Shown here in pieces: positions 1 through 64,000 of a stretch of DNA of 64,000 nucleotides; the first letter of the stretch is position 1; each line of letters begins with the position of its first letter. The notes under the pieces were generated by a model, which was given only the letters and a program-made list of their open reading frames with translations, was not told where the DNA came from and made no database searches. Source of the stretch: Desulfobacula sp. (GTDB lineage: Bacteria; Desulfobacterota; Desulfobacteria; Desulfobacterales; Desulfobacteraceae); the NCBI RefSeq assembly GCF_030145145.1, contig NZ_JAQYWD010000032.1, positions 1 to 64,000 of the forward strand, written 5' to 3'. The translations under genes and the position numbers were made by a program.

Positions 1-179
1 AAATTTATTGACTTAATTTTGATCTTTTCCAGTTCCGATTTGAGACGGATTATTTCTTCCCGCTGTTTTTTGTTTTGTTCCTCTAATTCCTGATATTTCT
101 TTCGAAGCTGTTCAAGCGCTCCGATAAGAGCAATCTTGGTCCATTTGAAGAAGGTTTTGATCGTGTCTTTTGTTATCAT
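1..179 (-). CDS. N-terminal fragment of a coiled-coil protein (cut by window edge)
   Basis: An open frame begins with ATG at 179 and runs off the left edge of the window, giving 59 residues. An AAGGA ribosome-binding site lies about 6 bases before the ATG. The first 20 residues are basic and aromatic; the rest is a heptad-like run of Glu, Lys, Gln and Leu typical of a coiled coil. Leader segments like this occur in some transposases and their helper proteins, and an IS element starts 200 bases away, but the visible part carries no catalytic motif. The function is not recognised. Confidence 0.5.
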   Translation of the reverse strand, partial: MITKDTIKTFFKWTKIALIGALEQLRKKYQELEEQNKKQREEIIRLKSELEKIKIKSIN

Positions 180-364
180 GCGGTATCCTTATTAGAACAA
201 TCTTACATTTTGGGATACCACAGAAATTCATGGCTGTCTATCTTTTTCTGAAATCAGTTTGAACTTACTCCAATTTATCTAAAAACGGGAGTTAAATTCA
301 TGCTGTATGGCTTAGGCCATTGCAGGTAATTGATGGCAAAATCTAATTATGATCAAAACGACAG

Positions 365-376
365 GACCATTCTGAC
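365..376. repeat. Left target-site duplication of the IS4-type element
   Basis: The 12-mer gaccattctgac stands directly before the left inverted repeat and is repeated exactly after the right end at 1892-1903. A 10-13 bp duplication is usual for the IS4 subgroup. Confidence 0.85.
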
Positions 377-1891
377 CAGCCCTTTCAAGGTCATACTAGC
401 TGGCATGGATTAATTGATTGAATTGATAAAAACTGTAGACAACGTCACCTCGAAAAGATACAGTAAAAAGGAAAAACTGTATAATATAGAAGGTGCCAGC
501 ATCATGTTAGATCCCATTTTTAAACCATTTATTGAGAAAAGCCCCATATCTATTATCGCCCGTGGCCTGCTGGAACATGCACTGAGCACGGACCAACTGG
601 ATGACTGGTTCGATTCGACCGCTCAAGAACAATATACAAAAGATCTGTTGTTTTCAACGATCTTCAATCTTATGTGCATGGTGGTCCGCGGCAGTTACCA
701 TTCGGTTCATTCAGCCTACCAGGCAACTAAAAAAGACATTAGCGTATCAATCACATCCATTTACAATAAACTCCAAGGAATTGAGCCGGATATATCAGCG
801 GGACTGGTTCGATATGCTGCAGAAAAAATGTCGCCAATCATTGAACAACTTGGCGGTACCGTGTACTCTCCATTGCCCGGCAAAAGAATTAAACAACTTG
901 ACGGTAATTGCATCGAGAAAACTGAACATCGAATCCAAGAACTCAGGTCCATTCCAGCAGGTCCACTTCCAGGAAAATCTCTGGTTGTTTATGATCCCGT
1001 GTTACGCCTGCCAATTGATGTGTTTCCCTGTGAAGATGGGCATGCTCAAGAGCGTTCATTATTAAGTAAGGTGCTTCAAACCGTTGAAAAAGATGACGTA
1101 TGGGTTGCAGATCGCAATTTTTGTGTAGTCGATTTTACCTGTGGCATAGCAAATTCAGGAGCAGATTTTATTATCCGCGAACATAAAAATTATCCTTTTG
1201 GGCTGATTGGCAAAGAAAAATATATCGGCAAGATAGAAACCGGTTCGGTATATGAGCAGGCCATATTAGTGCGCGGTACAGATAGCAAAGAATATACATT
1301 CAGACGTGTCCGGGTGAAACTCAAAAAAAAGACCCGTAACGGTGACGATGAAATATTCATAATATCATCTTTATCAAAGAGTAAGGTAGATGCTAAAAAA
1401 ATTGCCAGATTATATCGAGATCGCTGGACCATAGAAACGGCTTTTCAATATCTGGAAAAAAATCTGAATTCTGAAATAAATACATTGGGTTATCCCCGGG
1501 CTGCATTGTTCGGTTTTTGTATTGCCCTGGTGGCATACTCTATCATGTCTGTAGTATTGGCTGCTATAGGCAGTGTAAATGGAGCTGATTTTGTCGATAA
1601 AAATGTATCCGGCTATTACATTGCCAACGAGATATCCGGTGTATATCTTGGAATGATGATAGTAATTGACCACAGCCATTGGAGAGTCTTTCAGCATATG
1701 ACATCCTCTGAATTAGCCGAGATAGTTAAGGAACTTTCAGCAAAAATTGATCTTGGCACTTTGAAGAAGCACCCCAGAGGCCCGAAAAAGCCGCAACCAA
1801 AACGGGTAAGTCACAAAACAAAACCCCATGTTTCCACTGCAAAAATACTTGCCCGGAGGAAAAACAAATGAGTACTACCTTGAAAGGGCTG
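377..1891 (+). mobile_element. Complete IS4-family insertion sequence, 1515 bp
   Basis: The ends are 21-bp inverted repeats matching at 19 of 21 positions: left 377-397 begins cagccctttcaaggt, and right 1871-1891 reads its complement. Both ends are flanked by the same 12-bp target duplication. A single transposase gene fills the element, and its stop codon overlaps the first base of the right repeat. Identical flanks and an unbroken gene point to a fairly recent insertion. Confidence 0.88.
504..1871 (+). CDS. IS4-family DDE transposase
   Basis: This is the transposase of the surrounding element; it would cut and join the inverted-repeat ends. The chosen start is ATG 504, which has a gaagg site upstream and gives 455 residues; the frame also stays open back to a TTG at 414. 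Visible DDE landmarks are QLDGNCIEK (first Asp region), WVADRNF (second Asp) and YRDRWTIETAFQYLEK, which carries the Tyr-x2-Arg-x3-Glu signature of IS4 transposases; the following Lys sits one place later than in the textbook spacing. The C-terminus is rich in Lys and Pro. The frame is intact, so the element may still be able to move. Confidence 0.88.
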   Translation: MLDPIFKPFIEKSPISIIARGLLEHALSTDQLDDWFDSTAQEQYTKDLLFSTIFNLMCMVVRGSYHSVHSAYQATKKDISVSITSIYNKLQGIEPDISAGLVRYAAEKMSPIIEQLGGTVYSPLPGKRIKQLDGNCIEKTEHRIQELRSIPAGPLPGKSLVVYDPVLRLPIDVFPCEDGHAQERSLLSKVLQTVEKDDVWVADRNFCVVDFTCGIANSGADFIIREHKNYPFGLIGKEKYIGKIETGSVYEQAILVRGTDSKEYTFRRVRVKLKKKTRNGDDEIFIISSLSKSKVDAKKIARLYRDRWTIETAFQYLEKNLNSEINTLGYPRAALFGFCIALVAYSIMSVVLAAIGSVNGADFVDKNVSGYYIANEISGVYLGMMIVIDHSHWRVFQHMTSSELAEIVKELSAKIDLGTLKKHPRGPKKPQPKRVSHKTKPHVSTAKILARRKNK

Positions 1892-1903
1892 GACCATTCT
1901 GAC
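1892..1903. repeat. Right target-site duplication of the IS4-type element
   Basis: Exact copy of the 12-mer at 365-376, directly after the right inverted repeat. Confidence 0.85.
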
Positions 1904-2485
1904 TTATTCAGGAAACCCTAATTAGGTAATATTTTACCTATAAATATGAAAAATTTTGCCCAAGAATCTAAAAAAAGTTTCCTACCCGTTGTTTTTGAGA
2001 AAAATTTATAGGGCACTTCTCTGATTTTCATAAATTATATAGTTCTTTAAATAGCTATAATTTGAGGCGTTTTCTGATTTTCTTTAAAAATCGGCCGGCT
2101 GCTATTTTTGCCCAAATGGGTAATCCGGCTATTTTTTAAAAAAGATTAAAAAAAATAACCCTTATTAAATTTTATCCCTTATTCTTTAGGTTTTGATATC
2201 TCACTGAGGTGGGGGCGCTTTTTGTCCATTGCCGCAGCAATCAGGATGTCATGGCCGAACACGGGCAGGGGAGGATACATCCTTCATGTGGATGGGATCC
2301 TGTGAAGGGGATAGTCCAATCTGTTTTGCGGTTTTGATGGGTTCTCAATTGATTTTAATGCTGCGTTATCGTCAGAACTGAATGGTTTACAAGCTGCTTT
2401 TAAAGAGGTAGCGATTTTATCGCATTGATATTGATTCTTTGTTTGAAGAGTTTACCCCTCAAATTTCCACATGGGAAAATTTCCC
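1904..2485. other. Non-coding, AT-rich stretch after the IS
   Basis: No reading frame here has a start, a ribosome-binding site and protein-like composition together. The first 300 bases are very AT-rich with runs of A and T. Positions 2430-2485 can be read as a short protein-like stretch on the plus strand but with stops on either side, so it may be the remnant of a lost gene. Confidence 0.5.
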
Positions 2486-2557
2486 CCCAGCCCTATAACA
2501 TTAATCACCTATTGCTGGGACGTAAAGCCACGGGTTATAAATGGTAGCCGGGTTGCT
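2486..2557 (+). promoter_or_regulatory. Degenerate cyclic-di-GMP-I (GEMM) riboswitch-like element
   Basis: The 3' half matches the conserved core of GEMM-I aptamers: gggacgtaaagccacggg at 2517-2534 and agccgggttgc at 2545-2555. A CCCAGC/GCTGGG helix (2486-2491 with 2514-2519) could stand for P2, but the loop is 22 bases instead of a GNRA tetraloop, and the expected 5' GGCAAACC segment is absent. No gene follows on the plus strand for over 1 kb. It is best read as a decayed riboswitch left after its gene was lost. The intact relative is at 18491-18572. Confidence 0.45.
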
Positions 2558-2998
2558 ATAAAGGTATAGAATTTGCATGCATTTCGTAAGGGTAAATGTT
2601 TTAAATCAGAAGTTTACATTGGTTGCCCTTGTAAGCGACAGGGCGAAGCTATCCTCCCTACTTTCTTCGTTTATATAGAAAGATTCTACTAAAAAAGCAA
2701 TTATTACAGGAATCACAGGTGAAGATTGAGAGCTTTGCATGATTAGGATATTCTCCAGTTTTAGCATTTTGGGAAAAATTTTTCACAGTTTGGAAGCTGG
2801 TGGAGGCGGTCGGGCTATCAAATTTGTCGCTGTGCCAGTGTCTTCTGGCTTGATTTTGCCTCTTTGGGAGGCTGTTTTCCCAGGGTTTCGGTATCCGGGC
2901 ACACCTATCCACTTAAGCGGGAGTAACATTTAGTATCACATGGTGGATGTCGGAGGAGAAAAATCCAGCGCGGTTACCGACCTGGCCCTCCAAAAACA
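2558..2998. other. Non-coding stretch
   Basis: Only short overlapping frames on both strands with atypical composition are present; no gene is supported. Confidence 0.4.
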
Positions 2999-3767
2999 CT
3001 ATAGTCGTGCAAAGGTCTCACCGGATTCAGGAACCCATGTCACCTCTTTGGCAGGAAAAAACCACTGCCAAGGAAATTCCGGCCCGGCATTCTTATATTT
3101 TTTTCCATAGCATCAAACATAAACACACCTACAGTCCCTTCTCCAATGTCTTGCCGGTGAATTCTCCTTTCCCATCTATCTGCCGACGGATATCCAGCAA
3201 ACTCGTTTCAGGAAGCGGCAAAGAGCGATTCTTTCTCCCCTTTCCATCAAGTATGGTTAACATACCCACATCCAAATTAAAATTATTCCTGATATTCATG
3301 CATTCTGTAATCCACACCCGTATAGCATTTGTACAACAAAATCAGAAGGATACCTCAACTTTGAAATAATCAGATCAATCTCTGCCCGGGACAATAAATA
3401 CAACATGAATATAGGGTTTTCTTTTCGCCCTGACCACCCCGTCAACCTTTCCGAACTCTTTTCCCAGGGCGTGCCGAAAAAAAATAACAACGCATTAAAT
3501 GACTGATTTTGAGACGAGACATGAAACATGCCGTTCAACGGCAAGATGGGTTAAAAAGTTTTTTCTATAAACAAGACTCTCTTTTTGGACAAAAGGTTGT
3601 GCCGATTGGTTATCCAACCACCCTGGACGGACAGCCGACATGTCGTAATATAAAAGGATGCTGTAATAAGCCTGTTTCTGAAAATCCTGGGACTGATTCT
3701 TATCCCTCAACTTATTGATAAAACTCGGCAGGCTGTCAGGATTTTTTGGATCTTGTCCCGGTTGCAA
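2999..3767 (-). pseudogene. Decayed tyrosine recombinase, integron-integrase-like
   Basis: Minus-strand pieces in different frames line up with successive parts of an integron-type integrase. In order they are an N-terminal SAM-like segment (LPSFINKLRDKNQSQ, about 3735-3630), the start of the catalytic domain (LSRAEIDLIISKLRYPSDF, about 3400-3320), the box with ILDGKGRKNRSLPLP (about 3260-3215), and the family segment KNAGPEFPWQWFFPAKE (about 3095-3045), ending at a TAG at 2999. At least three frameshifts and stops separate them and the C-terminal HxxR...Tyr part is not recognisable, so the enzyme is dead. The FPWQWFFPAKE segment is typical of IntI-like proteins, which fits the attC-like sites near 36.7 and 38.0 kb. 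Confidence 0.6.
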
Positions 3768-3880
3768 AAAATGGACAATTCAACCGCAAACCGCCCAAAT
3801 CAAACGGCTTCGAAAAATGTGGACAGTTAACCGCCAGAACCGAATTACTCAAAAGAACGGCTGAGAAAAGTAGGTGTCAC

Positions 3881-6800
3881 TTGAAAGAAAAAAACTTCAA
3901 ATCTGATATCGCAATTATCGGAATGGCCTGTGTTTTTCCAGGCGCACCCGATTTGTTCACGTTTTGGCAAAATATCATACATAAGATCGATTGCATATCG
4001 GATGCCCCCGAAGACTGGTCTTTCCCAGGACTTTCGGATGCGGACAACCCCGAAATTTATTGCAAAAAGGGAGGGTTTCTTCAAGAAAAGGAGAAACAGT
4101 TCGATCCCTTGGAATTCGGTGTAATCCCTTCGGGATTGGAAGGAGCTGAACCAGACCAATTCCTGGCCATCAAAATTGCCAGCCAAGCCTTGGCAGATGC
4201 AGGGTATCTCGAAATCAACCCACATAGAAAGGACTCGGCCGTTATCCTGGGGAGGGGATCGTATGTCAATGCAGGGTTGATGAACCTTGTTCAGCATGGA
4301 TGGGTTGTCGACCAAACCATTGACATCATCAAAAAAGTTCAACCGAATTTTACAACAGAAGAGTTGAGGGGAATCAAAGAGGGCCTGATACAAAGCTTGC
4401 CAGCGTTCAAAGGCGAAACCGTACCGGGACTTGTTCCCAACATTGCAGCAGGCCGTATCGCTAACCGGCTTGACCTGATGGGTCCGAGCTACCTCGTGGA
4501 CGCAGCTTGCTCATCATCAATGCTCGCAGTGGAAGACGGTGTTCGGATGCTTCGATTGGGCGAATGCGAGATAGCCCTTGTAGGCGGTATGCAGGGAGGC
4601 AACACCGCATTATCCTATCGAATGTTTTGTCTGATTAACGCAATGTCCAAAAGTGGTCGAATCAGACCCTTCGATGAAAAGGCTGACGGCACAATTCTCG
4701 GAGAAGGTTTAGGCATGGTGGTTCTAAAACGTCGAGCGGACGCAGAGCGTGATCAGGATCGTATTTACGCTTTAATCAAAGCAGTGGGGACGGCTAGCGA
4801 TGGGCGTGCCCTGGGATTATTGGCGCCAAGACCCGATGGGGCGGCACTTTGTCTGAAGCGTGCCTATGACCGTGCAAATATACAACCGGACACCGTAGGC
4901 TTGATCGAAGCCCACGGGACCGGTACGCCGGTTGGCGATGTGGCGGAACTGGATGCACTCCAACGGATATTTGGCAAACGCGAAAAACGTTTGCCCAGCA
5001 TCGCCATCGGATCCGTCAAATCAATGATCGGTCATAGCTTGGGAGCAGCCGGCATAGCCGGTTTAATCAAGACGGCACTGGCGGTATACAACAAGGTATT
5101 GCCGCCCACTTTGAATTGTAGCCACCCCATTCTTGAAGCCCATTTGGGAAATAGCCCCTTTTATATCAACACGAAAACACGACCATGGGTTCATGGCCAT
5201 ACCGAACCGCGTCGCGCAGGTATCAATGCGTTCGGATTCGGAGGGACCAACGCTCATATCATCCTTGAAGAAGCCCAGCCATTATCACCTGAGAGCCAGG
5301 GAAGCTGTCAACACATTTGGGATTCAGAGGTTTTCATTTTTCAAGGTGAAAGCCGGGCAGACCTCATTGCACATCTTCGAAAGATAAGCACAATGCTTGA
5401 TCTCCAGCCTTCCATTAATTTAAAGGATCTGGCCTACACACTCTGCTGCCCGCTGCAACGTAAGCCCTATTCTTTGTCTATCGTAGCGAAGTCTTTCAAG
5501 GACCTGGCCGAAAAACTGTCTCGGGCCCTCGACCGATTGAAAGATGATCAATGCCTGAAAATAAAGGATCGTAAAGGCATCTATTTCTTTGAAAAAAGAT
5601 TGTTGCCCCATGGAAAAATGGCATTTATGTTTCCCGGTGAAGGATCCCAGTACACGAACATGCTTGCCGAATTGTGCATTCACTTTCCCGAGGTCCGAAC
5701 CCGTTTCGATCTGATGGACCGCTTTTTTATCAATCATTCTCGTGGCTATGTACCAAGCGATTTCATCTATCCACCGCCACTTTTACTATCACAGGAAAAA
5801 AAGGATCTTGACGACAAAATTTGGCAAATGGACAGTGCAATCGAATCGGTCCTTACTGCCAATGACGCTTTGTATCACCTGATGCAGTTACTCAATATTT
5901 CTCCGGACGTTATGGTAGGTCATAGTACAGGAGAGTATTCTGCCATGCGGATAGCCGGCATGTTTGACCTATTGGATGCGTCGGATGACGGTGGGCGTGT
6001 TGAGCAACTGAACCGCCGGCATGAATCCTTGGCAGCTTCTGGAAAGATTCCAAAAGCAAGCCTTCTCAGCATCGGAGCCCCCCCAAAAGATATCGAGAAA
6101 CTGATTCGTGAATTGGATGTACCGATTTTTATCGGAATGAAGAATTGTATTCACCAGACGGTGGTTGTTGGTGCAGAGCCGGAAATGAAACGCTTCATAG
6201 GCGTCCTTCAGAAAAAAGGTCTGATTTATCAGCACCTGCCCTTCGATCGGCCCTACCACACACCACTATTCGAAGCCTATACCGGAGGCATACGAGATCT
6301 ATTCAAGGCAGAGGCAATGTCTCCGCCCAACCTGCCGGTTTATAGTTGCACCGTATGTGCACCGTATTCAGCGCATCCACCCGAAATCGCAAAATTGGCC
6401 GTTGACCACTGGGTTCGGCCGGTGGATTTTCTTCAGACGATAGAAACCATGTATGATGACGGTGTTCGCGTGTTTGTGGAAATCGGACCTAGGGGCATGC
6501 TCACCAGTTTTGTGGATGATTGCCTCAGGGGGCGTGATTATCTCGCTGTTGCAACGAATTTAGAAGCGCGTTCAGATATCGAACAACTCAATCATGCTGT
6601 TGGCATGTTGGCTGCCCAGGGGTTGGACATGAATCTTTTACCACTGTTTCAACGCCGGCAGCCTACAACAATCTCCATTGAGGGAAAAAACAACTCAGAT
6701 GCCGCTACGGCCTCCTCCGGTCGGCATACGGCTTTGTCTCTAACCCTTCCTAAGATGGATATCGCCCCCCATCAGATTCCCTCGCACAAAAAAGCCCCAA

Positions 6801-9343
6801 CCACTCCAAGGAAAACTGCTCTTGACTTATCTCATACAACAAATTCGGACGGTAAAGAGCAGCCGGTGCCGCCCACATTGGAAAAGTCCAACATCTTCGC
6901 AAGTTCTTTCGGGATTGATCCCCCGACAGCCGATGCTTCGCTTCATGCCTATCTGAATACAATGGAGCAATTCCTGGACACGCAGCGGGATGTGATGAGA
7001 GCTTATCTGGGGACAAAAGGCCCAAAGAACCAAGTTACCCCGGAAAGCCAGCAAGAAGATTGGAGTTCCACAGGGCCGGAAGCCAAAACTAGAGCATCAT
7101 CTGCCAATGTAGAGATAGCTCCGGATCAAGACCTTCACAAGCCTTTTAAAAAAGAGAATGCATCCATTGGGAAAGCTGAAATTGGCGCCGTAGAGGAAAA
7201 AGAACAGATCCTATCAGGCCCGCCCAGTAAAGAGTCACCCTACAAAAAAATGAACAAAGACGAGGTGATGGAAAATTTTCTCACGATCATCAGCGACAAA
7301 ACAGGATATCCCCCGGAGGCACTCGAACCTTCACTGGATTTGGAGGCGGATCTGGGCATTGATTCGATAAAACGCGTTGAAATTTTCACCAAACTCGAAG
7401 AAATCTTTCCTGATTTAATGTTTGAGGATCCTCAGCAGCTTGCGACGCTGAAAACCCTGGATGCCATCTTAGACCATTTGGTCACACCGCCTGAAATCGG
7501 TAATACCGTTCAAGCCGGTGGGGGTGAAGCTCCAGCGCAATCTTCAAATACAATGTTGCTGCCGGCCTCCTTACCGCCACTAATTCACACCATTATTGAT
7601 TTTATACCGGGGAAAACCGCCGTCTTAGAAACCCGAATCGATATAGAAGAGCATCATTACCTCCATCATCACAGCCTAATTCCCCCGTTATCCAATGGAG
7701 ATGGGTGGCAGCGTGAGCTCCCGGTAATGCCCTTAACGATCACCATGGAAATGCTGGCGGAAGCCGGTGCAGTGCTTATGCCGGGAAAAATTGTGGTCGG
7801 CATGGAGAACCTGCGCGGATACCGATGGATGGTTGTCCAAGATCGCGCAGTGGATATCCGGCTGGAGGCGCGATGCAAACCCAGCTCAACATCAACCGTC
7901 GACGTTCAACTGTTCAATCAAAGTGAGCGGGACACATCAAATACCAGCCCAGTGGCTGAAGCGACAATACGATTCGCCGATTTCTATCCTGCGCCACCTG
8001 AAACACCTGAAACAACTGAATTCAGCCTAATGGATGCCAGACCGTCCTCTTGGCAGTCGGACAAACTCTATCGCAACGGCATGTTTCACGGCCCCCTCTG
8101 GCAGGGGGTTAAAACGATGGATCAATGGGCAAAAAATGGTTGTATCTCCACGTTCAAGGTTTTACCAACTTCTGAATTTCTAAAATCAACCCCCGATGCT
8201 GACTTTCTAACCGACCCGATCATTCTCGATGCAGCCGGTCAAGCGGTTGGTTTTTGGGCTCAGGAAGGACTGCCAGACAGCGTGATCGTTTTTCCAAATG
8301 GTGCCAAGGCACTGCACATCTATCGCCCTGCACCACCGGTCGGACAACGTGTCACCTGTCAAGCCCGTATTCAAAAAGAGGGGAATCACCACCTGGTATC
8401 GGATATTCGCATGGTCGATGAAAACGGCCGGCTCTGGATGCTTTTGGAGGGATGGGCGGACAAACGTTTTCATCTGCCACACGAGGTCCACGGCCTGTGG
8501 ATGTCCCCCCTTGAAACAATAGCCAGCAAACCGGCTAACGAACTGACAGTAACGTCGAGCAATGGCAATGTGACGGCCCAAATCCGTAATAAAGCACTGT
8601 TCGACCGCGATGAAATTTTCTGGAACCAACTTTTTACAAAACTTATTTTAACGCCGAAGGAGCAGGATCAGGTCAACCAGCTAAATCTGTCACCTCGACA
8701 ACTCACCGGATGGTTGTGCGAACGCATGGTAGCCAAGGATGCGGTTCGGCAATTGGTTCGACAAAAATACGGAAAAACATTTGATCCCGGAAATATCGAG
8801 ATCAATGAATCTGAATCAGGTCAAACTGGTGTTGCATCAATCCGATCCCCACAAAACGCCTATTCGGTATTCGTGTGCAGCACAACCACTGACGGGATCG
8901 TCGCTGCCGTGGCTGAAAGTGCCAAGGAGAAACCAGACATGGGCATCAACATCCTTAAAAAAGACGGGTTATCCGATGACAGATTCACCAAGCTGTCCGG
9001 TGAAGATGGTTTTGATATCAGCCACCTGGAAGAAGAAACCAGACGAGATTGGTGGGCCCGTATTACAACGGCAAAAAACGCGGCACGAAATGCCTTCGAC
9101 CGACAACTTCAAATCGATGAGGGGCAACTCTCCGTGCAGAACATCAACGTTGAAAATGGACTGGTGGTCCTTCGCGTCACGCAGGCGACCAATATCCCTT
9201 TGCATACGGAATCAACAAACACAATACCGGTGGCAACCGCTTCATATGGCGATTTCATCATCGCGTATGCCTGCATTCGGCCGCCTTCAACAAAACGACC
9301 AGCATGTCAGCAGGCCGTCTCGACAGAGAGAGAAGAATCTTGA
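3881..9343 (+). CDS. PfaA-like type I polyketide/secondary-lipid synthase: KS-AT-ACP-DH-degenerate PPTase
   Basis: The protein is about 1820 residues, counted from TTG 3881, which has aggtg about 6 bases upstream; the frame is open back to TTG 3746 but that stretch is unlike any synthase N-terminus. KS (about 8-440) has Cys210 in DAACSSS plus the histidines in EAHGTGTP and KSMIGHS. AT (about 580-900) has Ser682 in GHSTGEY. A single ACP carries Ser1162 in DLGIDSIKRVEI, the form typical of PUFA-type synthases. A DH-like double hot dog follows (about 1220-1540), with HHHSL and DPIILDAAGQ as likely catalytic His and Asp. The last 260 residues fold like an Sfp-type phosphopantetheinyl transferase but lack its metal ligands (GINIL for GIDIE, AKNAAR for KEA). 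There is no KR or ER, so it must work with other enzymes, most likely PKS2. It leads a plus-strand operon. Confidence 0.85.
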   Translation: MKEKNFKSDIAIIGMACVFPGAPDLFTFWQNIIHKIDCISDAPEDWSFPGLSDADNPEIYCKKGGFLQEKEKQFDPLEFGVIPSGLEGAEPDQFLAIKIASQALADAGYLEINPHRKDSAVILGRGSYVNAGLMNLVQHGWVVDQTIDIIKKVQPNFTTEELRGIKEGLIQSLPAFKGETVPGLVPNIAAGRIANRLDLMGPSYLVDAACSSSMLAVEDGVRMLRLGECEIALVGGMQGGNTALSYRMFCLINAMSKSGRIRPFDEKADGTILGEGLGMVVLKRRADAERDQDRIYALIKAVGTASDGRALGLLAPRPDGAALCLKRAYDRANIQPDTVGLIEAHGTGTPVGDVAELDALQRIFGKREKRLPSIAIGSVKSMIGHSLGAAGIAGLIKTALAVYNKVLPPTLNCSHPILEAHLGNSPFYINTKTRPWVHGHTEPRRAGINAFGFGGTNAHIILEEAQPLSPESQGSCQHIWDSEVFIFQGESRADLIAHLRKISTMLDLQPSINLKDLAYTLCCPLQRKPYSLSIVAKSFKDLAEKLSRALDRLKDDQCLKIKDRKGIYFFEKRLLPHGKMAFMFPGEGSQYTNMLAELCIHFPEVRTRFDLMDRFFINHSRGYVPSDFIYPPPLLLSQEKKDLDDKIWQMDSAIESVLTANDALYHLMQLLNISPDVMVGHSTGEYSAMRIAGMFDLLDASDDGGRVEQLNRRHESLAASGKIPKASLLSIGAPPKDIEKLIRELDVPIFIGMKNCIHQTVVVGAEPEMKRFIGVLQKKGLIYQHLPFDRPYHTPLFEAYTGGIRDLFKAEAMSPPNLPVYSCTVCAPYSAHPPEIAKLAVDHWVRPVDFLQTIETMYDDGVRVFVEIGPRGMLTSFVDDCLRGRDYLAVATNLEARSDIEQLNHAVGMLAAQGLDMNLLPLFQRRQPTTISIEGKNNSDAATASSGRHTALSLTLPKMDIAPHQIPSHKKAPTTPRKTALDLSHTTNSDGKEQPVPPTLEKSNIFASSFGIDPPTADASLHAYLNTMEQFLDTQRDVMRAYLGTKGPKNQVTPESQQEDWSSTGPEAKTRASSANVEIAPDQDLHKPFKKENASIGKAEIGAVEEKEQILSGPPSKESPYKKMNKDEVMENFLTIISDKTGYPPEALEPSLDLEADLGIDSIKRVEIFTKLEEIFPDLMFEDPQQLATLKTLDAILDHLVTPPEIGNTVQAGGGEAPAQSSNTMLLPASLPPLIHTIIDFIPGKTAVLETRIDIEEHHYLHHHSLIPPLSNGDGWQRELPVMPLTITMEMLAEAGAVLMPGKIVVGMENLRGYRWMVVQDRAVDIRLEARCKPSSTSTVDVQLFNQSERDTSNTSPVAEATIRFADFYPAPPETPETTEFSLMDARPSSWQSDKLYRNGMFHGPLWQGVKTMDQWAKNGCISTFKVLPTSEFLKSTPDADFLTDPIILDAAGQAVGFWAQEGLPDSVIVFPNGAKALHIYRPAPPVGQRVTCQARIQKEGNHHLVSDIRMVDENGRLWMLLEGWADKRFHLPHEVHGLWMSPLETIASKPANELTVTSSNGNVTAQIRNKALFDRDEIFWNQLFTKLILTPKEQDQVNQLNLSPRQLTGWLCERMVAKDAVRQLVRQKYGKTFDPGNIEINESESGQTGVASIRSPQNAYSVFVCSTTTDGIVAAVAESAKEKPDMGINILKKDGLSDDRFTKLSGEDGFDISHLEEETRRDWWARITTAKNAARNAFDRQLQIDEGQLSVQNINVENGLVVLRVTQATNIPLHTESTNTIPVATASYGDFIIAYACIRPPSTKRPACQQAVSTEREES

Positions 9344-9407
9344 CCGGTGTTTCCAAAGTCAATGTGTGTACATCCCAAGTACCGTTTATAAAAACGGAGA
9401 AAACAAA

Positions 9408-9722
9408 ATGATAATCAAACACGAACAGATATTTGAAGAAATCCACGGCATTTTAAAAAAAATGGATGACGATTTGATTCTCTCTTATGAAATTCTTCCT
9501 AATTCACGCTTGATTGAAGACCTTGGGTTTGAATCCATCGATATCGTCATTTTGTGTACCACCATCGAAACCCACTTCCAACAATAATTCCCTTTCTCAC
9601 TGTTTCTTGCTGAAGTTGGACAGCGTTATGAACGAGATATTCGAGTCCAAGAGCTTGTTGACATAGTGTCTCAATATTTCAATAAGGATGAGAGCCGATC
9701 CGAAAAAAGGATGACGGAATGA
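9408..9722 (+). CDS. Free acyl carrier protein interrupted by an in-frame TAA
   Basis: ATG 9408 follows a GGAG site. The first 59 residues contain LIEDLGFESIDIVILCTTIE, whose Ser in GFESIDIV is the phosphopantetheine site. A TAA at 9585-9587 then stops the frame. After the stop the same frame continues with FLAEVGQRYERDIRVQELVD and ends in TGA 9720-9722, overlapping the next gene's ATG as ATGA. The paralogue at 26621-26920 has the same sequence without the stop, so one substitution in a Gln/Lys/Glu-type codon explains it. Options are a recent nonsense mutation, a sequencing error or readthrough. Taken literally, the product is a 59-residue ACP lacking helix IV. Confidence 0.75.
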
Positions 9723-10759
9723 AATTCAAAAAAAAATTTGATGAGCTGAGCCCCTTTAAAATTATACATCATAATATTGATCAGAAATTTCCCATTCATG
9801 TAGAAATCGATCCAACCTCAACTTGTCAGCAAGATTGTATTCGATGCTCGTACAAACAGAACATTGATGGCAAACGCGATTATATCATCCATAAACAAAA
9901 TGCCAGACTCCCATATGATAAATTTTTAGATTTAATTGACGAATTGAAAACAATCGGTATTAAGGCGATTACACTTTCCGGAGGAGGAGAACCGTTAATT
10001 TATCCAAAGATTGAATCGATCATTGACCACATTTTAACTTCAGGGATCCAGATAGGTGTCATTACAAATCTTTCCACAAAAATTGATACCGGCCTGCTTT
10101 CGAAAGCAATTTGGGTCAGAGTTAGTTTGGATGCCGCAAGTCATAAAATCTACGAAACAGTTCACCGTCCCAAAAACCAGAATGCCTTCTCTTTGGTATG
10201 TGAAAACATCAGCTCGATCATCAAAAAGAATGACTCGATTGATTTGGGTGTCAACTTTCTTATTCAGCCGGAAAATTATTCGGAGATATACGATGCTGCT
10301 CGATTAGTAAAAAAATTAGGGGCAAAGTATATCCGCTTTGCTCCGGTCATCGCAACGGATCACATTGACTATGAGCAATTATTTGGTGAGTGTGATTCTC
10401 TTTTACAGAAAAGTTTAAGTTTAATCGATGATCAGTTTCATGTTTTTATTACGAAGGAACGGTTCAACTCGCTGAAAAAAAATAAAAAAAATTATTCGTA
10501 TTGTTACAAACAAAAAATCCATCCATTGATTGGAGCGGATGGGAATATTTATCCATGCTGTTTGTTGAAATATTATGATCGCCACATTCTTGGCAGCATT
10601 TTGAACGATACATTCGTCAATGTATGGCAAGGAGAAAAAAGAAAAGATTGGTTGAGCAAATTAGATGTCGACCTTTGCCCTCCTTGCTGGTTCGATGAAA
10701 CCAATCTTTTTATCGAATATTTACTCACAAACAACCCAAGCCACGTGAATTTTGTTTAG
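9719..10759 (+). CDS. Radical SAM/SPASM-domain protein
   Basis: The 346-residue protein should bind a [4Fe-4S] cluster through C36-x3-C40-x2-C43 (CQQDCIRC) and S-adenosylmethionine via the GGGEPL motif near residue 95. The C-terminal quarter is SPASM-like: GADGNIYPCC plus flanking Cys residues and the closing CPPC, able to hold auxiliary clusters. Its start overlaps the stop of the ACP gene (ATGA), which implies translational coupling and a role in the lipid pathway. The substrate is not predictable; SPASM enzymes mostly modify peptides, but some act on carrier-bound or lipid substrates. CX3CX2C is the standard spacing. Confidence 0.82.
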   Translation: MKFKKKFDELSPFKIIHHNIDQKFPIHVEIDPTSTCQQDCIRCSYKQNIDGKRDYIIHKQNARLPYDKFLDLIDELKTIGIKAITLSGGGEPLIYPKIESIIDHILTSGIQIGVITNLSTKIDTGLLSKAIWVRVSLDAASHKIYETVHRPKNQNAFSLVCENISSIIKKNDSIDLGVNFLIQPENYSEIYDAARLVKKLGAKYIRFAPVIATDHIDYEQLFGECDSLLQKSLSLIDDQFHVFITKERFNSLKKNKKNYSYCYKQKIHPLIGADGNIYPCCLLKYYDRHILGSILNDTFVNVWQGEKRKDWLSKLDVDLCPPCWFDETNLFIEYLLTNNPSHVNFV

Positions 10760-10815
10760 AGTGATAAAGTTTATTTATCTACCAATCAAAAATTTTTGAT
10801 GGCATGGAATCGATT

Positions 10816-12135
10816 ATGTCAAAATATCTAATCACATGTTATCCAATTGCAGGACATCTTCATCCGAATATCGCATTGGCGCAGGAATTGGTTTCGCGCG
10901 GCCATGAAGTGGCCGTATACTCCGGAGACAACGCAAAGAAAACGCTGGCCTCGGTTGAATTGAAGCATTTTTACTACCATAAAAAGATGAATGAGATCAT
11001 CAACTCAGTTCTATTGCCCTTGCCCTCCAAAGATACTGTAACTTCCGATATTTCAACAGATCGATTCCCCCTTCTACACCTCAAGCAAATTAATAAAAAA
11101 CTTCAGCGTTGGTTTATAGAGACGATCCCTTATCAGGTTGATGATATTACCCAAATTATAGATGAATGGTCGCCTGATGCAATTGTATCGGATATAGCAC
11201 TTTTTGGACCGACACTATTTTTGTCTGAGATGGTATCTATTCCAACAGCAATTTTTTGCGTAATTCCTGCTTGTTCTATTCCGGGGCCGGATGCGCCGAC
11301 ATGGGGAAGAGGATTGCCACTGCCGAACTCTTTCATTTCTCGCCTGAGATCTTTGTTAGAAAAAAAAATAAAACACTTTGCTTTAACCGGGTTTAAAAAT
11401 GAACTGAACAAAATGCGTTCCAGATACGGGTTACCACCCATTTATGTACCAGCAATGGAATATGTTAGACGGTTACCACTATACATGGTTGTCGGTACTC
11501 CGGAATTAGACTATTCCAGACGAGATCTGCCCAAATCAGTCCATTATGTAGGGCCGTGTCTATGGCACCGCCCAAATAATGAGCTGCCTCCATCTTGGAT
11601 TTCTACCTTATCTAAAGAGCAGCCGATCATATATGCTACTGAAGGAACTATTCATGTAAAAAAGCCTTTTTTATTAGAAGCCACATCTGCTGCCTTGGCA
11701 GGTGAAAAATTAAAACTGATAATGACAACAGGAAAACATCGTGCTCCTAAAGATATCAAAACGGATCCTGGCTCGACGAATATTCGGATAGAGCAATATG
11801 TTGCACATGGAGATCTTTTCCCCTTCGTAGATATCGTCATTACAACAGGTGGTACGGGAACGATACTCTCGGCCCTGCTTTTAGGGATCCCGCTCATCGT
11901 TGTTCCCACAGGATGGGATCTTCCGGAAAATGCGCAAAGAGTGGTCGAGGCTGGTGTCGGGATAAGGATTGAACCGGAAAAGTGTACAATAAAGCGCCTT
12001 CGATCCGCTGTATTTGAGATACTCGATAATCCTAAATTCCGCTTAAATGCAAAAAAAATAGGCAACGCCCTGGCTAAAAGGGGCGGGCCTGGACGTGGAG
12101 GGGATTTATTAGAAAAAATGGTGAAAAATAGTTAA
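10816..12135 (+). CDS. GT1-family (UGT/MGT-like) glycosyltransferase
   Basis: The enzyme probably transfers a sugar from an NDP-sugar to a lipid or polyketide acceptor. The N-terminus ITCYPIAGHLHPNIALAQEL has the HxxP acceptor-side motif of GT1 enzymes. The C-terminal half shows the donor-binding signature TTGGTGTILSALLLGIPLIV followed by PTGWDLPENAQRV. Length is about 440 residues, as usual. ATG 10816 (MSKYLITC) has a ggaa site 7 bases upstream; ATG 10804 would add four residues. The gene lies 56 bases after the radical SAM gene and 32 before a nucleotidyltransferase that could make its donor. Confidence 0.85.
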   Translation: MSKYLITCYPIAGHLHPNIALAQELVSRGHEVAVYSGDNAKKTLASVELKHFYYHKKMNEIINSVLLPLPSKDTVTSDISTDRFPLLHLKQINKKLQRWFIETIPYQVDDITQIIDEWSPDAIVSDIALFGPTLFLSEMVSIPTAIFCVIPACSIPGPDAPTWGRGLPLPNSFISRLRSLLEKKIKHFALTGFKNELNKMRSRYGLPPIYVPAMEYVRRLPLYMVVGTPELDYSRRDLPKSVHYVGPCLWHRPNNELPPSWISTLSKEQPIIYATEGTIHVKKPFLLEATSAALAGEKLKLIMTTGKHRAPKDIKTDPGSTNIRIEQYVAHGDLFPFVDIVITTGGTGTILSALLLGIPLIVVPTGWDLPENAQRVVEAGVGIRIEPEKCTIKRLRSAVFEILDNPKFRLNAKKIGNALAKRGGPGRGGDLLEKMVKNS

Positions 12136-12167
12136 TCCATATACTCAATAAGAATCGGAGAAATTAC

Positions 12168-12890
12168 ATGAAGGCTTTAATCTTGGCAGGGGGTAGAGGG
12201 AGGAGACTTAAAGAAGTAACAAACGAATGTAACAAATCCATGTATAATTTTCATAAACAACCATTAATCGAATACAGTCTTAATAATTCTATTCGTGCAG
12301 GAGTCGATGAAATCATAGTTGTCGTTAGTTATAAAGCAGAGCAGATCATCAATCGATACGGTAATAAATTCAACGGCACACCAATTAAATATGTTATACA
12401 ATGGGAACGGAAAGGTGTCGTTCACGCCATCGAGTGTAGCAGGGAAACAATTGAAGGTTCGAATTTTATGCTTTTTCTGGCCGATGAAATATTGATTGAC
12501 CCCAAGCATAAAGAATTTTTCACTTTTTTCAACACCGAGGAACTATTTGCATCATGTGGTGTGGTCTGGGTTAACAAAATTGATAGGATTAAAAACACCT
12601 ACAGTGTGATTTATGATGAAAATAGCCAACGAATTTACCGCTTGATAGAGAAACCAAAGAACCCTTTCAATCAGATGATGGGTACAGGAAATTGTGTCTT
12701 CAAAAATGAGATTTTTGATTACATCGAATCAACACCAATTAACCAACAAAGAAAAGAAAAGGAATTACCAGATATGATTCAATGTGCAATCGACGATGGA
12801 AAACCCGTTAAATTTTTTGATATTGGTGGTGACTATATCAATGTTAACAACAATCAAGACTTGATGCATCTTGAATTGATATCTTCTTAA
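12168..12890 (+). CDS. Sugar-nucleotide pyrophosphorylase (NTP transferase family)
   Basis: The 240-residue protein starts MKALILAGGRGRRLKEVT, the nucleotide-binding loop of NDP-sugar pyrophosphorylases (RfbA/GalU/GlmU-N type), with the following NECNKSM carrying the usual Lys. A region ending FLADEI takes the place of the metal-binding Asp motif, and the C-terminal part includes DIGGDYINVNN, as in mannose- or glucose-1-phosphate nucleotidyltransferases. GGAG lies 9 bases before ATG 12168. No left-handed beta-helix domain is present. It likely activates the sugar used by the preceding glycosyltransferase (inference from adjacency). Confidence 0.82.
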   Translation: MKALILAGGRGRRLKEVTNECNKSMYNFHKQPLIEYSLNNSIRAGVDEIIVVVSYKAEQIINRYGNKFNGTPIKYVIQWERKGVVHAIECSRETIEGSNFMLFLADEILIDPKHKEFFTFFNTEELFASCGVVWVNKIDRIKNTYSVIYDENSQRIYRLIEKPKNPFNQMMGTGNCVFKNEIFDYIESTPINQQRKEKELPDMIQCAIDDGKPVKFFDIGGDYINVNNNQDLMHLELISS

Positions 12891-12990
12891 TTCAGTAAAG
12901 AATAAACATATAACGAACAACTGCACGTTAATAAGCACAGACTCAGAATAAAACTTGCTTGCTTCAAAACAATGAGGGATACAAACATTC

Positions 12991-13998
12991 ATGAATCGTG
13001 AAAACCGGAACTTAGATAGAAAATGGATCTCAAAGCTGAAACATGCAGAAATCCAACCTGTCTTCATCATGGGAGATCATCGGACCGGCACAACGATCTT
13101 AACGAAACTACTGCAAGCAACACAATGCTTTAATACGATATCGGTTTATCATGTGCTCAATTCCAATCGTCTTCTTCATAATTATGAAACACAAACGGTT
13201 GATGAAGAGAAGAATAAACTTTCCAAGCTATTTATTAAAAAAGGATTACAACAAAGAGGCATTGACACAATTCGTATTACCCCGGACACACCGGAAGAAT
13301 ATAGTTTCATCTTTGAAAAGACAGGTTATCGGCCACAATTGAATCCGAATAATCGCGTTGACTTATTGACATTGTGCAAAAAAGTCGCCTTCACTGGTGC
13401 TGCTGACCGGCCCGTACTACTCAAAAACCCTTGGGATTATCTTAATTTTATGTATGTAAAAGAAGCTTTCCCGAACAGTCGCTTTATATTTATACACAGG
13501 CACCCCATTCGTACCGCGAACTCTCAGCTTAAGGCTACACGGGCAATCTTCGACAAACGGAATGAATACATTGCTTTAGTCGTGGGCTGGTATGACAAAT
13601 TATTTCATCAACCAATTCGACGGTATTTTTTTAAACTCATGTTTTCATCACTATTTGATTTGGGGCTTCGAATTACACTTAAACACATCTGCAAAGCGAA
13701 CAAATACTACCTGTCTAATATCTCAAAACTGCCAACACCTGACTACACGAATATTTGCTATGAGAATTTATGCGCCACGCCTGAAAAAATAGTCGGTGGG
13801 ATCTTGAATTGGCTTCAGTTAAACCAACGAACCCATGTTTCTTTCGGGGATTATATAATGAGTCGCAATGGACCGTTGTTACCGGACATTAAAAAAAAAC
13901 ATAAAAAAATATGTCAGAAAACAAAAATTTATTTAAACGAATTCGGTTATAATTGCCATGATCCCTTATCAATGCCGGCCGATAAAGAATGCAAATAG
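12991..13998 (+). CDS. PAPS-dependent sulfotransferase family protein
   Basis: The 335-residue protein has the 5'-phosphosulfate loop FIMGDHRTGTTILTKLLQ near residue 27 and the 3'-phosphate-binding strand-helix FIHRHPIRTANSQ near residue 170, both hallmarks of sulfotransferases using 3'-phosphoadenylyl sulfate. The end is basic. It closes the plus-strand operon (100 bases after the nucleotidyltransferase) and would add sulfate to the glycosylated lipid or its sugar. It is a different subfamily from the shorter sulfotransferase at 19005-19577. The acceptor is unknown. Confidence 0.78.
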   Translation: MNRENRNLDRKWISKLKHAEIQPVFIMGDHRTGTTILTKLLQATQCFNTISVYHVLNSNRLLHNYETQTVDEEKNKLSKLFIKKGLQQRGIDTIRITPDTPEEYSFIFEKTGYRPQLNPNNRVDLLTLCKKVAFTGAADRPVLLKNPWDYLNFMYVKEAFPNSRFIFIHRHPIRTANSQLKATRAIFDKRNEYIALVVGWYDKLFHQPIRRYFFKLMFSSLFDLGLRITLKHICKANKYYLSNISKLPTPDYTNICYENLCATPEKIVGGILNWLQLNQRTHVSFGDYIMSRNGPLLPDIKKKHKKICQKTKIYLNEFGYNCHDPLSMPADKECK

Positions 13999-14074
13999 TT
14001 CTTCCATCCCATAATAACAGGATTTACCTCCGCTAGTAACCTCTGTCAGCGTTATAGATGCCCTGTGTTTTACA

Positions 14075-14410
14075 CTAGTAACGTATTCTGTCCTTGGCCT
14101 TCTTTTGGCTCTTCTTTCCGGGCTGAACCTTCAAATACCAACGCCCCTTTTTCCAAAAACAGGGAACTCGTTTAAAGGTGAATCCCAAAAAGTCAAACTC
14201 GGCCAGATGCCTGCCAATATTTACCACTCGTGTCTTCTTCTCATTGAGTGCAAGCCCTTCTGACTCTATCTTTTTCTTGAACCAGATGAGCTGTTCTTCC
14301 TTTGCACTATCCCCAATTCGTATTGTTCCTTAGGCAACTTTCCCGCAGTTCCTTTATTGCTTGATGCTGACTATATCCAGGGCGAAAGCCATGAGAAAAG
14401 GCATAGATAT
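14075..14410 (-). pseudogene. Internally deleted group II intron-type reverse transcriptase
   Basis: Minus-strand reading gives FSHGFRPGYSQHQAIKELRE (RT domain, about 14403-14345), then in another frame LALNEKKTRVVNIGRHLAEF, DFLGFTFKRVP and a basic tail ending in TAG at 14075. The YADD catalytic block that should lie between them is missing. It is a remnant of a group II intron-encoded RT; no intron domain V was found beside it. It separates the lipid operon from the lipase locus. Confidence 0.65.
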
Positions 14411-14769
14411 ACAGGTACATGCCCTGGTATAGGAAAACCGCAATAATAAAATTTTCGAAGCTCTATACAGGGCCTGCACTCTCGATCATGCCCGGCTTAT
14501 GACTCCCGTTGCCGGGTTTACCCTCGGACTTCTCTACTGATCTGCTGACTATGCTTTGACCAGGTGGAATCTGCATCCACTGGGTAACAAATTACTGGGG
14601 TTCGTTTACCCTCCTTCCCAATGTTTCGGTTTTATCTTGACGCAATGCGCGGGTTTTTTATTAGGTAAAACGGGGCTATGGGCGAGAGCCATTTTGAGGA
14701 TCTTTGGCCGTTTTCGATCCGGTCCACTATCCCTCTTCACCTGAAATAAAACCATAGGAGACTGTACCA
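14411..14769. other. Non-coding stretch before the lipase gene
   Basis: No gene is supported. The 5' part may be more of the decayed RT element. The last 20 bases hold the ribosome-binding site (AGGAG) of the following gene. Confidence 0.4.
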
Positions 14770-17700
14770 ATGTTTAGATTCAAAGCAGCTGTATACATGA
14801 GCCTACTTCTTTTCACCGTTGTCATGACCGGAACGGTGGGAGCGGTCCCAAATCCAACTCAAGATTCAACATATCCTAACGTCTTTTACGGGTCGATACC
14901 CGCACAATCCCATTTACCAGCGGATGTAGGCTTAAACGCTCCTGTGCTGGCTTTTATCCACGGAGTCAGCGGTACGGCTATGTCATGGTGGGTAAATAAC
15001 AACATGTATCAGAAAGCTTATGATGGGGGTTTTCGTACAGTGTTTATTAGCCTCAACCCAGACAACACGCCGAACCAGGAGAGCATTGCATCAAATGCTG
15101 CGATGTTGCAAACGCTTCTTCCACACATCGCCACGCATTACGGTGTTCAGGAAATGTATGTGATTGGTCATTCCAAAGGTGGAGTGGATATTCAAGGCGC
15201 TATGCTGGATCCGGGCATTGCTGACTTGGTACGGGCCGTATTTACCATATCTTCTCCCCATCAGGGCACGGAACTGGCAGATTGGGCATATGATAATCCG
15301 GTCATCTCCGAACCTCTGAACCTGTTGAACCCAGCAGTTAAAGATCTACAAACGGAGAACATGGCAGCATTCAGGTCCAAGGTAGATCCTATTCTCAATA
15401 ATTACGGAATACCATTTTACACTATTAGTGGCACTGTTTACGAAGGCCACCCTATTACGGAAATTACAGGCAAAATCCTAAAAGCGCTGGTACCTGGTGT
15501 AATAAAATCAAAAAGTAACGATGGTTTTGTTACGGTTAGTCGCACATGGCTGCCGGACACATACGCCTCGGAATTGGATGCCATCCCGTTCAATCACTTC
15601 CACACGGACTCGGGAGGAACCACCTTTCAGCAAATCCAGGGGAGGATTCGGGGGCTTGAATTTGCATTTAAAGAGTTTGACCGGGTTGCTTCTGCCGGTT
15701 TTTCAGATTTTGGAGGTGACTCGCATAATTCATGGATCTGGTCGGCCAAATGGTTTAATGGTGCCTTATACGTAGGGACAGGACGCGAAATCGAGTGTAC
15801 AAGCCTACTTGTTTCCGATGTCAACACCGGAACCTCCTGGTATACGTTGAAAGTTTTAGGTGGAAGTTGTCCGGATATCAATACGTACTTGAATTCCCTG
15901 CAGGCTGAAATTTGGCGGTACACGCCAAGCGATGGGGAATGGAGAAGGGTGTACAAATCTCCGAATTTGAGCATTTCGAATACGGATCCCCAAGGCAACC
16001 TGATAAGTTATAATACCGCACGGGACATTGGCTACCGAGGCATGGCCGTGTTCGAGGAAGAAAATGGAGAGACGGCTCTGTATATTGGTGGAGTTACATC
16101 CGGCGCTGTATTCGATCCATATCCATTCGGTCAGGACGGTTTTCCTCCTCCCCGTCTTCTTCGGACGACCGATGGTATAAACTTTTCCGAGGTGCCCCAG
16201 GACCCGAACACATTCTTGGGGGAAATCGGCAATACGCTCATCGACGAAAAAACGAAATTTCGTTCCTTTCGTTCACTAAGGGTATATAATGGAACCCTCT
16301 TTGCAACACTATCCGATTTCATTGGATCCGGTGTTATTATCGCATCCGCAAACCCGTCAGCGGGAAACGACGCGTGGCAACAGGTTAGCCCACCTAGAGA
16401 AGAGTTTCCTGTCTGGATAATGGAAGTTTTCAACGATTATCTTTATGTAGCCACTGGATTAACTGAACAACAGGACCCAACCAATCCAGGGTATGGGGTC
16501 TACAAAACGAAAGCCAGCGGAGAGATCCCATACACATTCATCCCCGTTGTGGAAAATGGTGGGTACCAGAGCCAAGAGGCATTCCGGTCACCGAATGGTT
16601 TGAGCATAGCTGAATTTAATGGTCAGCTTTACATGGGAACAAACCGGCCAACGGAACTGATTCGTATCAACCCGGATGATACCTGGGACCTGGTCGTCGG
16701 TGAACCGCGGGACACACCTGACGGCCATAAATCCCCGATCAGCGGTTTTGGTAACGGTTTTTGCAATGGATTTAACGGTCACTTTTGGCGCATGGCAAGT
16801 GATGATGACTATTTATACCTGGGCACCTGGGATTGGAGCACAATGTTTATGGGGACAGCACCTTTATTTTTACTAAACCGTGCTTTTACAGAGCAATATG
16901 GTTTTGATCTATATCGGTCTGCGGACGGGATTCACTGGGATATGATGAGCCTATCGGGGATGACCACTCCGGATTCAACTGGTGTCCGGAGCCTTGAGCC
17001 CACGCCTTATGGCATGATGCTGGGCACCGCCGGCGGGAATCGGCTCGGTGCTTCGGTTTTTCAAAACATAGGCGGGGAAGGCGGGGCGTTTCCTGCCCCG
17101 GAAAAACTAAAGGCCGCCACCATATCTGAAGTAGGACAGGCCACTCAACTTACTTGGGATAGCGTGCCGGGTGCTTCACGTTATTTTCTATATCGTACAA
17201 CATTAATAGCATTGGAGGAACTTTTCAAACAGTCCGACGCCAATGTAGAACTTGTAGATAAGAATGGAGATGTAGTCAATGCAACGCTCGATGATATCGT
17301 TGCAGGGAAATATGATTACCTGTGCGATGGTATAGTGGGTGATACGACGGCATGTGCGGCATTACAGCAACTTCAGACGATGCCAGTCAGCGAAGAGGCT
17401 GTCACAGTTGCCACGCATCCATTTCTATTCCCCGTTGGCTACCAGCTCATTGCGGTTACCGAAAACACAACTTATTCCGAATCGGCACCCACAGATCTTC
17501 AATCCATTTATTTTGTTCGTGCTGAAAATAGCGTGGGTGACTTATCAGTACCTTCTAATATAGTCGCAGCACCGTCCAAGGCAAACCCCTCTGATGTAAT
17601 AGCAAAAGGAGATCTTGATGGTGACGGAGATATAGACATTGATGATATTAATGTCATTAAAACGCTCGCAAACCAGCCAGCAAGTGCTAATCCTGATGCG

Positions 17701-17787
17701 GATATAGACGGTGATGGAATTATTACAGTAATGGATGCAAGAATGTTAATGATGGACTGCACATTACCCAGGTGTGCTAGACCATAA
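14770..17787 (+). CDS. Exported lipase-like alpha/beta hydrolase with propeller-like, Fn3-like and dockerin domains
   Basis: The 1005-residue protein begins with a Sec signal peptide (MFRFKAAVYM to about VGAVP). A lipase-like alpha/beta hydrolase follows (about 45-310): FIHGVSGT may form the oxyanion region, and Ser135 in IGHSKGG is the nucleophile; SSPHQGTELADWA resembles triacylglycerol/PGAP1-type lipases. Residues 310-770 hold repeated Trp- and Gly-rich beta segments like a beta-propeller, and about 785-940 look Fn3-like (LTWDSVPGASRYFLYR). The C-terminus is a dockerin I-like pair of calcium loops, DLDGDGDIDIDD and DIDGDGIITVMD, ending in a CTLPRCA tail. AGGAG precedes ATG 14770. The next gene, 112 bases on, encodes a cohesin-like domain, suggesting a matched partner. 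It is probably secreted and held at the surface. Confidence 0.78.
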   Translation: MFRFKAAVYMSLLLFTVVMTGTVGAVPNPTQDSTYPNVFYGSIPAQSHLPADVGLNAPVLAFIHGVSGTAMSWWVNNNMYQKAYDGGFRTVFISLNPDNTPNQESIASNAAMLQTLLPHIATHYGVQEMYVIGHSKGGVDIQGAMLDPGIADLVRAVFTISSPHQGTELADWAYDNPVISEPLNLLNPAVKDLQTENMAAFRSKVDPILNNYGIPFYTISGTVYEGHPITEITGKILKALVPGVIKSKSNDGFVTVSRTWLPDTYASELDAIPFNHFHTDSGGTTFQQIQGRIRGLEFAFKEFDRVASAGFSDFGGDSHNSWIWSAKWFNGALYVGTGREIECTSLLVSDVNTGTSWYTLKVLGGSCPDINTYLNSLQAEIWRYTPSDGEWRRVYKSPNLSISNTDPQGNLISYNTARDIGYRGMAVFEEENGETALYIGGVTSGAVFDPYPFGQDGFPPPRLLRTTDGINFSEVPQDPNTFLGEIGNTLIDEKTKFRSFRSLRVYNGTLFATLSDFIGSGVIIASANPSAGNDAWQQVSPPREEFPVWIMEVFNDYLYVATGLTEQQDPTNPGYGVYKTKASGEIPYTFIPVVENGGYQSQEAFRSPNGLSIAEFNGQLYMGTNRPTELIRINPDDTWDLVVGEPRDTPDGHKSPISGFGNGFCNGFNGHFWRMASDDDYLYLGTWDWSTMFMGTAPLFLLNRAFTEQYGFDLYRSADGIHWDMMSLSGMTTPDSTGVRSLEPTPYGMMLGTAGGNRLGASVFQNIGGEGGAFPAPEKLKAATISEVGQATQLTWDSVPGASRYFLYRTTLIALEELFKQSDANVELVDKNGDVVNATLDDIVAGKYDYLCDGIVGDTTACAALQQLQTMPVSEEAVTVATHPFLFPVGYQLIAVTENTTYSESAPTDLQSIYFVRAENSVGDLSVPSNIVAAPSKANPSDVIAKGDLDGDGDIDIDDINVIKTLANQPASANPDADIDGDGIITVMDARMLMMDCTLPRCARP

Positions 17788-17899
17788 ATCATTAATTGAC
17801 ACTATTGTCCAAAATTTTGTTTTTTTAGCACTGGTTTTAAGTGGTCTTATATTCTGTAGATATTGTTTTTTGACTTAACTTTTTTAAAAGGAGAAATGT

Positions 17900-18469
17900 A
17901 TGAGAAATGCTCTCAAACTAATTCTAACTGGATTTTTAGCTGTATTGTTACTTTATGGCTCATCGTATGCGACAACGATTGATTTTGTTCCCGTTTCGGC
18001 ATCTATTGAGTTGGGTGGATCTATTGATGTTGATATTGTTATTTCAGGATTAAATACTGATAATCTTGCAGACTTCAGCCTTGATGTTAATTATGATGAA
18101 GCTATCCTTTCTTTCACAGGATACTCCCTTGGAACTGAACTTATTGATCCTGTTTGGGGACAAGATGATTGGAGTGACGGTGATAAGGGTGGAGGACTTA
18201 TTAACATTTCTGAATTATCTTGGTTGATGGATTTCAGCCTGCAACCAGACGCTTTCGTTCTTGCTACAGTTTCATTTGATGGAATGGGTGTTGGAACAAG
18301 TGCATTATCTATATCCAATCTCGTTCTTGGTAACGACAATTTAGAGCCGATATCAGCAGGCGTTAATGGTGGAAGCATTGATGTCGTACCAGAACCAACT
18401 ACTATGCTGCTTTTTGGGATTGGTCTTTTAGGTCTTGCGGGTGTTAGTCGTAACAAGAGGGTTCTATAA
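17900..18469 (+). CDS. PEP-CTERM protein with a cohesin-like domain
   Basis: The 189-residue protein has a signal peptide (1-24), a beta-rich domain (about 25-160) and a PEP-CTERM sorting tail: VPEPTTMLLFGIGLLGLAG followed by a basic end. The middle domain has features of type I cohesins: an opening V-rich strand, GGSIDVDIVISGL, the FSLDVNYDEAILSFTGYSLG strand-loop and VLATVSFDGMGVGTSALSI near the end. Exosortase would process and anchor it; no exosortase gene is in the window. It directly follows a dockerin-bearing hydrolase, so it may be that protein's anchor (inference). AGGAG precedes ATG 17900. A c-di-GMP riboswitch lies just downstream. Confidence 0.8.
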   Translation: MRNALKLILTGFLAVLLLYGSSYATTIDFVPVSASIELGGSIDVDIVISGLNTDNLADFSLDVNYDEAILSFTGYSLGTELIDPVWGQDDWSDGDKGGGLINISELSWLMDFSLQPDAFVLATVSFDGMGVGTSALSISNLVLGNDNLEPISAGVNGGSIDVVPEPTTMLLFGIGLLGLAGVSRNKRVL

Positions 18470-18490
18470 TTTAAATTTGTTGATGTAGTG

Positions 18491-18572
18491 TAGAAAAAGC
18501 CAAACCAGTTGAAAAGCTGGGACTGAAAGCCACGGGTCTTAAAGACGTTTAAGAGAAAGCCGGGTTGCCTTT
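18491..18572 (+). promoter_or_regulatory. Cyclic-di-GMP-I (GEMM-I) riboswitch
   Basis: Conserved aptamer pieces appear in order: gccaaacc (18499-18506), a P2 helix closed by a GAAA tetraloop (ccagtt-gaaa-agctgg), gggactgaaagccacggg (18519-18535) and agccgggttgcc (18558-18569). The core differs from the usual GACGCAAAGCC by two bases. The 3' strand is also the 5' arm of an intrinsic terminator at 18560-18589, so ligand binding and termination should exclude each other; c-di-GMP would then favour readthrough (inference). The gene it controls would be the small exported ORF at 18689. Confidence 0.82.
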
Positions 18573-18589
18573 GAGGTAACTCGGTTTTT
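18560..18589 (+). terminator. Intrinsic terminator overlapping the riboswitch
   Basis: A 10-bp stem (ccgggttgcc with ggtaactcgg, two G-U pairs), a 5-base loop and five T. It shares its 5' arm with the aptamer and so forms the expression platform. Confidence 0.8.
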
Positions 18590-18688
18590 AAATTTCAACA
18601 TAAGTAACTTATTTTTCATAACCATCAAAATCAGGGAATCATGTTAATAATAAGTCAAACCATTAAATTTTATTGTAATAAGGAGAAA

Positions 18689-18883
18689 ATGATGGACATT
18701 AAAAAATTGAAAAAAAGAGGCGTAATACTGTCAGTTTCGTTTCTTTTAATCATTTCATTTATTACTTCTGCGACCGCTCTGGAAAAAATAGATTTAGAGG
18801 TAATGTTTGTCCCCGATGAAGGGCTTTCAATATACTGTGTCCTTCCGGTGAGCCTGCGTGAATTATTTGTGTCCCTTCGGTAA
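18689..18883 (+). CDS. Short exported protein, probably truncated
   Basis: The start is taken at the MM pair at 18689-18694 after an AGGAG site. It gives 65 residues: a basic start, a hydrophobic signal segment and a Sec-type cleavage region near ATALE, followed by only about 33 mature residues. It is the first gene after the c-di-GMP riboswitch and its terminator. The mature part resembles nothing recognised. Its last third comes from two near-repeats (18838-18861 and 18870-18893, tgtgtcc-ttcggt-like), so the original gene may have been cut by an insertion or deletion. Confidence 0.5.
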   Translation: MMDIKKLKKRGVILSVSFLLIISFITSATALEKIDLEVMFVPDEGLSIYCVLPVSLRELFVSLR

Positions 18884-19004
18884 ACCTGCACAGGCTTGTC
18901 CGTCATAGGATAAGATTTTAATAGCGGTTTTCCGGCGATTTAAAAATACAAAGAGATATCCTGAAAATGGATTTGAATTTAAAACCGTTCGACACAATCA
19001 GGTA

Positions 19005-19577
19005 TTAACGACGCTGCCTGTAAAGCGTTTTATCGACACACCCTGCCATTTTATGAATATCAAGAGTTCTGCCCAGAAATTGCTCGATACTCTCCACCTG
19101 ATTGATAGAATCCTCTAAAATATCGCTGTAATTTACATACAAAACATCCATGGAGGGATTCGAGGCTATCCAGCCTTGGATCTCTTTCAGATGCTGTTGA
19201 AATATTGTTGCAAGTTTTTTGTCACTTATACTGTCTGTTACTTCCCCCCTCCTTATAAGCATCTGTTGTTGTGAACAAAGGATTTCATCCATATTTCTGT
19301 GCACAAATATCAACTTGTATTGAAATTTATTGGGTAATTTTTTTAAAAGTTTACTTATTATTTTAATTCCCTTCCCCCGGACCTCCTTAAGAAAAGAGTC
19401 ATCCTCCTTAAGCCGTTTTACACTTTCAGCTTCATAGTAACCCCTGGGATTATCTTCATCAGCTTTTCTCATTTTATCCGTAAAAATTTCCATCCCTCCG
19501 GCTTCAAGTATCTGCATCATCATCGAGGTACCGGATCGAGGTATTCCGGAAACAACGGTTATATTATCGGGTATCAT
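19005..19577 (-). CDS. Small sulfotransferase family protein
   Basis: The 190-residue protein starts MIPDNITVVSGIPRSGTSMM, which contains the 5'-phosphosulfate-binding loop (GIPRSGTS). A later LIFVHRNMDEILCSQQQM matches the 3'-phosphate-binding strand-helix. This compact form is common as a stand-alone sulfotransferase in lipid and polysaccharide clusters. It is the last gene of the minus-strand operon, about 100 bases after the acyl-AMP ligase. Together with the sulfotransferase at 12991 it suggests that the product, or two parts of it, is sulfated. Confidence 0.75.
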   Translation of the reverse strand: MIPDNITVVSGIPRSGTSMMMQILEAGGMEIFTDKMRKADEDNPRGYYEAESVKRLKEDDSFLKEVRGKGIKIISKLLKKLPNKFQYKLIFVHRNMDEILCSQQQMLIRRGEVTDSISDKKLATIFQQHLKEIQGWIASNPSMDVLYVNYSDILEDSINQVESIEQFLGRTLDIHKMAGCVDKTLYRQRR

Positions 19578-19680
19578 CTTATCTCTCCTTAATATCTGGA
19601 CCGTTTGCAGTGATATTAATTTTGTACAGCACTATTTGGTTGGATGTATTGATCTTGGTGACAATCACTTAGAGATCCGC

Positions 19681-21447
19681 CTATTCCATCTCGTTGTTCA
19701 TAGAAAACCGATCCCTCATAAATGCCTTGGCGTATCCCCAATAATTCATAATTTTTCGTTCTCTACCCCGGGACTGAATACTCCCATCCAGATACCAGAG
19801 TCGGGTTTGAAATCTCTGAATTTTACCGGAGGATGTCTTGGGAAGCGTACGGGGAGGAACCAGCACGACCTTGTTCGGTTTGCAGTTTGTCTCTTTTGCG
19901 ACAACCTTTATCAGTTGATTGGAAAGGTCTTTGGTTGAAAGCCCCTTGATTATTTCAGCGACAAGGATGACACATTCAGTTCCTCTTTCCGGGTCATTAA
20001 TACTAAAGACACATACGCCTCCGGGCCGGACTCCGGATACTGAATATGCAGCAGCCTCAAGTTCCTCCGCAAAATAATTCCGTCCCGCTTTAATAACCAT
20101 GTCTTTTTTACGGCCTGAGATATAAAGCTGTCCCCCCCGCATAAAGCCCATGTCTCCAGTGCAAAGCCAACCATCCCGAAAAACATTCGCTGTGACCACA
20201 GGATTATTAAAATATCCTGCCATTACTGAAGGGCCTCGTATAACGATCTCTCCTTGCCCGCCCTCTTCGAGGGGTACAAATTTCTCACCCATGATAGCCA
20301 CTTCAACACTCTCAAGCGGGCACCCCATACTTACAATCTTCCTTCCCTTTTCTATAGAATCTGTACAGACCGCTTTGCCCTCTGTTTCGAGCATTCGGTT
20401 ATCAAAATTCTCTATTGTGGGAGGGGTCTCCAGGTCTGGAAACGAAACCGCAAGGGTATTTTCCGCAAGCCCATATGCCGGCAAAAATGCCTGTGGGCAA
20501 AACCCCATAGGTTCATAGCGGTTGCTGAAGTTTTCAATTGTCGAGGCATGAATAGGTTCGGCACCACAGAGTGCGATTCTCCAATTGGACAAATCCACCC
20601 CTTCAAGATCGACATCTCTGATCTTGTGGGCCGTAAGGTTGTAAGCGAAATTAGGGCCTGCGGTGAACGTAGCGTGATGATTTGACATGATACGTATCCA
20701 TCTGGCCGGTTTTCTTAAAAAATCAATAGGAGACATTGCCACAAGGGGAATACCCCAGTAGAGGGTTCCCATCATAAGGCCGATCAGCCCCATGTCATGG
20801 TACAGGGGAAGCCAGCTGACTGCCACATCTTCGGAAGATGGTCTGAGCATCCTTCCAATTGCCCGCAAATTGGCCAGAAGATTTGCATGGGTCAGCATCA
20901 CCCCTTTTTGGCTGCCTGTACTGCCGGATGTATACTGAAGGAGCCCCATATCATCAGGTCTGGCTGATCGATCTGGTTTGACCGGTTTAGAATAGTTGTT
21001 TCGGGAAATCAAAAAAGAAATCCGGTGTCCGTTTATCCTTTCAACCGGGCGGATCAAGGGTCGGATTAACCCATTGGTGACCAGGACTGAGGCGCCACAG
21101 TTATGGATAATGTTTCCAAGGCTTTTCAGGTACTCTTCTATCCGTGCCAATCGCATGGGGGGATAAAGAGGTACCGGTATGGCACCGGCCTGGAGTATCC
21201 CCCAAAAAGCCTCGTAAAAAGCTTTTTCCGTGGGGAGTATCAAAAGGATCCGGTCCCCCGGGCGTACGCCTGTCTTCAAGAGTTCTGCAGACCAGCAAAT
21301 TGCTCCCTCCAAAAGTTCCGCATAGGTCAGCTTGCAGGCTATTTTATCCTTTGAATAAAGAGTAAGCCAGGTTGAACCTCCAGACAGTTCCACCCTTTTT
21401 CTAAGGAATTCATTCAATGTTTTTGTTTTTGGCAATGGGTCGAACAT
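19681..21447 (-). CDS. Fatty acyl-AMP ligase (FAAL-type)
   Basis: Activates a fatty acid as acyl-AMP and normally passes it to a carrier protein. The start is ATG 21447 behind a strong GGAGG; the frame is open further upstream. It is 588 residues, usual for FAALs. Motifs are YTSGSTGSQKGVMLTHANLL (P-loop), PAYGLAENTLAVSFP, GWLCTGDMGF, ISGRKKDMVIKAGRNYF with the FAAL-type RN, and PKTSSGKIQR with the catalytic Lys. The organisation is that of loading enzymes for PKS-made lipids, and the free ACP at 26621 or the ACP of PKS2 would be its acceptor (inference). Confidence 0.88.
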   Translation of the reverse strand: MFDPLPKTKTLNEFLRKRVELSGGSTWLTLYSKDKIACKLTYAELLEGAICWSAELLKTGVRPGDRILLILPTEKAFYEAFWGILQAGAIPVPLYPPMRLARIEEYLKSLGNIIHNCGASVLVTNGLIRPLIRPVERINGHRISFLISRNNYSKPVKPDRSARPDDMGLLQYTSGSTGSQKGVMLTHANLLANLRAIGRMLRPSSEDVAVSWLPLYHDMGLIGLMMGTLYWGIPLVAMSPIDFLRKPARWIRIMSNHHATFTAGPNFAYNLTAHKIRDVDLEGVDLSNWRIALCGAEPIHASTIENFSNRYEPMGFCPQAFLPAYGLAENTLAVSFPDLETPPTIENFDNRMLETEGKAVCTDSIEKGRKIVSMGCPLESVEVAIMGEKFVPLEEGGQGEIVIRGPSVMAGYFNNPVVTANVFRDGWLCTGDMGFMRGGQLYISGRKKDMVIKAGRNYFAEELEAAAYSVSGVRPGGVCVFSINDPERGTECVILVAEIIKGLSTKDLSNQLIKVVAKETNCKPNKVVLVPPRTLPKTSSGKIQRFQTRLWYLDGSIQSRGRERKIMNYWGYAKAFMRDRFSMNNEME

Positions 21448-21553
21448 AATTTCCCTCCAAGTGGTTGAAACGTTAAAGCTGATTGAACGACCATTAAATG
21501 GTGAAATTAGCATGTGCCTGCTTGTTGTTATTCTCCATGGTTTATCCAAAAAA

Positions 21554-23032
21554 TTATTTTTTTAACATGCCATCCTTCGATAGTTCCAACTGGATAGAAA
21601 GGACCTTGTGTCGATCAAGTGAATAACGTAAAATAATGAATGCCGCCGCTGCCAGCAAAAATGCTGGCAGCAGGCTATAAATCATTCCTATGCGACTGAC
21701 GGTTATGGCAGATGGCTGCAGCCCCGGAACAAAACCGGCAAACCAATCGATTAAGAAACCTGTGATAAAAATGGATGCACCGGCTGCGATCTGCTCTCCG
21801 AAATTGAAAAGCCCAAAAAAAATGCCTTCCCGGCGACTGCCGCTTATCAACTCATCTTGATCGGCAATATCGGCAATCAGTGATGCAGGAATGGTCCAGA
21901 AAACGCTGGCAAAAAAACCGGCTAAACCATTACCAACACAAAGAGGAGGCATGCTGCCTGTGCCCAAAAGGTGCCCGTCTCCGAGGAAAAGAAATGCACA
22001 ACTCATAACCATTGCAGTGGATAGAGTGCCTAAAAAATATAATCGGCTTTTCTCGATGGTTTTTGAAATGTTCATCCAAAATACAACCCCCGCCAATGCT
22101 CCGATATAAAAAGAAAAATGAAAGATGCTTATCGCCGTACTTCCGGTTATTTCCACATAATATGTTAAAAAATAGATAGACAGAGTGGCGTTAACAACAA
22201 TTCCGATAAAAATAATTGAATAAGAAATAAAAATAATTCTAAACGATTTATTTTGCCAGGCAATTAAGCAGTTATCAAAAAAATGACGCAGTTTTTTGTT
22301 CTGTGCTTGTAACACAGGATTATTTTTTTTATACGAAAGGGTCCCGAACGTGCTGAGAAGCCCAAGTGAGGTCATCAGAAGCCCCGAAAATAATCCCATT
22401 GCCCAATAGCCGTCCACGTTCATCTTTGGATCGCCCTGCAAAGTTTGGGGAAAAAAAAGTGAAAATGACAGTACCACAACTGTAACGGTACCCAATAACC
22501 CGGCCATACCTCGGATACCTGTAACCGAAGTTCGTTCGTGATAATCTGTACTCAATTCTGCCCCTAAAGCATAATAGGGTATGCTGTAAATGGATGTGCT
22601 GGTACGCACCATTAAATTTGTTACAAGTAGCCATGTAAACAGAGCTCCGGTTGAAAGAGCGGCAGGTGGGCTGAAAAAAGCCCAGAAAGAGATACCCATA
22701 AAAGCCGCACCAATCACCATGAAGCTGTGTCTATTGCCGATCCGGCTTTGGGAAGTGTCCGACATTGTACCAATAACAGGGTCAATAACCGCATCCCACA
22801 ACAACCCAACTGCGGTAGCAATTCCCACTAATGTTCCTGAAAGGCCCATTACCGTATTATAGAAATAAAGGGAAAAAATCCCAAATAGAATTGTCTTGAT
22901 AGAATTGGGGATTTGACCGATACCATGCAGAATTTTTACCCAAAGGCCAAGTTGGGTAACCGATCTGGATGGGTTATTTGTAACTTTTAGTTTCATATCT
23001 TCGTTTTTACTATTTATATATGAAAGAACCAT
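21554..23032 (-). CDS. GPH-type (glycoside-pentoside-hexuronide) MFS transporter
   Basis: The 492-residue protein has about 12 hydrophobic segments. The N-terminal part includes GLLWDAVIDPVIGTMSDTSQ, the GPH/MelB signature with its cation-site Asp residues, and SRIGNRHSFMVIGA in the first cytoplasmic loop. GPH members import sugars with sodium or protons, but relatives in lipid clusters have been proposed to move lipids, as MFSD2A does with lysolipids. The start is uncertain: ATG 23032 has a weak site and ATG 22996 is an alternative. It lies between the SDR and the FAAL gene. Confidence 0.78.
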   Translation of the reverse strand: MVLSYINSKNEDMKLKVTNNPSRSVTQLGLWVKILHGIGQIPNSIKTILFGIFSLYFYNTVMGLSGTLVGIATAVGLLWDAVIDPVIGTMSDTSQSRIGNRHSFMVIGAAFMGISFWAFFSPPAALSTGALFTWLLVTNLMVRTSTSIYSIPYYALGAELSTDYHERTSVTGIRGMAGLLGTVTVVVLSFSLFFPQTLQGDPKMNVDGYWAMGLFSGLLMTSLGLLSTFGTLSYKKNNPVLQAQNKKLRHFFDNCLIAWQNKSFRIIFISYSIIFIGIVVNATLSIYFLTYYVEITGSTAISIFHFSFYIGALAGVVFWMNISKTIEKSRLYFLGTLSTAMVMSCAFLFLGDGHLLGTGSMPPLCVGNGLAGFFASVFWTIPASLIADIADQDELISGSRREGIFFGLFNFGEQIAAGASIFITGFLIDWFAGFVPGLQPSAITVSRIGMIYSLLPAFLLAAAAFIILRYSLDRHKVLSIQLELSKDGMLKK

Positions 23033-23113
23033 GCAAGCCTATAGAATCTTTCATCCTTTGTTGTGCGTAGCCGGCCGTATGCAATGCCATGCAAGAAATT
23101 CCCAAAATTATAA

Positions 23114-24004
23114 CTATCTGAATGCCTTACGATATCCAGTCACTCGACGTACCGCTTCCCCAAAATAAAGCCTATCAAAAAGTTTATGTGGTAGGTAGCG
23201 CCGCAGCAAAACGACCAGGCCTGCACGATACCCGACCATGTATCTTAATGACGGGCGCCTGGCGGTTAATGCGTCATAAACTTTTACTGCAACATGTTCA
23301 GGTGTTGTCGGTGAGGATTCCACTAATTTATCAGCAAGTATTTCAGACTTACGAAACCATTCAGAATAAAGGCTCCCAGAATCATGTGCGCCTTTTGCGT
23401 TGCCCCGATTTATGCCCCAGCGCTCTGTCTTTATAATGGCCGGTTCGATCAAACTGACATGAATTCCCAGAGGAGAGAGCTCCTGGGACAAAGATTCTCC
23501 AAACCCTTCTTGGGCAAATTTTGTTGAGCAATACGCACTGACACCCAATGATCCGATCAGGCCGCCCACGGAGGTAATAATCAGGATACGCCCCTTCCCG
23601 GCAGACCGCATGTAAGGCAGCACTGCTCTGGTTACAGCCATTGTTCCGAATAAGTTCACATCAAACACCTTATGTATTTCCTCTTCGGAAAGGTCCTCAA
23701 AATACCCCCGAAGCCCAATGCCAGCATTGTTGATCAGGGCAAAAATTTCACCGGTCTGTTCTATAATCGTTTCAAGGGCCGTGCTAATACTGTTCCGGTC
23801 TGTAATATCCAGCTGCAGGACCTCTATTTTAAGCCCACGTTGCATGGCTTTCGTGTCGATAAGGTTCCGACGGCTCAAATCACGCATGGTCGCATAAACA
23901 TTGAATCCCTGTTCCGCAAGATAGAGGGTGATTTCCAATCCAAGCCCTGTGGAAGCACCCGTAACAATAACACTTTTTCTGTGACCCGTTTCATTTTTAA
24001 CCAT
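23114..24004 (-). CDS. Short-chain dehydrogenase/reductase
   Basis: Classical SDR of about 297 residues using NAD(P)H. Motifs are VTGASTGLGLE (cofactor loop), NNAG, and the catalytic Ser in ITSVGGLIGS with Tyr and Lys in AYCSTKFAQEG. GGGGAG lies about 10 bases before ATG 24004; an earlier ATG at 24022 would add six residues. It resembles reductases of long-chain ketones or 3-ketoacyl groups. In this operon it could reduce a product ketone not handled by the PKS2 KR (inference). Confidence 0.85.
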   Translation of the reverse strand: MVKNETGHRKSVIVTGASTGLGLEITLYLAEQGFNVYATMRDLSRRNLIDTKAMQRGLKIEVLQLDITDRNSISTALETIIEQTGEIFALINNAGIGLRGYFEDLSEEEIHKVFDVNLFGTMAVTRAVLPYMRSAGKGRILIITSVGGLIGSLGVSAYCSTKFAQEGFGESLSQELSPLGIHVSLIEPAIIKTERWGINRGNAKGAHDSGSLYSEWFRKSEILADKLVESSPTTPEHVAVKVYDALTARRPSLRYMVGYRAGLVVLLRRYLPHKLFDRLYFGEAVRRVTGYRKAFR

Positions 24005-24126
24005 GTGGATTATACTCCCCAACCCATTATAATTTAAGCTTTATATGACATACTGCTCCGGTATGAGCATCATATTTCATGTTTTGTTGTACGCAACTAC
24101 CTGGAAGGCCAAGCTGCACACGGCCG

Positions 24127-24933
24127 TTATAAGAATTCCCTCAGATATCCCAGTGCCATTTCCGGATTTTCCAGGGGACCGTAATGATCGTCATCCGGCA
24201 GGAGAGCTGTTTTTACGCGGGGAACATGATCCCGCAGATATTTGTATGTTACAAGGAAATGAGATTTTTGACCGTACAGGGCAAGGGTAGGGCGTTTGAT
24301 CTTTTTTACCTTGTCAATGGTCATTCCCGCTACCTTTTCGTAATCCTTAACGATGGTGGTTTTATCAAGCAATCTGAGAATAGAGTTATTCTGACGGGGA
24401 CGTCCCTTGCAGGGGCCGTAAACAATTGGAATATGAACGGTCTGCCTGAGCATATAATCAATATCATGCCATTTATCACGGGGTACATGGATCCCGAACT
24501 CTTCCAGTCTTTTTGCCCAGTATGCCCACCCCTCCCAGTTCTTGCTTTTCCGCCAATCGATCAAGGCAGCGATATTAGGTTCTATGGCAAACACTTTATC
24601 CACCCTTTCCGGATACAGTAACGCAAAATGCATTGCCACGTCAGCTCCCCAGCTGTGCCCAAAAATACTCGTCTTCTCAATGCCCGTAACATCCAGCAGC
24701 CCTTTGACATCTTCTGCCATATCTGCTGTGGTATAACCTGTGGGAGGCGCATCACTCCTGCCGTGACCACGCAAATCCAATGCAGTAAGCCTGAAATCGC
24801 TTCGCAGCCTGGAGACAACATGCAGAAACCAGACAGCCAGGTTTCCGCCTAGGCCATGAATAAGCAATAATTCCGGACCTTTACCTACCTGCAAGTAATG
24901 AATACCAACACCCTTCACATCAGCTATTGTCAT
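24127..24933 (-). CDS. Alpha/beta hydrolase
   Basis: The 268-residue soluble enzyme has the HGLGGN oxyanion-side motif, the nucleophile Ser in GHSWGA, DLRGHGRSD ahead of it, and a late His in LLPDDDHYGPLENPE. The acid residue near ALYGQKSHF is not obvious: a Gln stands where Asp or Glu is usual. In a PKS operon it may release or edit chains as a thioesterase or esterase (inference). It starts 24 bases after the preceding hydrolase gene. Confidence 0.78.
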   Translation of the reverse strand: MTIADVKGVGIHYLQVGKGPELLLIHGLGGNLAVWFLHVVSRLRSDFRLTALDLRGHGRSDAPPTGYTTADMAEDVKGLLDVTGIEKTSIFGHSWGADVAMHFALLYPERVDKVFAIEPNIAALIDWRKSKNWEGWAYWAKRLEEFGIHVPRDKWHDIDYMLRQTVHIPIVYGPCKGRPRQNNSILRLLDKTTIVKDYEKVAGMTIDKVKKIKRPTLALYGQKSHFLVTYKYLRDHVPRVKTALLPDDDHYGPLENPEMALGYLREFL

Positions 24934-24956
24934 AATATCCCCTTTAAAGGCAATGA

Positions 24957-26567
24957 TTATTCTATATACCCCAACGCCCTCAACCTTTCCGCCATCGCAG
25001 CCTCGGCCTCTTCATCATACACCATCCGCTCAGATTCCTCCCAGTGGACCGATTCTCTTATCTCAAAATCTCCGGAATCTTTAACCGGATTTGCTTGAAG
25101 ATAGGAAACCTCAAAGATTTCAGACGGCATGCGTCCTTCCATCTGTTTTGGAATTTCCATCCCCAGGGTGTAGAGAATCAAGGGTGCAACGTCCAGGATT
25201 GAAACAGCATCCACACTCTTACCCTGACAAACACCTGGCCCCCTTGCCATAATCACCCCTTCCATTCTATGGGTGCCGGCAGTTTCATCCCGCTGTCTTA
25301 CCGGCTCATCAGAATTGAGAATCGATATCAACCCCCCGTCCCCAAGGATCATGGTAAGATCCGGAGCAAGTTCCGTGTAAGGACCGTTAAATGCCTCTTC
25401 TCTTGTCCAGACTCTTGATACCACTGCTTTTCCCGTAACCGGGTTAGTAACTCCGTACAATTTTTCAACCAATTCATCACGAAATTGCTTATATTCCGTC
25501 AATGCTACACCGTTTTTATGGTCTTTATCCTCCATGACAATGTGAATGCCGTTGCTGCTCGGTGTAGAGGCATATGCCAGGGTTTTTTCCCAGTCAATCA
25601 TATAAACGTGTTTCGACAGTTGACTCATGCCAAGACCCCCTGACCGGTTTTCTTTGGATTTCCCCTTTTTAGCCCATGAAAGATAACCGTTTTGCGCAAG
25701 CCAAGAGTTGACAAAAAAGGTTTGTGTCTGTGCGCCGAAACCATGATCCGAAGCCATAATAATCCTAGCATCAGGTCCGGCCAGTTCATTAATCTCCAGG
25801 AGTATGCGATCCAGTTTTGAAAAATATTCAAGACAGAGATTTCGAATGCGCTGTTCCTGGACGGACATATCCCCGTTCAGGTATTTCGGCGATAGAAAAC
25901 GCCAGCACAGGTGCTGAATTTTATCCACGCCGTCAAACAGTATGGCGGTTAATTCACAAGGATCCTTACGCATAAGGTACTTTAGGATGTTCATCCACTG
26001 TTCTTCCCTGCCAATGTGCATCCTGATCCACTCCTCATATTCATCCAGTCGGCACCCCTCAAGTGCCTTTTCCTCATGGGACATGTCCATGGCAAGTTCC
26101 CGCGCGTTAAAACCGGGGAGAGCCTTGACCCTTTCGTAAAGATCTTCAGGATGACAACCCAGCCGTATCTGCCGCCAGGTCATCCAGCCTCCGGAAATAA
26201 CATAGCCGTTGATCTCAGGCGGCGGCATCATCAGGGGAAAATTCAATGTCGTAATCTTGGCATTCTGTCGATCTGCAATGGACCAGATCGTCTCAGATCG
26301 GACATCGTGATGGGTGGTAAAACGAATATGCAGCCCCCCTTTCTCCTTTTGAAAAAAATCAAAAATACCATGGTTTCCGGGGTTGACTCCTGTCATTAAA
26401 GATGTCCATGCCGGAGGTGTCAGCGGCGGGATCACAGAAAGCAAGTTTCCACGGACACCCGATTCCACAAATTCTTTCAGAAAGGGCATGGTTCCGTCCT
26501 GCATCAGGGGATCAAGCAGATGAAACGTGGCACCATCCAATCCAATTAAAATACTCCGGTTCTTCAT
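24957..26567 (-). CDS. Alkaline-phosphatase-superfamily hydrolase (type I phosphodiesterase/nucleotide pyrophosphatase-like)
   Basis: The 536-residue protein starts MKNRSILIGLDGATF, with the first metal-binding Asp. PPLTPPAWTSLMTGVNPGNHG supplies the nucleophilic Thr or Ser region, and a further metal site appears as ASDHGFGAQ. A late AGTHRMEGVIMARG contains another metal-binding His. There is no signal peptide, so it acts in the cytoplasm. Such enzymes cut phospho-mono/diesters or move phospho-groups on lipids and sugars. It directly follows the ACP gene in the minus-strand operon. The substrate is unknown. Confidence 0.78.
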   Translation of the reverse strand: MKNRSILIGLDGATFHLLDPLMQDGTMPFLKEFVESGVRGNLLSVIPPLTPPAWTSLMTGVNPGNHGIFDFFQKEKGGLHIRFTTHHDVRSETIWSIADRQNAKITTLNFPLMMPPPEINGYVISGGWMTWRQIRLGCHPEDLYERVKALPGFNARELAMDMSHEEKALEGCRLDEYEEWIRMHIGREEQWMNILKYLMRKDPCELTAILFDGVDKIQHLCWRFLSPKYLNGDMSVQEQRIRNLCLEYFSKLDRILLEINELAGPDARIIMASDHGFGAQTQTFFVNSWLAQNGYLSWAKKGKSKENRSGGLGMSQLSKHVYMIDWEKTLAYASTPSSNGIHIVMEDKDHKNGVALTEYKQFRDELVEKLYGVTNPVTGKAVVSRVWTREEAFNGPYTELAPDLTMILGDGGLISILNSDEPVRQRDETAGTHRMEGVIMARGPGVCQGKSVDAVSILDVAPLILYTLGMEIPKQMEGRMPSEIFEVSYLQANPVKDSGDFEIRESVHWEESERMVYDEEAEAAMAERLRALGYIE

Positions 26568-26620
26568 TTTTTTCCTCCCTTCAATGTGAAATTAAATCTA
26601 TATCTGACAATTTACAAAAA

Positions 26621-26920
26621 TCATGATAGGCATTTAGCACTCAGGTAATGACACACAAAGTCCGTCAGTTCATCAAGCCGTATATCACGAACATTTTTTT
26701 GACCGACTTCTGCAAGGAAACGCGCAAACGGTAACTGCACCTTATAATGGCTTTCAATAGTGGTACACAGAACCACTATGTCGATGGATTCAAACCCTAG
26801 ATCCTCGATGAGATACGTTTCCAGACTAATTTCTTCCCTGCAGCTGTCCCAATCCTCGGACATTTTATTCAATATCCCCACAACAACTTTAAAGACCGCT
26901 TCTTTATTCTCTTTGTTCAT
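26621..26920 (-). CDS. Free acyl carrier protein (intact copy)
   Basis: The start is ATG 26920 with AAAGGA upstream, giving 99 residues. LIEDLGFESIDIVVLCTTIE carries the phosphopantetheine Ser in GFESIDIV, and FLAEVGQKNVRDIRLDELTD follows. It is closely similar along its length to the interrupted ACP at 9408-9722, including the rare Cys-Thr-Thr after the Ser helix, so the two arose by duplication and likely serve one pathway. It overlaps the end of the preceding ORF by about 17 bases. Confidence 0.85.
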   Translation of the reverse strand: MNKENKEAVFKVVVGILNKMSEDWDSCREEISLETYLIEDLGFESIDIVVLCTTIESHYKVQLPFARFLAEVGQKNVRDIRLDELTDFVCHYLSAKCLS

Positions 26921-27125
26921 AATCGTTCCTTTGGCAAAAGATAGTTGCCACAATGCAATTTTGCTCGTTAATTGTTTGCACGGAAAATTTCTCTCCGGCC
27001 AGAGCTGGAAATTCCCGCACCAATTTTCCCTGAAGTGAAAGTTTCACCATGCCTACGGGAACATCCATCTCCTCAACCACCAGGTTTTCGGCTGCAGTCG
27101 ACCCAAGGGTAAGTGCCTTTCTCAA
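26904..27125 (-). CDS. Small ORF, probable remnant of the PKS2 dehydratase region
   Basis: The 73-residue frame begins with TTG at 27125, overlapping the TGA of the upstream ORF as TTGA. It contains VVEEMDVPVGMVKLSLQG, which could be the strand after the central helix of a hot-dog DH fold, as expected next in a PfaA-like synthase. No catalytic Asp motif is present. It may be a real coupled peptide or the out-of-frame tail of a damaged DH. Identification is weak and rests mainly on position. Confidence 0.4.
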   Translation of the reverse strand: MRKALTLGSTAAENLVVEEMDVPVGMVKLSLQGKLVREFPALAGEKFSVQTINEQNCIVATIFCQRNDYEQRE

Positions 27126-27316
27126 GGCTTCATCAGTTCCATGGCCATTGCAGCAGGCAGTACGGGTTTACCGTCCAGGGTATGGTTTTTAAGGTAAATA
27201 TCTTGGTCCGGCTCAAACGTCTTTGCGATCTCAACCTCCTGTCCGTTTTTCGTGTTCGCCCTTTTGCTATTATTGATTAAAGAAAAACTTTGACCAGCAG
27301 CCTGTCCTGTTTTCAT
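27122..27316 (-). CDS. Small ORF carrying the N-terminal half of a dehydratase hot dog, split from PKS2
   Basis: It starts with ATG 27316, which overlaps the TGA of PKS2 as ATGA, and gives 64 residues. The end, DQDIYLKNHTLDGKPVLPAAM, contains the DH motif HxxxGxxxxP with the catalytic His. In related synthases this sequence follows the KR domain in the same polypeptide. Here it stands alone, ends in TGA after MAMELMKP, and the second hot dog with the catalytic Asp is missing. It is either a functional split domain or a truncated remnant. Confidence 0.6.
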   Translation of the reverse strand: MKTGQAAGQSFSLINNSKRANTKNGQEVEIAKTFEPDQDIYLKNHTLDGKPVLPAAMAMELMKP

Positions 27317-30300
27317 GTCCAGCCGATACCCCCGAGTATCACCTCGGACTCTCCCTTTGCGCCAAAACATATTTCCTGATCAAGCATGTGCACACCCACA
27401 TCCGGAGGAACCAATTCCACCCCTCGTTGTTCAAACTGCCTTTCCAGTTCAGGGGTGACCATTCCGGATTTTGCCCAGGGCCCCCAGTTTACGGCTGCCA
27501 CCCGTGCAGGCCACAGTCCGTCCAGGTAAACTGCCAGTTTATTAAGGACCTCATTGGCTGCAGCATAATCCCCCTGGCCGATGTTACCGAACTTGCCTGC
27601 AACCGATGCAAAAAATATGAGAAACTTCAATGATCCGGGATCAAGCCTGCGGCTCAGAATAAAACCGCTGTCAACCTTTGTATTAAAAACCCTGTCAAAA
27701 GAGGCCTCTGTCTTGTCCCTCATCAACTTATCTTCTATAATGCCGGCCCCATGAATTACACCGTCTATCCGCCCATGTTCTGCATAAATATGATCGATGA
27801 GTTTCCCAAACGAGTCTTCCTCCCGGGCATCCGCCGGGTAATAATGCACAACGGCTCCGGCAGTTTGCATGGCATTTATGTTCCTCCGGATCTCACGCTC
27901 ACCCAGCAAACGATTGTAGGCGGGCTCAACATGTGCAGGCTTGAAAGATTGTCCCTCCCTTTTCATCCTTGATATCAGGGCCCCTTTTATCTCTTTTAGC
28001 GTATGGAGTCCGGCTGTTTCAGTATCCTCTTGTGCAGGCGGCGGATCAGAACGTCCTGTGAGGATGATAATCGGCTTATAAAGTTTTGAAAGTTCAAATG
28101 CAACATCCGCTGTGATACCTTTTGCCCCCCCGGTGATAAGGATAACCCAGGATGAATCCATATGGTTCATCCGCTCCCTTTCCGGGTCCAGAAAAGCGAT
28201 CCTGGGTTTTAAAGTAAAACGATTGGAACCGTTGTATCCCACCTCTACGAGTTGATCCTCCGACCCGATTTCGTTCATCAGGTATTTTGCAAGTTCAGAT
28301 ACATTTTCATCCGGTTTGAGATCCACCGTCTTTATCCTTACATCCGGCCATTCAAGGGCCAGGGATTTCAAAAGCCCGGCTATGGCGCCGTGGCCCGGGA
28401 AAAACGTCTCTTTTTTTTCAAAATTCCTGTCTGCAAAGTTTTCCTCCATGGCTGTAACCCCAATGAGAAGCGCCCCCCCTTTTTGGGCGGCCTGCCCAAA
28501 ATCCTTTTCAAGCGCTTTTATCAGGTAAAAAAGGCTCTTGAACTCCAGCTTGAACCGGTGTTTAAATGCGACAAGGTCCATGGAATTAAAAGGCCTCGAC
28601 TCTTTCAGAGGTAACAGATGAACCAGGCCTGAAACCGGGCCATATTCCCGGTTGACCTTTTCAAGGAACCGGGTTGCATCCTCCTGGGAATCAATTGAAA
28701 TCATAAGGCAATCGCTTGCCGTCACATTTTTTTTATCGGACAACCGTACAAGAACCGCAGACTGCCCCGCCTCGGTTAAACTCTTTACAAGAGCTTGGGC
28801 AATCCCCCGTTCATCATCGGTAACGAGCATTACGCCATGATCCGGCAAGGATGCTGGCGGCCCCTCTAAAGGTGCTGCCACGGCTGAGACGGTGAAACGC
28901 CGGACAGAATTATTTTTTGCCGGGGTACCATCTTTCTCACCAGTGATGAGCTCCCCGGCCTTCGGCTCAGGGGTAATTACGGGATCTTCGTTTTGAACAT
29001 GGGCTCCGATCATTTCCTTTGCCCATTCAATGATTCCGCGCAGGGTTCTGATCCCTGCCAGATCCTCCATCTCTTTTCCCATCTTCTTCCCATGTGCAGG
29101 GCATGTCTCCCCTCGGAAGACACCTGCAATTTCGCCTCTTTTTATGGAATCAATGCCCAGATCGGCTTCCATGTCCAGGTCAAAGTCGAGCATCTCTTCC
29201 GGATATCCTGTACGATCACTTACAATCCTGAGCAGATGAGATTCAAGGCCATAATGTAAAGAATTGGTTTCCTCTCTGGCCGAATCAACCCCGGATCCAA
29301 GTTCAATCTTTTCTATAGGTTCAGGATCAGGAGGATCAATGTCTGACCGCTCCTCAATCTTTTTAAAAGAAGCGGACAGATTTTCATTTTGCGACGGGGA
29401 AACTTGAAAATAGCTCAGCATTACATTCTTCTGGGTTTCAAGAAAGTGATTCATCAATTTCTGATGCCGAATCATGGTTTCGGAAACACCTGCTCTGGAC
29501 AGTGAAAGAGTCGCATTTGAAACCGGCTTAACTTCCTTAACGTCTTTAATGGATGACATTTTCCCACCAATGGAAAGGGTGATGGGTTTAACCGGCTGTT
29601 CCATGCCGGCTTCCTTTAAAGGCATGGCTCTGGCACCGTTTACAAGCCATGTTGTGGGAGGCAGATCTCCGTATAAAAATTTATTGTTCAGCCTTTTTAG
29701 ATTAAAATTTTTTAATGATCTTCCCTTATAAAGTTTTTCCATCTGAAACTGCACACCATTGGCTGCAAGTTCTGCCAGCAGATGAGTGAGCTGAACAAGG
29801 GAATTTCTTCCAGCCTGATCCGAAGCAACTGTGAGATGGGGGCGATCATTGAGTATCTGATCCGTGAGTCCACTGAGCACCCTGCCCGGCCCCACTTCAA
29901 TAAAAATTCTTGCTCCGGTATCATACATAGCCAAAATCTCACGAATAAATTCTACGGGACTTGAAAGGTGCCGTCCCAATAACTCTGCAATGGCATTTGA
30001 ATCATCGGGGAAGACAGAGGCTGTGGTATTGGAAAAAACCGTTATAGACGGTTCTTTCATATCAATGCCTGTAAGGAAAGCCTTTAGACGGTCACACGCT
30101 CCGGAAACAAGGGGGGAGTGAAATGCACCGGAAACGGGAATCAAACGTGCCGGAATTCTCAAATCCCTGAATTTTTCAAGAACCAGTTCCAGCACCTGTT
30201 TGGTTCCGGCAATAATTGTCTGTCCGGGGGCATTCAGGTTGGCTATCCATATATTATCCATATGGTCGATAACTTTTGCTACATCATCATGACTTGCGCT

Positions 30301-33300
30301 GATGGCAGCCATTGTCCCTGAATCCGAGTTGGCTTCCTCAGTGATAAAACGTCCCCTTGCCTCGGACAGAACAATAAGCTCCTCTTCACTGAAAACCCCG
30401 GCAGCGCACAGGGCCGAGTATTCACCATAACTGTGACCGGCTACCATATCAGGCTGTACTCCCAGATCTTTAAGCAGATGAAAAAGTGCAAGGGAGGCTG
30501 TTCCCATTGCAGGTTGAGTAATTTTAGTCTCAGCAAGAGCAGATTTCTGCGAATCCTTTTTCTCTTTTGCAAAGGCGGGCGGTGGAAAGATAAAGCTGCT
30601 GAGCGGCCTGGAAAACTTACCGTTTAGAATGCAATCACTTCGTTCAAATATTTTACGGATTTCCGGAAATGCCACTGCCAGATCTGAAAGCATGCCGACA
30701 TACTGAGAGCCTTGACCGGGAAAGAGAAAAGCTATCCCGCCGCTTCTTGCAAAGGGTTTTTCCGAAAAATAGATACCGCGGGGATCATTAATCACCATGT
30801 CTGAACCCGCAAGCAACTCCCCTGCCCGTACAAGTTTCTGCCTTAAATCGTCGCGTGAGCCCGCAACCAGTGAGAGTTTCAGTTTTGAATCCTCTTTTTC
30901 TGAAAAACCAGACAGGTATTGTTGGTTTATCGTATATGCAAGATCCCCAATGGAATGATCCATCCTTTTGGAGAGGGCATCTTCCAACGATTTTATCGAT
31001 TCCATAATCTCTTTACGGGAATCTCCGCTTAAGATAAAAAGTTCCATGGGCCATTTATGGGAAACGGTTCGGGATGCCAAAGGCATAAATCCATCGGTGT
31101 ATTCCTCAAGCACCACGTGAAAGTTGGTCCCACCGAACCCGAAGGCACTGACACCTGCCCTGCGGGGGTGTTCATTAAAAGAACAAATCCATGGGCGAGT
31201 TTCCGTATTTACATAAAGGGGACTATCGGAGGCGTCAACTTCGTTGTTTGGTTTTTCCACGCCAAGCGTAGGGGGTAATACCTTATGATACAGAGATAAC
31301 GCTGTTTTTATAAGGCCCGCCGTTCCTGCAGTGGATTTTGTATGTCCGATCATGGACTTTACAGATCCGATACCGCAGCTTTTCGGGGTTGAGCCTGCAT
31401 CACAGAGAAAACGATTCAACGCTTCAAGTTCAACACTATCACCCACGGGGGTACCGGTTGCATGGCCCTCAACAAACTCAACAGTTGAGGGCGAAATTTT
31501 CGCTTTGTCATAAGCGCGCTTAAGGGTTCTGATCTGGCCATCCCTGCTTGGTGCAGTTAAACTCTTGTCTCTTCCGTCACTGCCCGCACCGATTCCTTTA
31601 ATAACCGCATAGATTCTGTCGCCGTCACGTTCAGCATCCTCAAGACGCTTGAGAATCATCACGGCAACGCCCTCTCCAATAACAATTCCGTCCGCATTTT
31701 CATCAAGTGGTGCGCTCTGCCCTGTAGGAGACAATGCCTTGGTCTTGGAAAAACATAAATATGTAAAAGGATTTTGCATCGCATCCGCACCGCCGGTGAT
31801 AACCATATCACTGCTGCCCGATTCAAGTTCCTTTACAGCCAGGTGCAATGCTGCAAGGGATGAGGCGCATGCCGCGTCCACGGTAAAATTTGTTCCCCCA
31901 AGGTTGAACCGGTTGGAGATCCTTCCGGCAGTAACGTTCATCAATATTCCCGGAAAGGAGTCCTCGGTCCATTCCGGTAAATTCCCGTCAAGACCGGTGA
32001 TGATATCTTTCTCAGACTCACCAAAGAGCATGGGCAATGAAGATCGAATGCTGTATTTCTGTCCCAGTTCAGCAGTTCCGCTGATCCCAAGGATTACCGA
32101 AGTGCGTTCGCGCGCAAAGGGGCGTGTTGAATATCCGGCATCTTTTAACGCTTCGCTTACCGCCTCAAGTGTTAAAAGCTGCAAAGGCTCGATGGATGAC
32201 AGCGTCTTAGGTGGAAACCCGTACTTCAAAGGGTCAAATGGAATATCATCGATAAACCCCCCCCATCTTGAATAGACCCTGTCCCTTTCATCTGGATTCT
32301 TGTCATAGTAAAGTTTCCAGTCCCAGCGTTCCTTAGGCACCTCACGGATGGCACTGACCTTGTTGAGAATGTTTTCCCAGTATGCCGAAAGTTCAGGCGC
32401 CTTGGGCAGTATGCATCCCATTCCGATAATGGCTATGTCCGAAGGTTTTTCCTCTTTATTGACCGCCGGTTTAATTATTTTTTCTCCAAGGGATTTAATT
32501 ATTTCAGTGCTTCCCAGAGAAATGTTGCGATGAAGCCTTTTTATCGTAAAGTCCCGATGGTGAAGTGCGGCAAGCTGTCCCGTCATATATATCCCGTTGG
32601 AATGCTGCCGCATTTCAGGCACATTTAAAAATAGGGCTACATGGTCTTTTTTTCCGTGTTCAGGATTTATTTCTTCCCCTTTGGAAGCGACACGCAGCCT
32701 TCCGCGACCCAACTCCTCCAGGGCTTCCCTTATTGCATCAGCAGACTTTCCTTCGAGGATAAGTTTTTGTTGCTCATTTCTAAAAAAATTCACATACGGT
32801 GTTTGTACGCAACGGATCGCATGGCCGGGGCCGGATTCCAGAACCACCGTGCCATCGCAACCGATAAGTTCTTGCTGGTATTTTCTGAGTATCGCCCCTG
32901 TGGAAACCGCTTCCCTGGTAAAAAGATATGAACTGCCAAGCTGCACTCCCACACGGACCCCCCGGTTTGTAAGAGGAGCCGTCATCAAGCCTACCATCGC
33001 TGCAGAAACAGCATCGTGGATTCCTCCGGCAAACAGCAGATGATACGCCTCGCCTCCATGACCTAAAGGGATAAGTTCAAGAAGAATATTGATCATGGTT
33101 TCCCAGAGCACAAAACCGGAACGGGGTCCAACATGCCCCCCACACTCACGTCCCTCAAAGATGAATCGCCTGACACCGCTTTTGATAAACAGTTTTAACA
33201 AGCCGGGGGAAGGAACATGGAGATATGTAGAAATCCCCTGTTTTTCAAGAGCAATGGCCTGATCCGCCCGCCCTCCCGCGATCAAGGCAAAGGAAGGAGA

Positions 33301-34587
33301 ATGTGACTTAATGATATCTATCTGTTCATTATATATATCCGAAGGAAGAAAGCCTAAAAGGCCAACCCCCCATGGATGATTTTTTATATGATCCCGTGTC
33401 TGTTGAAGCAGTATGTCAAGGTCTTTTCCCTCCATCCAGGATACGGCTATAAACGGCAGTGCGCCTTCACTGGCGACCTTCCCGGCGAAGGCGACATTGT
33501 CACTGACCTGTGCCATTGGGCCCTGAACAATGGGATAAAGGGTTCCATGTGATTTTGCAAGGGGTGAGCCCTCCCCAAAAGGAGGGCTGCTGGATGCTGT
33601 ACTGCAATGTGAAACAACGGAATCACGAATCGCAGAGATAACCCCGCTAACAGTAACGAACCTCTCACAAAAAAACGAAGCAAGGCAGATATCCTGCCCC
33701 AAAAGATATAAGCACCCCTGAGACGAATCCCTGCTCACGAGCCGAAAAACCTCCTTTTGCCACGTCTCAACAATCTCCCCCTGAGGAAGATCACTATCGG
33801 CAAGAAATTTTTCCTTCCGCCGCAATTCTTTCACTCCGGCAGCACCCAGTCTTGAACATAGCCTGTAGTTTTTCCCGATTTCATCACCAAGGCACACTGT
33901 TTCGCTACCGTCCATCCTGGATATTATCGCCTTCGTCCTTTTGGAAAAAGGAGATTCGCGTGTCAATGAAAGCTGTGAATCCAGAATTATGCCGGCCGCC
34001 CCCCCTCCATAACAGGCCGCCGCTGTGTGGAGCCCGATGCCTCCCTGTGCCCAGATCGGAAGAGAAAACGATTGCAACAATTTCTGCAGCAGAATATAGG
34101 TTGTTTCATCTCCGACATGTCCTCCCGTCTCATTTCCTTTGGCAATTATCCCGTCCACACCTGCTCGATTCCCCAGGCGAGCCTGCTCAAGACTGATGCA
34201 CTCCAGAACAACGGCAAGCCCCTTTTGTTGAAAATTTTGAACATCATTCTTCAAATTTTCAGTATGATCGCAAGTCAGAATGACTATCTTGAGGTGTTTA
34301 AATAGATTCAATGGGGACTCGAGAAAAAATTTCCGGTTCTGCCAGTCAAGTTTTATCCCAAACTCCCCTCTAGCATATTGTGCAAGCTTATTAACAGCGG
34401 TCAGCATTTTCTTTTTGTTAGCTGTATATTCAAGATTTAGAATTCCCAGTACACCTGCACGGCTTGCGGAAATTGCCAATGACGGGTCAATGAATCCTGC
34501 CGGGGTAAGAACCGCGATTTGAAATTTATCCATGGAGATTTGAAGGCTGTCGCCTGCACAGGAATAGGTCGGTCTATTTAAAAACAT
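27313..34587 (-). CDS. Large PfaA-like synthase: NPD-NPD-KS-AT-ACP-KR
   Basis: The protein has 2424 residues; start ATG 34587 lies 8 bases after GGAG. The N-terminus holds two nitronate-monooxygenase-like flavin TIM barrels (about 20-330 and 345-655), each with a GGHVG loop, related to the PfaD-type enoyl reductase. KS (about 720-1160) has Cys907 in DAACASS with GHATGTP and KSMIGHT. AT (about 1275-1580) has Ser1386 in GHSYGEY and GAFHS. A single ACP carries Ser1814 in DLGIDSIKRGEI. KR (about 1900-2400) has ITGGAKGI, FFASVAGKFGN and GDYAAANE, so its Lys, Ser, Tyr and Asn look intact. Partners in PUFA synthases have tandem ACPs and a separate PfaD; here there is one ACP and the reductase is fused. 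It heads the minus-strand operon and complements PKS1 (no KR or ER). Confidence 0.87.
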   Translation of the reverse strand: MFLNRPTYSCAGDSLQISMDKFQIAVLTPAGFIDPSLAISASRAGVLGILNLEYTANKKKMLTAVNKLAQYARGEFGIKLDWQNRKFFLESPLNLFKHLKIVILTCDHTENLKNDVQNFQQKGLAVVLECISLEQARLGNRAGVDGIIAKGNETGGHVGDETTYILLQKLLQSFSLPIWAQGGIGLHTAAACYGGGAAGIILDSQLSLTRESPFSKRTKAIISRMDGSETVCLGDEIGKNYRLCSRLGAAGVKELRRKEKFLADSDLPQGEIVETWQKEVFRLVSRDSSQGCLYLLGQDICLASFFCERFVTVSGVISAIRDSVVSHCSTASSSPPFGEGSPLAKSHGTLYPIVQGPMAQVSDNVAFAGKVASEGALPFIAVSWMEGKDLDILLQQTRDHIKNHPWGVGLLGFLPSDIYNEQIDIIKSHSPSFALIAGGRADQAIALEKQGISTYLHVPSPGLLKLFIKSGVRRFIFEGRECGGHVGPRSGFVLWETMINILLELIPLGHGGEAYHLLFAGGIHDAVSAAMVGLMTAPLTNRGVRVGVQLGSSYLFTREAVSTGAILRKYQQELIGCDGTVVLESGPGHAIRCVQTPYVNFFRNEQQKLILEGKSADAIREALEELGRGRLRVASKGEEINPEHGKKDHVALFLNVPEMRQHSNGIYMTGQLAALHHRDFTIKRLHRNISLGSTEIIKSLGEKIIKPAVNKEEKPSDIAIIGMGCILPKAPELSAYWENILNKVSAIREVPKERWDWKLYYDKNPDERDRVYSRWGGFIDDIPFDPLKYGFPPKTLSSIEPLQLLTLEAVSEALKDAGYSTRPFARERTSVILGISGTAELGQKYSIRSSLPMLFGESEKDIITGLDGNLPEWTEDSFPGILMNVTAGRISNRFNLGGTNFTVDAACASSLAALHLAVKELESGSSDMVITGGADAMQNPFTYLCFSKTKALSPTGQSAPLDENADGIVIGEGVAVMILKRLEDAERDGDRIYAVIKGIGAGSDGRDKSLTAPSRDGQIRTLKRAYDKAKISPSTVEFVEGHATGTPVGDSVELEALNRFLCDAGSTPKSCGIGSVKSMIGHTKSTAGTAGLIKTALSLYHKVLPPTLGVEKPNNEVDASDSPLYVNTETRPWICSFNEHPRRAGVSAFGFGGTNFHVVLEEYTDGFMPLASRTVSHKWPMELFILSGDSRKEIMESIKSLEDALSKRMDHSIGDLAYTINQQYLSGFSEKEDSKLKLSLVAGSRDDLRQKLVRAGELLAGSDMVINDPRGIYFSEKPFARSGGIAFLFPGQGSQYVGMLSDLAVAFPEIRKIFERSDCILNGKFSRPLSSFIFPPPAFAKEKKDSQKSALAETKITQPAMGTASLALFHLLKDLGVQPDMVAGHSYGEYSALCAAGVFSEEELIVLSEARGRFITEEANSDSGTMAAISASHDDVAKVIDHMDNIWIANLNAPGQTIIAGTKQVLELVLEKFRDLRIPARLIPVSGAFHSPLVSGACDRLKAFLTGIDMKEPSITVFSNTTASVFPDDSNAIAELLGRHLSSPVEFIREILAMYDTGARIFIEVGPGRVLSGLTDQILNDRPHLTVASDQAGRNSLVQLTHLLAELAANGVQFQMEKLYKGRSLKNFNLKRLNNKFLYGDLPPTTWLVNGARAMPLKEAGMEQPVKPITLSIGGKMSSIKDVKEVKPVSNATLSLSRAGVSETMIRHQKLMNHFLETQKNVMLSYFQVSPSQNENLSASFKKIEERSDIDPPDPEPIEKIELGSGVDSAREETNSLHYGLESHLLRIVSDRTGYPEEMLDFDLDMEADLGIDSIKRGEIAGVFRGETCPAHGKKMGKEMEDLAGIRTLRGIIEWAKEMIGAHVQNEDPVITPEPKAGELITGEKDGTPAKNNSVRRFTVSAVAAPLEGPPASLPDHGVMLVTDDERGIAQALVKSLTEAGQSAVLVRLSDKKNVTASDCLMISIDSQEDATRFLEKVNREYGPVSGLVHLLPLKESRPFNSMDLVAFKHRFKLEFKSLFYLIKALEKDFGQAAQKGGALLIGVTAMEENFADRNFEKKETFFPGHGAIAGLLKSLALEWPDVRIKTVDLKPDENVSELAKYLMNEIGSEDQLVEVGYNGSNRFTLKPRIAFLDPERERMNHMDSSWVILITGGAKGITADVAFELSKLYKPIIILTGRSDPPPAQEDTETAGLHTLKEIKGALISRMKREGQSFKPAHVEPAYNRLLGEREIRRNINAMQTAGAVVHYYPADAREEDSFGKLIDHIYAEHGRIDGVIHGAGIIEDKLMRDKTEASFDRVFNTKVDSGFILSRRLDPGSLKFLIFFASVAGKFGNIGQGDYAAANEVLNKLAVYLDGLWPARVAAVNWGPWAKSGMVTPELERQFEQRGVELVPPDVGVHMLDQEICFGAKGESEVILGGIGWT

Positions 34588-34696
34588 ACTATTTACTCCA
34601 GCATTTAAGTAGAAGTCACAATACTTAACTCAACTTTCGGACTTTAACTTTTATGGAAAAGGTCAGGCTTTTTTCATTGTGTTTTTCTCCTCTATT

Positions 34697-35310
34697 TCAC
34701 GCCCTCGTCATTTTTCTGAATCCCAGGATTCCAATGATTCCGGAACATAGAAGCCATAAGCTAGTCGGGACGGGAACAGAATTTACTGTCCCGTTAAAAT
34801 TGAGAAAGTCGGGGGTTGGTCCGGCTTTTATTAGGTTATGTTCCAAATTAAATTTTAATTGGCCGTGCATTTCTTTTTCCGAATAAAGGATGAAACTTTC
34901 CAACTTTGCGGTTACAACGATAGCGGGATCCCCTACTGGAAATGGAATAAATTCAGTATCCATTGGCTCGGGGGGGGGGTAAAATCATATTCATCCCCAT
35001 TGACATTTCCTCCCTCGTTTAGTGATATAAACAAAGTTGGGTTGAATGTTATAGTAGCAATTGTGAAATCAATTGCTATATCAATTGAATCGGCATTAAA
35101 ATCAAAATGCTCCAGAACTTGCGATATCTCAGCCTCGACCGAACTTGCCGCCACATTAACCGGAGTATTTCCTAAAAAAACAAGGTCAACCGCAAGTTGA
35201 GTTTCTTCCGTTGTTATCAGCCAGCTTCCTGTTGCATCATAGGTTGCGGCGAAAGCCGTGTGACTGACGATAAAAAGGGTTGCCAGAACTGCAAATAAGT
35301 GCCTTACCAT
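34697..35310 (-). CDS. PEP-CTERM-like exported protein, frame broken at a C10 tract
   Basis: Two overlapping minus-strand frames form one gene. The first (35310 to about 34980) gives a signal peptide ending near AFA and a beta-rich domain of about 100 residues. The second (to 34697) gives the rest and a tail VPVPTSLWLLCSGIIGILG followed by RKMTRA, a variant PEP-CTERM sorting signal. They are joined at a run of ten C (34970-34979). With 11 or 8 C the frame would read through TPPPEP or TPPEP into the sorting tail; with ten it stops soon after. This may be slipped-strand phase variation, a mutation or a sequencing error. The gene lies just upstream of PKS2 on the same strand. Confidence 0.65.
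34970..34979. repeat. Ten-base G/C homopolymer inside a coding region
   Basis: G10 on the plus strand, C10 in the coding sense, placed exactly where the reading frame of the PEP-CTERM-like gene shifts. Confidence 0.9.
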
Positions 35311-35541
35311 AATCTAACCTACTGTTTTTGATGCAAAAATTCATGATAGTAATTCTATTTGGAACTTAAGAGACACAGAAAAAAAATAAGCCCCTAAAAA
35401 AATCGGTTTAATTTTGATGATCAACAATCCAAATATAATGCCAGGATTTGTGCCAAACCACACAATTCCTACTTATGTGGATATCTTTATTTCTATACCC
35501 ATGAGGATAGTTTTATAACTACAGCTATATTTTGTATTGAA

Positions 35542-35564
35542 GAAGCAGAAGCAGAAGCAGAAGC
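35542..35564. repeat. GAAGCA hexamer microsatellite
   Basis: Nearly four copies of gaagca in a row, in non-coding sequence. Six-base units would not shift a frame, and no gene spans it. Confidence 0.8.
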
Positions 35565-35804
35565 TTGCTATTGTGTATCATTTTGAGAACTGAAAACTAT
35601 GAGTGAATGCAGATTACTATATTTTGTACTTTTAAAGACTCCCCCCCATGTCAAGACCAATTTTACTTAATTTTTTTTGATACAATTTACACCCTACCAT
35701 GTTTTTTTGTGCATGCAATTTTGGAGCCATTTTTTTTAAAAACCTGTAATACATTGCCAGCAAGTATTTACCGCATTATTATGTACTTTTTTTCTCTGCA
35801 ATTA

Positions 35805-35866
35805 ATGTAATAGTTTAGGGAAAAACTTTCCTTAAATGTAATATTTTAGGAAAAAACTTTCCTAAT
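35805..35866. repeat. Two 31-bp tandem repeats, each able to form a hairpin
   Basis: Units 35805-35835 and 35836-35866 both start atgtaata and contain an AGGAAA-type arm paired with TTTCCT. They differ at a few positions. The role is unknown; operator pairs or terminator-like structures are possible. Confidence 0.65.
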
Positions 35867-36040
35867 GGTTTGCCCTTATTTTTAGTTTAAAGGGCTATTA
35901 AAGGGTATTGAAACCGTCCAAAATCTGACAGAATTATAGTATCCCTGTCATCTTCCAATCATTTTTTTTGCTCAAATTGTTTGGTCTATCACCTGATTTT
36001 GTTTTTAGCCTTTTAAAATCTCATATTAGAGCGGCCCTTT

Positions 36041-36283
36041 TTATAATTCAGGCAATACCAGAACAGTCCGAGCAGTTATTTCAGAAAAATTTTTTATATA
36101 ATCGGCCATCTCCGGGAGACTGCGGATTCCTCCAAACGGCATTTGATCTTCAACTCCAGTAAGCTTCTCAATAGGGATGTCCAGAGTCTGAGAGTAATCA
36201 TAATTATTAACTACCTCATCCATAATTTGTTTGAGCAACTTTTTTTGGATTTCCTGGTCATTTTTTCCAGTGAGGATGTTCAA
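36041..36283 (-). CDS. Hypothetical small protein or gene remnant
   Basis: The 80-residue frame starts with TTG after an in-frame stop. Composition is protein-like (charged N-terminal helix, then GVEDQMPFGGIRSLPEMADYI), but there is no clear ribosome-binding site, no ATG start and no recognised family. It may be the 3' end of a lost gene. Confidence 0.3.
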   Translation of the reverse strand: MNILTGKNDQEIQKKLLKQIMDEVVNNYDYSQTLDIPIEKLTGVEDQMPFGGIRSLPEMADYIKNFSEITARTVLVLPEL

Positions 36284-36660
36284 TTTTCAATTGTTTTTTT
36301 ATTATCAATCTGATATTTTTTCTGTGCATAAGGCCTCTGTTTTTGTGTTATTTTTTTCGATTAGTCTCTTAAAAAACCACACACTAAAACAGAGGTTTTT
36401 TCAATACAAAGCTATGATATTATTGACTTTATGCTAAATATGGGAGTGTCGATTTCAACACCCTTTAATACTGTTGAAGTTTAGATGTCACTTAACAAAA
36501 CTTAATATCATTAAAAAACATTGAAAATAGTCACAATTTAATTGGTTTAATAATTCTGCACAAACACCGCTTATCATAAAGTCTTTAAGTGTGAAAATGT
36601 TTTTTATATATTGAGTAGAATTTGGAAGAATGCCGTTTGGTGCTATCTCAGATTCCTATA

Positions 36661-36719
36661 GTTTAACGCCGCTAATCAGCCGCGCTGCTTTTTGCGTCGG
36701 CTGAATTAGCCTTGTTAGC
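36661..36719 (-). other. attC-like integron recombination site
   Basis: Read on the minus strand it runs gctaac ... gttaaac. The end gttaaac fits the R' consensus GTTRRRY. Inside, ggctaattcagccg and cggctgattagc pair as long arms with one unpaired extra base, around a central gc-rich hairpin. The 59-base size and imperfect palindrome fit short attC sites. It lies 39 bases after the stop of the TolB-like gene and in the same orientation, as in a gene cassette. Confidence 0.65.
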
Positions 36720-36758
36720 AATCACAATAAAGGGTTATTCATTACTGAGAATGTTCCC

Positions 36759-37952
36759 CTATCTTCCTTCAGGCACAAATTCAATCAACCATATTTCAGG
36801 GGAGAGGGCTTCGTAGCCGCCGATCAACCTCTTGCGAAACGGAGCGGCCTGGATCATGATGGCCTTTCCGTCCTTGCTCCATGAAAAATCCGAGGCAAGA
36901 TAACGCCTACGACCGTTATTGAAACTTGTTACTTTTCGCAGAACACCATCGGCATTTCTTTTGATGTAGAGTTCTGTTTGTAAATCTTTGGCACGAGATT
37001 TAGGTGCCTGCCAGCTAGCATCATGACGGCTGGAAATAAACGCCAGAAATTTCCTATTTGGAGAGAAAAGCCCGTGCTCATCCCATGTTTTGGGGCTGTC
37101 CACTAACTTACGAATATTCCTTCCGCGAGCATTCATCAAATAAATATCATCCACATACGGTGCGCCGTTTTTTGTGTGAGAAAATACAATGGATCCATCC
37201 TCCAAAATCTGGTGGGTTTCGAAAAAGCCGCGATCATCGGCAATGAGGGTTTTAGGGTTTGAAATCTTCGCTGTTCCCGATTTCCTCAAGTCCAGTATTC
37301 CTGAGACAATGCTCCAGCCCTCCCAATGATTTTCTCCGCCTGGCGTGCGGTTTTTCCATTTGGGATTCACGCGACCGGTTGGTGTGCGAGCGGAAAAGAT
37401 AATTGTTTTCCCATCCGGGCTGATCTGGGGATGCAGTGCGGCATGGTTCAGTTTTGTCTTATAAATCAATTCGGCTCCGCTGCCGTCGCGTTTGATGATC
37501 CATATATCATTGTTAATTCCCCATGCCAGGTGATTAAAGAGCATATGCAGAGAATTTTCATTTTCTACCTGGAATATGATGTGCACTCCGTTCGGATGCC
37601 AGACGGGCTGGCCGACAAAGCCTTTGGGCACAGGCGCATTGCAGGTAACACAAAATCTGTCGCTGCCGTCCGGCTGCATAGTATACAGTTCCGTGTTCTT
37701 CGTGGTGTCATCAACAATAGCATCGAAAGCGACCAAATTGTGTTTTACGCCCTTGTACCAATCCAATCGCCCGCCGCTGACAGTAACCTTTTTAGATTGA
37801 ATAGAAACGGCATTGGCAGAACTCGGTGCGAAACATACAGATAAAAATGATAATCCTATGACAATCAGTATGAGAGATAGCTGTTTTAAAGAATGCCTGC
37901 TTTGTAGGATGTCCGTTGTAATAATCTTGTGATGGAAATGTTTAACGTACAT
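36759..37952 (-). CDS. Exported TolB-like (PD40 beta-propeller) protein, probable integron cassette gene
   Basis: The 397-residue protein has a basic N-terminus and a hydrophobic signal segment ending near ANA (about residue 48), then repeated blades such as PQISPDGKTIIFSAR, GLFSPNRKFLAFISSRHD and FSWSKDGKAIMIQAA, as in the PD40/TolB propeller. It would act in the periplasm or outside; no enzyme residues are evident. It is bracketed by attC-like sites at 36661-36719 and 37983-38079, both in its own orientation, so the 1.3-kb unit fits a mobile cassette. A larger exported propeller is an unusual cassette load. Confidence 0.75.
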   Translation of the reverse strand: MYVKHFHHKIITTDILQSRHSLKQLSLILIVIGLSFLSVCFAPSSANAVSIQSKKVTVSGGRLDWYKGVKHNLVAFDAIVDDTTKNTELYTMQPDGSDRFCVTCNAPVPKGFVGQPVWHPNGVHIIFQVENENSLHMLFNHLAWGINNDIWIIKRDGSGAELIYKTKLNHAALHPQISPDGKTIIFSARTPTGRVNPKWKNRTPGGENHWEGWSIVSGILDLRKSGTAKISNPKTLIADDRGFFETHQILEDGSIVFSHTKNGAPYVDDIYLMNARGRNIRKLVDSPKTWDEHGLFSPNRKFLAFISSRHDASWQAPKSRAKDLQTELYIKRNADGVLRKVTSFNNGRRRYLASDFSWSKDGKAIMIQAAPFRKRLIGGYEALSPEIWLIEFVPEGR

Positions 37953-37982
37953 ATAAAGGAACTCCTGTCTTTGAGTGCTAAT

Positions 37983-38079
37983 GCGGATAACCAGCGGGCG
38001 CGAGGTCTTTCAATACACCAAGGAATTATACGTAAATTCGCAGAGTTTTTCCCGTCTAGTTCATCCCGTTGTTAGCCGC
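37983..38079 (-). other. Second attC-like site
   Basis: On the minus strand it starts gcggctaacaacggg and ends cccgctggttatccgc. These ends pair over 16 bases with two interruptions and carry the TAAC/GTTA cores. The central loop is about 65 bases, like the larger attC sites. It precedes the TolB-like gene and overlaps the stop codon of the decayed ORF upstream, the usual position at the end of a cassette gene. Its R' core (gttatcc) fits the consensus less well. Confidence 0.5.
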
Positions 38080-38225
38080 CGCATTCATAATCTATTTGAT
38101 TAAATTCATTTATTGCTGAGTCGATTTCTGAAAAAAGCTGGTCTTCATTCACCTCCAAATTGTCTTTTTTCAGTCTCCTTGCGCAAGTCTCTATGGCTTC
38201 CTTTAAAAAGAATCCCCTTTTTCAT
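38072..38225 (-). pseudogene. Small decayed gene ending in the attC-like site
   Basis: After GGAGG an ATG at 38225 opens a frame MKKGILF that continues, with two single-base shifts at T5 runs, as KEAIETCARRLKKDNLEVNE, DQLF and SEIDSAINEFNQIDYECGG. Its TAA (38072-38074) lies inside the ggctaac core of the attC-like site. About 50 residues when repaired; size and charge resemble antitoxin-type cassette genes but no family is recognised. Confidence 0.5.
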
Positions 38226-38449
38226 GACAGGCTCCTCCGATTTTGCAAGTATTTTTTTATATAAAATACCAACCACATGTATTGAAATTATAAATTTTTT
38301 TTCGTTTCAGGCAAGGACAAATACCACATTCCGTCCATGCCGATTTATAACCCAAACGATATAAGAAACAAACCTTACTATCAACGTTTTTATTCTAGAA
38401 AAATCAAGTCTTTTCTCTTATGAACTTAGCGCGCTATCGCGCGGGTTTT

Positions 38450-38836
38450 TTAGTCTGGAACATATTCCAGTGTCTCTTGATTAAAACCCGGGCAAGCCAA
38501 AACAGGCATAAATTTTTCAAAATATCTGCCTTCAAACTCTGCTATTCCTATCTCAAAATCAATAATTGCTTCGTTCATAACCACTTCAAAATTACACCGA
38601 GAACAACGATAACTGTATCCCTCCATCGGGGGACCGAACTTTTGTTTCCTAAGCGCCGTCACACATTCTCCACCAATGCCCCAATTATCTGTACTGACCT
38701 CGTCAATAACCACAACTATCGTGGCAGGATTTTTATCCAGCACATCCACCAGCAGTTGTGTTGCCCCTTGAATAAGTTTCAGTTTCTGTTCTTTTGTAAC
38801 ATTTTCATCTGTGATTTTAATATTAATGTACGGCAT
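38450..38836 (-). CDS. 4-oxalocrotonate tautomerase-like domain fused to a C-terminal Cys-containing domain
   Basis: ATG 38836 is chosen because AAGGAG precedes it and it places Pro directly after Met (MPYINIKITDENVTKEQK), the catalytic Pro-1 of the tautomerase family. Residues 1-60 match the family through NPATIVVVIDEVSTDNWGIG. Members normally stop near residue 65-75; this one runs on to 128 with CSRCNFEVVMNEAII and later ACPGFNQETLEYV, which may bind metal through Cys. The reaction is unknown. It is divergent from the MFS gene at 38953. Confidence 0.75.
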   Translation of the reverse strand: MPYINIKITDENVTKEQKLKLIQGATQLLVDVLDKNPATIVVVIDEVSTDNWGIGGECVTALRKQKFGPPMEGYSYRCSRCNFEVVMNEAIIDFEIGIAEFEGRYFEKFMPVLACPGFNQETLEYVPD

Positions 38837-38905
38837 CAGCGTTTTTTCTCCTTCCTCAATATTTATTGTCTTCATATGGAAAAATATGATATTCGGCTTT
38901 TGTGC

Positions 38906-38911
38906 TATAAT
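38906..38911 (+). promoter_or_regulatory. Extended -10 promoter element for the MFS gene
   Basis: TGCTATAAT (38903-38911) is a perfect extended -10; the -35 region is weak. Transcription would start near 38918, 35 bases before ATG 38953. Confidence 0.5.
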
Positions 38912-38952
38912 CAATAGAATTAGCAGACCGAAACATCAACAAGGAATCCATA

Positions 38953-40113
38953 ATGAACAAGAGACTTATCTGGTTATTGTCATCAGGCCATCTGGTAACG
39001 GATATAAACCAGGGCGCATTACCCGCCATATTACCGTTTTTAATTGCAAGTTATGATCTTTCCTATACAGCTGCTGCCAGTATTGTTTTTGCAGCCAATG
39101 TCTCATCAAGTATTGTTCAACCCATATTCGGCCATGCTGCAGATAAATTCTCAAAACCATGGTTGTTATCCATTGGTTTGATTTTAGCCGGTTCAGGGAT
39201 TGGCATGACAGGATTGTGTACGAACTATCCCCTGATAATGATGCTGGCGATTATCAGTGGGATCGGCATTGCAGCCTATCATCCGGAAGCAGCCCGGTTG
39301 GTGAACTTTGCTGCTGGTCATCAGAAAAATACCGCCATGAGTTTTTTTGGCGTTGGGGGAACCGTTGGATTTACCATCGGACCTCTTTTAATCACAACAG
39401 CACTTCTGCAATGGGGGTTGAACGGTACACTCCTCCTTATTTTACCGGTTTCCATCATGGCAATAGTGATGACAACTCAATTTCCACAGCTCAAACAACT
39501 CACGGCCATCAAAACGGATCAAACGAAGGGATCCGGGTCTCCTCCTAAGGAAGAAAACTGGTGGGCATTTATACGGTTAACAGTTGTGATCATTGGTCGG
39601 TCCATCATTTTTTATGGGTTAAATACATTTATTCCCATTTATTGGATTCATCACCTGAACCAGTCAAAAGTAATGGGATCACTGGCGCTCACGATTTTTG
39701 CAGGATCGGGTATACTCGGGAATTTAACCGGGGGGAAACTGGCCGATCGATGGGGACAAAAAAAAGTTATCCTGTCAGGTTTTTTGGGCTTAACACTATT
39801 GCTCCCCATCTTTATCTCGATTGATACTGCGCCGATGGCCTTATTTTTAATGATCCCCATCGGGTTTATCTTATATTCCACCTATAGCCCTTCCATTGTA
39901 ATGGGCCAAAACTTTCTGCCGAATCGCGTTGGATTATCTTCGGGTATTACCCTTGGACTGGCTATCTCCATCGGCGGAGCTGCCACACCGGTCATTGGGC
40001 GAATAGCGGATCTATATGGTATCTGGTTTGCCATTGCATTGGTCGCCTGTTTGCCGATATTATTCTTTGCGGTCACAATGAGTTTACCCGAAAGCACCAT
40101 AAAAAAAGCCTGA
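38953..40113 (+). CDS. MFS exporter, fosmidomycin-resistance (Fsr)-like
   Basis: The 386-residue inner-membrane protein has about 12 hydrophobic segments. The opening GHLVTDINQGALPAILPFL and the first loop FGHAADKFSKPW fit the Fsr subgroup of MFS drug exporters, as do AAYHPEAARLVN and SFFGVGGTVGFTIGPLL. The second half repeats the loop as GNLTGGKLADRWGQKK. The natural substrate of Fsr proteins is mostly unknown. The gene is convergent with the FAD oxidoreductase. Confidence 0.82.
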   Translation: MNKRLIWLLSSGHLVTDINQGALPAILPFLIASYDLSYTAAASIVFAANVSSSIVQPIFGHAADKFSKPWLLSIGLILAGSGIGMTGLCTNYPLIMMLAIISGIGIAAYHPEAARLVNFAAGHQKNTAMSFFGVGGTVGFTIGPLLITTALLQWGLNGTLLLILPVSIMAIVMTTQFPQLKQLTAIKTDQTKGSGSPPKEENWWAFIRLTVVIIGRSIIFYGLNTFIPIYWIHHLNQSKVMGSLALTIFAGSGILGNLTGGKLADRWGQKKVILSGFLGLTLLLPIFISIDTAPMALFLMIPIGFILYSTYSPSIVMGQNFLPNRVGLSSGITLGLAISIGGAATPVIGRIADLYGIWFAIALVACLPILFFAVTMSLPESTIKKA

Positions 40114-40140
40114 CCCGGTCGATTAAAGCTAACGCTGGTA

Positions 40141-41421
40141 TTAAATCAGACGTTGGGCCAAATGATACATGCGGGAACCGGTCTCATAAAAAAGCCCTCT
40201 TAATCCCCGCATGAAAACAGGGGTTATTTTCGACACAGGCAAAGGAATCTCCTCAGGTGAGCCTCCCATCATGTATGTAGCCAGTAACTTCCCAAACACC
40301 GTGCCCGGGCCAATCCCCCGACCATTGTAACAGGTAACCATGGCCAGATTTTCCCCCAGGATATGGAAACGGGGAATATGGTTGGTGGTCATGGCGATCC
40401 GTCCATACCAGGCATATTCCAGATCCACCGTTCCGATCTGGGGAAACACCTTTTTAATACTTCTCAGGGCCCAGGCTCGGTTCAGTCCCATGGCAAAGTC
40501 TTCCAAATTTCCAACACTTCCCACAATCAACCGCCCCAGGGCATCAAGGCGATAGGAAGAAAGAATCAAGTTCGTGTCCCAGGCTCCATTCCGGCCGGGT
40601 AAAACCGTCTCTAATATCTCTTTGCCAAGGGGACTTGTTGCAAATTGAAAATAATTAAAGGGCACCATATTCCGGATCTGGTGTTTAAAGGCTGCCTCGG
40701 GATATCCCTGGACCGCAATGATGACGGCGTTGGAAAGGACAGACCCCCCAGGGGTTGTGAGACGCCAGGCGTTGCCGTCTCTTTCCAGTGATGTCACCGG
40801 GGACCTGGCATATATTTGGGCACCTTCATCCAGGGCAGCCCTGGCCAAACCATAGGCATAGGCCAGAGGTTGAATCGTGCCGGCCCGTTCGTCCAGCAAG
40901 GCTCCGATATATGCCTTGCTGCCTGTTTTTTCCGCGGCTTCATCCCGCTCCAGGAGCCGGACAGGCGCGCCACGTTCCACCCATTGTTTTTCCCGCCGTT
41001 GAAGGGCCTTATAACCGATTTTGGAATCAGCGCAGTGAAGGGTGCCATGCCGCCACGCTTCACACGGGATCTTGTATTTTTCAATGAGTCCGAAAACCAG
41101 GTCCGGAGAAGCCCCCAGGATATCAATCAGACGTTGCCCATGATCCGGGCCCACCAATTTGATCACATCTTCAGGCATAAGCCAGAGTCCGGCGTTGACA
41201 AGCCCCACATTCCGACCTGCCCCACCAAATCCCACATCATTGGCTTCAAGCACGATGGAAGATTTCCCGGCCAGGGACAAATGGAGGGCTGAGGACAGCC
41301 CGGTATATCCGCCACCGATAATGGCCACCTCTGTCTTGTGTTCTCCCACAAGGGAGGTCAGTGAGGGTTTTCCCGATGCAGTGGCAGCCCAGAGGCCGTT
41401 ATTGATATTGGTGTCTTTCAT
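40141..41421 (-). CDS. FAD-dependent amine/amino acid oxidoreductase (DAO family)
   Basis: The 426-residue flavoprotein has the dinucleotide-binding VAIIGGGYTGLSSALHLSLAG near residue 30 and GGAGRNVGLVNAGLW next to it, as in DadA/glycine oxidase/PuuB-like enzymes. A late YNGRGIGPGTVFGKLLA is the second FAD-contact motif. GGGGG precedes ATG 41421. There is no membrane segment. It follows a phytochelatin-synthase-like gene by 127 AT-rich bases. The substrate, an amine or amino acid, cannot be told. Confidence 0.8.
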   Translation of the reverse strand: MKDTNINNGLWAATASGKPSLTSLVGEHKTEVAIIGGGYTGLSSALHLSLAGKSSIVLEANDVGFGGAGRNVGLVNAGLWLMPEDVIKLVGPDHGQRLIDILGASPDLVFGLIEKYKIPCEAWRHGTLHCADSKIGYKALQRREKQWVERGAPVRLLERDEAAEKTGSKAYIGALLDERAGTIQPLAYAYGLARAALDEGAQIYARSPVTSLERDGNAWRLTTPGGSVLSNAVIIAVQGYPEAAFKHQIRNMVPFNYFQFATSPLGKEILETVLPGRNGAWDTNLILSSYRLDALGRLIVGSVGNLEDFAMGLNRAWALRSIKKVFPQIGTVDLEYAWYGRIAMTTNHIPRFHILGENLAMVTCYNGRGIGPGTVFGKLLATYMMGGSPEEIPLPVSKITPVFMRGLRGLFYETGSRMYHLAQRLI

Positions 41422-41548
41422 TCTGCCCCCTGAAAATTTGAAAGTTTTTTTGTTAAATAACAGATCTATTTTTGTTAAATTTTAACACTATTTTTATGGT
41501 ATACCAAAAAATTATGGACAGGGGAAAATTTTAATGCACACATGTGGA

Positions 41549-42307
41549 TCAAACCCGGATAAAGACATATCCGCCTTCAGCATATCCGAACCACCGGAAG
41601 AACGGATTGTAATTGCTTGACAATCCTTTATAAAAAACATCAAAGGAAACGTCATAGGGATAGGCTTGAGTCGTATCAACATCCAGGAGGGTGACCTTTC
41701 CCGATACCGCATCAAACCCGCCCACCGGGGAAATATGGGGGATGTGAAGATCCTGGATAAAACAGCCCTGGTCAAAATGGGAAATGATCAGGCAATTGCC
41801 CTGGGTTTCAAACTGTTCAAGCCTTGACCGCAGCCGGCTTTTGAATTGTTTTGACTTGACAGGATCCCGGGTTGCCTGAACGGTCTCCAGGGATCGATAT
41901 CGAATCCCACAGGCCTTGAGGCTGTCCTTCACCACCTGATTCAACAGGGCAAGCGGAAGCCCCCTTCGGCCTTTATAGCCGGTATCACTCATCCGCTCCT
42001 TCCAGTGAGCGATGTTCACCTTTTCAAGCAGGTCCTGCTGGCTTAAGGGCACCCCTTTTACAGCCGATTGTCTGTCAAGAAGGGTATTCACCACAGACGC
42101 AATGGACGCCACAGAGCAGGCAGAATCATGGAATTGCTTGACATGGTGCCGGAACAATCCGTCTTTCACGAAATTACCGGTACGGTGATAGGGAGTTTTC
42201 ACATAAACGGCCTGGTCCCCCCCAAAAGCGCCCTTTTGCGTAAATTTTTGGAACAGGTACTGAATATAAAGATACGGGCGGATCACCCATTTCAAAAAAA
42301 CCATCAT
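41549..42307 (-). CDS. Phytochelatin-synthase-like cysteine peptidase
   Basis: The 252-residue protein has the papain-clan layout of bacterial phytochelatin synthase homologues: Cys in FHDSACSVASIASVVNTLL, His in HISPVGGFDAVSG, and Asp in LLDVDTTQAYPY. Plant enzymes join glutathione-derived units, whereas short bacterial ones mainly remove glycine from glutathione or act as peptidases. The N-terminal 25 residues are hydrophobic and basic and may anchor it at the membrane. It starts seven bases after uvrA and is probably co-transcribed with it. Confidence 0.78.
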   Translation of the reverse strand: MMVFLKWVIRPYLYIQYLFQKFTQKGAFGGDQAVYVKTPYHRTGNFVKDGLFRHHVKQFHDSACSVASIASVVNTLLDRQSAVKGVPLSQQDLLEKVNIAHWKERMSDTGYKGRRGLPLALLNQVVKDSLKACGIRYRSLETVQATRDPVKSKQFKSRLRSRLEQFETQGNCLIISHFDQGCFIQDLHIPHISPVGGFDAVSGKVTLLDVDTTQAYPYDVSFDVFYKGLSSNYNPFFRWFGYAEGGYVFIRV

Positions 42308-42313
42308 CGTCTC

Positions 42314-45256
42314 TCAGTTTCCCTTGGGATTCAATATTTTTTTTAAATAATGACCCGTATAGCTTTTAGAGGATCCTGCAATTTTTTCCGGTGGACCCTG
42401 GGCAATAATTTCTCCCCCGCTGCTGCCCCCTTCAGGCCCAAGGTCAATAATCCAGTCTGCGGTTTTGATGACATCCATGTTGTGTTCAATGATGATCACT
42501 GTATTTCCTGAATCCGTCAGACGGGCGAGCACGTTCAGCAGCAGCTTGATATCCTGAAAATGAAGTCCTGTGGTGGGTTCATCAAGAATATACAGGGTTT
42601 CCCCGGTATCCCGCTTGGCCAGTTCCCGGGCAAGCTTGATTCTCTGGGCCTCTCCCCCGGAAAGGGTGGTGGCGGCCTGTCCGAGTTTGATATAAGACAG
42701 CCCCACATCCATTAAGGTATCCAGGATATTTGTAATTTTCGGATGGCTGGCAAACAATTCCCTTGCCTGGAGAACAGACAGGTCAAGAATATCGGAAATG
42801 GAATGATCCTTATACACGATTTCAAGGGTGGCCCGGTTAAAGCGTTTTCCATGACAGAGGTCACACGGCACAAACACATCCGCTAAAAAATGCATTTCCA
42901 CCTTGATATAACCATCCCCTTTACAGGCCTCGCACCTGCCACCCTTGACATTAAAAGAATATCTTCCTTTCTTATATCCCCGGGCCTTTGATTCCGGCAG
43001 CAGGGCGAAAAAATCCCGAACATGGTCAAACACCTTGGTATAGGTGGCCGGGTTGCTGCGGGGGGTTCGACCAATGGGTTTCTGGTCAATGTTAATAATC
43101 TTGTTCAAATGGGAGAGCCCTTTAATGGTGCCATGCCGCCCCACGGTCATTTGTGAATCATGCAGTTTCACCGCCAGGGCGGGATACAGGATCTGGTTGA
43201 TCAGGGTTGATTTTCCAGCACCTGACACACCGGTAACAGCCACCAGGAGTCCCAGGGGGATTTTCACTGAAATATGTTTCAGGTTATTTTCATGGGCATT
43301 GACAATGGTGACCCATTTGTTCCCCTGACTGGCCGGACGTTTCCTTTTTTCAGGAATGTCTATTCGCTCTTTACCGGTTAAAAACTTACCGGTGATGGAC
43401 AGGGGGTTTTGTTTAATCTGATCCGGCGTTCCCTGGGCCACAATCTGACCGCCAAGATGGCCTGCCCCGGGACCGATATCCACGATCCAGTCGGACTCCT
43501 CCATGGTTTCCTGGTCATGTTCTACAATGATCAGGGTATTGCCGATATCCCTTAGATGGTGAAGGGTCTTCAGCAATTTGATATTATCCCGCTGATGCAG
43601 TCCAATGGACGGTTCATCCAGGATATAAAGGACCCCGGTAAGCTCTGATCCCACCTGGGAGGCAAGCCGAATTCTCTGGGATTCCCCGCCGGAAAGGGTC
43701 GGGCCGCTCCTGTCCAGGGACAGGTAATCCAGCCCCACATTTACCAGGAACCCAAGCCGGTCTGAGATTTCCTTGAGCAATTCTTCAGCAATCAGCCGTT
43801 TATTTCCCGTCAGGTGCAGTCCATTGATAAAATCAAAGGCCTCCCTTACGGTCATGGCGGTCACATCAATAATGGATTGTTCATGGATGTGAACATGGAG
43901 CACTTCCTTTTTCAGACGTCTGCCCTGGCAGGCAGGACATGTGCTGGCGGTCATGAATGCAGAATAGTATTTTTTCTGTCCTTCAGACTGGGTCTCCCGG
44001 TATCGCCGCATCAACGTATGAATCAACCCTTCATGGGTTCGGGTAAATTCCCCCTGGATCTTGACGGAATGCCAGTTGACGGTCATCTCTCGATCTTTTG
44101 AGCCATACAGAAGCAGATCCCGGTCTTTTTGGGGTAATTCTTTCCAGGGAACATCAAAGTTGATGCCCCATTGTTTCTCCATGGCCGTGAGCTGGCTCAT
44201 TCCCCAGGAATTGTTATTCGGATACCGGGGATGCTTGATAAAATAATTCTTCCACGGGATAACGGCTCCCTGTCGGATCGTCAATGCCGTTTTGGGAACA
44301 ATCTTATCCGGATCCATGGACAGCAGGGTGCCAATCCCATTGCAGTCCGGGCACATGCCCAGGGGTGAATTAAACGAAAAAATCTGGGGGCCCAGTTCCG
44401 GGTATGCCACCCCGCAGCAGGATCTTGCCTCGCTCATTTTAAGGTCTTCTCTGCCCAGCACATGGACAATGATCTGCCCGCTGCCAAGGGTGAGGGCACC
44501 CTCCACTGAATCGGTCAGCCGCACCGCAAATTCCGGGGTATGGATAATCTTCAGACGGTCCACCACCACTTCGATATGGTGTTTTTTGTTTCTGGCAAGG
44601 GCCTGGACATTTTCAAGGTCCTGGACAACCCCATCCACCCGGACCCTGGCATACCCCTGTTTTTTCAACTCTTCAAGTCTTTCTCGATGCTCGCCCTTCC
44701 GGTTTTCCACAATGGGGGCAAGGACCAGGATTTTAGACGCTTGCGGAAGGGTCAGGATCTGGGACACCATGCTCTGGGCATTGCCCCGGCCGACCTTTTC
44801 CCCGCAATGATAGCAATACTGGGTGCCGACCCGGGCAAACAACACCCTCAGATAATCATAAATTTCCGTAATGGTTCCCACAGTGGACCTGGGGTTCTTG
44901 CTGGCGGCTTTCTGTTCAATGGCAATGGTGGGGGAAAGCCCCCGGATGGTGTCATATTTGGGCTTTTCCATCTGACCGATAAACTGCCGGGCATAGGAAG
45001 AAAGCGACTCAACATACCGGCGCTGACCTTCAGCAAAAATCGTATCAAAGGCGAGACTTGACTTCCCGGACCCGGATACCCCGGTAAAAATCACCATCTT
45101 TTTCTTGGGGATATCGATATCAATATTTTTAAGGTTATGTTCCCTGGCACCCTTGACAATAATCCTGTCAAGTTCCCTGGACATTGACCCTGTCCTGACA
45201 TCGCCGTCACCTGCTGTTTCCACCATTGAGACACACACTGAACTGCCATTTTTCAT
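42314..45256 (-). CDS. uvrA: Excinuclease ABC subunit A
   Basis: UvrA is the damage-recognition ATPase of nucleotide excision repair and acts with UvrB as a dimer. The 980 residues include two Walker A sites (GVSGSGKSSLAFDT, GVSGAGKSTLINQ), two ABC signatures (LSGGESQRIRLASQ, LSGGEAQRIKLAREL) and zinc-binding Cys pairs (CPDCNGIG, CPACQGRR, CEACKGDG with CDLCHGKR). The usual N-terminus corresponds to MSRELDRIIVKGAREHNLKN, so ATG 45184 (956 residues) may be the true start; ATG 45256 adds 24 non-conserved residues. It is divergent from tilS. Confidence 0.95.
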   Translation of the reverse strand: MKNGSSVCVSMVETAGDGDVRTGSMSRELDRIIVKGAREHNLKNIDIDIPKKKMVIFTGVSGSGKSSLAFDTIFAEGQRRYVESLSSYARQFIGQMEKPKYDTIRGLSPTIAIEQKAASKNPRSTVGTITEIYDYLRVLFARVGTQYCYHCGEKVGRGNAQSMVSQILTLPQASKILVLAPIVENRKGEHRERLEELKKQGYARVRVDGVVQDLENVQALARNKKHHIEVVVDRLKIIHTPEFAVRLTDSVEGALTLGSGQIIVHVLGREDLKMSEARSCCGVAYPELGPQIFSFNSPLGMCPDCNGIGTLLSMDPDKIVPKTALTIRQGAVIPWKNYFIKHPRYPNNNSWGMSQLTAMEKQWGINFDVPWKELPQKDRDLLLYGSKDREMTVNWHSVKIQGEFTRTHEGLIHTLMRRYRETQSEGQKKYYSAFMTASTCPACQGRRLKKEVLHVHIHEQSIIDVTAMTVREAFDFINGLHLTGNKRLIAEELLKEISDRLGFLVNVGLDYLSLDRSGPTLSGGESQRIRLASQVGSELTGVLYILDEPSIGLHQRDNIKLLKTLHHLRDIGNTLIIVEHDQETMEESDWIVDIGPGAGHLGGQIVAQGTPDQIKQNPLSITGKFLTGKERIDIPEKRKRPASQGNKWVTIVNAHENNLKHISVKIPLGLLVAVTGVSGAGKSTLINQILYPALAVKLHDSQMTVGRHGTIKGLSHLNKIINIDQKPIGRTPRSNPATYTKVFDHVRDFFALLPESKARGYKKGRYSFNVKGGRCEACKGDGYIKVEMHFLADVFVPCDLCHGKRFNRATLEIVYKDHSISDILDLSVLQARELFASHPKITNILDTLMDVGLSYIKLGQAATTLSGGEAQRIKLARELAKRDTGETLYILDEPTTGLHFQDIKLLLNVLARLTDSGNTVIIIEHNMDVIKTADWIIDLGPEGGSSGGEIIAQGPPEKIAGSSKSYTGHYLKKILNPKGN

Positions 45257-45397
45257 ACGCCTTTTTACACTCCTGACCTGCCGGTTCTAATCCTTATCGT
45301 GACACAAAACAATAAGCATGGCAGGGATAAAAGTAAAGTTACTGAATCGTAAAAATCAAATTGCTTTTAGGGTGCTGCATTTGATACTATTAACACA

Positions 45398-46516
45398 ATG
45401 AAACCAAATCAGACAGACTGCCTGGCCAATTCAAGCTGCCCCAATGATACCGCTATTTTCAAGGCCATTGGCCGAACCATTCTGGAATTCCATCTGCTGG
45501 CACCCGGGGACAGGGTTTTGGCTGCCGTATCCGGTGGTCCGGATTCTGTTGCCCTGGTATTGTCCCTTTTGGCCTTCAAGGAAAAATATGCCTTAACCAT
45601 TGGTATTGCCCATATGAACCACCGGCTTCGGGGCGAAGAATCCCTGAGGGACAACACCTTTGTACAAGCCCTTGCCGACAAACTGGACCTGCCGTTTCAC
45701 GGTGAACGAGTTAACGTCAAGGCATATGCCAAAACACATCGACTATCCCTTGAAGAGGCTGGCCGGGACGTCAGGTACCGTTTCTTTGAACAGGTTGCAG
45801 ACCGTCATGGATACACAAAAATCGCCACAGGTCACAACAAAGATGACAATGCCGAGCTGGTATTGATGAACCTGTTAAGGGGAGCCGGCCCCAAAGGGCT
45901 TTCCGGAATCCCGACCCTGAGGGACGGCAAATATATCCGGCCCTTGATCCGGGTTACAAAAAACCAGATCCTGGATTTCTTAACAGTCGAAAACCATGCC
46001 TACGTGTTTGATTCGTCCAATACCGACATGGCGTATTTAAGAAATAAAATCCGGTACGCCCTGATACCCCATCTCCAGTCGGAATACAATCCAAAAATCA
46101 TTGATGCCCTTGACAGACTGAGCCATATCCTCAGACAGGAAGAAGCGTTTTGGAACACGGAAACCGACAAACAATTTAACCGGTGTTTGATTAAAACAGA
46201 AACCTCTGCCATTGTCTTTTCAAAACCCCGGATGGCCGCCCTTCATCCTGCCCTTTTAAACCGGATATTCAGAAAGGCCATTGAAAAGGTTAAACATAAT
46301 TTAAAGCGCATTTCCCTGACCCATATCAATGACCTGGTGCAATTTTGTTTTCATGCTTCCACCGGTACCAGCCTGGACCTGCCCGGCCAGATAAGAATTT
46401 ACAAACAAAAAGAGGTCATCATCATTAAAAAAGAGGACCGTCCCTTAAGGGAAATCGGAAGAAAAGAGAAGCAATCAAGGCAGATAACCCGGAAAAAACA
46501 AACCAGAGACCAGTAA
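45398..46516 (+). CDS. tilS: tRNA(Ile)-lysidine synthase
   Basis: The enzyme adds lysine to C34 of the AUA-reading tRNA-Ile. The PP-loop AAVSGGPDSVALVLSL appears at about residue 45, followed by IGIAHMNHRLRGEES and ATGHNKDDNAELVLMNLLRG, all typical of TilS. The 372 residues include the substrate-binding middle domain; the C-terminal domain is short. It lies upstream of ftsH, a common bacterial neighbourhood. Confidence 0.93.
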   Translation: MKPNQTDCLANSSCPNDTAIFKAIGRTILEFHLLAPGDRVLAAVSGGPDSVALVLSLLAFKEKYALTIGIAHMNHRLRGEESLRDNTFVQALADKLDLPFHGERVNVKAYAKTHRLSLEEAGRDVRYRFFEQVADRHGYTKIATGHNKDDNAELVLMNLLRGAGPKGLSGIPTLRDGKYIRPLIRVTKNQILDFLTVENHAYVFDSSNTDMAYLRNKIRYALIPHLQSEYNPKIIDALDRLSHILRQEEAFWNTETDKQFNRCLIKTETSAIVFSKPRMAALHPALLNRIFRKAIEKVKHNLKRISLTHINDLVQFCFHASTGTSLDLPGQIRIYKQKEVIIIKKEDRPLREIGRKEKQSRQITRKKQTRDQ

Positions 46517-46672
46517 AACTTTTTCTTGTATATTCAAATTTTATGTTTATATATTATGTAGTTTTAAAAATATAACAGATATCAGTTTATCGTCGGAATT
46601 TGCAAACCAAACCCACGTGTACTGATAACCTTACAATGCTCGGATTTCTAAAAAAAAAGGAAAGGAAAAGCC

Positions 46673-48664
46673 TTGAATCAATTTTATAAAAACATTTCCC
46701 TTTGGCTGGTGATTGTTCTGATGATGGTCATGCTGTACAATATCTTTAATCAGCAGCAAACCGGACAACCGGATGTCGGGTATTCGGAATTCCTTGCAAT
46801 GGTCGAGGAAGGCCGGGTCCAGAGTGTCGTGATCCAGGGTAAGGATTTATATCTCACCGATGCCAGTGGTGCCCGGTATAAAAGTTTTGCTCCGGATGAT
46901 GCTGAACTGATCGGTATCCTACGTTCCAAAGGGGTGGCAATTAAAGCCAAACCACCGTCTGAAAACTCCTGGTTCATGTCCATCATCGTCTCCTGGCTGC
47001 CCATGATTGTCCTCATTGGTGTGTGGATCTTTTTTATGCGCCAGATGCAGGGAGGGGCCGGCGGCGGTAAGGCCATGTCTTTTGGAAAAAGCCGGGCACG
47101 GCTCCTGGATGATAAGGGAGAAAAAGTCACCTTTGCCAATGTCGAGGGGATTGATGAGGCCAAAGCAGAATTGACCGAGGTGGTTGATTTTCTGAAAAAC
47201 CCAACAAAATATACACGCCTGGGCGGACGAATTCCCAAAGGGGTGTTGCTGGTGGGAAATCCGGGAACTGGAAAAACCCTCTTGTCAAGAGCGGTTGCCG
47301 GAGAAGCAGGGGTCCCGTTTTTTACCATCAGCGGGTCTGATTTTGTTGAAATGTTTGTGGGAGTCGGTGCCTCAAGGGTGAGGGATCTTTTTGCCCAGGG
47401 CAAAAAAAATGCCCCCTGTATCATATTTATCGATGAAATTGATGCGGTGGGACGTCAGAGAGGCGCGGGCATGGGCGGAGGACATGATGAAAGAGAACAG
47501 ACCCTGAACCAGCTGCTGGTGGAAATGGACGGATTTGAATCCAATGAAGGGGTGATCCTTATGGCCGCGACAAACCGGCCGGATGTTCTGGACCCTGCTC
47601 TGCTTCGCCCGGGACGATTTGACCGTCAGGTCGTGGTGGACATGCCCGATATTAAGGGACGGGAAGGTATTTTGCGGGTTCACATGAAAAAAACGCCCCT
47701 GGCCAATGATGTGGATCCGGTGATCCTGGCCAAAGGCACCCCCGGGTTTTCCGGTGCGGATCTTGAAAACCTTGTGAACGAAGCAGCACTCCTGGCAGCC
47801 AAGCGTGACCATGAAAAATTGAGCATGAAGGATTTTGAAGACTCAAAAGACAAAGTGTATATGGGGCTTGAAAGAAAATCCAAGGTGATCAAGGAAGAAG
47901 ACAAAAAAACCACCGCGTATCACGAAGCCGGCCATGCCCTTGTGGCAAGGTTTCTGCCCTATACAGATGCGATCAATAAAATCACCATTATTCCCCGGGG
48001 AAGGGCTGCCGGGGTCACCTGGTTTCTGCCTGAAGAAGGGGACTTTAAATATAAGGACCAGCTTGAAAATGAGTTGGCCATTGCCTTTGGTGGCCGTGTG
48101 GCTGAAGACCTCATTTTCAAACGAATCAGTACGGGTGCATCCAATGATATTAAACAGGCGACCAAGCTGGCCAACAGTATGATCAGAACCTTTGGCATGA
48201 GTGATAATCTGTCCCCCCTTTCCTATGAAAACCATGATGAAAACATTTTCATCGGACGTGAAATGACCCAGGCCAAAGCCTATTCCGAAGAAACCGCCAG
48301 AAAAATTGATGCTGAGGTTTCCCTGATCATTGACCGGGCATATCAAACCGCGAAAAAGACGTTAGAAGAAAACATCGACATTCTTCATGAATTATCCGTT
48401 CTGCTGATTGAAAAAGAAACGATTTTAGGACATGAACTGGATGCTATCATCACCTCCCTGCGACCTAATTTTGATTTTTTCGGCAAAAAAAATGTCTTTA
48501 CAACGCCTAAACCCCCGGTTGAACCCGAAAATCAAACCGCATCCGGGGGAGACGACAACGACAGCGTTGACAGTGTTGACGAAGATGAAAATTCAGACAA
48601 TCAAGCGTCTTCTGAAGCAGAGGATCAACCATCGGATGACACAGATACCCGGAAATCTGAGTAG
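46673..48664 (+). CDS. ftsH: ATP-dependent zinc metalloprotease FtsH
   Basis: This membrane-bound AAA+ protease degrades misfolded and regulatory proteins. It starts with TTG 46673 behind ggaaagga. Two membrane segments (about 5-25 and 103-123) flank a small periplasmic domain. The AAA module has Walker A GNPGTGKT, Walker [12 protein letters not shown] and the SRH region; the zinc site is HEAGHAL with a later Glu. The 663-residue length is usual; the last 50 residues are strongly acidic. folP follows after 10 bases. Confidence 0.95.
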
Positions 48665-48674
48665 GGGGTTCCTC

Positions 48675-49547
48675 ATGCCGATACAGCCATACACACTTGA
48701 ATTTGACAAATTCCAACTGGAACTGGGGTCTCAAACCTGCATTATGGGCATTTTAAATGCAACACCGGATTCTTTTTCCGATGGTGGCAGATTCGACACC
48801 TATGAAACAGCCGTCGCCCAGGGGATAAAACTGGTTGAAGAGGGTGCCCATATTCTTGATATTGGTGGCGAATCATCACGGCCATTTTCAAGTCCCGTCT
48901 CGGAGCAGGAAGAACTGGACCGGGTCATACCGGTCATTGAAACGCTTTCAAAACGGATTGATGTGCCCATTTCCATTGATACGGTAAAATCCAATGTGGC
49001 CCGGGAGGCGCTCAATGCCGGTGCTGCCATCATCAATGACATCACTGCCTTTGAAAAAGATCCGGCCATGGCGGATCTTGCCGCACAAAAGGATGTGCCC
49101 GTGGTGCTGATGCACATGAAAGGGACCCCTGAAACCATGCAGGTGAGCCCGGATTATGATGATTTAATGTTGGAAATCACCCGCTATCTTTCGCTACGGG
49201 CCGCCTATGCCATGGAAAAGGGTATCCAGAAAAAAAATATCATTCTTGATCCGGGAATCGGTTTCGGAAAAACCATTGAACATAATCTGGTTCTCATCAA
49301 TCATCTGGATAAAATTTGCTCCCTGGGCTATCCGGTTCTCCTGGGGCCGTCTCGAAAATCTTTTATTCAGCATATCCTGACCCAGGAAGATCCCGCCCCA
49401 GTGGGTCCGGATAATATCAAGGTGGAATACGGTACGTTGGCGGCTGTTGCCGTTTCCATTCTGAACGGGGCGCACATTGTCAGGGTCCATGATGTTGAGC
49501 GCTTGACCGCTTTTACCCGTATCCTAGATTCGATCAGGAATGCATAA
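48675..49547 (+). CDS. folP: Dihydropteroate synthase
   Basis: Joins p-aminobenzoate to the pterin diphosphate in folate synthesis. ATG 48675 lies behind a G-rich site and the frame upstream overlaps ftsH, so the longer frame is rejected. The 290-residue TIM barrel has GILNATPDSFSDGGRF, LDIGGESSRPF and DPGIGFGKT, plus GPSRKSFI, which together hold the pterin and sulfonamide sites. Its end overlaps the next gene by 8 bases, so the pair is coupled. Confidence 0.95.
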   Translation: MPIQPYTLEFDKFQLELGSQTCIMGILNATPDSFSDGGRFDTYETAVAQGIKLVEEGAHILDIGGESSRPFSSPVSEQEELDRVIPVIETLSKRIDVPISIDTVKSNVAREALNAGAAIINDITAFEKDPAMADLAAQKDVPVVLMHMKGTPETMQVSPDYDDLMLEITRYLSLRAAYAMEKGIQKKNIILDPGIGFGKTIEHNLVLINHLDKICSLGYPVLLGPSRKSFIQHILTQEDPAPVGPDNIKVEYGTLAAVAVSILNGAHIVRVHDVERLTAFTRILDSIRNA

Positions 49548-50478
49548 GCTTCCGCTTTGTGGCGCCATATATATTCTCTTGTTCATCCCCCTTCTTTTTT
49601 GTCTCGCCGGCTGCACCACAGAGCCGGTTGAGACCGATCTTTTACTGCCTGTGGATTTTTCCAATGTACCGGAACATATGGTGTTGACCAACTTCAACAC
49701 CGATAAAATTGAAATCAGAATCCAGGCAAACCCAAAATCCATAGACCTCATGAACAAAGAAAATACCCGCTACCCGGTGGATCTCTATACAGACCTTGAA
49801 TTTGATCCGGCAGGCGATTCCGACTCCATTGAGCCCGGTGCATATCTGATTCCGGTGGAAGAGAAACGAATTCCCATGAACCCTGCCATAAAAATTCTGA
49901 CAATAACCCCCTCTTACCTGAGTGTTCAACTTGAACGAAAAATGAAAAAATCCTTTAAGATATCCGTTCCTTACATTGGCGTACCCGCCAAAGGCTATAT
50001 CGCACTGGATGCGGCCACAGAGCCCTCCAGTGTCGAATTAACCGGCGCTGCCCCCTTGATTGAGGCCATCAGGGAGTTAAAGACAAAACCCATTGATCTT
50101 ACAAATGCCAATGAAAATTTCAAAAAAGAGATCCCTTTGGATCTGGACAACCCATCCCTCATTTCCTCATCAGATCCGATTATTATTGTCACCATCCCGA
50201 TTCAGCAGCAGCTGGTGTCAAAATCCATTGAAAATATTCCCATCCAGGTATGGAATTCACCCTTCAGGGTCACCATCGAGCCGTCCCATATAACCATTCG
50301 GGTCAAGGGCCCCTTTGAAACGTTGAACCATAAGGAAACCATGGATCAAATCTATTCGTTTATCAACCTTAACGGTTTGAAAAAGGGGGTATATGCCCGG
50401 CATGCCCATATTAACATACCCGTGGGTCTGATGATGACCGATGCAGTTCCACAAGTATTTACCGTAAAAATAGAATAA
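49540..50478 (+). CDS. YbbR-domain (CdaR-like) lipoprotein
   Basis: The 312-residue protein starts with a lipoprotein signal ending LLFCLAGC (Cys25). The rest shows repeated YbbR-type strands such as IEIRIQANPKSIDLMN and FRVTIEPSHITIRVKGP. In many bacteria such a protein (CdaR) follows the diadenylate cyclase gene cdaA and regulates it. Here folP overlaps it directly and no cdaA is present in the window. It may act in the envelope without that partner, or the cyclase is elsewhere. Confidence 0.72.
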   Translation: MHKLPLCGAIYILLFIPLLFCLAGCTTEPVETDLLLPVDFSNVPEHMVLTNFNTDKIEIRIQANPKSIDLMNKENTRYPVDLYTDLEFDPAGDSDSIEPGAYLIPVEEKRIPMNPAIKILTITPSYLSVQLERKMKKSFKISVPYIGVPAKGYIALDAATEPSSVELTGAAPLIEAIRELKTKPIDLTNANENFKKEIPLDLDNPSLISSSDPIIIVTIPIQQQLVSKSIENIPIQVWNSPFRVTIEPSHITIRVKGPFETLNHKETMDQIYSFINLNGLKKGVYARHAHINIPVGLMMTDAVPQVFTVKIE

Positions 50479-50489
50479 AGGAGACCCCC

Positions 50490-51266
50490 ATGCTTCTCGT
50501 GATTGACGTAGGAAACACCAATACCGTCATTGGTATTTATGACGGTGATGTCCTCAAATATGACTGGCGGATAAGAACCATCCGGGATTCCACAGCAGAT
50601 GAATTCAACGTGCTGGCCAACGCCCTTTTTTCCGACAAGGGCGTCATTCGGTCAGACATTGAAAAAACCGTTATTTCATCGGTTGTTCCGTCTGCCGTGC
50701 CTATCTTGAATGCCTTTTGTGAAAAATATCTCAACTTGACTCCCTTATGGATAAATGCCGATTCGGTAAAGCAGCTGATGCCCATTCTCTATCATAACCC
50801 CGACGAAGTGGGAGCAGACCGGATTGTCAATGCAGTGGCTGCCTATAAAAAGTATCAGACCTGTCTGATTATTATTGATTTCGGGACAGCCACCACATTT
50901 GATGTGATTTCCGAAAAAGGTGAATACCTTGGCGGCGCCATCGTACCCGGGGTCATGATTTCTGCGGAGGCGCTTTCTCAAAAAGCGTCCAGGCTGCCCC
51001 GGGTCGAAATATTCAAGGCCCCGGAAAAGGTCATCGGCAAAAACACCCTTGACAGCATCAAGTCCGGCATCATTTATGGCAATGCGGCAATGGTGGACGG
51101 GATGGTGGAACGGATGACAAGTGAGATGAAGGCTTCTCCCCGGATACTGGCCACGGGGGGCCTGGCACCATTGATATCGGGATTATCCAAAACCATTGAA
51201 GCCGTGGAACAATCCCTTACCCTTGAAGGGTTAAAAATCATCAGCAATAAAATCCAAATGGGGTAA
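50490..51266 (+). CDS. coaX: Type III pantothenate kinase
   Basis: Performs the first step of coenzyme A synthesis in species lacking CoaA. The 258-residue ASKHA-fold enzyme has LLVIDVGNTNTVIGIYDG (phosphate loop), GADRIVNA, IDFGTATTFDV and GGAIVPGV. AAAGGAG precedes ATG 50490. It lies in the ftsH-folP-ybbR run, with only 11 bases after ybbR. Confidence 0.95.
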   Translation: MLLVIDVGNTNTVIGIYDGDVLKYDWRIRTIRDSTADEFNVLANALFSDKGVIRSDIEKTVISSVVPSAVPILNAFCEKYLNLTPLWINADSVKQLMPILYHNPDEVGADRIVNAVAAYKKYQTCLIIIDFGTATTFDVISEKGEYLGGAIVPGVMISAEALSQKASRLPRVEIFKAPEKVIGKNTLDSIKSGIIYGNAAMVDGMVERMTSEMKASPRILATGGLAPLISGLSKTIEAVEQSLTLEGLKIISNKIQMG

Positions 51267-51276
51267 TAGTTCCAGT

Positions 51277-52527
51277 ATGCGCACAATACCACACCGATAT
51301 CTGAACACGCTGATCCTTTTCACTGTCCTCCTGTTTTTTTATGGGTGTCCCCGGGCCTTTGCCCTTGATCCAAAAGAGGTCCTAGTCATTGCCAACTTGA
51401 ATGCAGCCAAGAGCAAAGGACTGGCACTCTATTACATGGAAAAAAGGCAGATCCCTAAAAAAAATCTGGTGTTAGTGTTCATGACGGATAAAGAGACCTG
51501 CACACGGGACGAATATGAACGAAAAGCCCTGCCGCCCATCCGGCGGTTTCTCCATCAAAACACCGATATCCGGGCCTTGGTCACCCTCTTTGGTGTCCCG
51601 TTAAAAATTTCTTCTCCAGGGAAAACACCCGGGGAACAAGCAGAATTGCAGCAGATGGAATTGAAAAAAAAAACCATGGAAGATCAGTTGAACGACACCT
51701 CCTTCACGGATGCAACCGCCAGACGGGAAAAGCAGAAAGAATTATCAGCCCTGAAAAAAAACAGGGCCGAGTTCCTGCGGAAAATTGACAAGCTGGCTTC
51801 ATTTGATTCTGAATTATCCCTGATTAAAAAAGACCCCTATGACCTTAATATGTGGCTGCCCAATCCCTATTACCTGGGCTTCAAAAACCAAAAAACCGCA
51901 ATAAAGAAAGCAGATGTCTTGATGACAAGCCGTCTTGACGGTGCCGATGAGACCATCGTGAAACGGATCATAAACGATAGTATTGAAGCTGAAAAAACCG
52001 GCTTAAACGGATCCGCGTATTTTGATGCCCGGTGGAAAGATCCAGGGGAACGCAACGTTTCAGGATATGGCTTTTACGACAAATCCATTCATCAGGCATC
52101 CCAATGGCTGGCCCGTAAAAATCAGATGACGGTTGTCCTGAATGACGATACGACCCTGTTCCAGAAAGGCGAATGCCCTGATGCAGCACTCTATTGCGGA
52201 TGGTACAGCCTGGCCAGATACATTGATGCCTTTTCCTGGGCAAAGGGGTCCGTGGGATTTCATATTGCCAGTTCAGAATGTGCCACATTAAAGGGAGAAA
52301 CCAGCCAGGTCTGGTGTAAACGAATGCTGGATAAGGGCATTGCCGCCACCATCGGTCCTGTGGGAGAACCCTATGTCCAATCCTTTCCCGTACCGGAAAT
52401 TTTCTTTCACTATTTAACGGAAGGGTATCTTACGCTGGCTGAATCCTATCTCATCAGCCTGCCTTACCTGTCCTGGAAAATGGTGCTGATTGGTGACCCC
52501 TTATACAGGTTAAATCTAAACCCATGA
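51277..52527 (+). CDS. Exported protein of the TIGR03790 type
   Basis: The 416-residue protein has a signal peptide (to about ALA, residue 30). It then reads DPKEVLVIANLNAAKSKGLA and MEKRQIPKKNLVLV, the family opening, followed by LVTLFGVPLKI. A charged coiled segment (about 125-165) is inserted. The C-terminal part has AATIGPVGEPYVQSFP and ESYLISLPYLSWKMVLIGDP. The family is of unknown function and found in diverse bacteria. Its stop overlaps the next start (ATGA at 52524), so it is coupled to the patatin gene. Confidence 0.7.
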   Translation: MRTIPHRYLNTLILFTVLLFFYGCPRAFALDPKEVLVIANLNAAKSKGLALYYMEKRQIPKKNLVLVFMTDKETCTRDEYERKALPPIRRFLHQNTDIRALVTLFGVPLKISSPGKTPGEQAELQQMELKKKTMEDQLNDTSFTDATARREKQKELSALKKNRAEFLRKIDKLASFDSELSLIKKDPYDLNMWLPNPYYLGFKNQKTAIKKADVLMTSRLDGADETIVKRIINDSIEAEKTGLNGSAYFDARWKDPGERNVSGYGFYDKSIHQASQWLARKNQMTVVLNDDTTLFQKGECPDAALYCGWYSLARYIDAFSWAKGSVGFHIASSECATLKGETSQVWCKRMLDKGIAATIGPVGEPYVQSFPVPEIFFHYLTEGYLTLAESYLISLPYLSWKMVLIGDPLYRLNLNP

Positions 52528-54464
52528 AGACCCCGGACCAACAAATAGACCTTGAGTATTTTCTAAAAAAGGTTCCCCTGTTTTCTTCCATCCCGGATTC
52601 ACAAATCAGTGACATCGCCGCATGCTTCCATTTTGCCGAATTTAAAAAAGATGTCATTGTTTTCCAGCAGGGAGACTTAAGCGATGCCATGTATATCATC
52701 CGTTCCGGGGCTGTTCTCATCCATTCTGAAAAGGACAATGAGATCTTGTTTCAAACCGAACTCAGACGGGGAGATTTCTTTGGTGAAATGGCATTATTGT
52801 CCGATCTGCCAAGGAATGCAACTGTCACCGCAAGTCTGGATGCCAGCCTCTTCTATTTGAAAAAAAATGATTTTGAAACGCATTTATCTAAAAACAAACA
52901 TGTTGGATTATATTTAAGCCGCCTCTATGCCCGGCGGTTATCCATGAATTTTGAAAATGAGACCATTCGACCCAAGCCTTTTTTTTATACCCTTTCCGCC
53001 ACTGATCCGGGCCTGGGTCTCGCCCATTTCCTGTATTCCATGTCCTATCATATTTCAACCGAGTCCCCCCAGAAAGTCCTGGTCGTGGAGCCCCATCTTG
53101 AACTTGACAGCATCATGCAAAAATTCGATCTTGACATCATTCCCTGCCCGGACGAAACACTGTTTGGCCTGCTGCCGGCGAACGTCTATACCCCCCGTGA
53201 TTTTAAATGGTTCCATCATTCATCAGGTTTTTCCGTTTTACAGGTCAACAAAGGGTTTAATGACGGTCTGGTGCCGGTGTTGCCCCTTTTGATGGAAAGT
53301 TTCAAATCCCGGTATGACCTGGTTATTTTCAGCCTTGCCCACTATTCTGGTCGACTTGAACAACAGGCCGTCAGACTCTGCGATAAAAATCTGTTGCTGA
53401 TCAATAACACAAAACAAGCACTGCCAAGGGTAAAACAGACGCTTGCCCGGCTGGAAGAAAAAACGGGTAAGGGACTTGACCGGATTCGGGTCGGGGTCAG
53501 TCATCTTTGCGGGTCCATCGGCATTGCAAGGGCAGATCTTAAACAGGCCCTCAATCTTTCTGAAACCCCTCAAATATGGGTGGACAGATCCGATAAAGCC
53601 TTAAAGGATCAAATTGATACCCAAAAACAATTTCCCATCAAGGGGGCCAGAGCCGTTGCCAGGGAAATAGCGGGTGTCAGAATCGGGCTGGCATTAGGGG
53701 CCGGTGCCGCCCGGGGATGGTCCCATATTGGGGTGTTAAAGGTGCTCCAGGAAAATGGCATACCTATTGACATGATTGCAGGCACGAGCATGGGGGCACT
53801 TGTGGGGGCGATTTTTGCGTCTAAGGGATCTGTGGATCAGTTAAGACGTCATACCATCGACCGGTTTTCCACACGGCACCAGGCCCGGAAAAAAATATTT
53901 GACTATACGCTTCCCTTCCAGGGATTGTTAAAGGGGAGAAAAGCAATGAATCTCGTGGCAGACGCCATCGATCATGCGGATTTCATGGATCTTTTGATTC
54001 CCACCTTTCTGGTGGGGGTTGATATCCGGAAAGGAGAGGAAATTCTCTTTGAAACCGGTGACGTTGCAAAGGCCGTGAGGTCCAGCCTTTCCCTGCCGGC
54101 AGTGTTTGCCCCGTTCAGACACATGGGGCGGTGGATGGTGGATGGGGGACTTTTAAACCCGGTACCCGTTAATATCCTGGAACAAAAAGGGGCGGATAAA
54201 ATCATTGCCGTGTGTGTGGAAAACCAGCGGTCAACATCCCCCCCCGTCACCCGATCCCCCGGCATCATGGAGGTGATCTCGCGAACCATCAGTATTGTTC
54301 ATTCCCGGGCCACCAGCGGCTTTGTTGAAAAATCCGATGTGGTCATCTATCCGGATGTCCAGGGGTTTGCCTGGGATGATTTTCATAAAGGAGAGGTCCT
54401 GATGCAACGGGGCATCCAGGCTTGCCAGGAAGTGCTGGACGATATCAAAACCCTTATCCTATAA
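52524..54464 (+). CDS. Patatin-like phospholipase/esterase with cyclic-nucleotide-binding domain
   Basis: The 646-residue protein begins with a cNMP-binding domain (about 10-130: QGDLSDAMYIIRSG and RRGDFFGEMALLSDLPRNAT). A middle region of about 230 residues has weak P-loop-like folding (VLVVEPHLELDSI) without a Walker motif. The patatin domain (about 385-640) has GAGAARGWSHIGVLK, nucleophile Ser in GTSMGALVGA, and the dyad Asp in VDGGLLNPVPV. It resembles the bacterial relatives of neuropathy target esterase. A strong terminator follows. Confidence 0.9.
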   Translation: MKTPDQQIDLEYFLKKVPLFSSIPDSQISDIAACFHFAEFKKDVIVFQQGDLSDAMYIIRSGAVLIHSEKDNEILFQTELRRGDFFGEMALLSDLPRNATVTASLDASLFYLKKNDFETHLSKNKHVGLYLSRLYARRLSMNFENETIRPKPFFYTLSATDPGLGLAHFLYSMSYHISTESPQKVLVVEPHLELDSIMQKFDLDIIPCPDETLFGLLPANVYTPRDFKWFHHSSGFSVLQVNKGFNDGLVPVLPLLMESFKSRYDLVIFSLAHYSGRLEQQAVRLCDKNLLLINNTKQALPRVKQTLARLEEKTGKGLDRIRVGVSHLCGSIGIARADLKQALNLSETPQIWVDRSDKALKDQIDTQKQFPIKGARAVAREIAGVRIGLALGAGAARGWSHIGVLKVLQENGIPIDMIAGTSMGALVGAIFASKGSVDQLRRHTIDRFSTRHQARKKIFDYTLPFQGLLKGRKAMNLVADAIDHADFMDLLIPTFLVGVDIRKGEEILFETGDVAKAVRSSLSLPAVFAPFRHMGRWMVDGGLLNPVPVNILEQKGADKIIAVCVENQRSTSPPVTRSPGIMEVISRTISIVHSRATSGFVEKSDVVIYPDVQGFAWDDFHKGEVLMQRGIQACQEVLDDIKTLIL

Positions 54465-54485
54465 CCCAGATTCAGGCGGATCCTG

Positions 54486-54539
54486 CCAAGGCTAAGCCCC
54501 AGCGCCTCTTTTGCCAGGGGGCTTAGCCTTGGGTGTTTT
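54486..54539 (+). terminator. Intrinsic terminator after the patatin gene
   Basis: A perfect 15-bp stem (ccaaggctaagcccc at 54486-54500 with its complement at 54518-54532) and a T-rich tail gtgttttc. It ends the ftsH-to-patatin transcription run. Confidence 0.85.
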
Positions 54540-54594
54540 CTTTCAAAAACGGGCATGGTATTTTGATGACTTTTAACACAAGAGGAAAGAATAA

Positions 54595-55305
54595 ATGAGT
54601 TTATTCACGGTTGATACAAAAAAATGTGATAAAGACGGGATTTGTGCCATTGAATGCCCTGCCCATATTATTGAAATGACCGAAGCAGGACCGGTTCCAG
54701 CAGCCAATGCCCAGGAGATCTGCATCAAGTGCGGTCATTGTGTGGCCATCTGTCCCAAAGGGGCCTTCAGTCTGAATTTTTTAGCGCCTGACCAATGTAT
54801 GCCCATCCAAAAGGAACGCATGCTCACGGTGGATCACACCGAGCATTTTTTACGGTCCCGCCGGTCTATCCGGCGATACAGGGAAAAGGCTATTCCAAGG
54901 GAATTATTTAAACGGGCCCTGTCAATTGCCTGCTGTGCTCCCACAGGCAGTAACCGGCAAACCGTCAAATGGCTAATCATCGATAGCCGGGCAGATGTCC
55001 AGAAAATTGCCGGTCATGTGATTGACTGGATGCGATATGTGGTACAAAACCATCCCAAGATTGCCCAGACAATGAACATAGAAACGTTGATCTCTCAATG
55101 GGATAATGGAATCGACCGGATTTGCAGGGATGCCCCCCAGCTGGTATTTGCCTATGGATCGGATGAACAGGGCAGCGGGGCTGCAGATTGCCATACGGCC
55201 CTTGCCTACCTGGAACTTGCCTTGCCCGCCTTTGGCCTTGGCAGTTGCTGGGCCGGGTATGTCAACTATGCGGCCGGCCAGTGGCCCCATCAAATAAATT
55301 TGTAA
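54595..55305 (+). CDS. Ferredoxin-nitroreductase fusion, 3' end truncated
   Basis: The 236-residue protein opens with two 4Fe-4S motifs: CDKDGICAIECP and CIKCGHCVAICP. A nitroreductase domain follows, with RSRRSIRRYREKAIPRELF, APTGSNRQTVKWLIID and LELALPAFGLGSCWAGYV. The family normally runs on for about 35 residues after AAGQWP; here the frame hits TAA after HQINL. The sequence after the stop, in another frame, belongs to a different kind of protein (next feature), so a deletion or fusion joined two gene ends. The FMN-binding end is likely missing. Confidence 0.75.
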   Translation: MSLFTVDTKKCDKDGICAIECPAHIIEMTEAGPVPAANAQEICIKCGHCVAICPKGAFSLNFLAPDQCMPIQKERMLTVDHTEHFLRSRRSIRRYREKAIPRELFKRALSIACCAPTGSNRQTVKWLIIDSRADVQKIAGHVIDWMRYVVQNHPKIAQTMNIETLISQWDNGIDRICRDAPQLVFAYGSDEQGSGAADCHTALAYLELALPAFGLGSCWAGYVNYAAGQWPHQINL

Positions 55306-55517
55306 AATCGCTTCCCCTTGGCAAAATCCCGGATAGAAAAGATTTTATAACTTTCAAAGGCAAAGATGCTGAACGAAAGGCCCTATGGCAAATGGTGGTT
55401 GAGCAAAGCAAGGTGTTGGGAGATGAATTTTTTGAAGCAGTGCAGTCGGAAAAAATCGCTCAGATGGTAACCCCCGCCAAAAAACAGGCAAAACAAATGA
55501 TGAGGGATCATGTATAA
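55290..55517 (+). pseudogene. 3' fragment of an unrelated gene fused behind the nitroreductase
   Basis: Frame +3 relative to the nitroreductase reads FITFKGKDAERKALWQMVVE and QSEKIAQMVTPAKKQ, ending in TAA 55515-55517, eight bases inside the MATE gene. It has protein-like composition but no start of its own other than the nitroreductase shadow. It looks like the C-terminal part of a lost gene, possibly a small flavoprotein. Confidence 0.45.
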
Positions 55518-56853
55518 AAACGATATAAAACAGACCCTCCTGTTGTCTCTGCCCATTGTTGTGGGTCAGCTGGGGCAGATGCTCATGTCGGTGGTGGATA
55601 CGATCATGGTGGGGAAAGTGGGTGTCCAGCCCCTGGCAGCCGCCTCCCTGGCAAGCGCCCTGTTTCTCCTGGTCATGGTTGTGGGATTCGGGCTGTCCGT
55701 GGCGGTCACCCCTCTCACTGCCATCGCCTTTGGCGCCGGCAAAGACAAGGAATGCGGCATTATCCTGAGACAGGGCATTATCGTCAACCTTTTTTTCGGT
55801 CTCCTGTTGTGCGGTGTCACCTTTATTCTTTCAGAGTGCATTCAATTTTTAAACCAGCCCAAAGAGATTGTGGGCCCGGCATCCCTTTACATGAAAGTAT
55901 TGGGCGTTTCCCTGCTGCCGATGATGCTGTTTCAAAGCTACCGGCAGTTTGCCGAAGGGCTGAGCTACCTGAAACCGGCCATGATCATCACCCTCCTGGC
56001 CAATATCGTGAATATCCTGGCCAACTGGACGTTCATATACGGCCATCTGGGTGTGCCCCCCCTGGGCCTGACCGGTGCCGGTATGGCCACCATCAGCTCC
56101 CGGACATTTATGGCCATTGCGCTGATGGTGGTCATCAGAAGATCTCCCCAGATGCGCCGATTTGACCCCACCCTGAATTACCAAAAAATTGATTTTCCCA
56201 TGATCCGGCGCCTTCTGGCCATTGGCATCCCCGCAGGATGCCAGTATTTTTTTGAGGTCAGTGCTTTTGCCGCCTCATCCATCATGATCGGCTGGATGGG
56301 AACGGTGGCCCTGGCTGCCCACCAGATTGCCTTGAACCTGGCCTCCATTTCTTTCATGGTGGCCATGGGCATCGCTTCTGCCGGCACCATTCGTGTCAGC
56401 AATGCCGTGGGGAAAAAAGATCTCCCGGGGACAAGGATCGCTGGATTTTCTGCGGCCATCTTGTGTGCCGGGTTCATGGCCGCTGCCGGTGTGGTGTTCA
56501 TCCTGTTCCGGTTTTTTTTGCCCACCCTCTATATCGCTGAACAAGCGGTCATTGATATCAGTGCCTCATTGCTGGTGATTGTGGCCTTTTTCCAGATCTC
56601 CGACGGCACCCAGACCGTGGGTCTTGGCATTTTAAGGGGTATCACCGACATGAAAATCCCGACCCTGATCACCCTTGTTGCCTATTGGCTGATCGGTCTT
56701 CCATCAGGATACGTTCTGGCATTTAAGGTCAACATGGGCATCTATGGGGTATGGTACGGGCTTCTCATCAGCCTGACAGCCTCCGGACTGTTCATGATGC
56801 TTCGGTTCCATACAAAAACCAGGCATTCCATCGATATTGAAAAAATATCATAA
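55510..56853 (+). CDS. MATE-family multidrug exporter
   Basis: The 447-residue inner-membrane protein has about 12 hydrophobic segments. The start LLLSLPIVVGQLGQMLMSVVDTIMVGKVG and AVTPLTAIAFGAG, with the later VSFMVA-like FMVAMGIASAGTIRVSNAVG in the second half, match NorM-type MATE exporters, which use a sodium or proton gradient. The start ATG 55510 overlaps the preceding fragment. It is convergent with the TPR gene. Confidence 0.9.
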   Translation: MYKNDIKQTLLLSLPIVVGQLGQMLMSVVDTIMVGKVGVQPLAAASLASALFLLVMVVGFGLSVAVTPLTAIAFGAGKDKECGIILRQGIIVNLFFGLLLCGVTFILSECIQFLNQPKEIVGPASLYMKVLGVSLLPMMLFQSYRQFAEGLSYLKPAMIITLLANIVNILANWTFIYGHLGVPPLGLTGAGMATISSRTFMAIALMVVIRRSPQMRRFDPTLNYQKIDFPMIRRLLAIGIPAGCQYFFEVSAFAASSIMIGWMGTVALAAHQIALNLASISFMVAMGIASAGTIRVSNAVGKKDLPGTRIAGFSAAILCAGFMAAAGVVFILFRFFLPTLYIAEQAVIDISASLLVIVAFFQISDGTQTVGLGILRGITDMKIPTLITLVAYWLIGLPSGYVLAFKVNMGIYGVWYGLLISLTASGLFMMLRFHTKTRHSIDIEKIS

Positions 56854-56891
56854 CGATGTGAATCAACATGATTTTCCCTTGGCGATAAAGG

Positions 56892-59234
56892 CTATTTCAG
56901 CATTTTTCTGGCAATTGCGGCATCCTTAAAGTGCGGATCAATTTCCAGGGCCTTTTTAAAATAATCCCTTGCTTTTTCAAACGCTTTTGTCCGGTACAAG
57001 GCCATACCATAATGATAACAGGCCAATGCACTCCCAGGGTTCAGGTTCAGGCTGTCTTCAAACTCTGATATGGCGTTCAGATAGCTGCCTTTCTGGTAAT
57101 AGACCCATCCCATGGTATCCAATACATTGGGGTCTTTGGGTGCTTTTTCCCGGGCTATTTTAGCAAGGTTGAACGCCTCTTCCAGCTGGTTCGGTTTTTC
57201 AGAAAGGATAAACGCAAGGTTATTCGCTGCATTTGGATGATGCGGATTGATCTTGAGCACTTTTCGATAATACGCTTCTGCCTCGGGAAGATTGCCCTGG
57301 ATGTCAAACATAAACCCCAGGGCAACCAGTGCCGGGAGATAAGACGGATTGAGGTGTTCCACCCGCTGATATTCTTCAATCGCCTTGTCAAATTGTTTGT
57401 CTTTGTTCAGGAAATTGGCAATGTGCATGGCGGGTTTTATATAATCCGGTTTTAATTGTTTGGCCGTTGCAAAATGCCCCAGGGCAACACTGGGTTTGTT
57501 CATTTTTAAATAAATTTCGCCTTTCACATTTTCAAAAAAAGAGGCTGTGTCAGGACTTGCCGCTGCCGAATATTTATTTAACAACTCCAGGGCCGGTGTA
57601 TATTTTTTTTCTGACATATACATATCTGTCATGATTTTCACAATTTCCACTTGGACGGGGCCATGATCCAAGACCTTCTGCAACAATTCAATGGCCTGCT
57701 TTTTCCTGCCGGTTGAATTATACAAAAATCCCAGGCGGATATAGGCATCAGTATAGCCGGGTTTTTCCCGGATGATCACGTTAAGAATGTCTTCGGCGTC
57801 TTTAATATTGCCCTCAAGAAAATTGATGCCGGCCAACAGGGTCAGTGTTTTTAAATTGGGTGGGGTGAGTTTAAAAATTTCATCAATCTGTTCTCTTGCC
57901 TGGTTAAGGTTTTTCTCGTGGATATAGACCTCTGTGAGCTTTATCCGGGCATCAACCAGTCTCGGATCTGCGGTTATGGCGGCAAGAAGATTCCCTTTTA
58001 TCTGATCTTTTTCAAATTCTTCCGGATGATTCAGCAACCCTGCTGCTGCCCGGAATATTTTTTGTTCAGGCCGGTCTGTTGCCCCCCGCTGCTTAATACA
58101 GAGCGCTCGACAATAATAGGCCCGGGCATTTAATTTATCCAGGGTGATGACCTTATCAAATTGATCCAGGGCGCCCTTGAAATCCTTTTTGGCCATCAAC
58201 ACTTTGCCCTTTTGAAACAGCGCGTCAACAAAACGGCTGTCAATGGCCAAAGCCGTATTTACCGATTCTTCAGCCGCTTCAATCCGGTTAAACTCGAGAT
58301 AAACCTGGGACAACCCCGTATGGACCAGGGGATTTTTTTTGTGCTTTGCCAGGGCAGTTTTCAGTGTTGCAATTGCCTTGGCCTCCTGATTTCTTTTGGT
58401 ATAAAACTCTGCCAGGGTCATCATGGGTGCCACTTGTTCAGGATCTTCCAATATGGCTTTCTGGTAATTTTCTTCAGCCGGTTCATATCGTTTCTGACGT
58501 TCATAGAACCGGGCCAGATCCGTATACTTTTGACCTTTAATGCCGTCTGTCTCCAGCAGGCCTTTCAGCAACGCCTCGATCTTGTCCCATTTTTTCCGGG
58601 CTGTATACAATTTGACAAGTCCCATATAGGCGTCACGGGATGAAGGGTCCTGGGTGATGGCGGTCATATAGACATTTTCCGCCTTGTCACTATTGTTGGT
58701 TTTAATATGGAGCTGGGCCAGGGCGATATGGGTGCGAACATTTTTGGGATCAATCGCCGCAGCCTTATTCAGGGTTTCAATGGCCGCCTCAAAATTTCTT
58801 TCCTTCATTTGAAGTCTGCAAAGAAGATGATAGGCCGGAACCGATAACGGATCAATATCAAGCGCTTTTGAAATCTGATTTCTGGCGTCCAACAGATGGT
58901 CTGTCTGCAAATAAATATGGGCCAGCCTTAAGAAAGGCAGCATGCCCTGGGGATTTACTTTTGCTGTAAGGTTATAGTATGCGATGGCTTGATTCAGCCG
59001 TCCAAAACGCATATAGGTTTCCGCCAGTTCAAAACAGGCCACATCATTTTTCGGATCCAGCTGAATGGCATTTTTATATTCTATCACTGCTGTTTGCGGC
59101 TTATTCCCGGCATTAAATTCCCGGGCATTGTTGATATGGACCAGTGCTTTTTGTTCGTCATTTTTCCCACAGCCCGCCGTCAGAACCAAAAGGCTGATCA
59201 AAATAGCGGCAACCCTGAAACAAATTGTACCCAT
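56892..59234 (-). CDS. TPR-repeat lipoprotein, PrsT-like (PEP-CTERM system)
   Basis: ATG 59234 is chosen, with AAGGGA upstream, because it places a lipoprotein signal (LLVLTAGC) at the N-terminus; the frame opens at a TTG 27 bases earlier. It is about 780 residues of roughly 18-20 tetratricopeptide repeats of 34 residues (for example AIAYYNLTAKVNPQGMLP, NPHHPNAANNLAFILSE). Proteins of this size and lipobox-TPR form accompany exosortase systems as PrsT, and it is divergent from a PEP-CTERM gene. Role by family: outer-membrane or periplasmic assembly factor for exported polysaccharide or protein. Confidence 0.75.
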   Translation of the reverse strand: MGTICFRVAAILISLLVLTAGCGKNDEQKALVHINNAREFNAGNKPQTAVIEYKNAIQLDPKNDVACFELAETYMRFGRLNQAIAYYNLTAKVNPQGMLPFLRLAHIYLQTDHLLDARNQISKALDIDPLSVPAYHLLCRLQMKERNFEAAIETLNKAAAIDPKNVRTHIALAQLHIKTNNSDKAENVYMTAITQDPSSRDAYMGLVKLYTARKKWDKIEALLKGLLETDGIKGQKYTDLARFYERQKRYEPAEENYQKAILEDPEQVAPMMTLAEFYTKRNQEAKAIATLKTALAKHKKNPLVHTGLSQVYLEFNRIEAAEESVNTALAIDSRFVDALFQKGKVLMAKKDFKGALDQFDKVITLDKLNARAYYCRALCIKQRGATDRPEQKIFRAAAGLLNHPEEFEKDQIKGNLLAAITADPRLVDARIKLTEVYIHEKNLNQAREQIDEIFKLTPPNLKTLTLLAGINFLEGNIKDAEDILNVIIREKPGYTDAYIRLGFLYNSTGRKKQAIELLQKVLDHGPVQVEIVKIMTDMYMSEKKYTPALELLNKYSAAASPDTASFFENVKGEIYLKMNKPSVALGHFATAKQLKPDYIKPAMHIANFLNKDKQFDKAIEEYQRVEHLNPSYLPALVALGFMFDIQGNLPEAEAYYRKVLKINPHHPNAANNLAFILSEKPNQLEEAFNLAKIAREKAPKDPNVLDTMGWVYYQKGSYLNAISEFEDSLNLNPGSALACYHYGMALYRTKAFEKARDYFKKALEIDPHFKDAAIARKMLK

Positions 59235-59549
59235 GAACTGTATTCCCTTCTTTGATTTCAAATTTCATGCTAACGATAATTGTATGCTCCCCTGCATGGC
59301 CGACATGGCACCCAAAGATTATCATTTCCGGGAAAATAAAGAAAGCCGCCAATTTCAGGAACCGCTGATACTGGTGAAAACAAGATCAAGGATTTTTTGG
59401 TATAAATCACCCGACTGTATAAATTTTGTCAAAACAATAGGAAATAAATTACACAATGCTGGTGTATTTTTTTCACAATTAAAATTCCAGACAGTTGTGC
59501 ATCAAGCCAACAAATTGATATCATAAGCAATAGAGCCCGACAATACTAT
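59235..59549. other. Divergent intergenic region
   Basis: It separates the TPR gene from the sigma-54 promoter of the PEP-CTERM gene. No gene is supported; short frames on both strands lack ribosome-binding sites. Confidence 0.5.
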
Positions 59550-59565
59550 TGGCACAAAAAATGCT
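59550..59565 (+). promoter_or_regulatory. Sigma-54 (-24/-12) promoter
   Basis: Ttggcacaaaaaatgct: GG at 59551-59552 and GC at 59563-59564, ten bases apart, in the context TGGCAC-N5-ATGCT, close to the TGGCAC-N5-TTGC consensus. Transcription would start near 59577, about 95 bases before ATG 59671. PEP-CTERM genes in other species are driven by PrsK/PrsR and sigma-54, so the placement fits. Confidence 0.65.
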
Positions 59566-59670
59566 TATTAATTGCTTATATTATGACTGTTACGGATCAA
59601 GCCTCTGGCCGACAAGATTTTAAAACCAGACAATATGGACAGACCGGCTGTTCGAAAAAGAGAGGAACCA

Positions 59671-60438
59671 ATGAAAAAAATTTTAATCAGTACAATTTTT
59701 TTGTTCATCATGGTGTCAACTGCCTGGGGGGCAGCAAGCTACACCGGGAGTATCGACAGTGGTAGCGTTAGCCCATTCGTTGGCGGAATGGTTGCCACAA
59801 TCCCCTGGGCCTCTGGAAACGCGGTATTATCATGGGACGTTGATTACGACACTACCAATGCTGGCCTCTGGACCTATGATTACACATTTGATACATCAAG
59901 TGCCGGGTCCAACGATCTCAGTCATATCATCATTGAGTTATCGGAGCCTTTTCCAACCAATCCACTAACCATTTCGAGTAATGGTAATGTAATTTTTACT
60001 GATAATCCTGATGATAGTAATGATGATGGTGATACTCATTATGAAATAGATTCGTTTGTTGAGGGTAATAGTAACCCTAATTTGCCTGGGACTTTATACG
60101 GGGTTAAAGTTGACAACCTATTAGATTCAGAGGTGAACACCTTTACAATTGTCACGGAAAGGGCGCCCATGTGGGGTAATTTCTACGCCAAAGATGGGGT
60201 AAACAATGATCAGAATAAAGTATATGCTTACAATACCGAGTTCTTAACTGAGCGTCCCTTTTTCGATGATACCAATTTCAGCCCCGATAACAACCCTTTG
60301 GGTTGGGTCCTGGTGCCCGACACGAAAGACGGCCCCCCCGGTGAAACTCCCATCCCCGAGCCGGCCACCCTCCTGCTTTTCGGCTGCGGTCTGCTGGGCC
60401 TGGCCGGGGTGAGCCGTAAAAAGAGACGCCAGTCCTGA
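59671..60438 (+). CDS. PEP-CTERM sorting-domain protein
   Basis: ATG 59671 is chosen (AGAGAGGA upstream) so that the protein begins with a clean signal peptide (KKILISTIFLFIMVSTAWG). The 255 residues include an Asp- and Gly-rich beta domain of unknown function (about 20-220) and the sorting tail IPEPATLLLFGCGLLGLAG followed by SRKKRRQS. Exosortase should cut it and hold it at the envelope. It follows a sigma-54-type promoter and ends with an intrinsic terminator, so it is probably a single-gene unit. The mature domain has no recognised motif. Confidence 0.85.
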   Translation: MKKILISTIFLFIMVSTAWGAASYTGSIDSGSVSPFVGGMVATIPWASGNAVLSWDVDYDTTNAGLWTYDYTFDTSSAGSNDLSHIIIELSEPFPTNPLTISSNGNVIFTDNPDDSNDDGDTHYEIDSFVEGNSNPNLPGTLYGVKVDNLLDSEVNTFTIVTERAPMWGNFYAKDGVNNDQNKVYAYNTEFLTERPFFDDTNFSPDNNPLGWVLVPDTKDGPPGETPIPEPATLLLFGCGLLGLAGVSRKKRRQS

Positions 60439-60465
60439 ACAACCGCCGGTTTTAACCGAGTACCT

Positions 60466-60503
60466 TAAAAAAGGGGAGCCACCAGTGTGTGACTCCCTTT
60501 TTC
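60466..60503 (+). terminator. Intrinsic terminator after the PEP-CTERM gene
   Basis: GGGAG...CTCCC stem extended by CAC/GTG after one mismatch, with A-rich and T-rich flanks (aaaaagg and ccttttt). It may work in both directions. Confidence 0.75.
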
Positions 60504-60799
60504 ATATTCGGTTACGTGCAACCGGTGATCATGTCCATGGTTGCATTTCCTGCCGTTAATTTTAAATCAATCGCATCAATAGGACATCTTCAATATTCTG
60601 TCGAGAATCTATCACAGACAATACAAACACCCGTTGCTCAGCTATCCTGTATATTAATCGCCATGGTGTGATAATGATCTCCCGGTATTGAAATATACCC
60701 TGCCCTTGAAGCTCAGGTACGATACGTCCTCATATGGTACCAAGTACAGACCGAACGTCAAGATGTATTTTTATACCATGTTCCCATCAAAGACATCGG
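60504..60799. other. Intergenic region
   Basis: No gene is supported; it lies between a terminator and the end of the convergent beta-barrel gene. Confidence 0.4.
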
Positions 60800-62149
60800 C
60801 TAAAAATAATAGGTAAACTGCACAAAGGCATTTGGCGCGGCATTGGTATAGTACGATGTGCCCGGAATCAAATACCCGCCATATTCACTGCCTTTTTTCC
60901 CATAAAACAACGTGGCGCCAAAATGAAGGGTTGAATTTTGTGTAACATTCCAGACGGCCCAGGGCTGGACGATACCTGAAGGATCTGTGACATTATTGAT
61001 GACACTCAGGTACACATTCAATAACGGATGGAGTTCCACCTGGATACGACCACCTAGATAATGCTTTCCCAGGACAAACAATTCTCCTCGGTCAATCCGT
61101 TCCATAACATCCGGATCCCCCAGGGCATCCGTGTAATGATGTTTCCCAAGCCCGTTATGATAATATTCAATCAGACCGTACAGGTTCTTGTTAAACCATA
61201 CCCAGGACGTGTCAATATTGGCGACAACCGCAACATACCCGTTGTCATTGTTCGCTGTTTTCAGGGTGGACCAGACCACATCGGTCCGCCATGCCGCATC
61301 CCCCAGATAACCGGTAACCCCCAGGCCCAAAACTGCTTCATCATAATGCCAGGCCCCCATTATATCCATTTCAATATCTTCAGCAAAAAAATGAAGTTTC
61401 CCTGCCATGGAAGCGCTCTGAAAATCAATATCCCCGGTTGCGTTTCTTCGGGGCACATACAGCAGGTCGGCTTCACCGAACCGTTCAGTATCCCATCGCA
61501 CCAAAACAAGATCATCCCCCATCTTGTAATCTCGAACTGTATCAGACGGTGCAAACGGGTTGAAAAGGTCCATGGGATTAAACATGAACCCATTTCCCCA
61601 TGTAACCGCCTGTCTCCCGACCCGGATGTCCCCCCGGGACAGTTTGATTGAAAAAAATAACCGGTCCAGTCGGTGCCAGGCAATATCATCATCCGTCTTT
61701 TCAATGGTTTTTGTCAGATCAAAAAGGCGCCGGTTATCCATGGCTGACGGGTCCTGAACCAGACCGGCCACCGGCAGCGGACCATATTGTTGAAGATCGT
61801 ATCGTTTTTCATAGGTATCTCCCCATTTGAGAAAGGCCTCATAATGGGCTTCAACATACACGGTATCCGATAAAACAAGCGTATCCGTTAACCGGGCGCC
61901 GACAAGACCATCCTTCCCGGTATGGGTTCCTGTGGGTTCAAAATAAGATCCCGCATCATACCCGGTCACACCGCCCTCAAGTTTGAAATGCCCCCCCAAC
62001 TGGTTATCCATAGAATTGACCCATGCACTCTCACCTGCCCCGCTAGGTTGGATACACAACAGGGAAAAAAAACCGACAACCAGCCAACAAGCAGCCGCGC
62101 TGCCGCTGAACCGAATGCCAACATGTTGGCCCTTATTTGGTTTCGTCAT
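60800..62149 (-). CDS. Outer-membrane beta-barrel protein (DUF1302-like)
   Basis: The 449-residue protein has a signal peptide (cleavage near SGAGES, about residue 40). The rest is long alternating-strand sequence with aromatic girdles (DTVYVEAHYEAFLKWGD, AVTWGNGFMFNPMDLFNPF) and ends in FVQFTYYF, a terminal Phe as in outer-membrane proteins. The SRGDIRVGRQAVTWG segment resembles DUF1302/porin-like proteins found with exporters. Its start overlaps the end of the ABC ATPase gene by 17 bases, so it should be co-transcribed with that exporter. Confidence 0.72.
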   Translation of the reverse strand: MTKPNKGQHVGIRFSGSAAACWLVVGFFSLLCIQPSGAGESAWVNSMDNQLGGHFKLEGGVTGYDAGSYFEPTGTHTGKDGLVGARLTDTLVLSDTVYVEAHYEAFLKWGDTYEKRYDLQQYGPLPVAGLVQDPSAMDNRRLFDLTKTIEKTDDDIAWHRLDRLFFSIKLSRGDIRVGRQAVTWGNGFMFNPMDLFNPFAPSDTVRDYKMGDDLVLVRWDTERFGEADLLYVPRRNATGDIDFQSASMAGKLHFFAEDIEMDIMGAWHYDEAVLGLGVTGYLGDAAWRTDVVWSTLKTANNDNGYVAVVANIDTSWVWFNKNLYGLIEYYHNGLGKHHYTDALGDPDVMERIDRGELFVLGKHYLGGRIQVELHPLLNVYLSVINNVTDPSGIVQPWAVWNVTQNSTLHFGATLFYGKKGSEYGGYLIPGTSYYTNAAPNAFVQFTYYF

Positions 62150-62816
62150 TTACAATGCGCCCATCCTTGATGGTGACAAGTCGTCTGGCATAATCTATGA
62201 CCATGCTGTCATGGGTTGAAAAAATAAAGGTGACCTGTTTTTCTTTGTTCATTTTTTTCATCATTAACAAAAGGCCTTCCCCTGTTTTTGAATCAAGATT
62301 TGCCGTGGGTTCATCTGCAAGAACAATGGCAGGACCTGAAACAATGGCCCGTGCAACGGCCACCCGCTGCTGCTGGCCACCGGACAATTCTGCGGGCCGC
62401 CGGTTATATTTTCCCTCAAGCCCCACATCATCCAGTATGGCCGTTGCCCTGTCATGCCGCTCCGTTGCGGGGACCCCCTGCAGCAACATCACATATTCAA
62501 CATTTTCAATGGCCGATAACACCGGGATCAGGTTGTAGGCCTGAAAAACAAACCCGATTTTATGGAGTCTTAATGCCGCAAGGTCGGCCTGGGTCATGCG
62601 TGAAAATTCATTGTTGTCAACAATGACGATGCCTGAGTCCGGCAGGTCCAGTCCGCCCATGATATTCAACAGCGTGGTTTTGCCTGATCCGGACGGCCCG
62701 GCAAGGGCCACAAACGCACCGGTATCCACCGTGAGATCAATCCCGCGAAGGGCTTCAACAGTCACATTTCCCTGGTGATACGTTTTTTTTATGTCCTTGA
62801 TTTCAACCATTGCCAT
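62133..62816 (-). CDS. ABC transporter ATPase, LolD/MacB-type
   Basis: The 227-residue ATPase has Walker A GPSGSGKTTLLN, Q-loop region GFVFQAYNLIPVLSAIENVE, signature LSGGQQQRVAVARAI, Walker B ADEPTANLD and the switch His in FSTHD. The form (FQxYNLIP) is that of LolD/MacB-type exporters, which act on the inner membrane with FtsX-type permeases. The neighbours are the permease (50 bases upstream) and the beta-barrel protein. The substrate may be a lipoprotein or lipid. Confidence 0.9.
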   Translation of the reverse strand: MAMVEIKDIKKTYHQGNVTVEALRGIDLTVDTGAFVALAGPSGSGKTTLLNIMGGLDLPDSGIVIVDNNEFSRMTQADLAALRLHKIGFVFQAYNLIPVLSAIENVEYVMLLQGVPATERHDRATAILDDVGLEGKYNRRPAELSGGQQQRVAVARAIVSGPAIVLADEPTANLDSKTGEGLLLMMKKMNKEKQVTFIFSTHDSMVIDYARRLVTIKDGRIVNDETK

Positions 62817-62865
62817 ATCCTGTCTCCATGTGCATTAGCCGTTTCTTGTGGTTATCTCCGGCCCG

Positions 62866-64000
62866 CTAATTTTTCATCATGGCCTGGGTCGGGGTAAACC
62901 GTGCCGCCTTAACTGCCGGATACACGCTGACCAAAACACCTAGAACAAGCACCACAAGCCCTGCCACAACCAAATCCTGGACCCATATTTCCGGATACAA
63001 TTTCCTGGGGATTCCCCACATTTGGGCACCAGCGGCCAGCACGGACAAATCAATCCCGTTTCGTGCAATGGCCGCAACACTTAAAAATCCCAGAATATTT
63101 CCGACCGATATCCCCAGGACCAAAAGGAAAAACGCCTCAGCGACCACCCCTTTAACGACCTGCAAGGGTCTCATGCCAAGGGCCTTCATTAAACCGAACT
63201 CCCGCATCCGTTCAAAAATGGCCATCAGGGTTGTATTGACAATACCAAACCCCATGGCCACGAACACAACCCCATACCAGACATAAAGGAAAAACCCCGA
63301 CATCTCAAGATAGGCTTTCATCATGGGCAACAACTGCTGCCATGTTTCAACACAATAGGTATCATCGGCAATGGCAGCCGTGAGTTTTAGGGCCATATGC
63401 GTTTCTTGGGTGCCCGTCATATCCAGGTCCGGCAGCAGGATGGATATTTCCGAAATCGACTCCCCCATTTTCAGCATCCCGGCAGCCTGGGACAGGGGGA
63501 CAAAAACAAATTGTTTTTCCACCGCTTCTGACTCAGCGCTGAAAACCCCCACAATCCGGAAGGCTTTTGAAGCCATCTCCTTGTGGATGTCCTGGGACAT
63601 GAGAATCAGCTTATGACCGATTTTGGTATTAAATGTCGCAAGAAACGCTCTTCCCACAAGGATTTGGTTTTTATCACCGGATTCAAGGTATCGTCCTGCT
63701 GTCATGGCGCTGCCGATAAAGGAGATCCGGGCCTCTTTTTCAGGCTCAATCCCCACGAGGGTAACGCCCCCGGAGTGCCGGGCATTGGATGCCACGGCCA
63801 TGACCCTCACCCGCCTTGTCCAATGGGCGCCTTGCCCCAGACTTATCCCCAGAACCCTGTCCAGTTTATCCCTGTCCGCCATGGAATTTTCAACCACCGG
63901 ATCATCCCGATACGCCCGATGATGGATCTGCAGACTCCCGGTAAGGTTGGACATGGCGTTCCTTAGCATCTCGGCCTCCATTCCCCGGAGGATGGCACCG
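62866..64000 (-). CDS. FtsX-domain ABC transporter permease (cut by window edge)
   Basis: The visible 378 codons run to the right edge without a stop; the first internal ATG (63981) is not the true start because the frame continues as GAILRGMEAEML. A periplasmic domain (about residues 10-230 of the visible part) is followed by an FtsX core with membrane segments (VWYGVVFVAMGFGIVNTTLM, EAFFLLVLGISVGNILGFL, VAGLVVLVLGVLVSVYPAV). It pairs with the ATPase downstream. The periplasmic domain has no Cys-rich or known motif. Confidence 0.85.
   Translation of the reverse strand, partial: GAILRGMEAEMLRNAMSNLTGSLQIHHRAYRDDPVVENSMADRDKLDRVLGISLGQGAHWTRRVRVMAVASNARHSGGVTLVGIEPEKEARISFIGSAMTAGRYLESGDKNQILVGRAFLATFNTKIGHKLILMSQDIHKEMASKAFRIVGVFSAESEAVEKQFVFVPLSQAAGMLKMGESISEISILLPDLDMTGTQETHMALKLTAAIADDTYCVETWQQLLPMMKAYLEMSGFFLYVWYGVVFVAMGFGIVNTTLMAIFERMREFGLMKALGMRPLQVVKGVVAEAFFLLVLGISVGNILGFLSVAAIARNGIDLSVLAAGAQMWGIPRKLYPEIWVQDLVVAGLVVLVLGVLVSVYPAVKAARFTPTQAMMKN

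Follow-up and report, generated by a model that had tools for sequence, protein, structure and literature searches.

The two convergent operons at 3881-34587 of the window (the whole stretch of DNA analysed, 64,000 nucleotides) each encode a megasynthase, and we consider them, with a probability of roughly 70%, to be complementary parts of one iterative lipid/polyketide pathway. Their core, PKS2-PKS1-ACP-PDE-ABH, is conserved over bacterial phyla and, as judged by sequence comparison, is a widespread cluster family. The result is thus a conserved two-megasynthase cluster, spread across many bacterial phyla, for which we found no product in print. Several carriers are named strains, so that the product can be sought directly. 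Because each half of the cluster in the window has lost what the other kept, the window also provides a natural test of domain sharing by two iterative synthases.

Gene content of the two operons

The window is contig C15 of a genome of 5.66 Mb in 89 contigs. All genes of 3881-34587 were found as long open frames, and their Pfam and NCBIfam families agree with those listed for both operons in the earlier note. The two hydrolases of that list can be specified as one AlkP-superfamily phosphodiesterase and one alpha/beta hydrolase. Absent from it were the PPTase-like end of PKS1, the two discrete ACP genes, the scar at 27131 and the relatives of the propeller half of the 14770-17787 product. The features are as follows.

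3746..9343, plus: PKS1, KS-AT-ACP-DH ending in a degenerate PPTase-like domain, 1865 aa, with an uncertain start codon (Pfam, catalytic residues, model)
9408..9692, plus: discrete ACP gene, broken, 3' of PKS1, with an in-frame TAA at 9585 (sequence comparison)
9719..10759, plus: radical SAM/SPASM enzyme, rSAM (Pfam; GC 0.361; none in the best 80 of 304 related loci)
10804..12135, plus: GT1-type glycosyltransferase, GT (Pfam; also in the nearest relatives' clusters, about 41-42%)
12168..12890, plus: sugar-phosphate nucleotidyltransferase, NTP (Pfam; GC 0.351; none in the best 80 of 304 related loci)
12991..13998, plus: sulfotransferase ST1, Sulfotransfer_3 (Pfam; GC 0.383; none in the best 80 of 304 related loci)
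14770..17787, plus: alpha/beta hydrolase-like and beta-propeller protein, 1005 aa (propeller relatives in 42 of the best 80 of 304)
19005..19577, minus: compact sulfotransferase ST2, 190 aa (46-49% identical to genes in the clusters of G340, G356, G278 and G350)
19681..21549, minus: fatty acyl-AMP ligase, FAAL (family match)
21554..23032, minus: GPH-type MFS transporter (54% identical to a gene of the G386 region and 63% to one of the G644 region)
23114..24022, minus: SDR reductase (about 69-70% in G386 and 64% in G644 to cluster genes)
24127..24933, minus: alpha/beta hydrolase, ABH, core gene, GHSWG motif (family match, relatives)
24957..26567, minus: AlkP-superfamily type I phosphodiesterase, PDE, core gene (family match, relatives)
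26621..26920, minus: discrete ACP gene, intact, 99 aa, core gene (sequence comparison)
26928..27131, minus: remnant, C-terminal end (PPTase tail) of a deleted PKS1 (tail comparison)
27131..27312, minus: remnant, first part of the lost PKS2 dehydratase, frameshifted; the junction is at 27131 (tail comparison)
27313..34587, minus: PKS2, NPD(ER)-KS-AT-ACP-KR, 2424 aa, dehydratase lost (Pfam/NCBIfam, motifs)

In addition, a PEP-CTERM protein gene (17900-18469, plus) adjoins the hydrolase-propeller gene, and a phytochelatin synthase-like protein gene (41549-42307, minus) adjoins uvrA.

Domains of the two synthases

PKS2, which contains GGHVG twice in its NPD half and has one ACP motif, passes the NCBIfam PfaA (TIGR02813) cut-off (1099.9 bits vs 1010.1), and PKS1 stays below it with 658.5 bits. 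The view that each synthase has a single ACP held, the GIDSIK motif occurring once in PKS1 and once in PKS2; the Pfam PP-binding model detects the ACP of PKS1 and not that of PKS2 (E 0.001). The further statement that neither synthase is complete alone was also borne out: PKS1 is without KR and ER, and PKS2 is without DH. Of a dehydratase on the minus-strand synthase, only a frameshifted stub is left and no working domain.

In a 48-row alignment of PKS1, the KS His/Lys/His, AT Ser/His and DH His/Asp residues are present in 48/48 rows, and the KS Cys in 46 (gap in 2). At the ACP serine position, 13 rows have Ser and 33 have a gap, and most PKS1 homologues are without an ACP. Since PKS1 has no KR/ER and most homologues have no ACP, PKS1 would be unable to work alone. 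In a first alignment, the AT Arg was found in 0/6 PKS1 ATs vs 10/10 other ATs. The corresponding column of the 48-row alignment holds Arg in 2 rows (Micromonospora), and in 15 rows, the window's included, an Arg lies one residue beyond it; the loss is thus less clean, and an alignment shift is possible. The AT of PKS1 probably moves acyl chains, not malonate.

The model of the PKS1 C-terminal part (pLDDT 86.7) matches PKS dehydratases. The domain that follows the DH is not named by Pfam and aligns with the Sfp-type PPTases of the homologues. Among the 45 homologue C-termini from the related loci (best 80 of 304), 34 were scanned for PPTase; the ACPS (PPTase) model matches 25 of these 34, and not that of the window PKS1. 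The one-pathway reading leans on neither the AT Arg nor this PPTase count. The window domain is without the GIDIE-like and KEA-like stretches of the homologues, which we take to be PPTase motifs, and its identity to ten others is 23.6%, as compared with 37.9% for the others among themselves. Two further PPTase genes exist elsewhere in the genome.

The core cluster in related genomes

Relatives were surveyed by a PDE-profile scan of named genomes, and the best 80 of 304 were examined with 10 kb flanks. The counts were made with BLAST cut-offs, and their denominators are the loci whose flanks were long enough (with room). Within this set (best 80 of 304), the loci of G340, G356 and G278 reappear as L147, L151 and L156 and those of G386 and G644 as L118 and L119, and L180 and L181 are identical. 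The last pair, from Hydrocarboniphaga effusa AP103, consists of two identical 21593-base cluster copies on one contig, either a recent duplication or an assembly artefact.

For the best 80 of 304 loci, a PKS1-type DH is located within 1.5 kb upstream of the PDE in 55/71 loci with room, a PKS2-type KR within 11 kb upstream on the same strand in 40/49, and the ABH downstream of the PDE in 64/68. A discrete-ACP-like match was found in 77 of these best 80 of 304 (50 within 1 kb upstream of the PDE, 25 behind it and 2 elsewhere). By open reading frames alone, PKS2 is directly upstream of PKS1 in 36/45 (from the best 80 of 304). Longest-frame calling overlooks genes where the locus is GC-rich, and the nine exceptions are mostly due to frames that are split or overlap, or to small intervening genes. 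The usual order in relatives of several phyla is therefore PKS2, PKS1, discrete ACP, PDE and ABH on one strand. The distances of PKS1, PDE and ABH co-vary over 26 loci and the window (r 0.71-0.78, a value that still includes shared host ancestry; 0/2000 permutations were as high). Represented among the PKS1 rows are Pseudomonadota, Actinomycetota, Planctomycetota, Acidobacteriota, Chloroflexota, Cyanobacteriota and deltaproteobacterial groups. The carriers include Nevskiaceae, Micromonospora and one cyanobacterium, and among the named strains are Solimonas terrae KIS83-12, Hydrocarboniphaga effusa AP103, Stagnimonas aquatica THS-13 and Micromonospora sonchi.

Same-strand PKS2, PKS1, PDE and ABH occur in G386, G644, G605, G340, G356, G278 and G350, and also in G688, where PKS2 apparently spans two contig ends; G361 shows PKS1 and PDE at a contig edge. 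In G340, G356, G278 and G350, the synthases are adjacent, and behind them PDE, ABH and ST2 always come in this order. G386 and G644 have a single operon of PKS2, PKS1, discrete ACP, PDE, ABH, SDR, GT and propeller protein, with the MFS transporter further along and with genes absent from the window. The window PDE is 63% and 60% identical to those of G386 and G644, the ABH 75% and 71%, and the discrete ACP 44% to that of G386. In L137 (Desulfobulbaceae), a PKS2-type synthase lies on the strand opposite the PDE, which makes this locus a second rearranged form of the cluster.

The window shares with this family both synthases with intact KS and the orthologues of the discrete ACP, PDE and ABH. 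One-strand adjacency in the core order is absent from it, the cluster being split, and a scar at 27131 is found instead. The full gene set of the window occurs in none of the relatives surveyed, and in 25 same-genus genomes no PKS2 match was found above the ordinary level of PfaA-like synthases (best 2.3e-227); both points weigh against the one-pathway reading. Taken jointly, the two operons have one unbroken copy of each gene shared by G386 and the window. The proposal that both operons feed one pathway, the most tentative part of the earlier note, is the part with the best support, which comes from the adjoining one-strand synthases of the relatives and by the scar of that order in the window.

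Separate occurrence of the synthases, which the earlier note regarded as speaking against its reading, was found in part. Searches of 340 genomes of the order gave PKS2 matches in 12 (E ≤ 1e-231) and PKS1 matches in 8 (E ≤ 1e-181), the window's own included in both; among 395 genomes of the phylum, PKS1 occurs in five besides the window's. The neighbourhoods of these relatives within the order were surveyed for all but G294 (PKS2) and G136 (PKS1 match). G187, G209 and G027 have a PKS2-type synthase without an adjoining PKS1. In G187 and G209 the PKS1 match is their own PKS2-type protein, behind which a PPTase-like protein is encoded, and a domain scan of G187 alone showed a C-terminal DH in its PKS2. 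In G027, KR and DH are separate genes; this genome had been taken as a sign of synthase independence, an idea that was dropped after wider searches of relatives. G151 has a KS-AT-DH neighbour of the PKS2 match, the G189 match is at a contig edge, and no PKS1 was found beside the PKS2 match of G242 in its 13 kb contig.

These PKS2 types without PKS1, the convergent strands and the occurrence of rSAM, NTP and ST1 in 0 of the best 80 of 304 loci would suit two unrelated pathways that adjoin by chance, each synthase with its own tailoring genes. This seems quite improbable: PKS1 is without KR/ER and PKS2 without DH, and G386 and G644 hold both in one operon, in which genes related to GT and to the propeller gene of the plus strand also lie.

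PKS1 or PKS2 might instead be a partner of other Pfa-like synthases of the genome, which exist on contigs C44 (2504 aa), C29 (3920 aa) and C28 (1459 aa) and carry the missing domains; those of C44 and C28 have FabA-type dehydratases. However, frames of like size (about 2500 and 3800 aa) recur in same-genus genomes that show no PKS1/PKS2 orthologue. There is also no linkage to PKS1 or PKS2, and we regard such a partnership as highly improbable.

The junction at 27131

On the minus strand, 3' of the PKS2 stop, the dehydratase start persists one frame off until base 27131, where it is fused to the tail of a deleted PKS1. Two sets of comparisons meet at this base. On the PKS2 side, 29/43 query tails match up to the junction, 28 at 27131 and one at 27134 (the 43 include non-PKS2 frames and the 29 include three duplicates). 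On the PKS1 side, 4/51 tails start matching at 27131. The intact 99-residue ACP gene (26621-26920) and then the PDE follow 3' of the scar, and it looks as if the minus copy lost PKS1 and the PKS2 dehydratase in one deletion.

A PKS2 without its own DH is found elsewhere: 4/40 PKS2 C-termini (L128, L143, L150 and L158) stop within 45 residues past the KR, with PKS1 behind, so that a DH-less PKS2 served by the DH of PKS1 would be a natural state. The NPD domain of the window is 58% identical to that of G386, as compared with 52% between G386 and G644, and is thus conserved as in the relatives; such conservation makes little sense unless a working dehydratase exists.

Divergence of the plus-strand half

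In a quick tree, the window PKS1 is sister to those of L118/L119 (G386/G644; SH-aLRT 99), and its branch of 1.21, as compared with 0.31 and 0.38 for the sisters, implies evolution about three to four times faster. When identities between the window and L118 are set against those between L118 and L119, they are 57/56% for PKS2, 63/67% for PDE, 75/79% for ABH and 69/69% for SDR, whereas they are 45/60% for PKS1 and 42/61% for GT; the propeller gene (45/48%) has no clear excess divergence. Since PKS1 and GT diverge more than the minus-strand genes, the plus half looks like the faster-evolving copy. Their fast divergence is as expected under relaxed constraint and counts against the one-pathway reading, as do the two or three gene-breaking events in the cluster. 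Duplication of an ancestral operon followed by reciprocal loss is probably the simplest account. An insertion-sequence DDE transposase gene is located just upstream of PKS1 (414-1871, plus), and this element is a possible agent of the rearrangement.

The main rival to the one-pathway reading is accordingly decay after duplication, in which the rearranged cluster would be a relic that no longer makes any product. Besides the long PKS1 branch, it draws on the deletion of PKS1 and DH at 27131, the PKS2 frameshift, the broken plus-strand ACP, the degenerate PPTase domain and the upstream transposase. However, PKS1 and PKS2 are open across 4289 codons with intact catalytic motifs, the frames of the remaining named genes are open too, and there is one unbroken copy each of PKS2, PKS1, ACP, PDE and ABH. 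Moreover, the divergence is domain-specific (KS 54 vs 61%, AT 46 vs 47%, ACP 42 vs 50%, DH 36 vs 41%), with the PPTase dropping most. We therefore regard a relic as unlikely.

Tailoring genes and the predicted product

That the product is a sulfated glycolipid, as the earlier note suggested, agrees with the relatives in part. GT occurs in 9 of the best 80 of 304 loci, the two nearest relatives among them, and ST2 in 5, but BLAST found ST1, rSAM and NTP in 0 of these best 80 of 304. Propeller genes occur in 42, SDR in 29 and FAAL in 4 of the best 80 of 304, and MFS2 in 0, the flanks stopping short of the MFS2 present in L118 and L119. A search for rSAM at E 1e-40 over 291 genomes of the order gave a single further relative (G026, 35%), so that its gene context is uninformative. 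Among the genes absent from G386, rSAM, NTP, ST1 and ST2 have GC contents of 0.361, 0.351, 0.383 and 0.386, and FAAL of 0.474; the synthases, PDE, ABH and SDR have 0.47-0.49. The AT-rich character of rSAM, NTP, ST1 and ST2 fits later addition to the cluster. The residues that we take to be the PDE metal site are invariant in nine aligned sequences. The relatives of the propeller half of 14770-17787 are cluster genes, and its model gave generic propeller matches only. A PD40 beta-propeller protein (36759-37952, minus) has relatives of 30-31% identity at two sites of the G644 cluster region and may belong to the cluster. Overall, the bacterium probably adds sugar and sulfate to a lipid, and a sulfated-glycolipid product of the window's cluster is plausible.

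ST2 and ABH could alternatively act as in curacin and Ols, where sulfation of a beta-hydroxyl, hydrolysis and decarboxylation would give a terminal alkene and not a sulfated lipid. In the Ols pathway, FAAL, KS-AT-ACP-KR, a sulfotransferase and a hydrolase are found together, as they are here. For curacin, a sulfotransferase and decarboxylative terminal-alkene step is described in the accessible part of PMC3908369. However, ABH is a core gene (64/68 loci with room), whereas ST2 is rare (5 of the best 80 of 304), so that ABH is not tied to sulfation. Among the 34 PDB sequences matched by ST2 (E up to 1), the sulfotransferases are mostly SULT-type and none is labelled CurM or OlsA, though these matches are weak (best E 1.5e-4). 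We regard an alkene product as very doubtful.

Proposed working of the cluster

Under the one-pathway reading, the ancestral operon would have been duplicated, the minus copy then losing PKS1 and the PKS2 dehydratase, and the plus copy retaining PKS1 and GT while its discrete ACP was broken. FAAL would load the discrete ACP with a fatty acid. PKS2 would carry out malonyl loading, condensation, ketoreduction and enoyl reduction. PKS1 would act on the carrier proteins of its partner synthase and provide the sole dehydratase of both operons, as well as another ketosynthase and an acyltransferase, the last of which probably does not load malonyl. The chain may be released by ABH and tailored by SDR and PDE, with sugar from GT, sulfate from ST1 and/or ST2, and export by the MFS protein. 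The predicted product is a long-chain glycosylated, probably sulfated lipid, for which any chain structure and any sites of sulfation are guesswork.

A broader proposition, on which we would place about even odds, is that the family represents pan-bacterial two-synthase lipid factories, in which one synthase reduces and the other, usually without a carrier protein, dehydrates and transfers the chain. Here, a diverged opposite-strand copy of PKS1 would have rescued the pair after the deletion, and the lineage would have added sulfotransferases and a radical SAM enzyme, leading to a new sulfated glycolipid.

Comparison with known systems

The enediyne PKSE has the order KS-AT-ACP-KR-DH-PPTase, which resembles the KS-AT-ACP-DH-PPTase order of PKS1. 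Nevertheless, a second synthase adjoins PKS1 in most relatives, and an enediyne PKSE is ruled out by the lack of a KR between the ACP and DH of PKS1. The PfaABCDE system is similar in that PKS2 is over the PfaA cut-off, the enoyl reductase is NPD-type and the second synthase polypeptide is without KR. It differs in several respects: the NPD is fused to PKS2, the second synthase is KS-AT-(ACP)-DH-PPTase, the dehydratase of PKS1 is a PS-DH, and the partners are PDE, ABH and GT. A canonical PUFA synthase is excluded by the lack of tandem ACPs (one GIDSIK in each synthase), of a FabA-type DH (PF07977) in PKS1 or PKS2, and of a chain length factor, each synthase having one KS and both of these having the Cys motif.

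Heterocyst glycolipid (hgl) clusters share the Pfa-like synthases and include a glycosyltransferase; we know of no PDE or ABH core for them. Neither synthase of the window has a second KS, and no thioester reductase was found among 15 proteins scanned at 3.7-34.6 kb. According to the part of PMC3098273 consulted, HglC is KS-CLF-AT and the hgl cluster is without DH domains. A heterocyst glycolipid synthase is thus ruled out, there being no KS-CLF-AT subunit or thioester reductase.

The swf cluster of sponge symbionts, the product of which is unknown, likewise has a single iterative synthase, accompanied by genes for a sulfotransferase and a radical SAM enzyme (PMC3908369, in the sections available). 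However, SwfA unites KS-AT-DH-ER-KR-ACP in a single protein, SwfB fuses a reductase to a sulfotransferase and SwfC has a B12 domain (same sections of PMC3908369), and these differing domain orders rule it out.

No characterised product for the cluster was found in the literature covered, which included the available part of PMC13291983 and left most subscription journals outside. The impression of the earlier note that the gene combination matches no known pathway holds to this extent; it does not hold for the core, which is a widespread cluster family and not a one-off. The secondary lipid synthases of Shulse and Allen (2011), as given in the available part of PMC3098273, are product-unknown Pfa-like clusters of types A-T across phyla. 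The words sulfotransferase and alkaline phosphatase are absent from its main text, so far as available (PMC3098273). On the other hand, single-ACP clusters are admitted among these synthases, and type O includes a roseobacter (same part of PMC3098273), as does the present set, in which the roseobacter L197 carries a relative of the window cluster.
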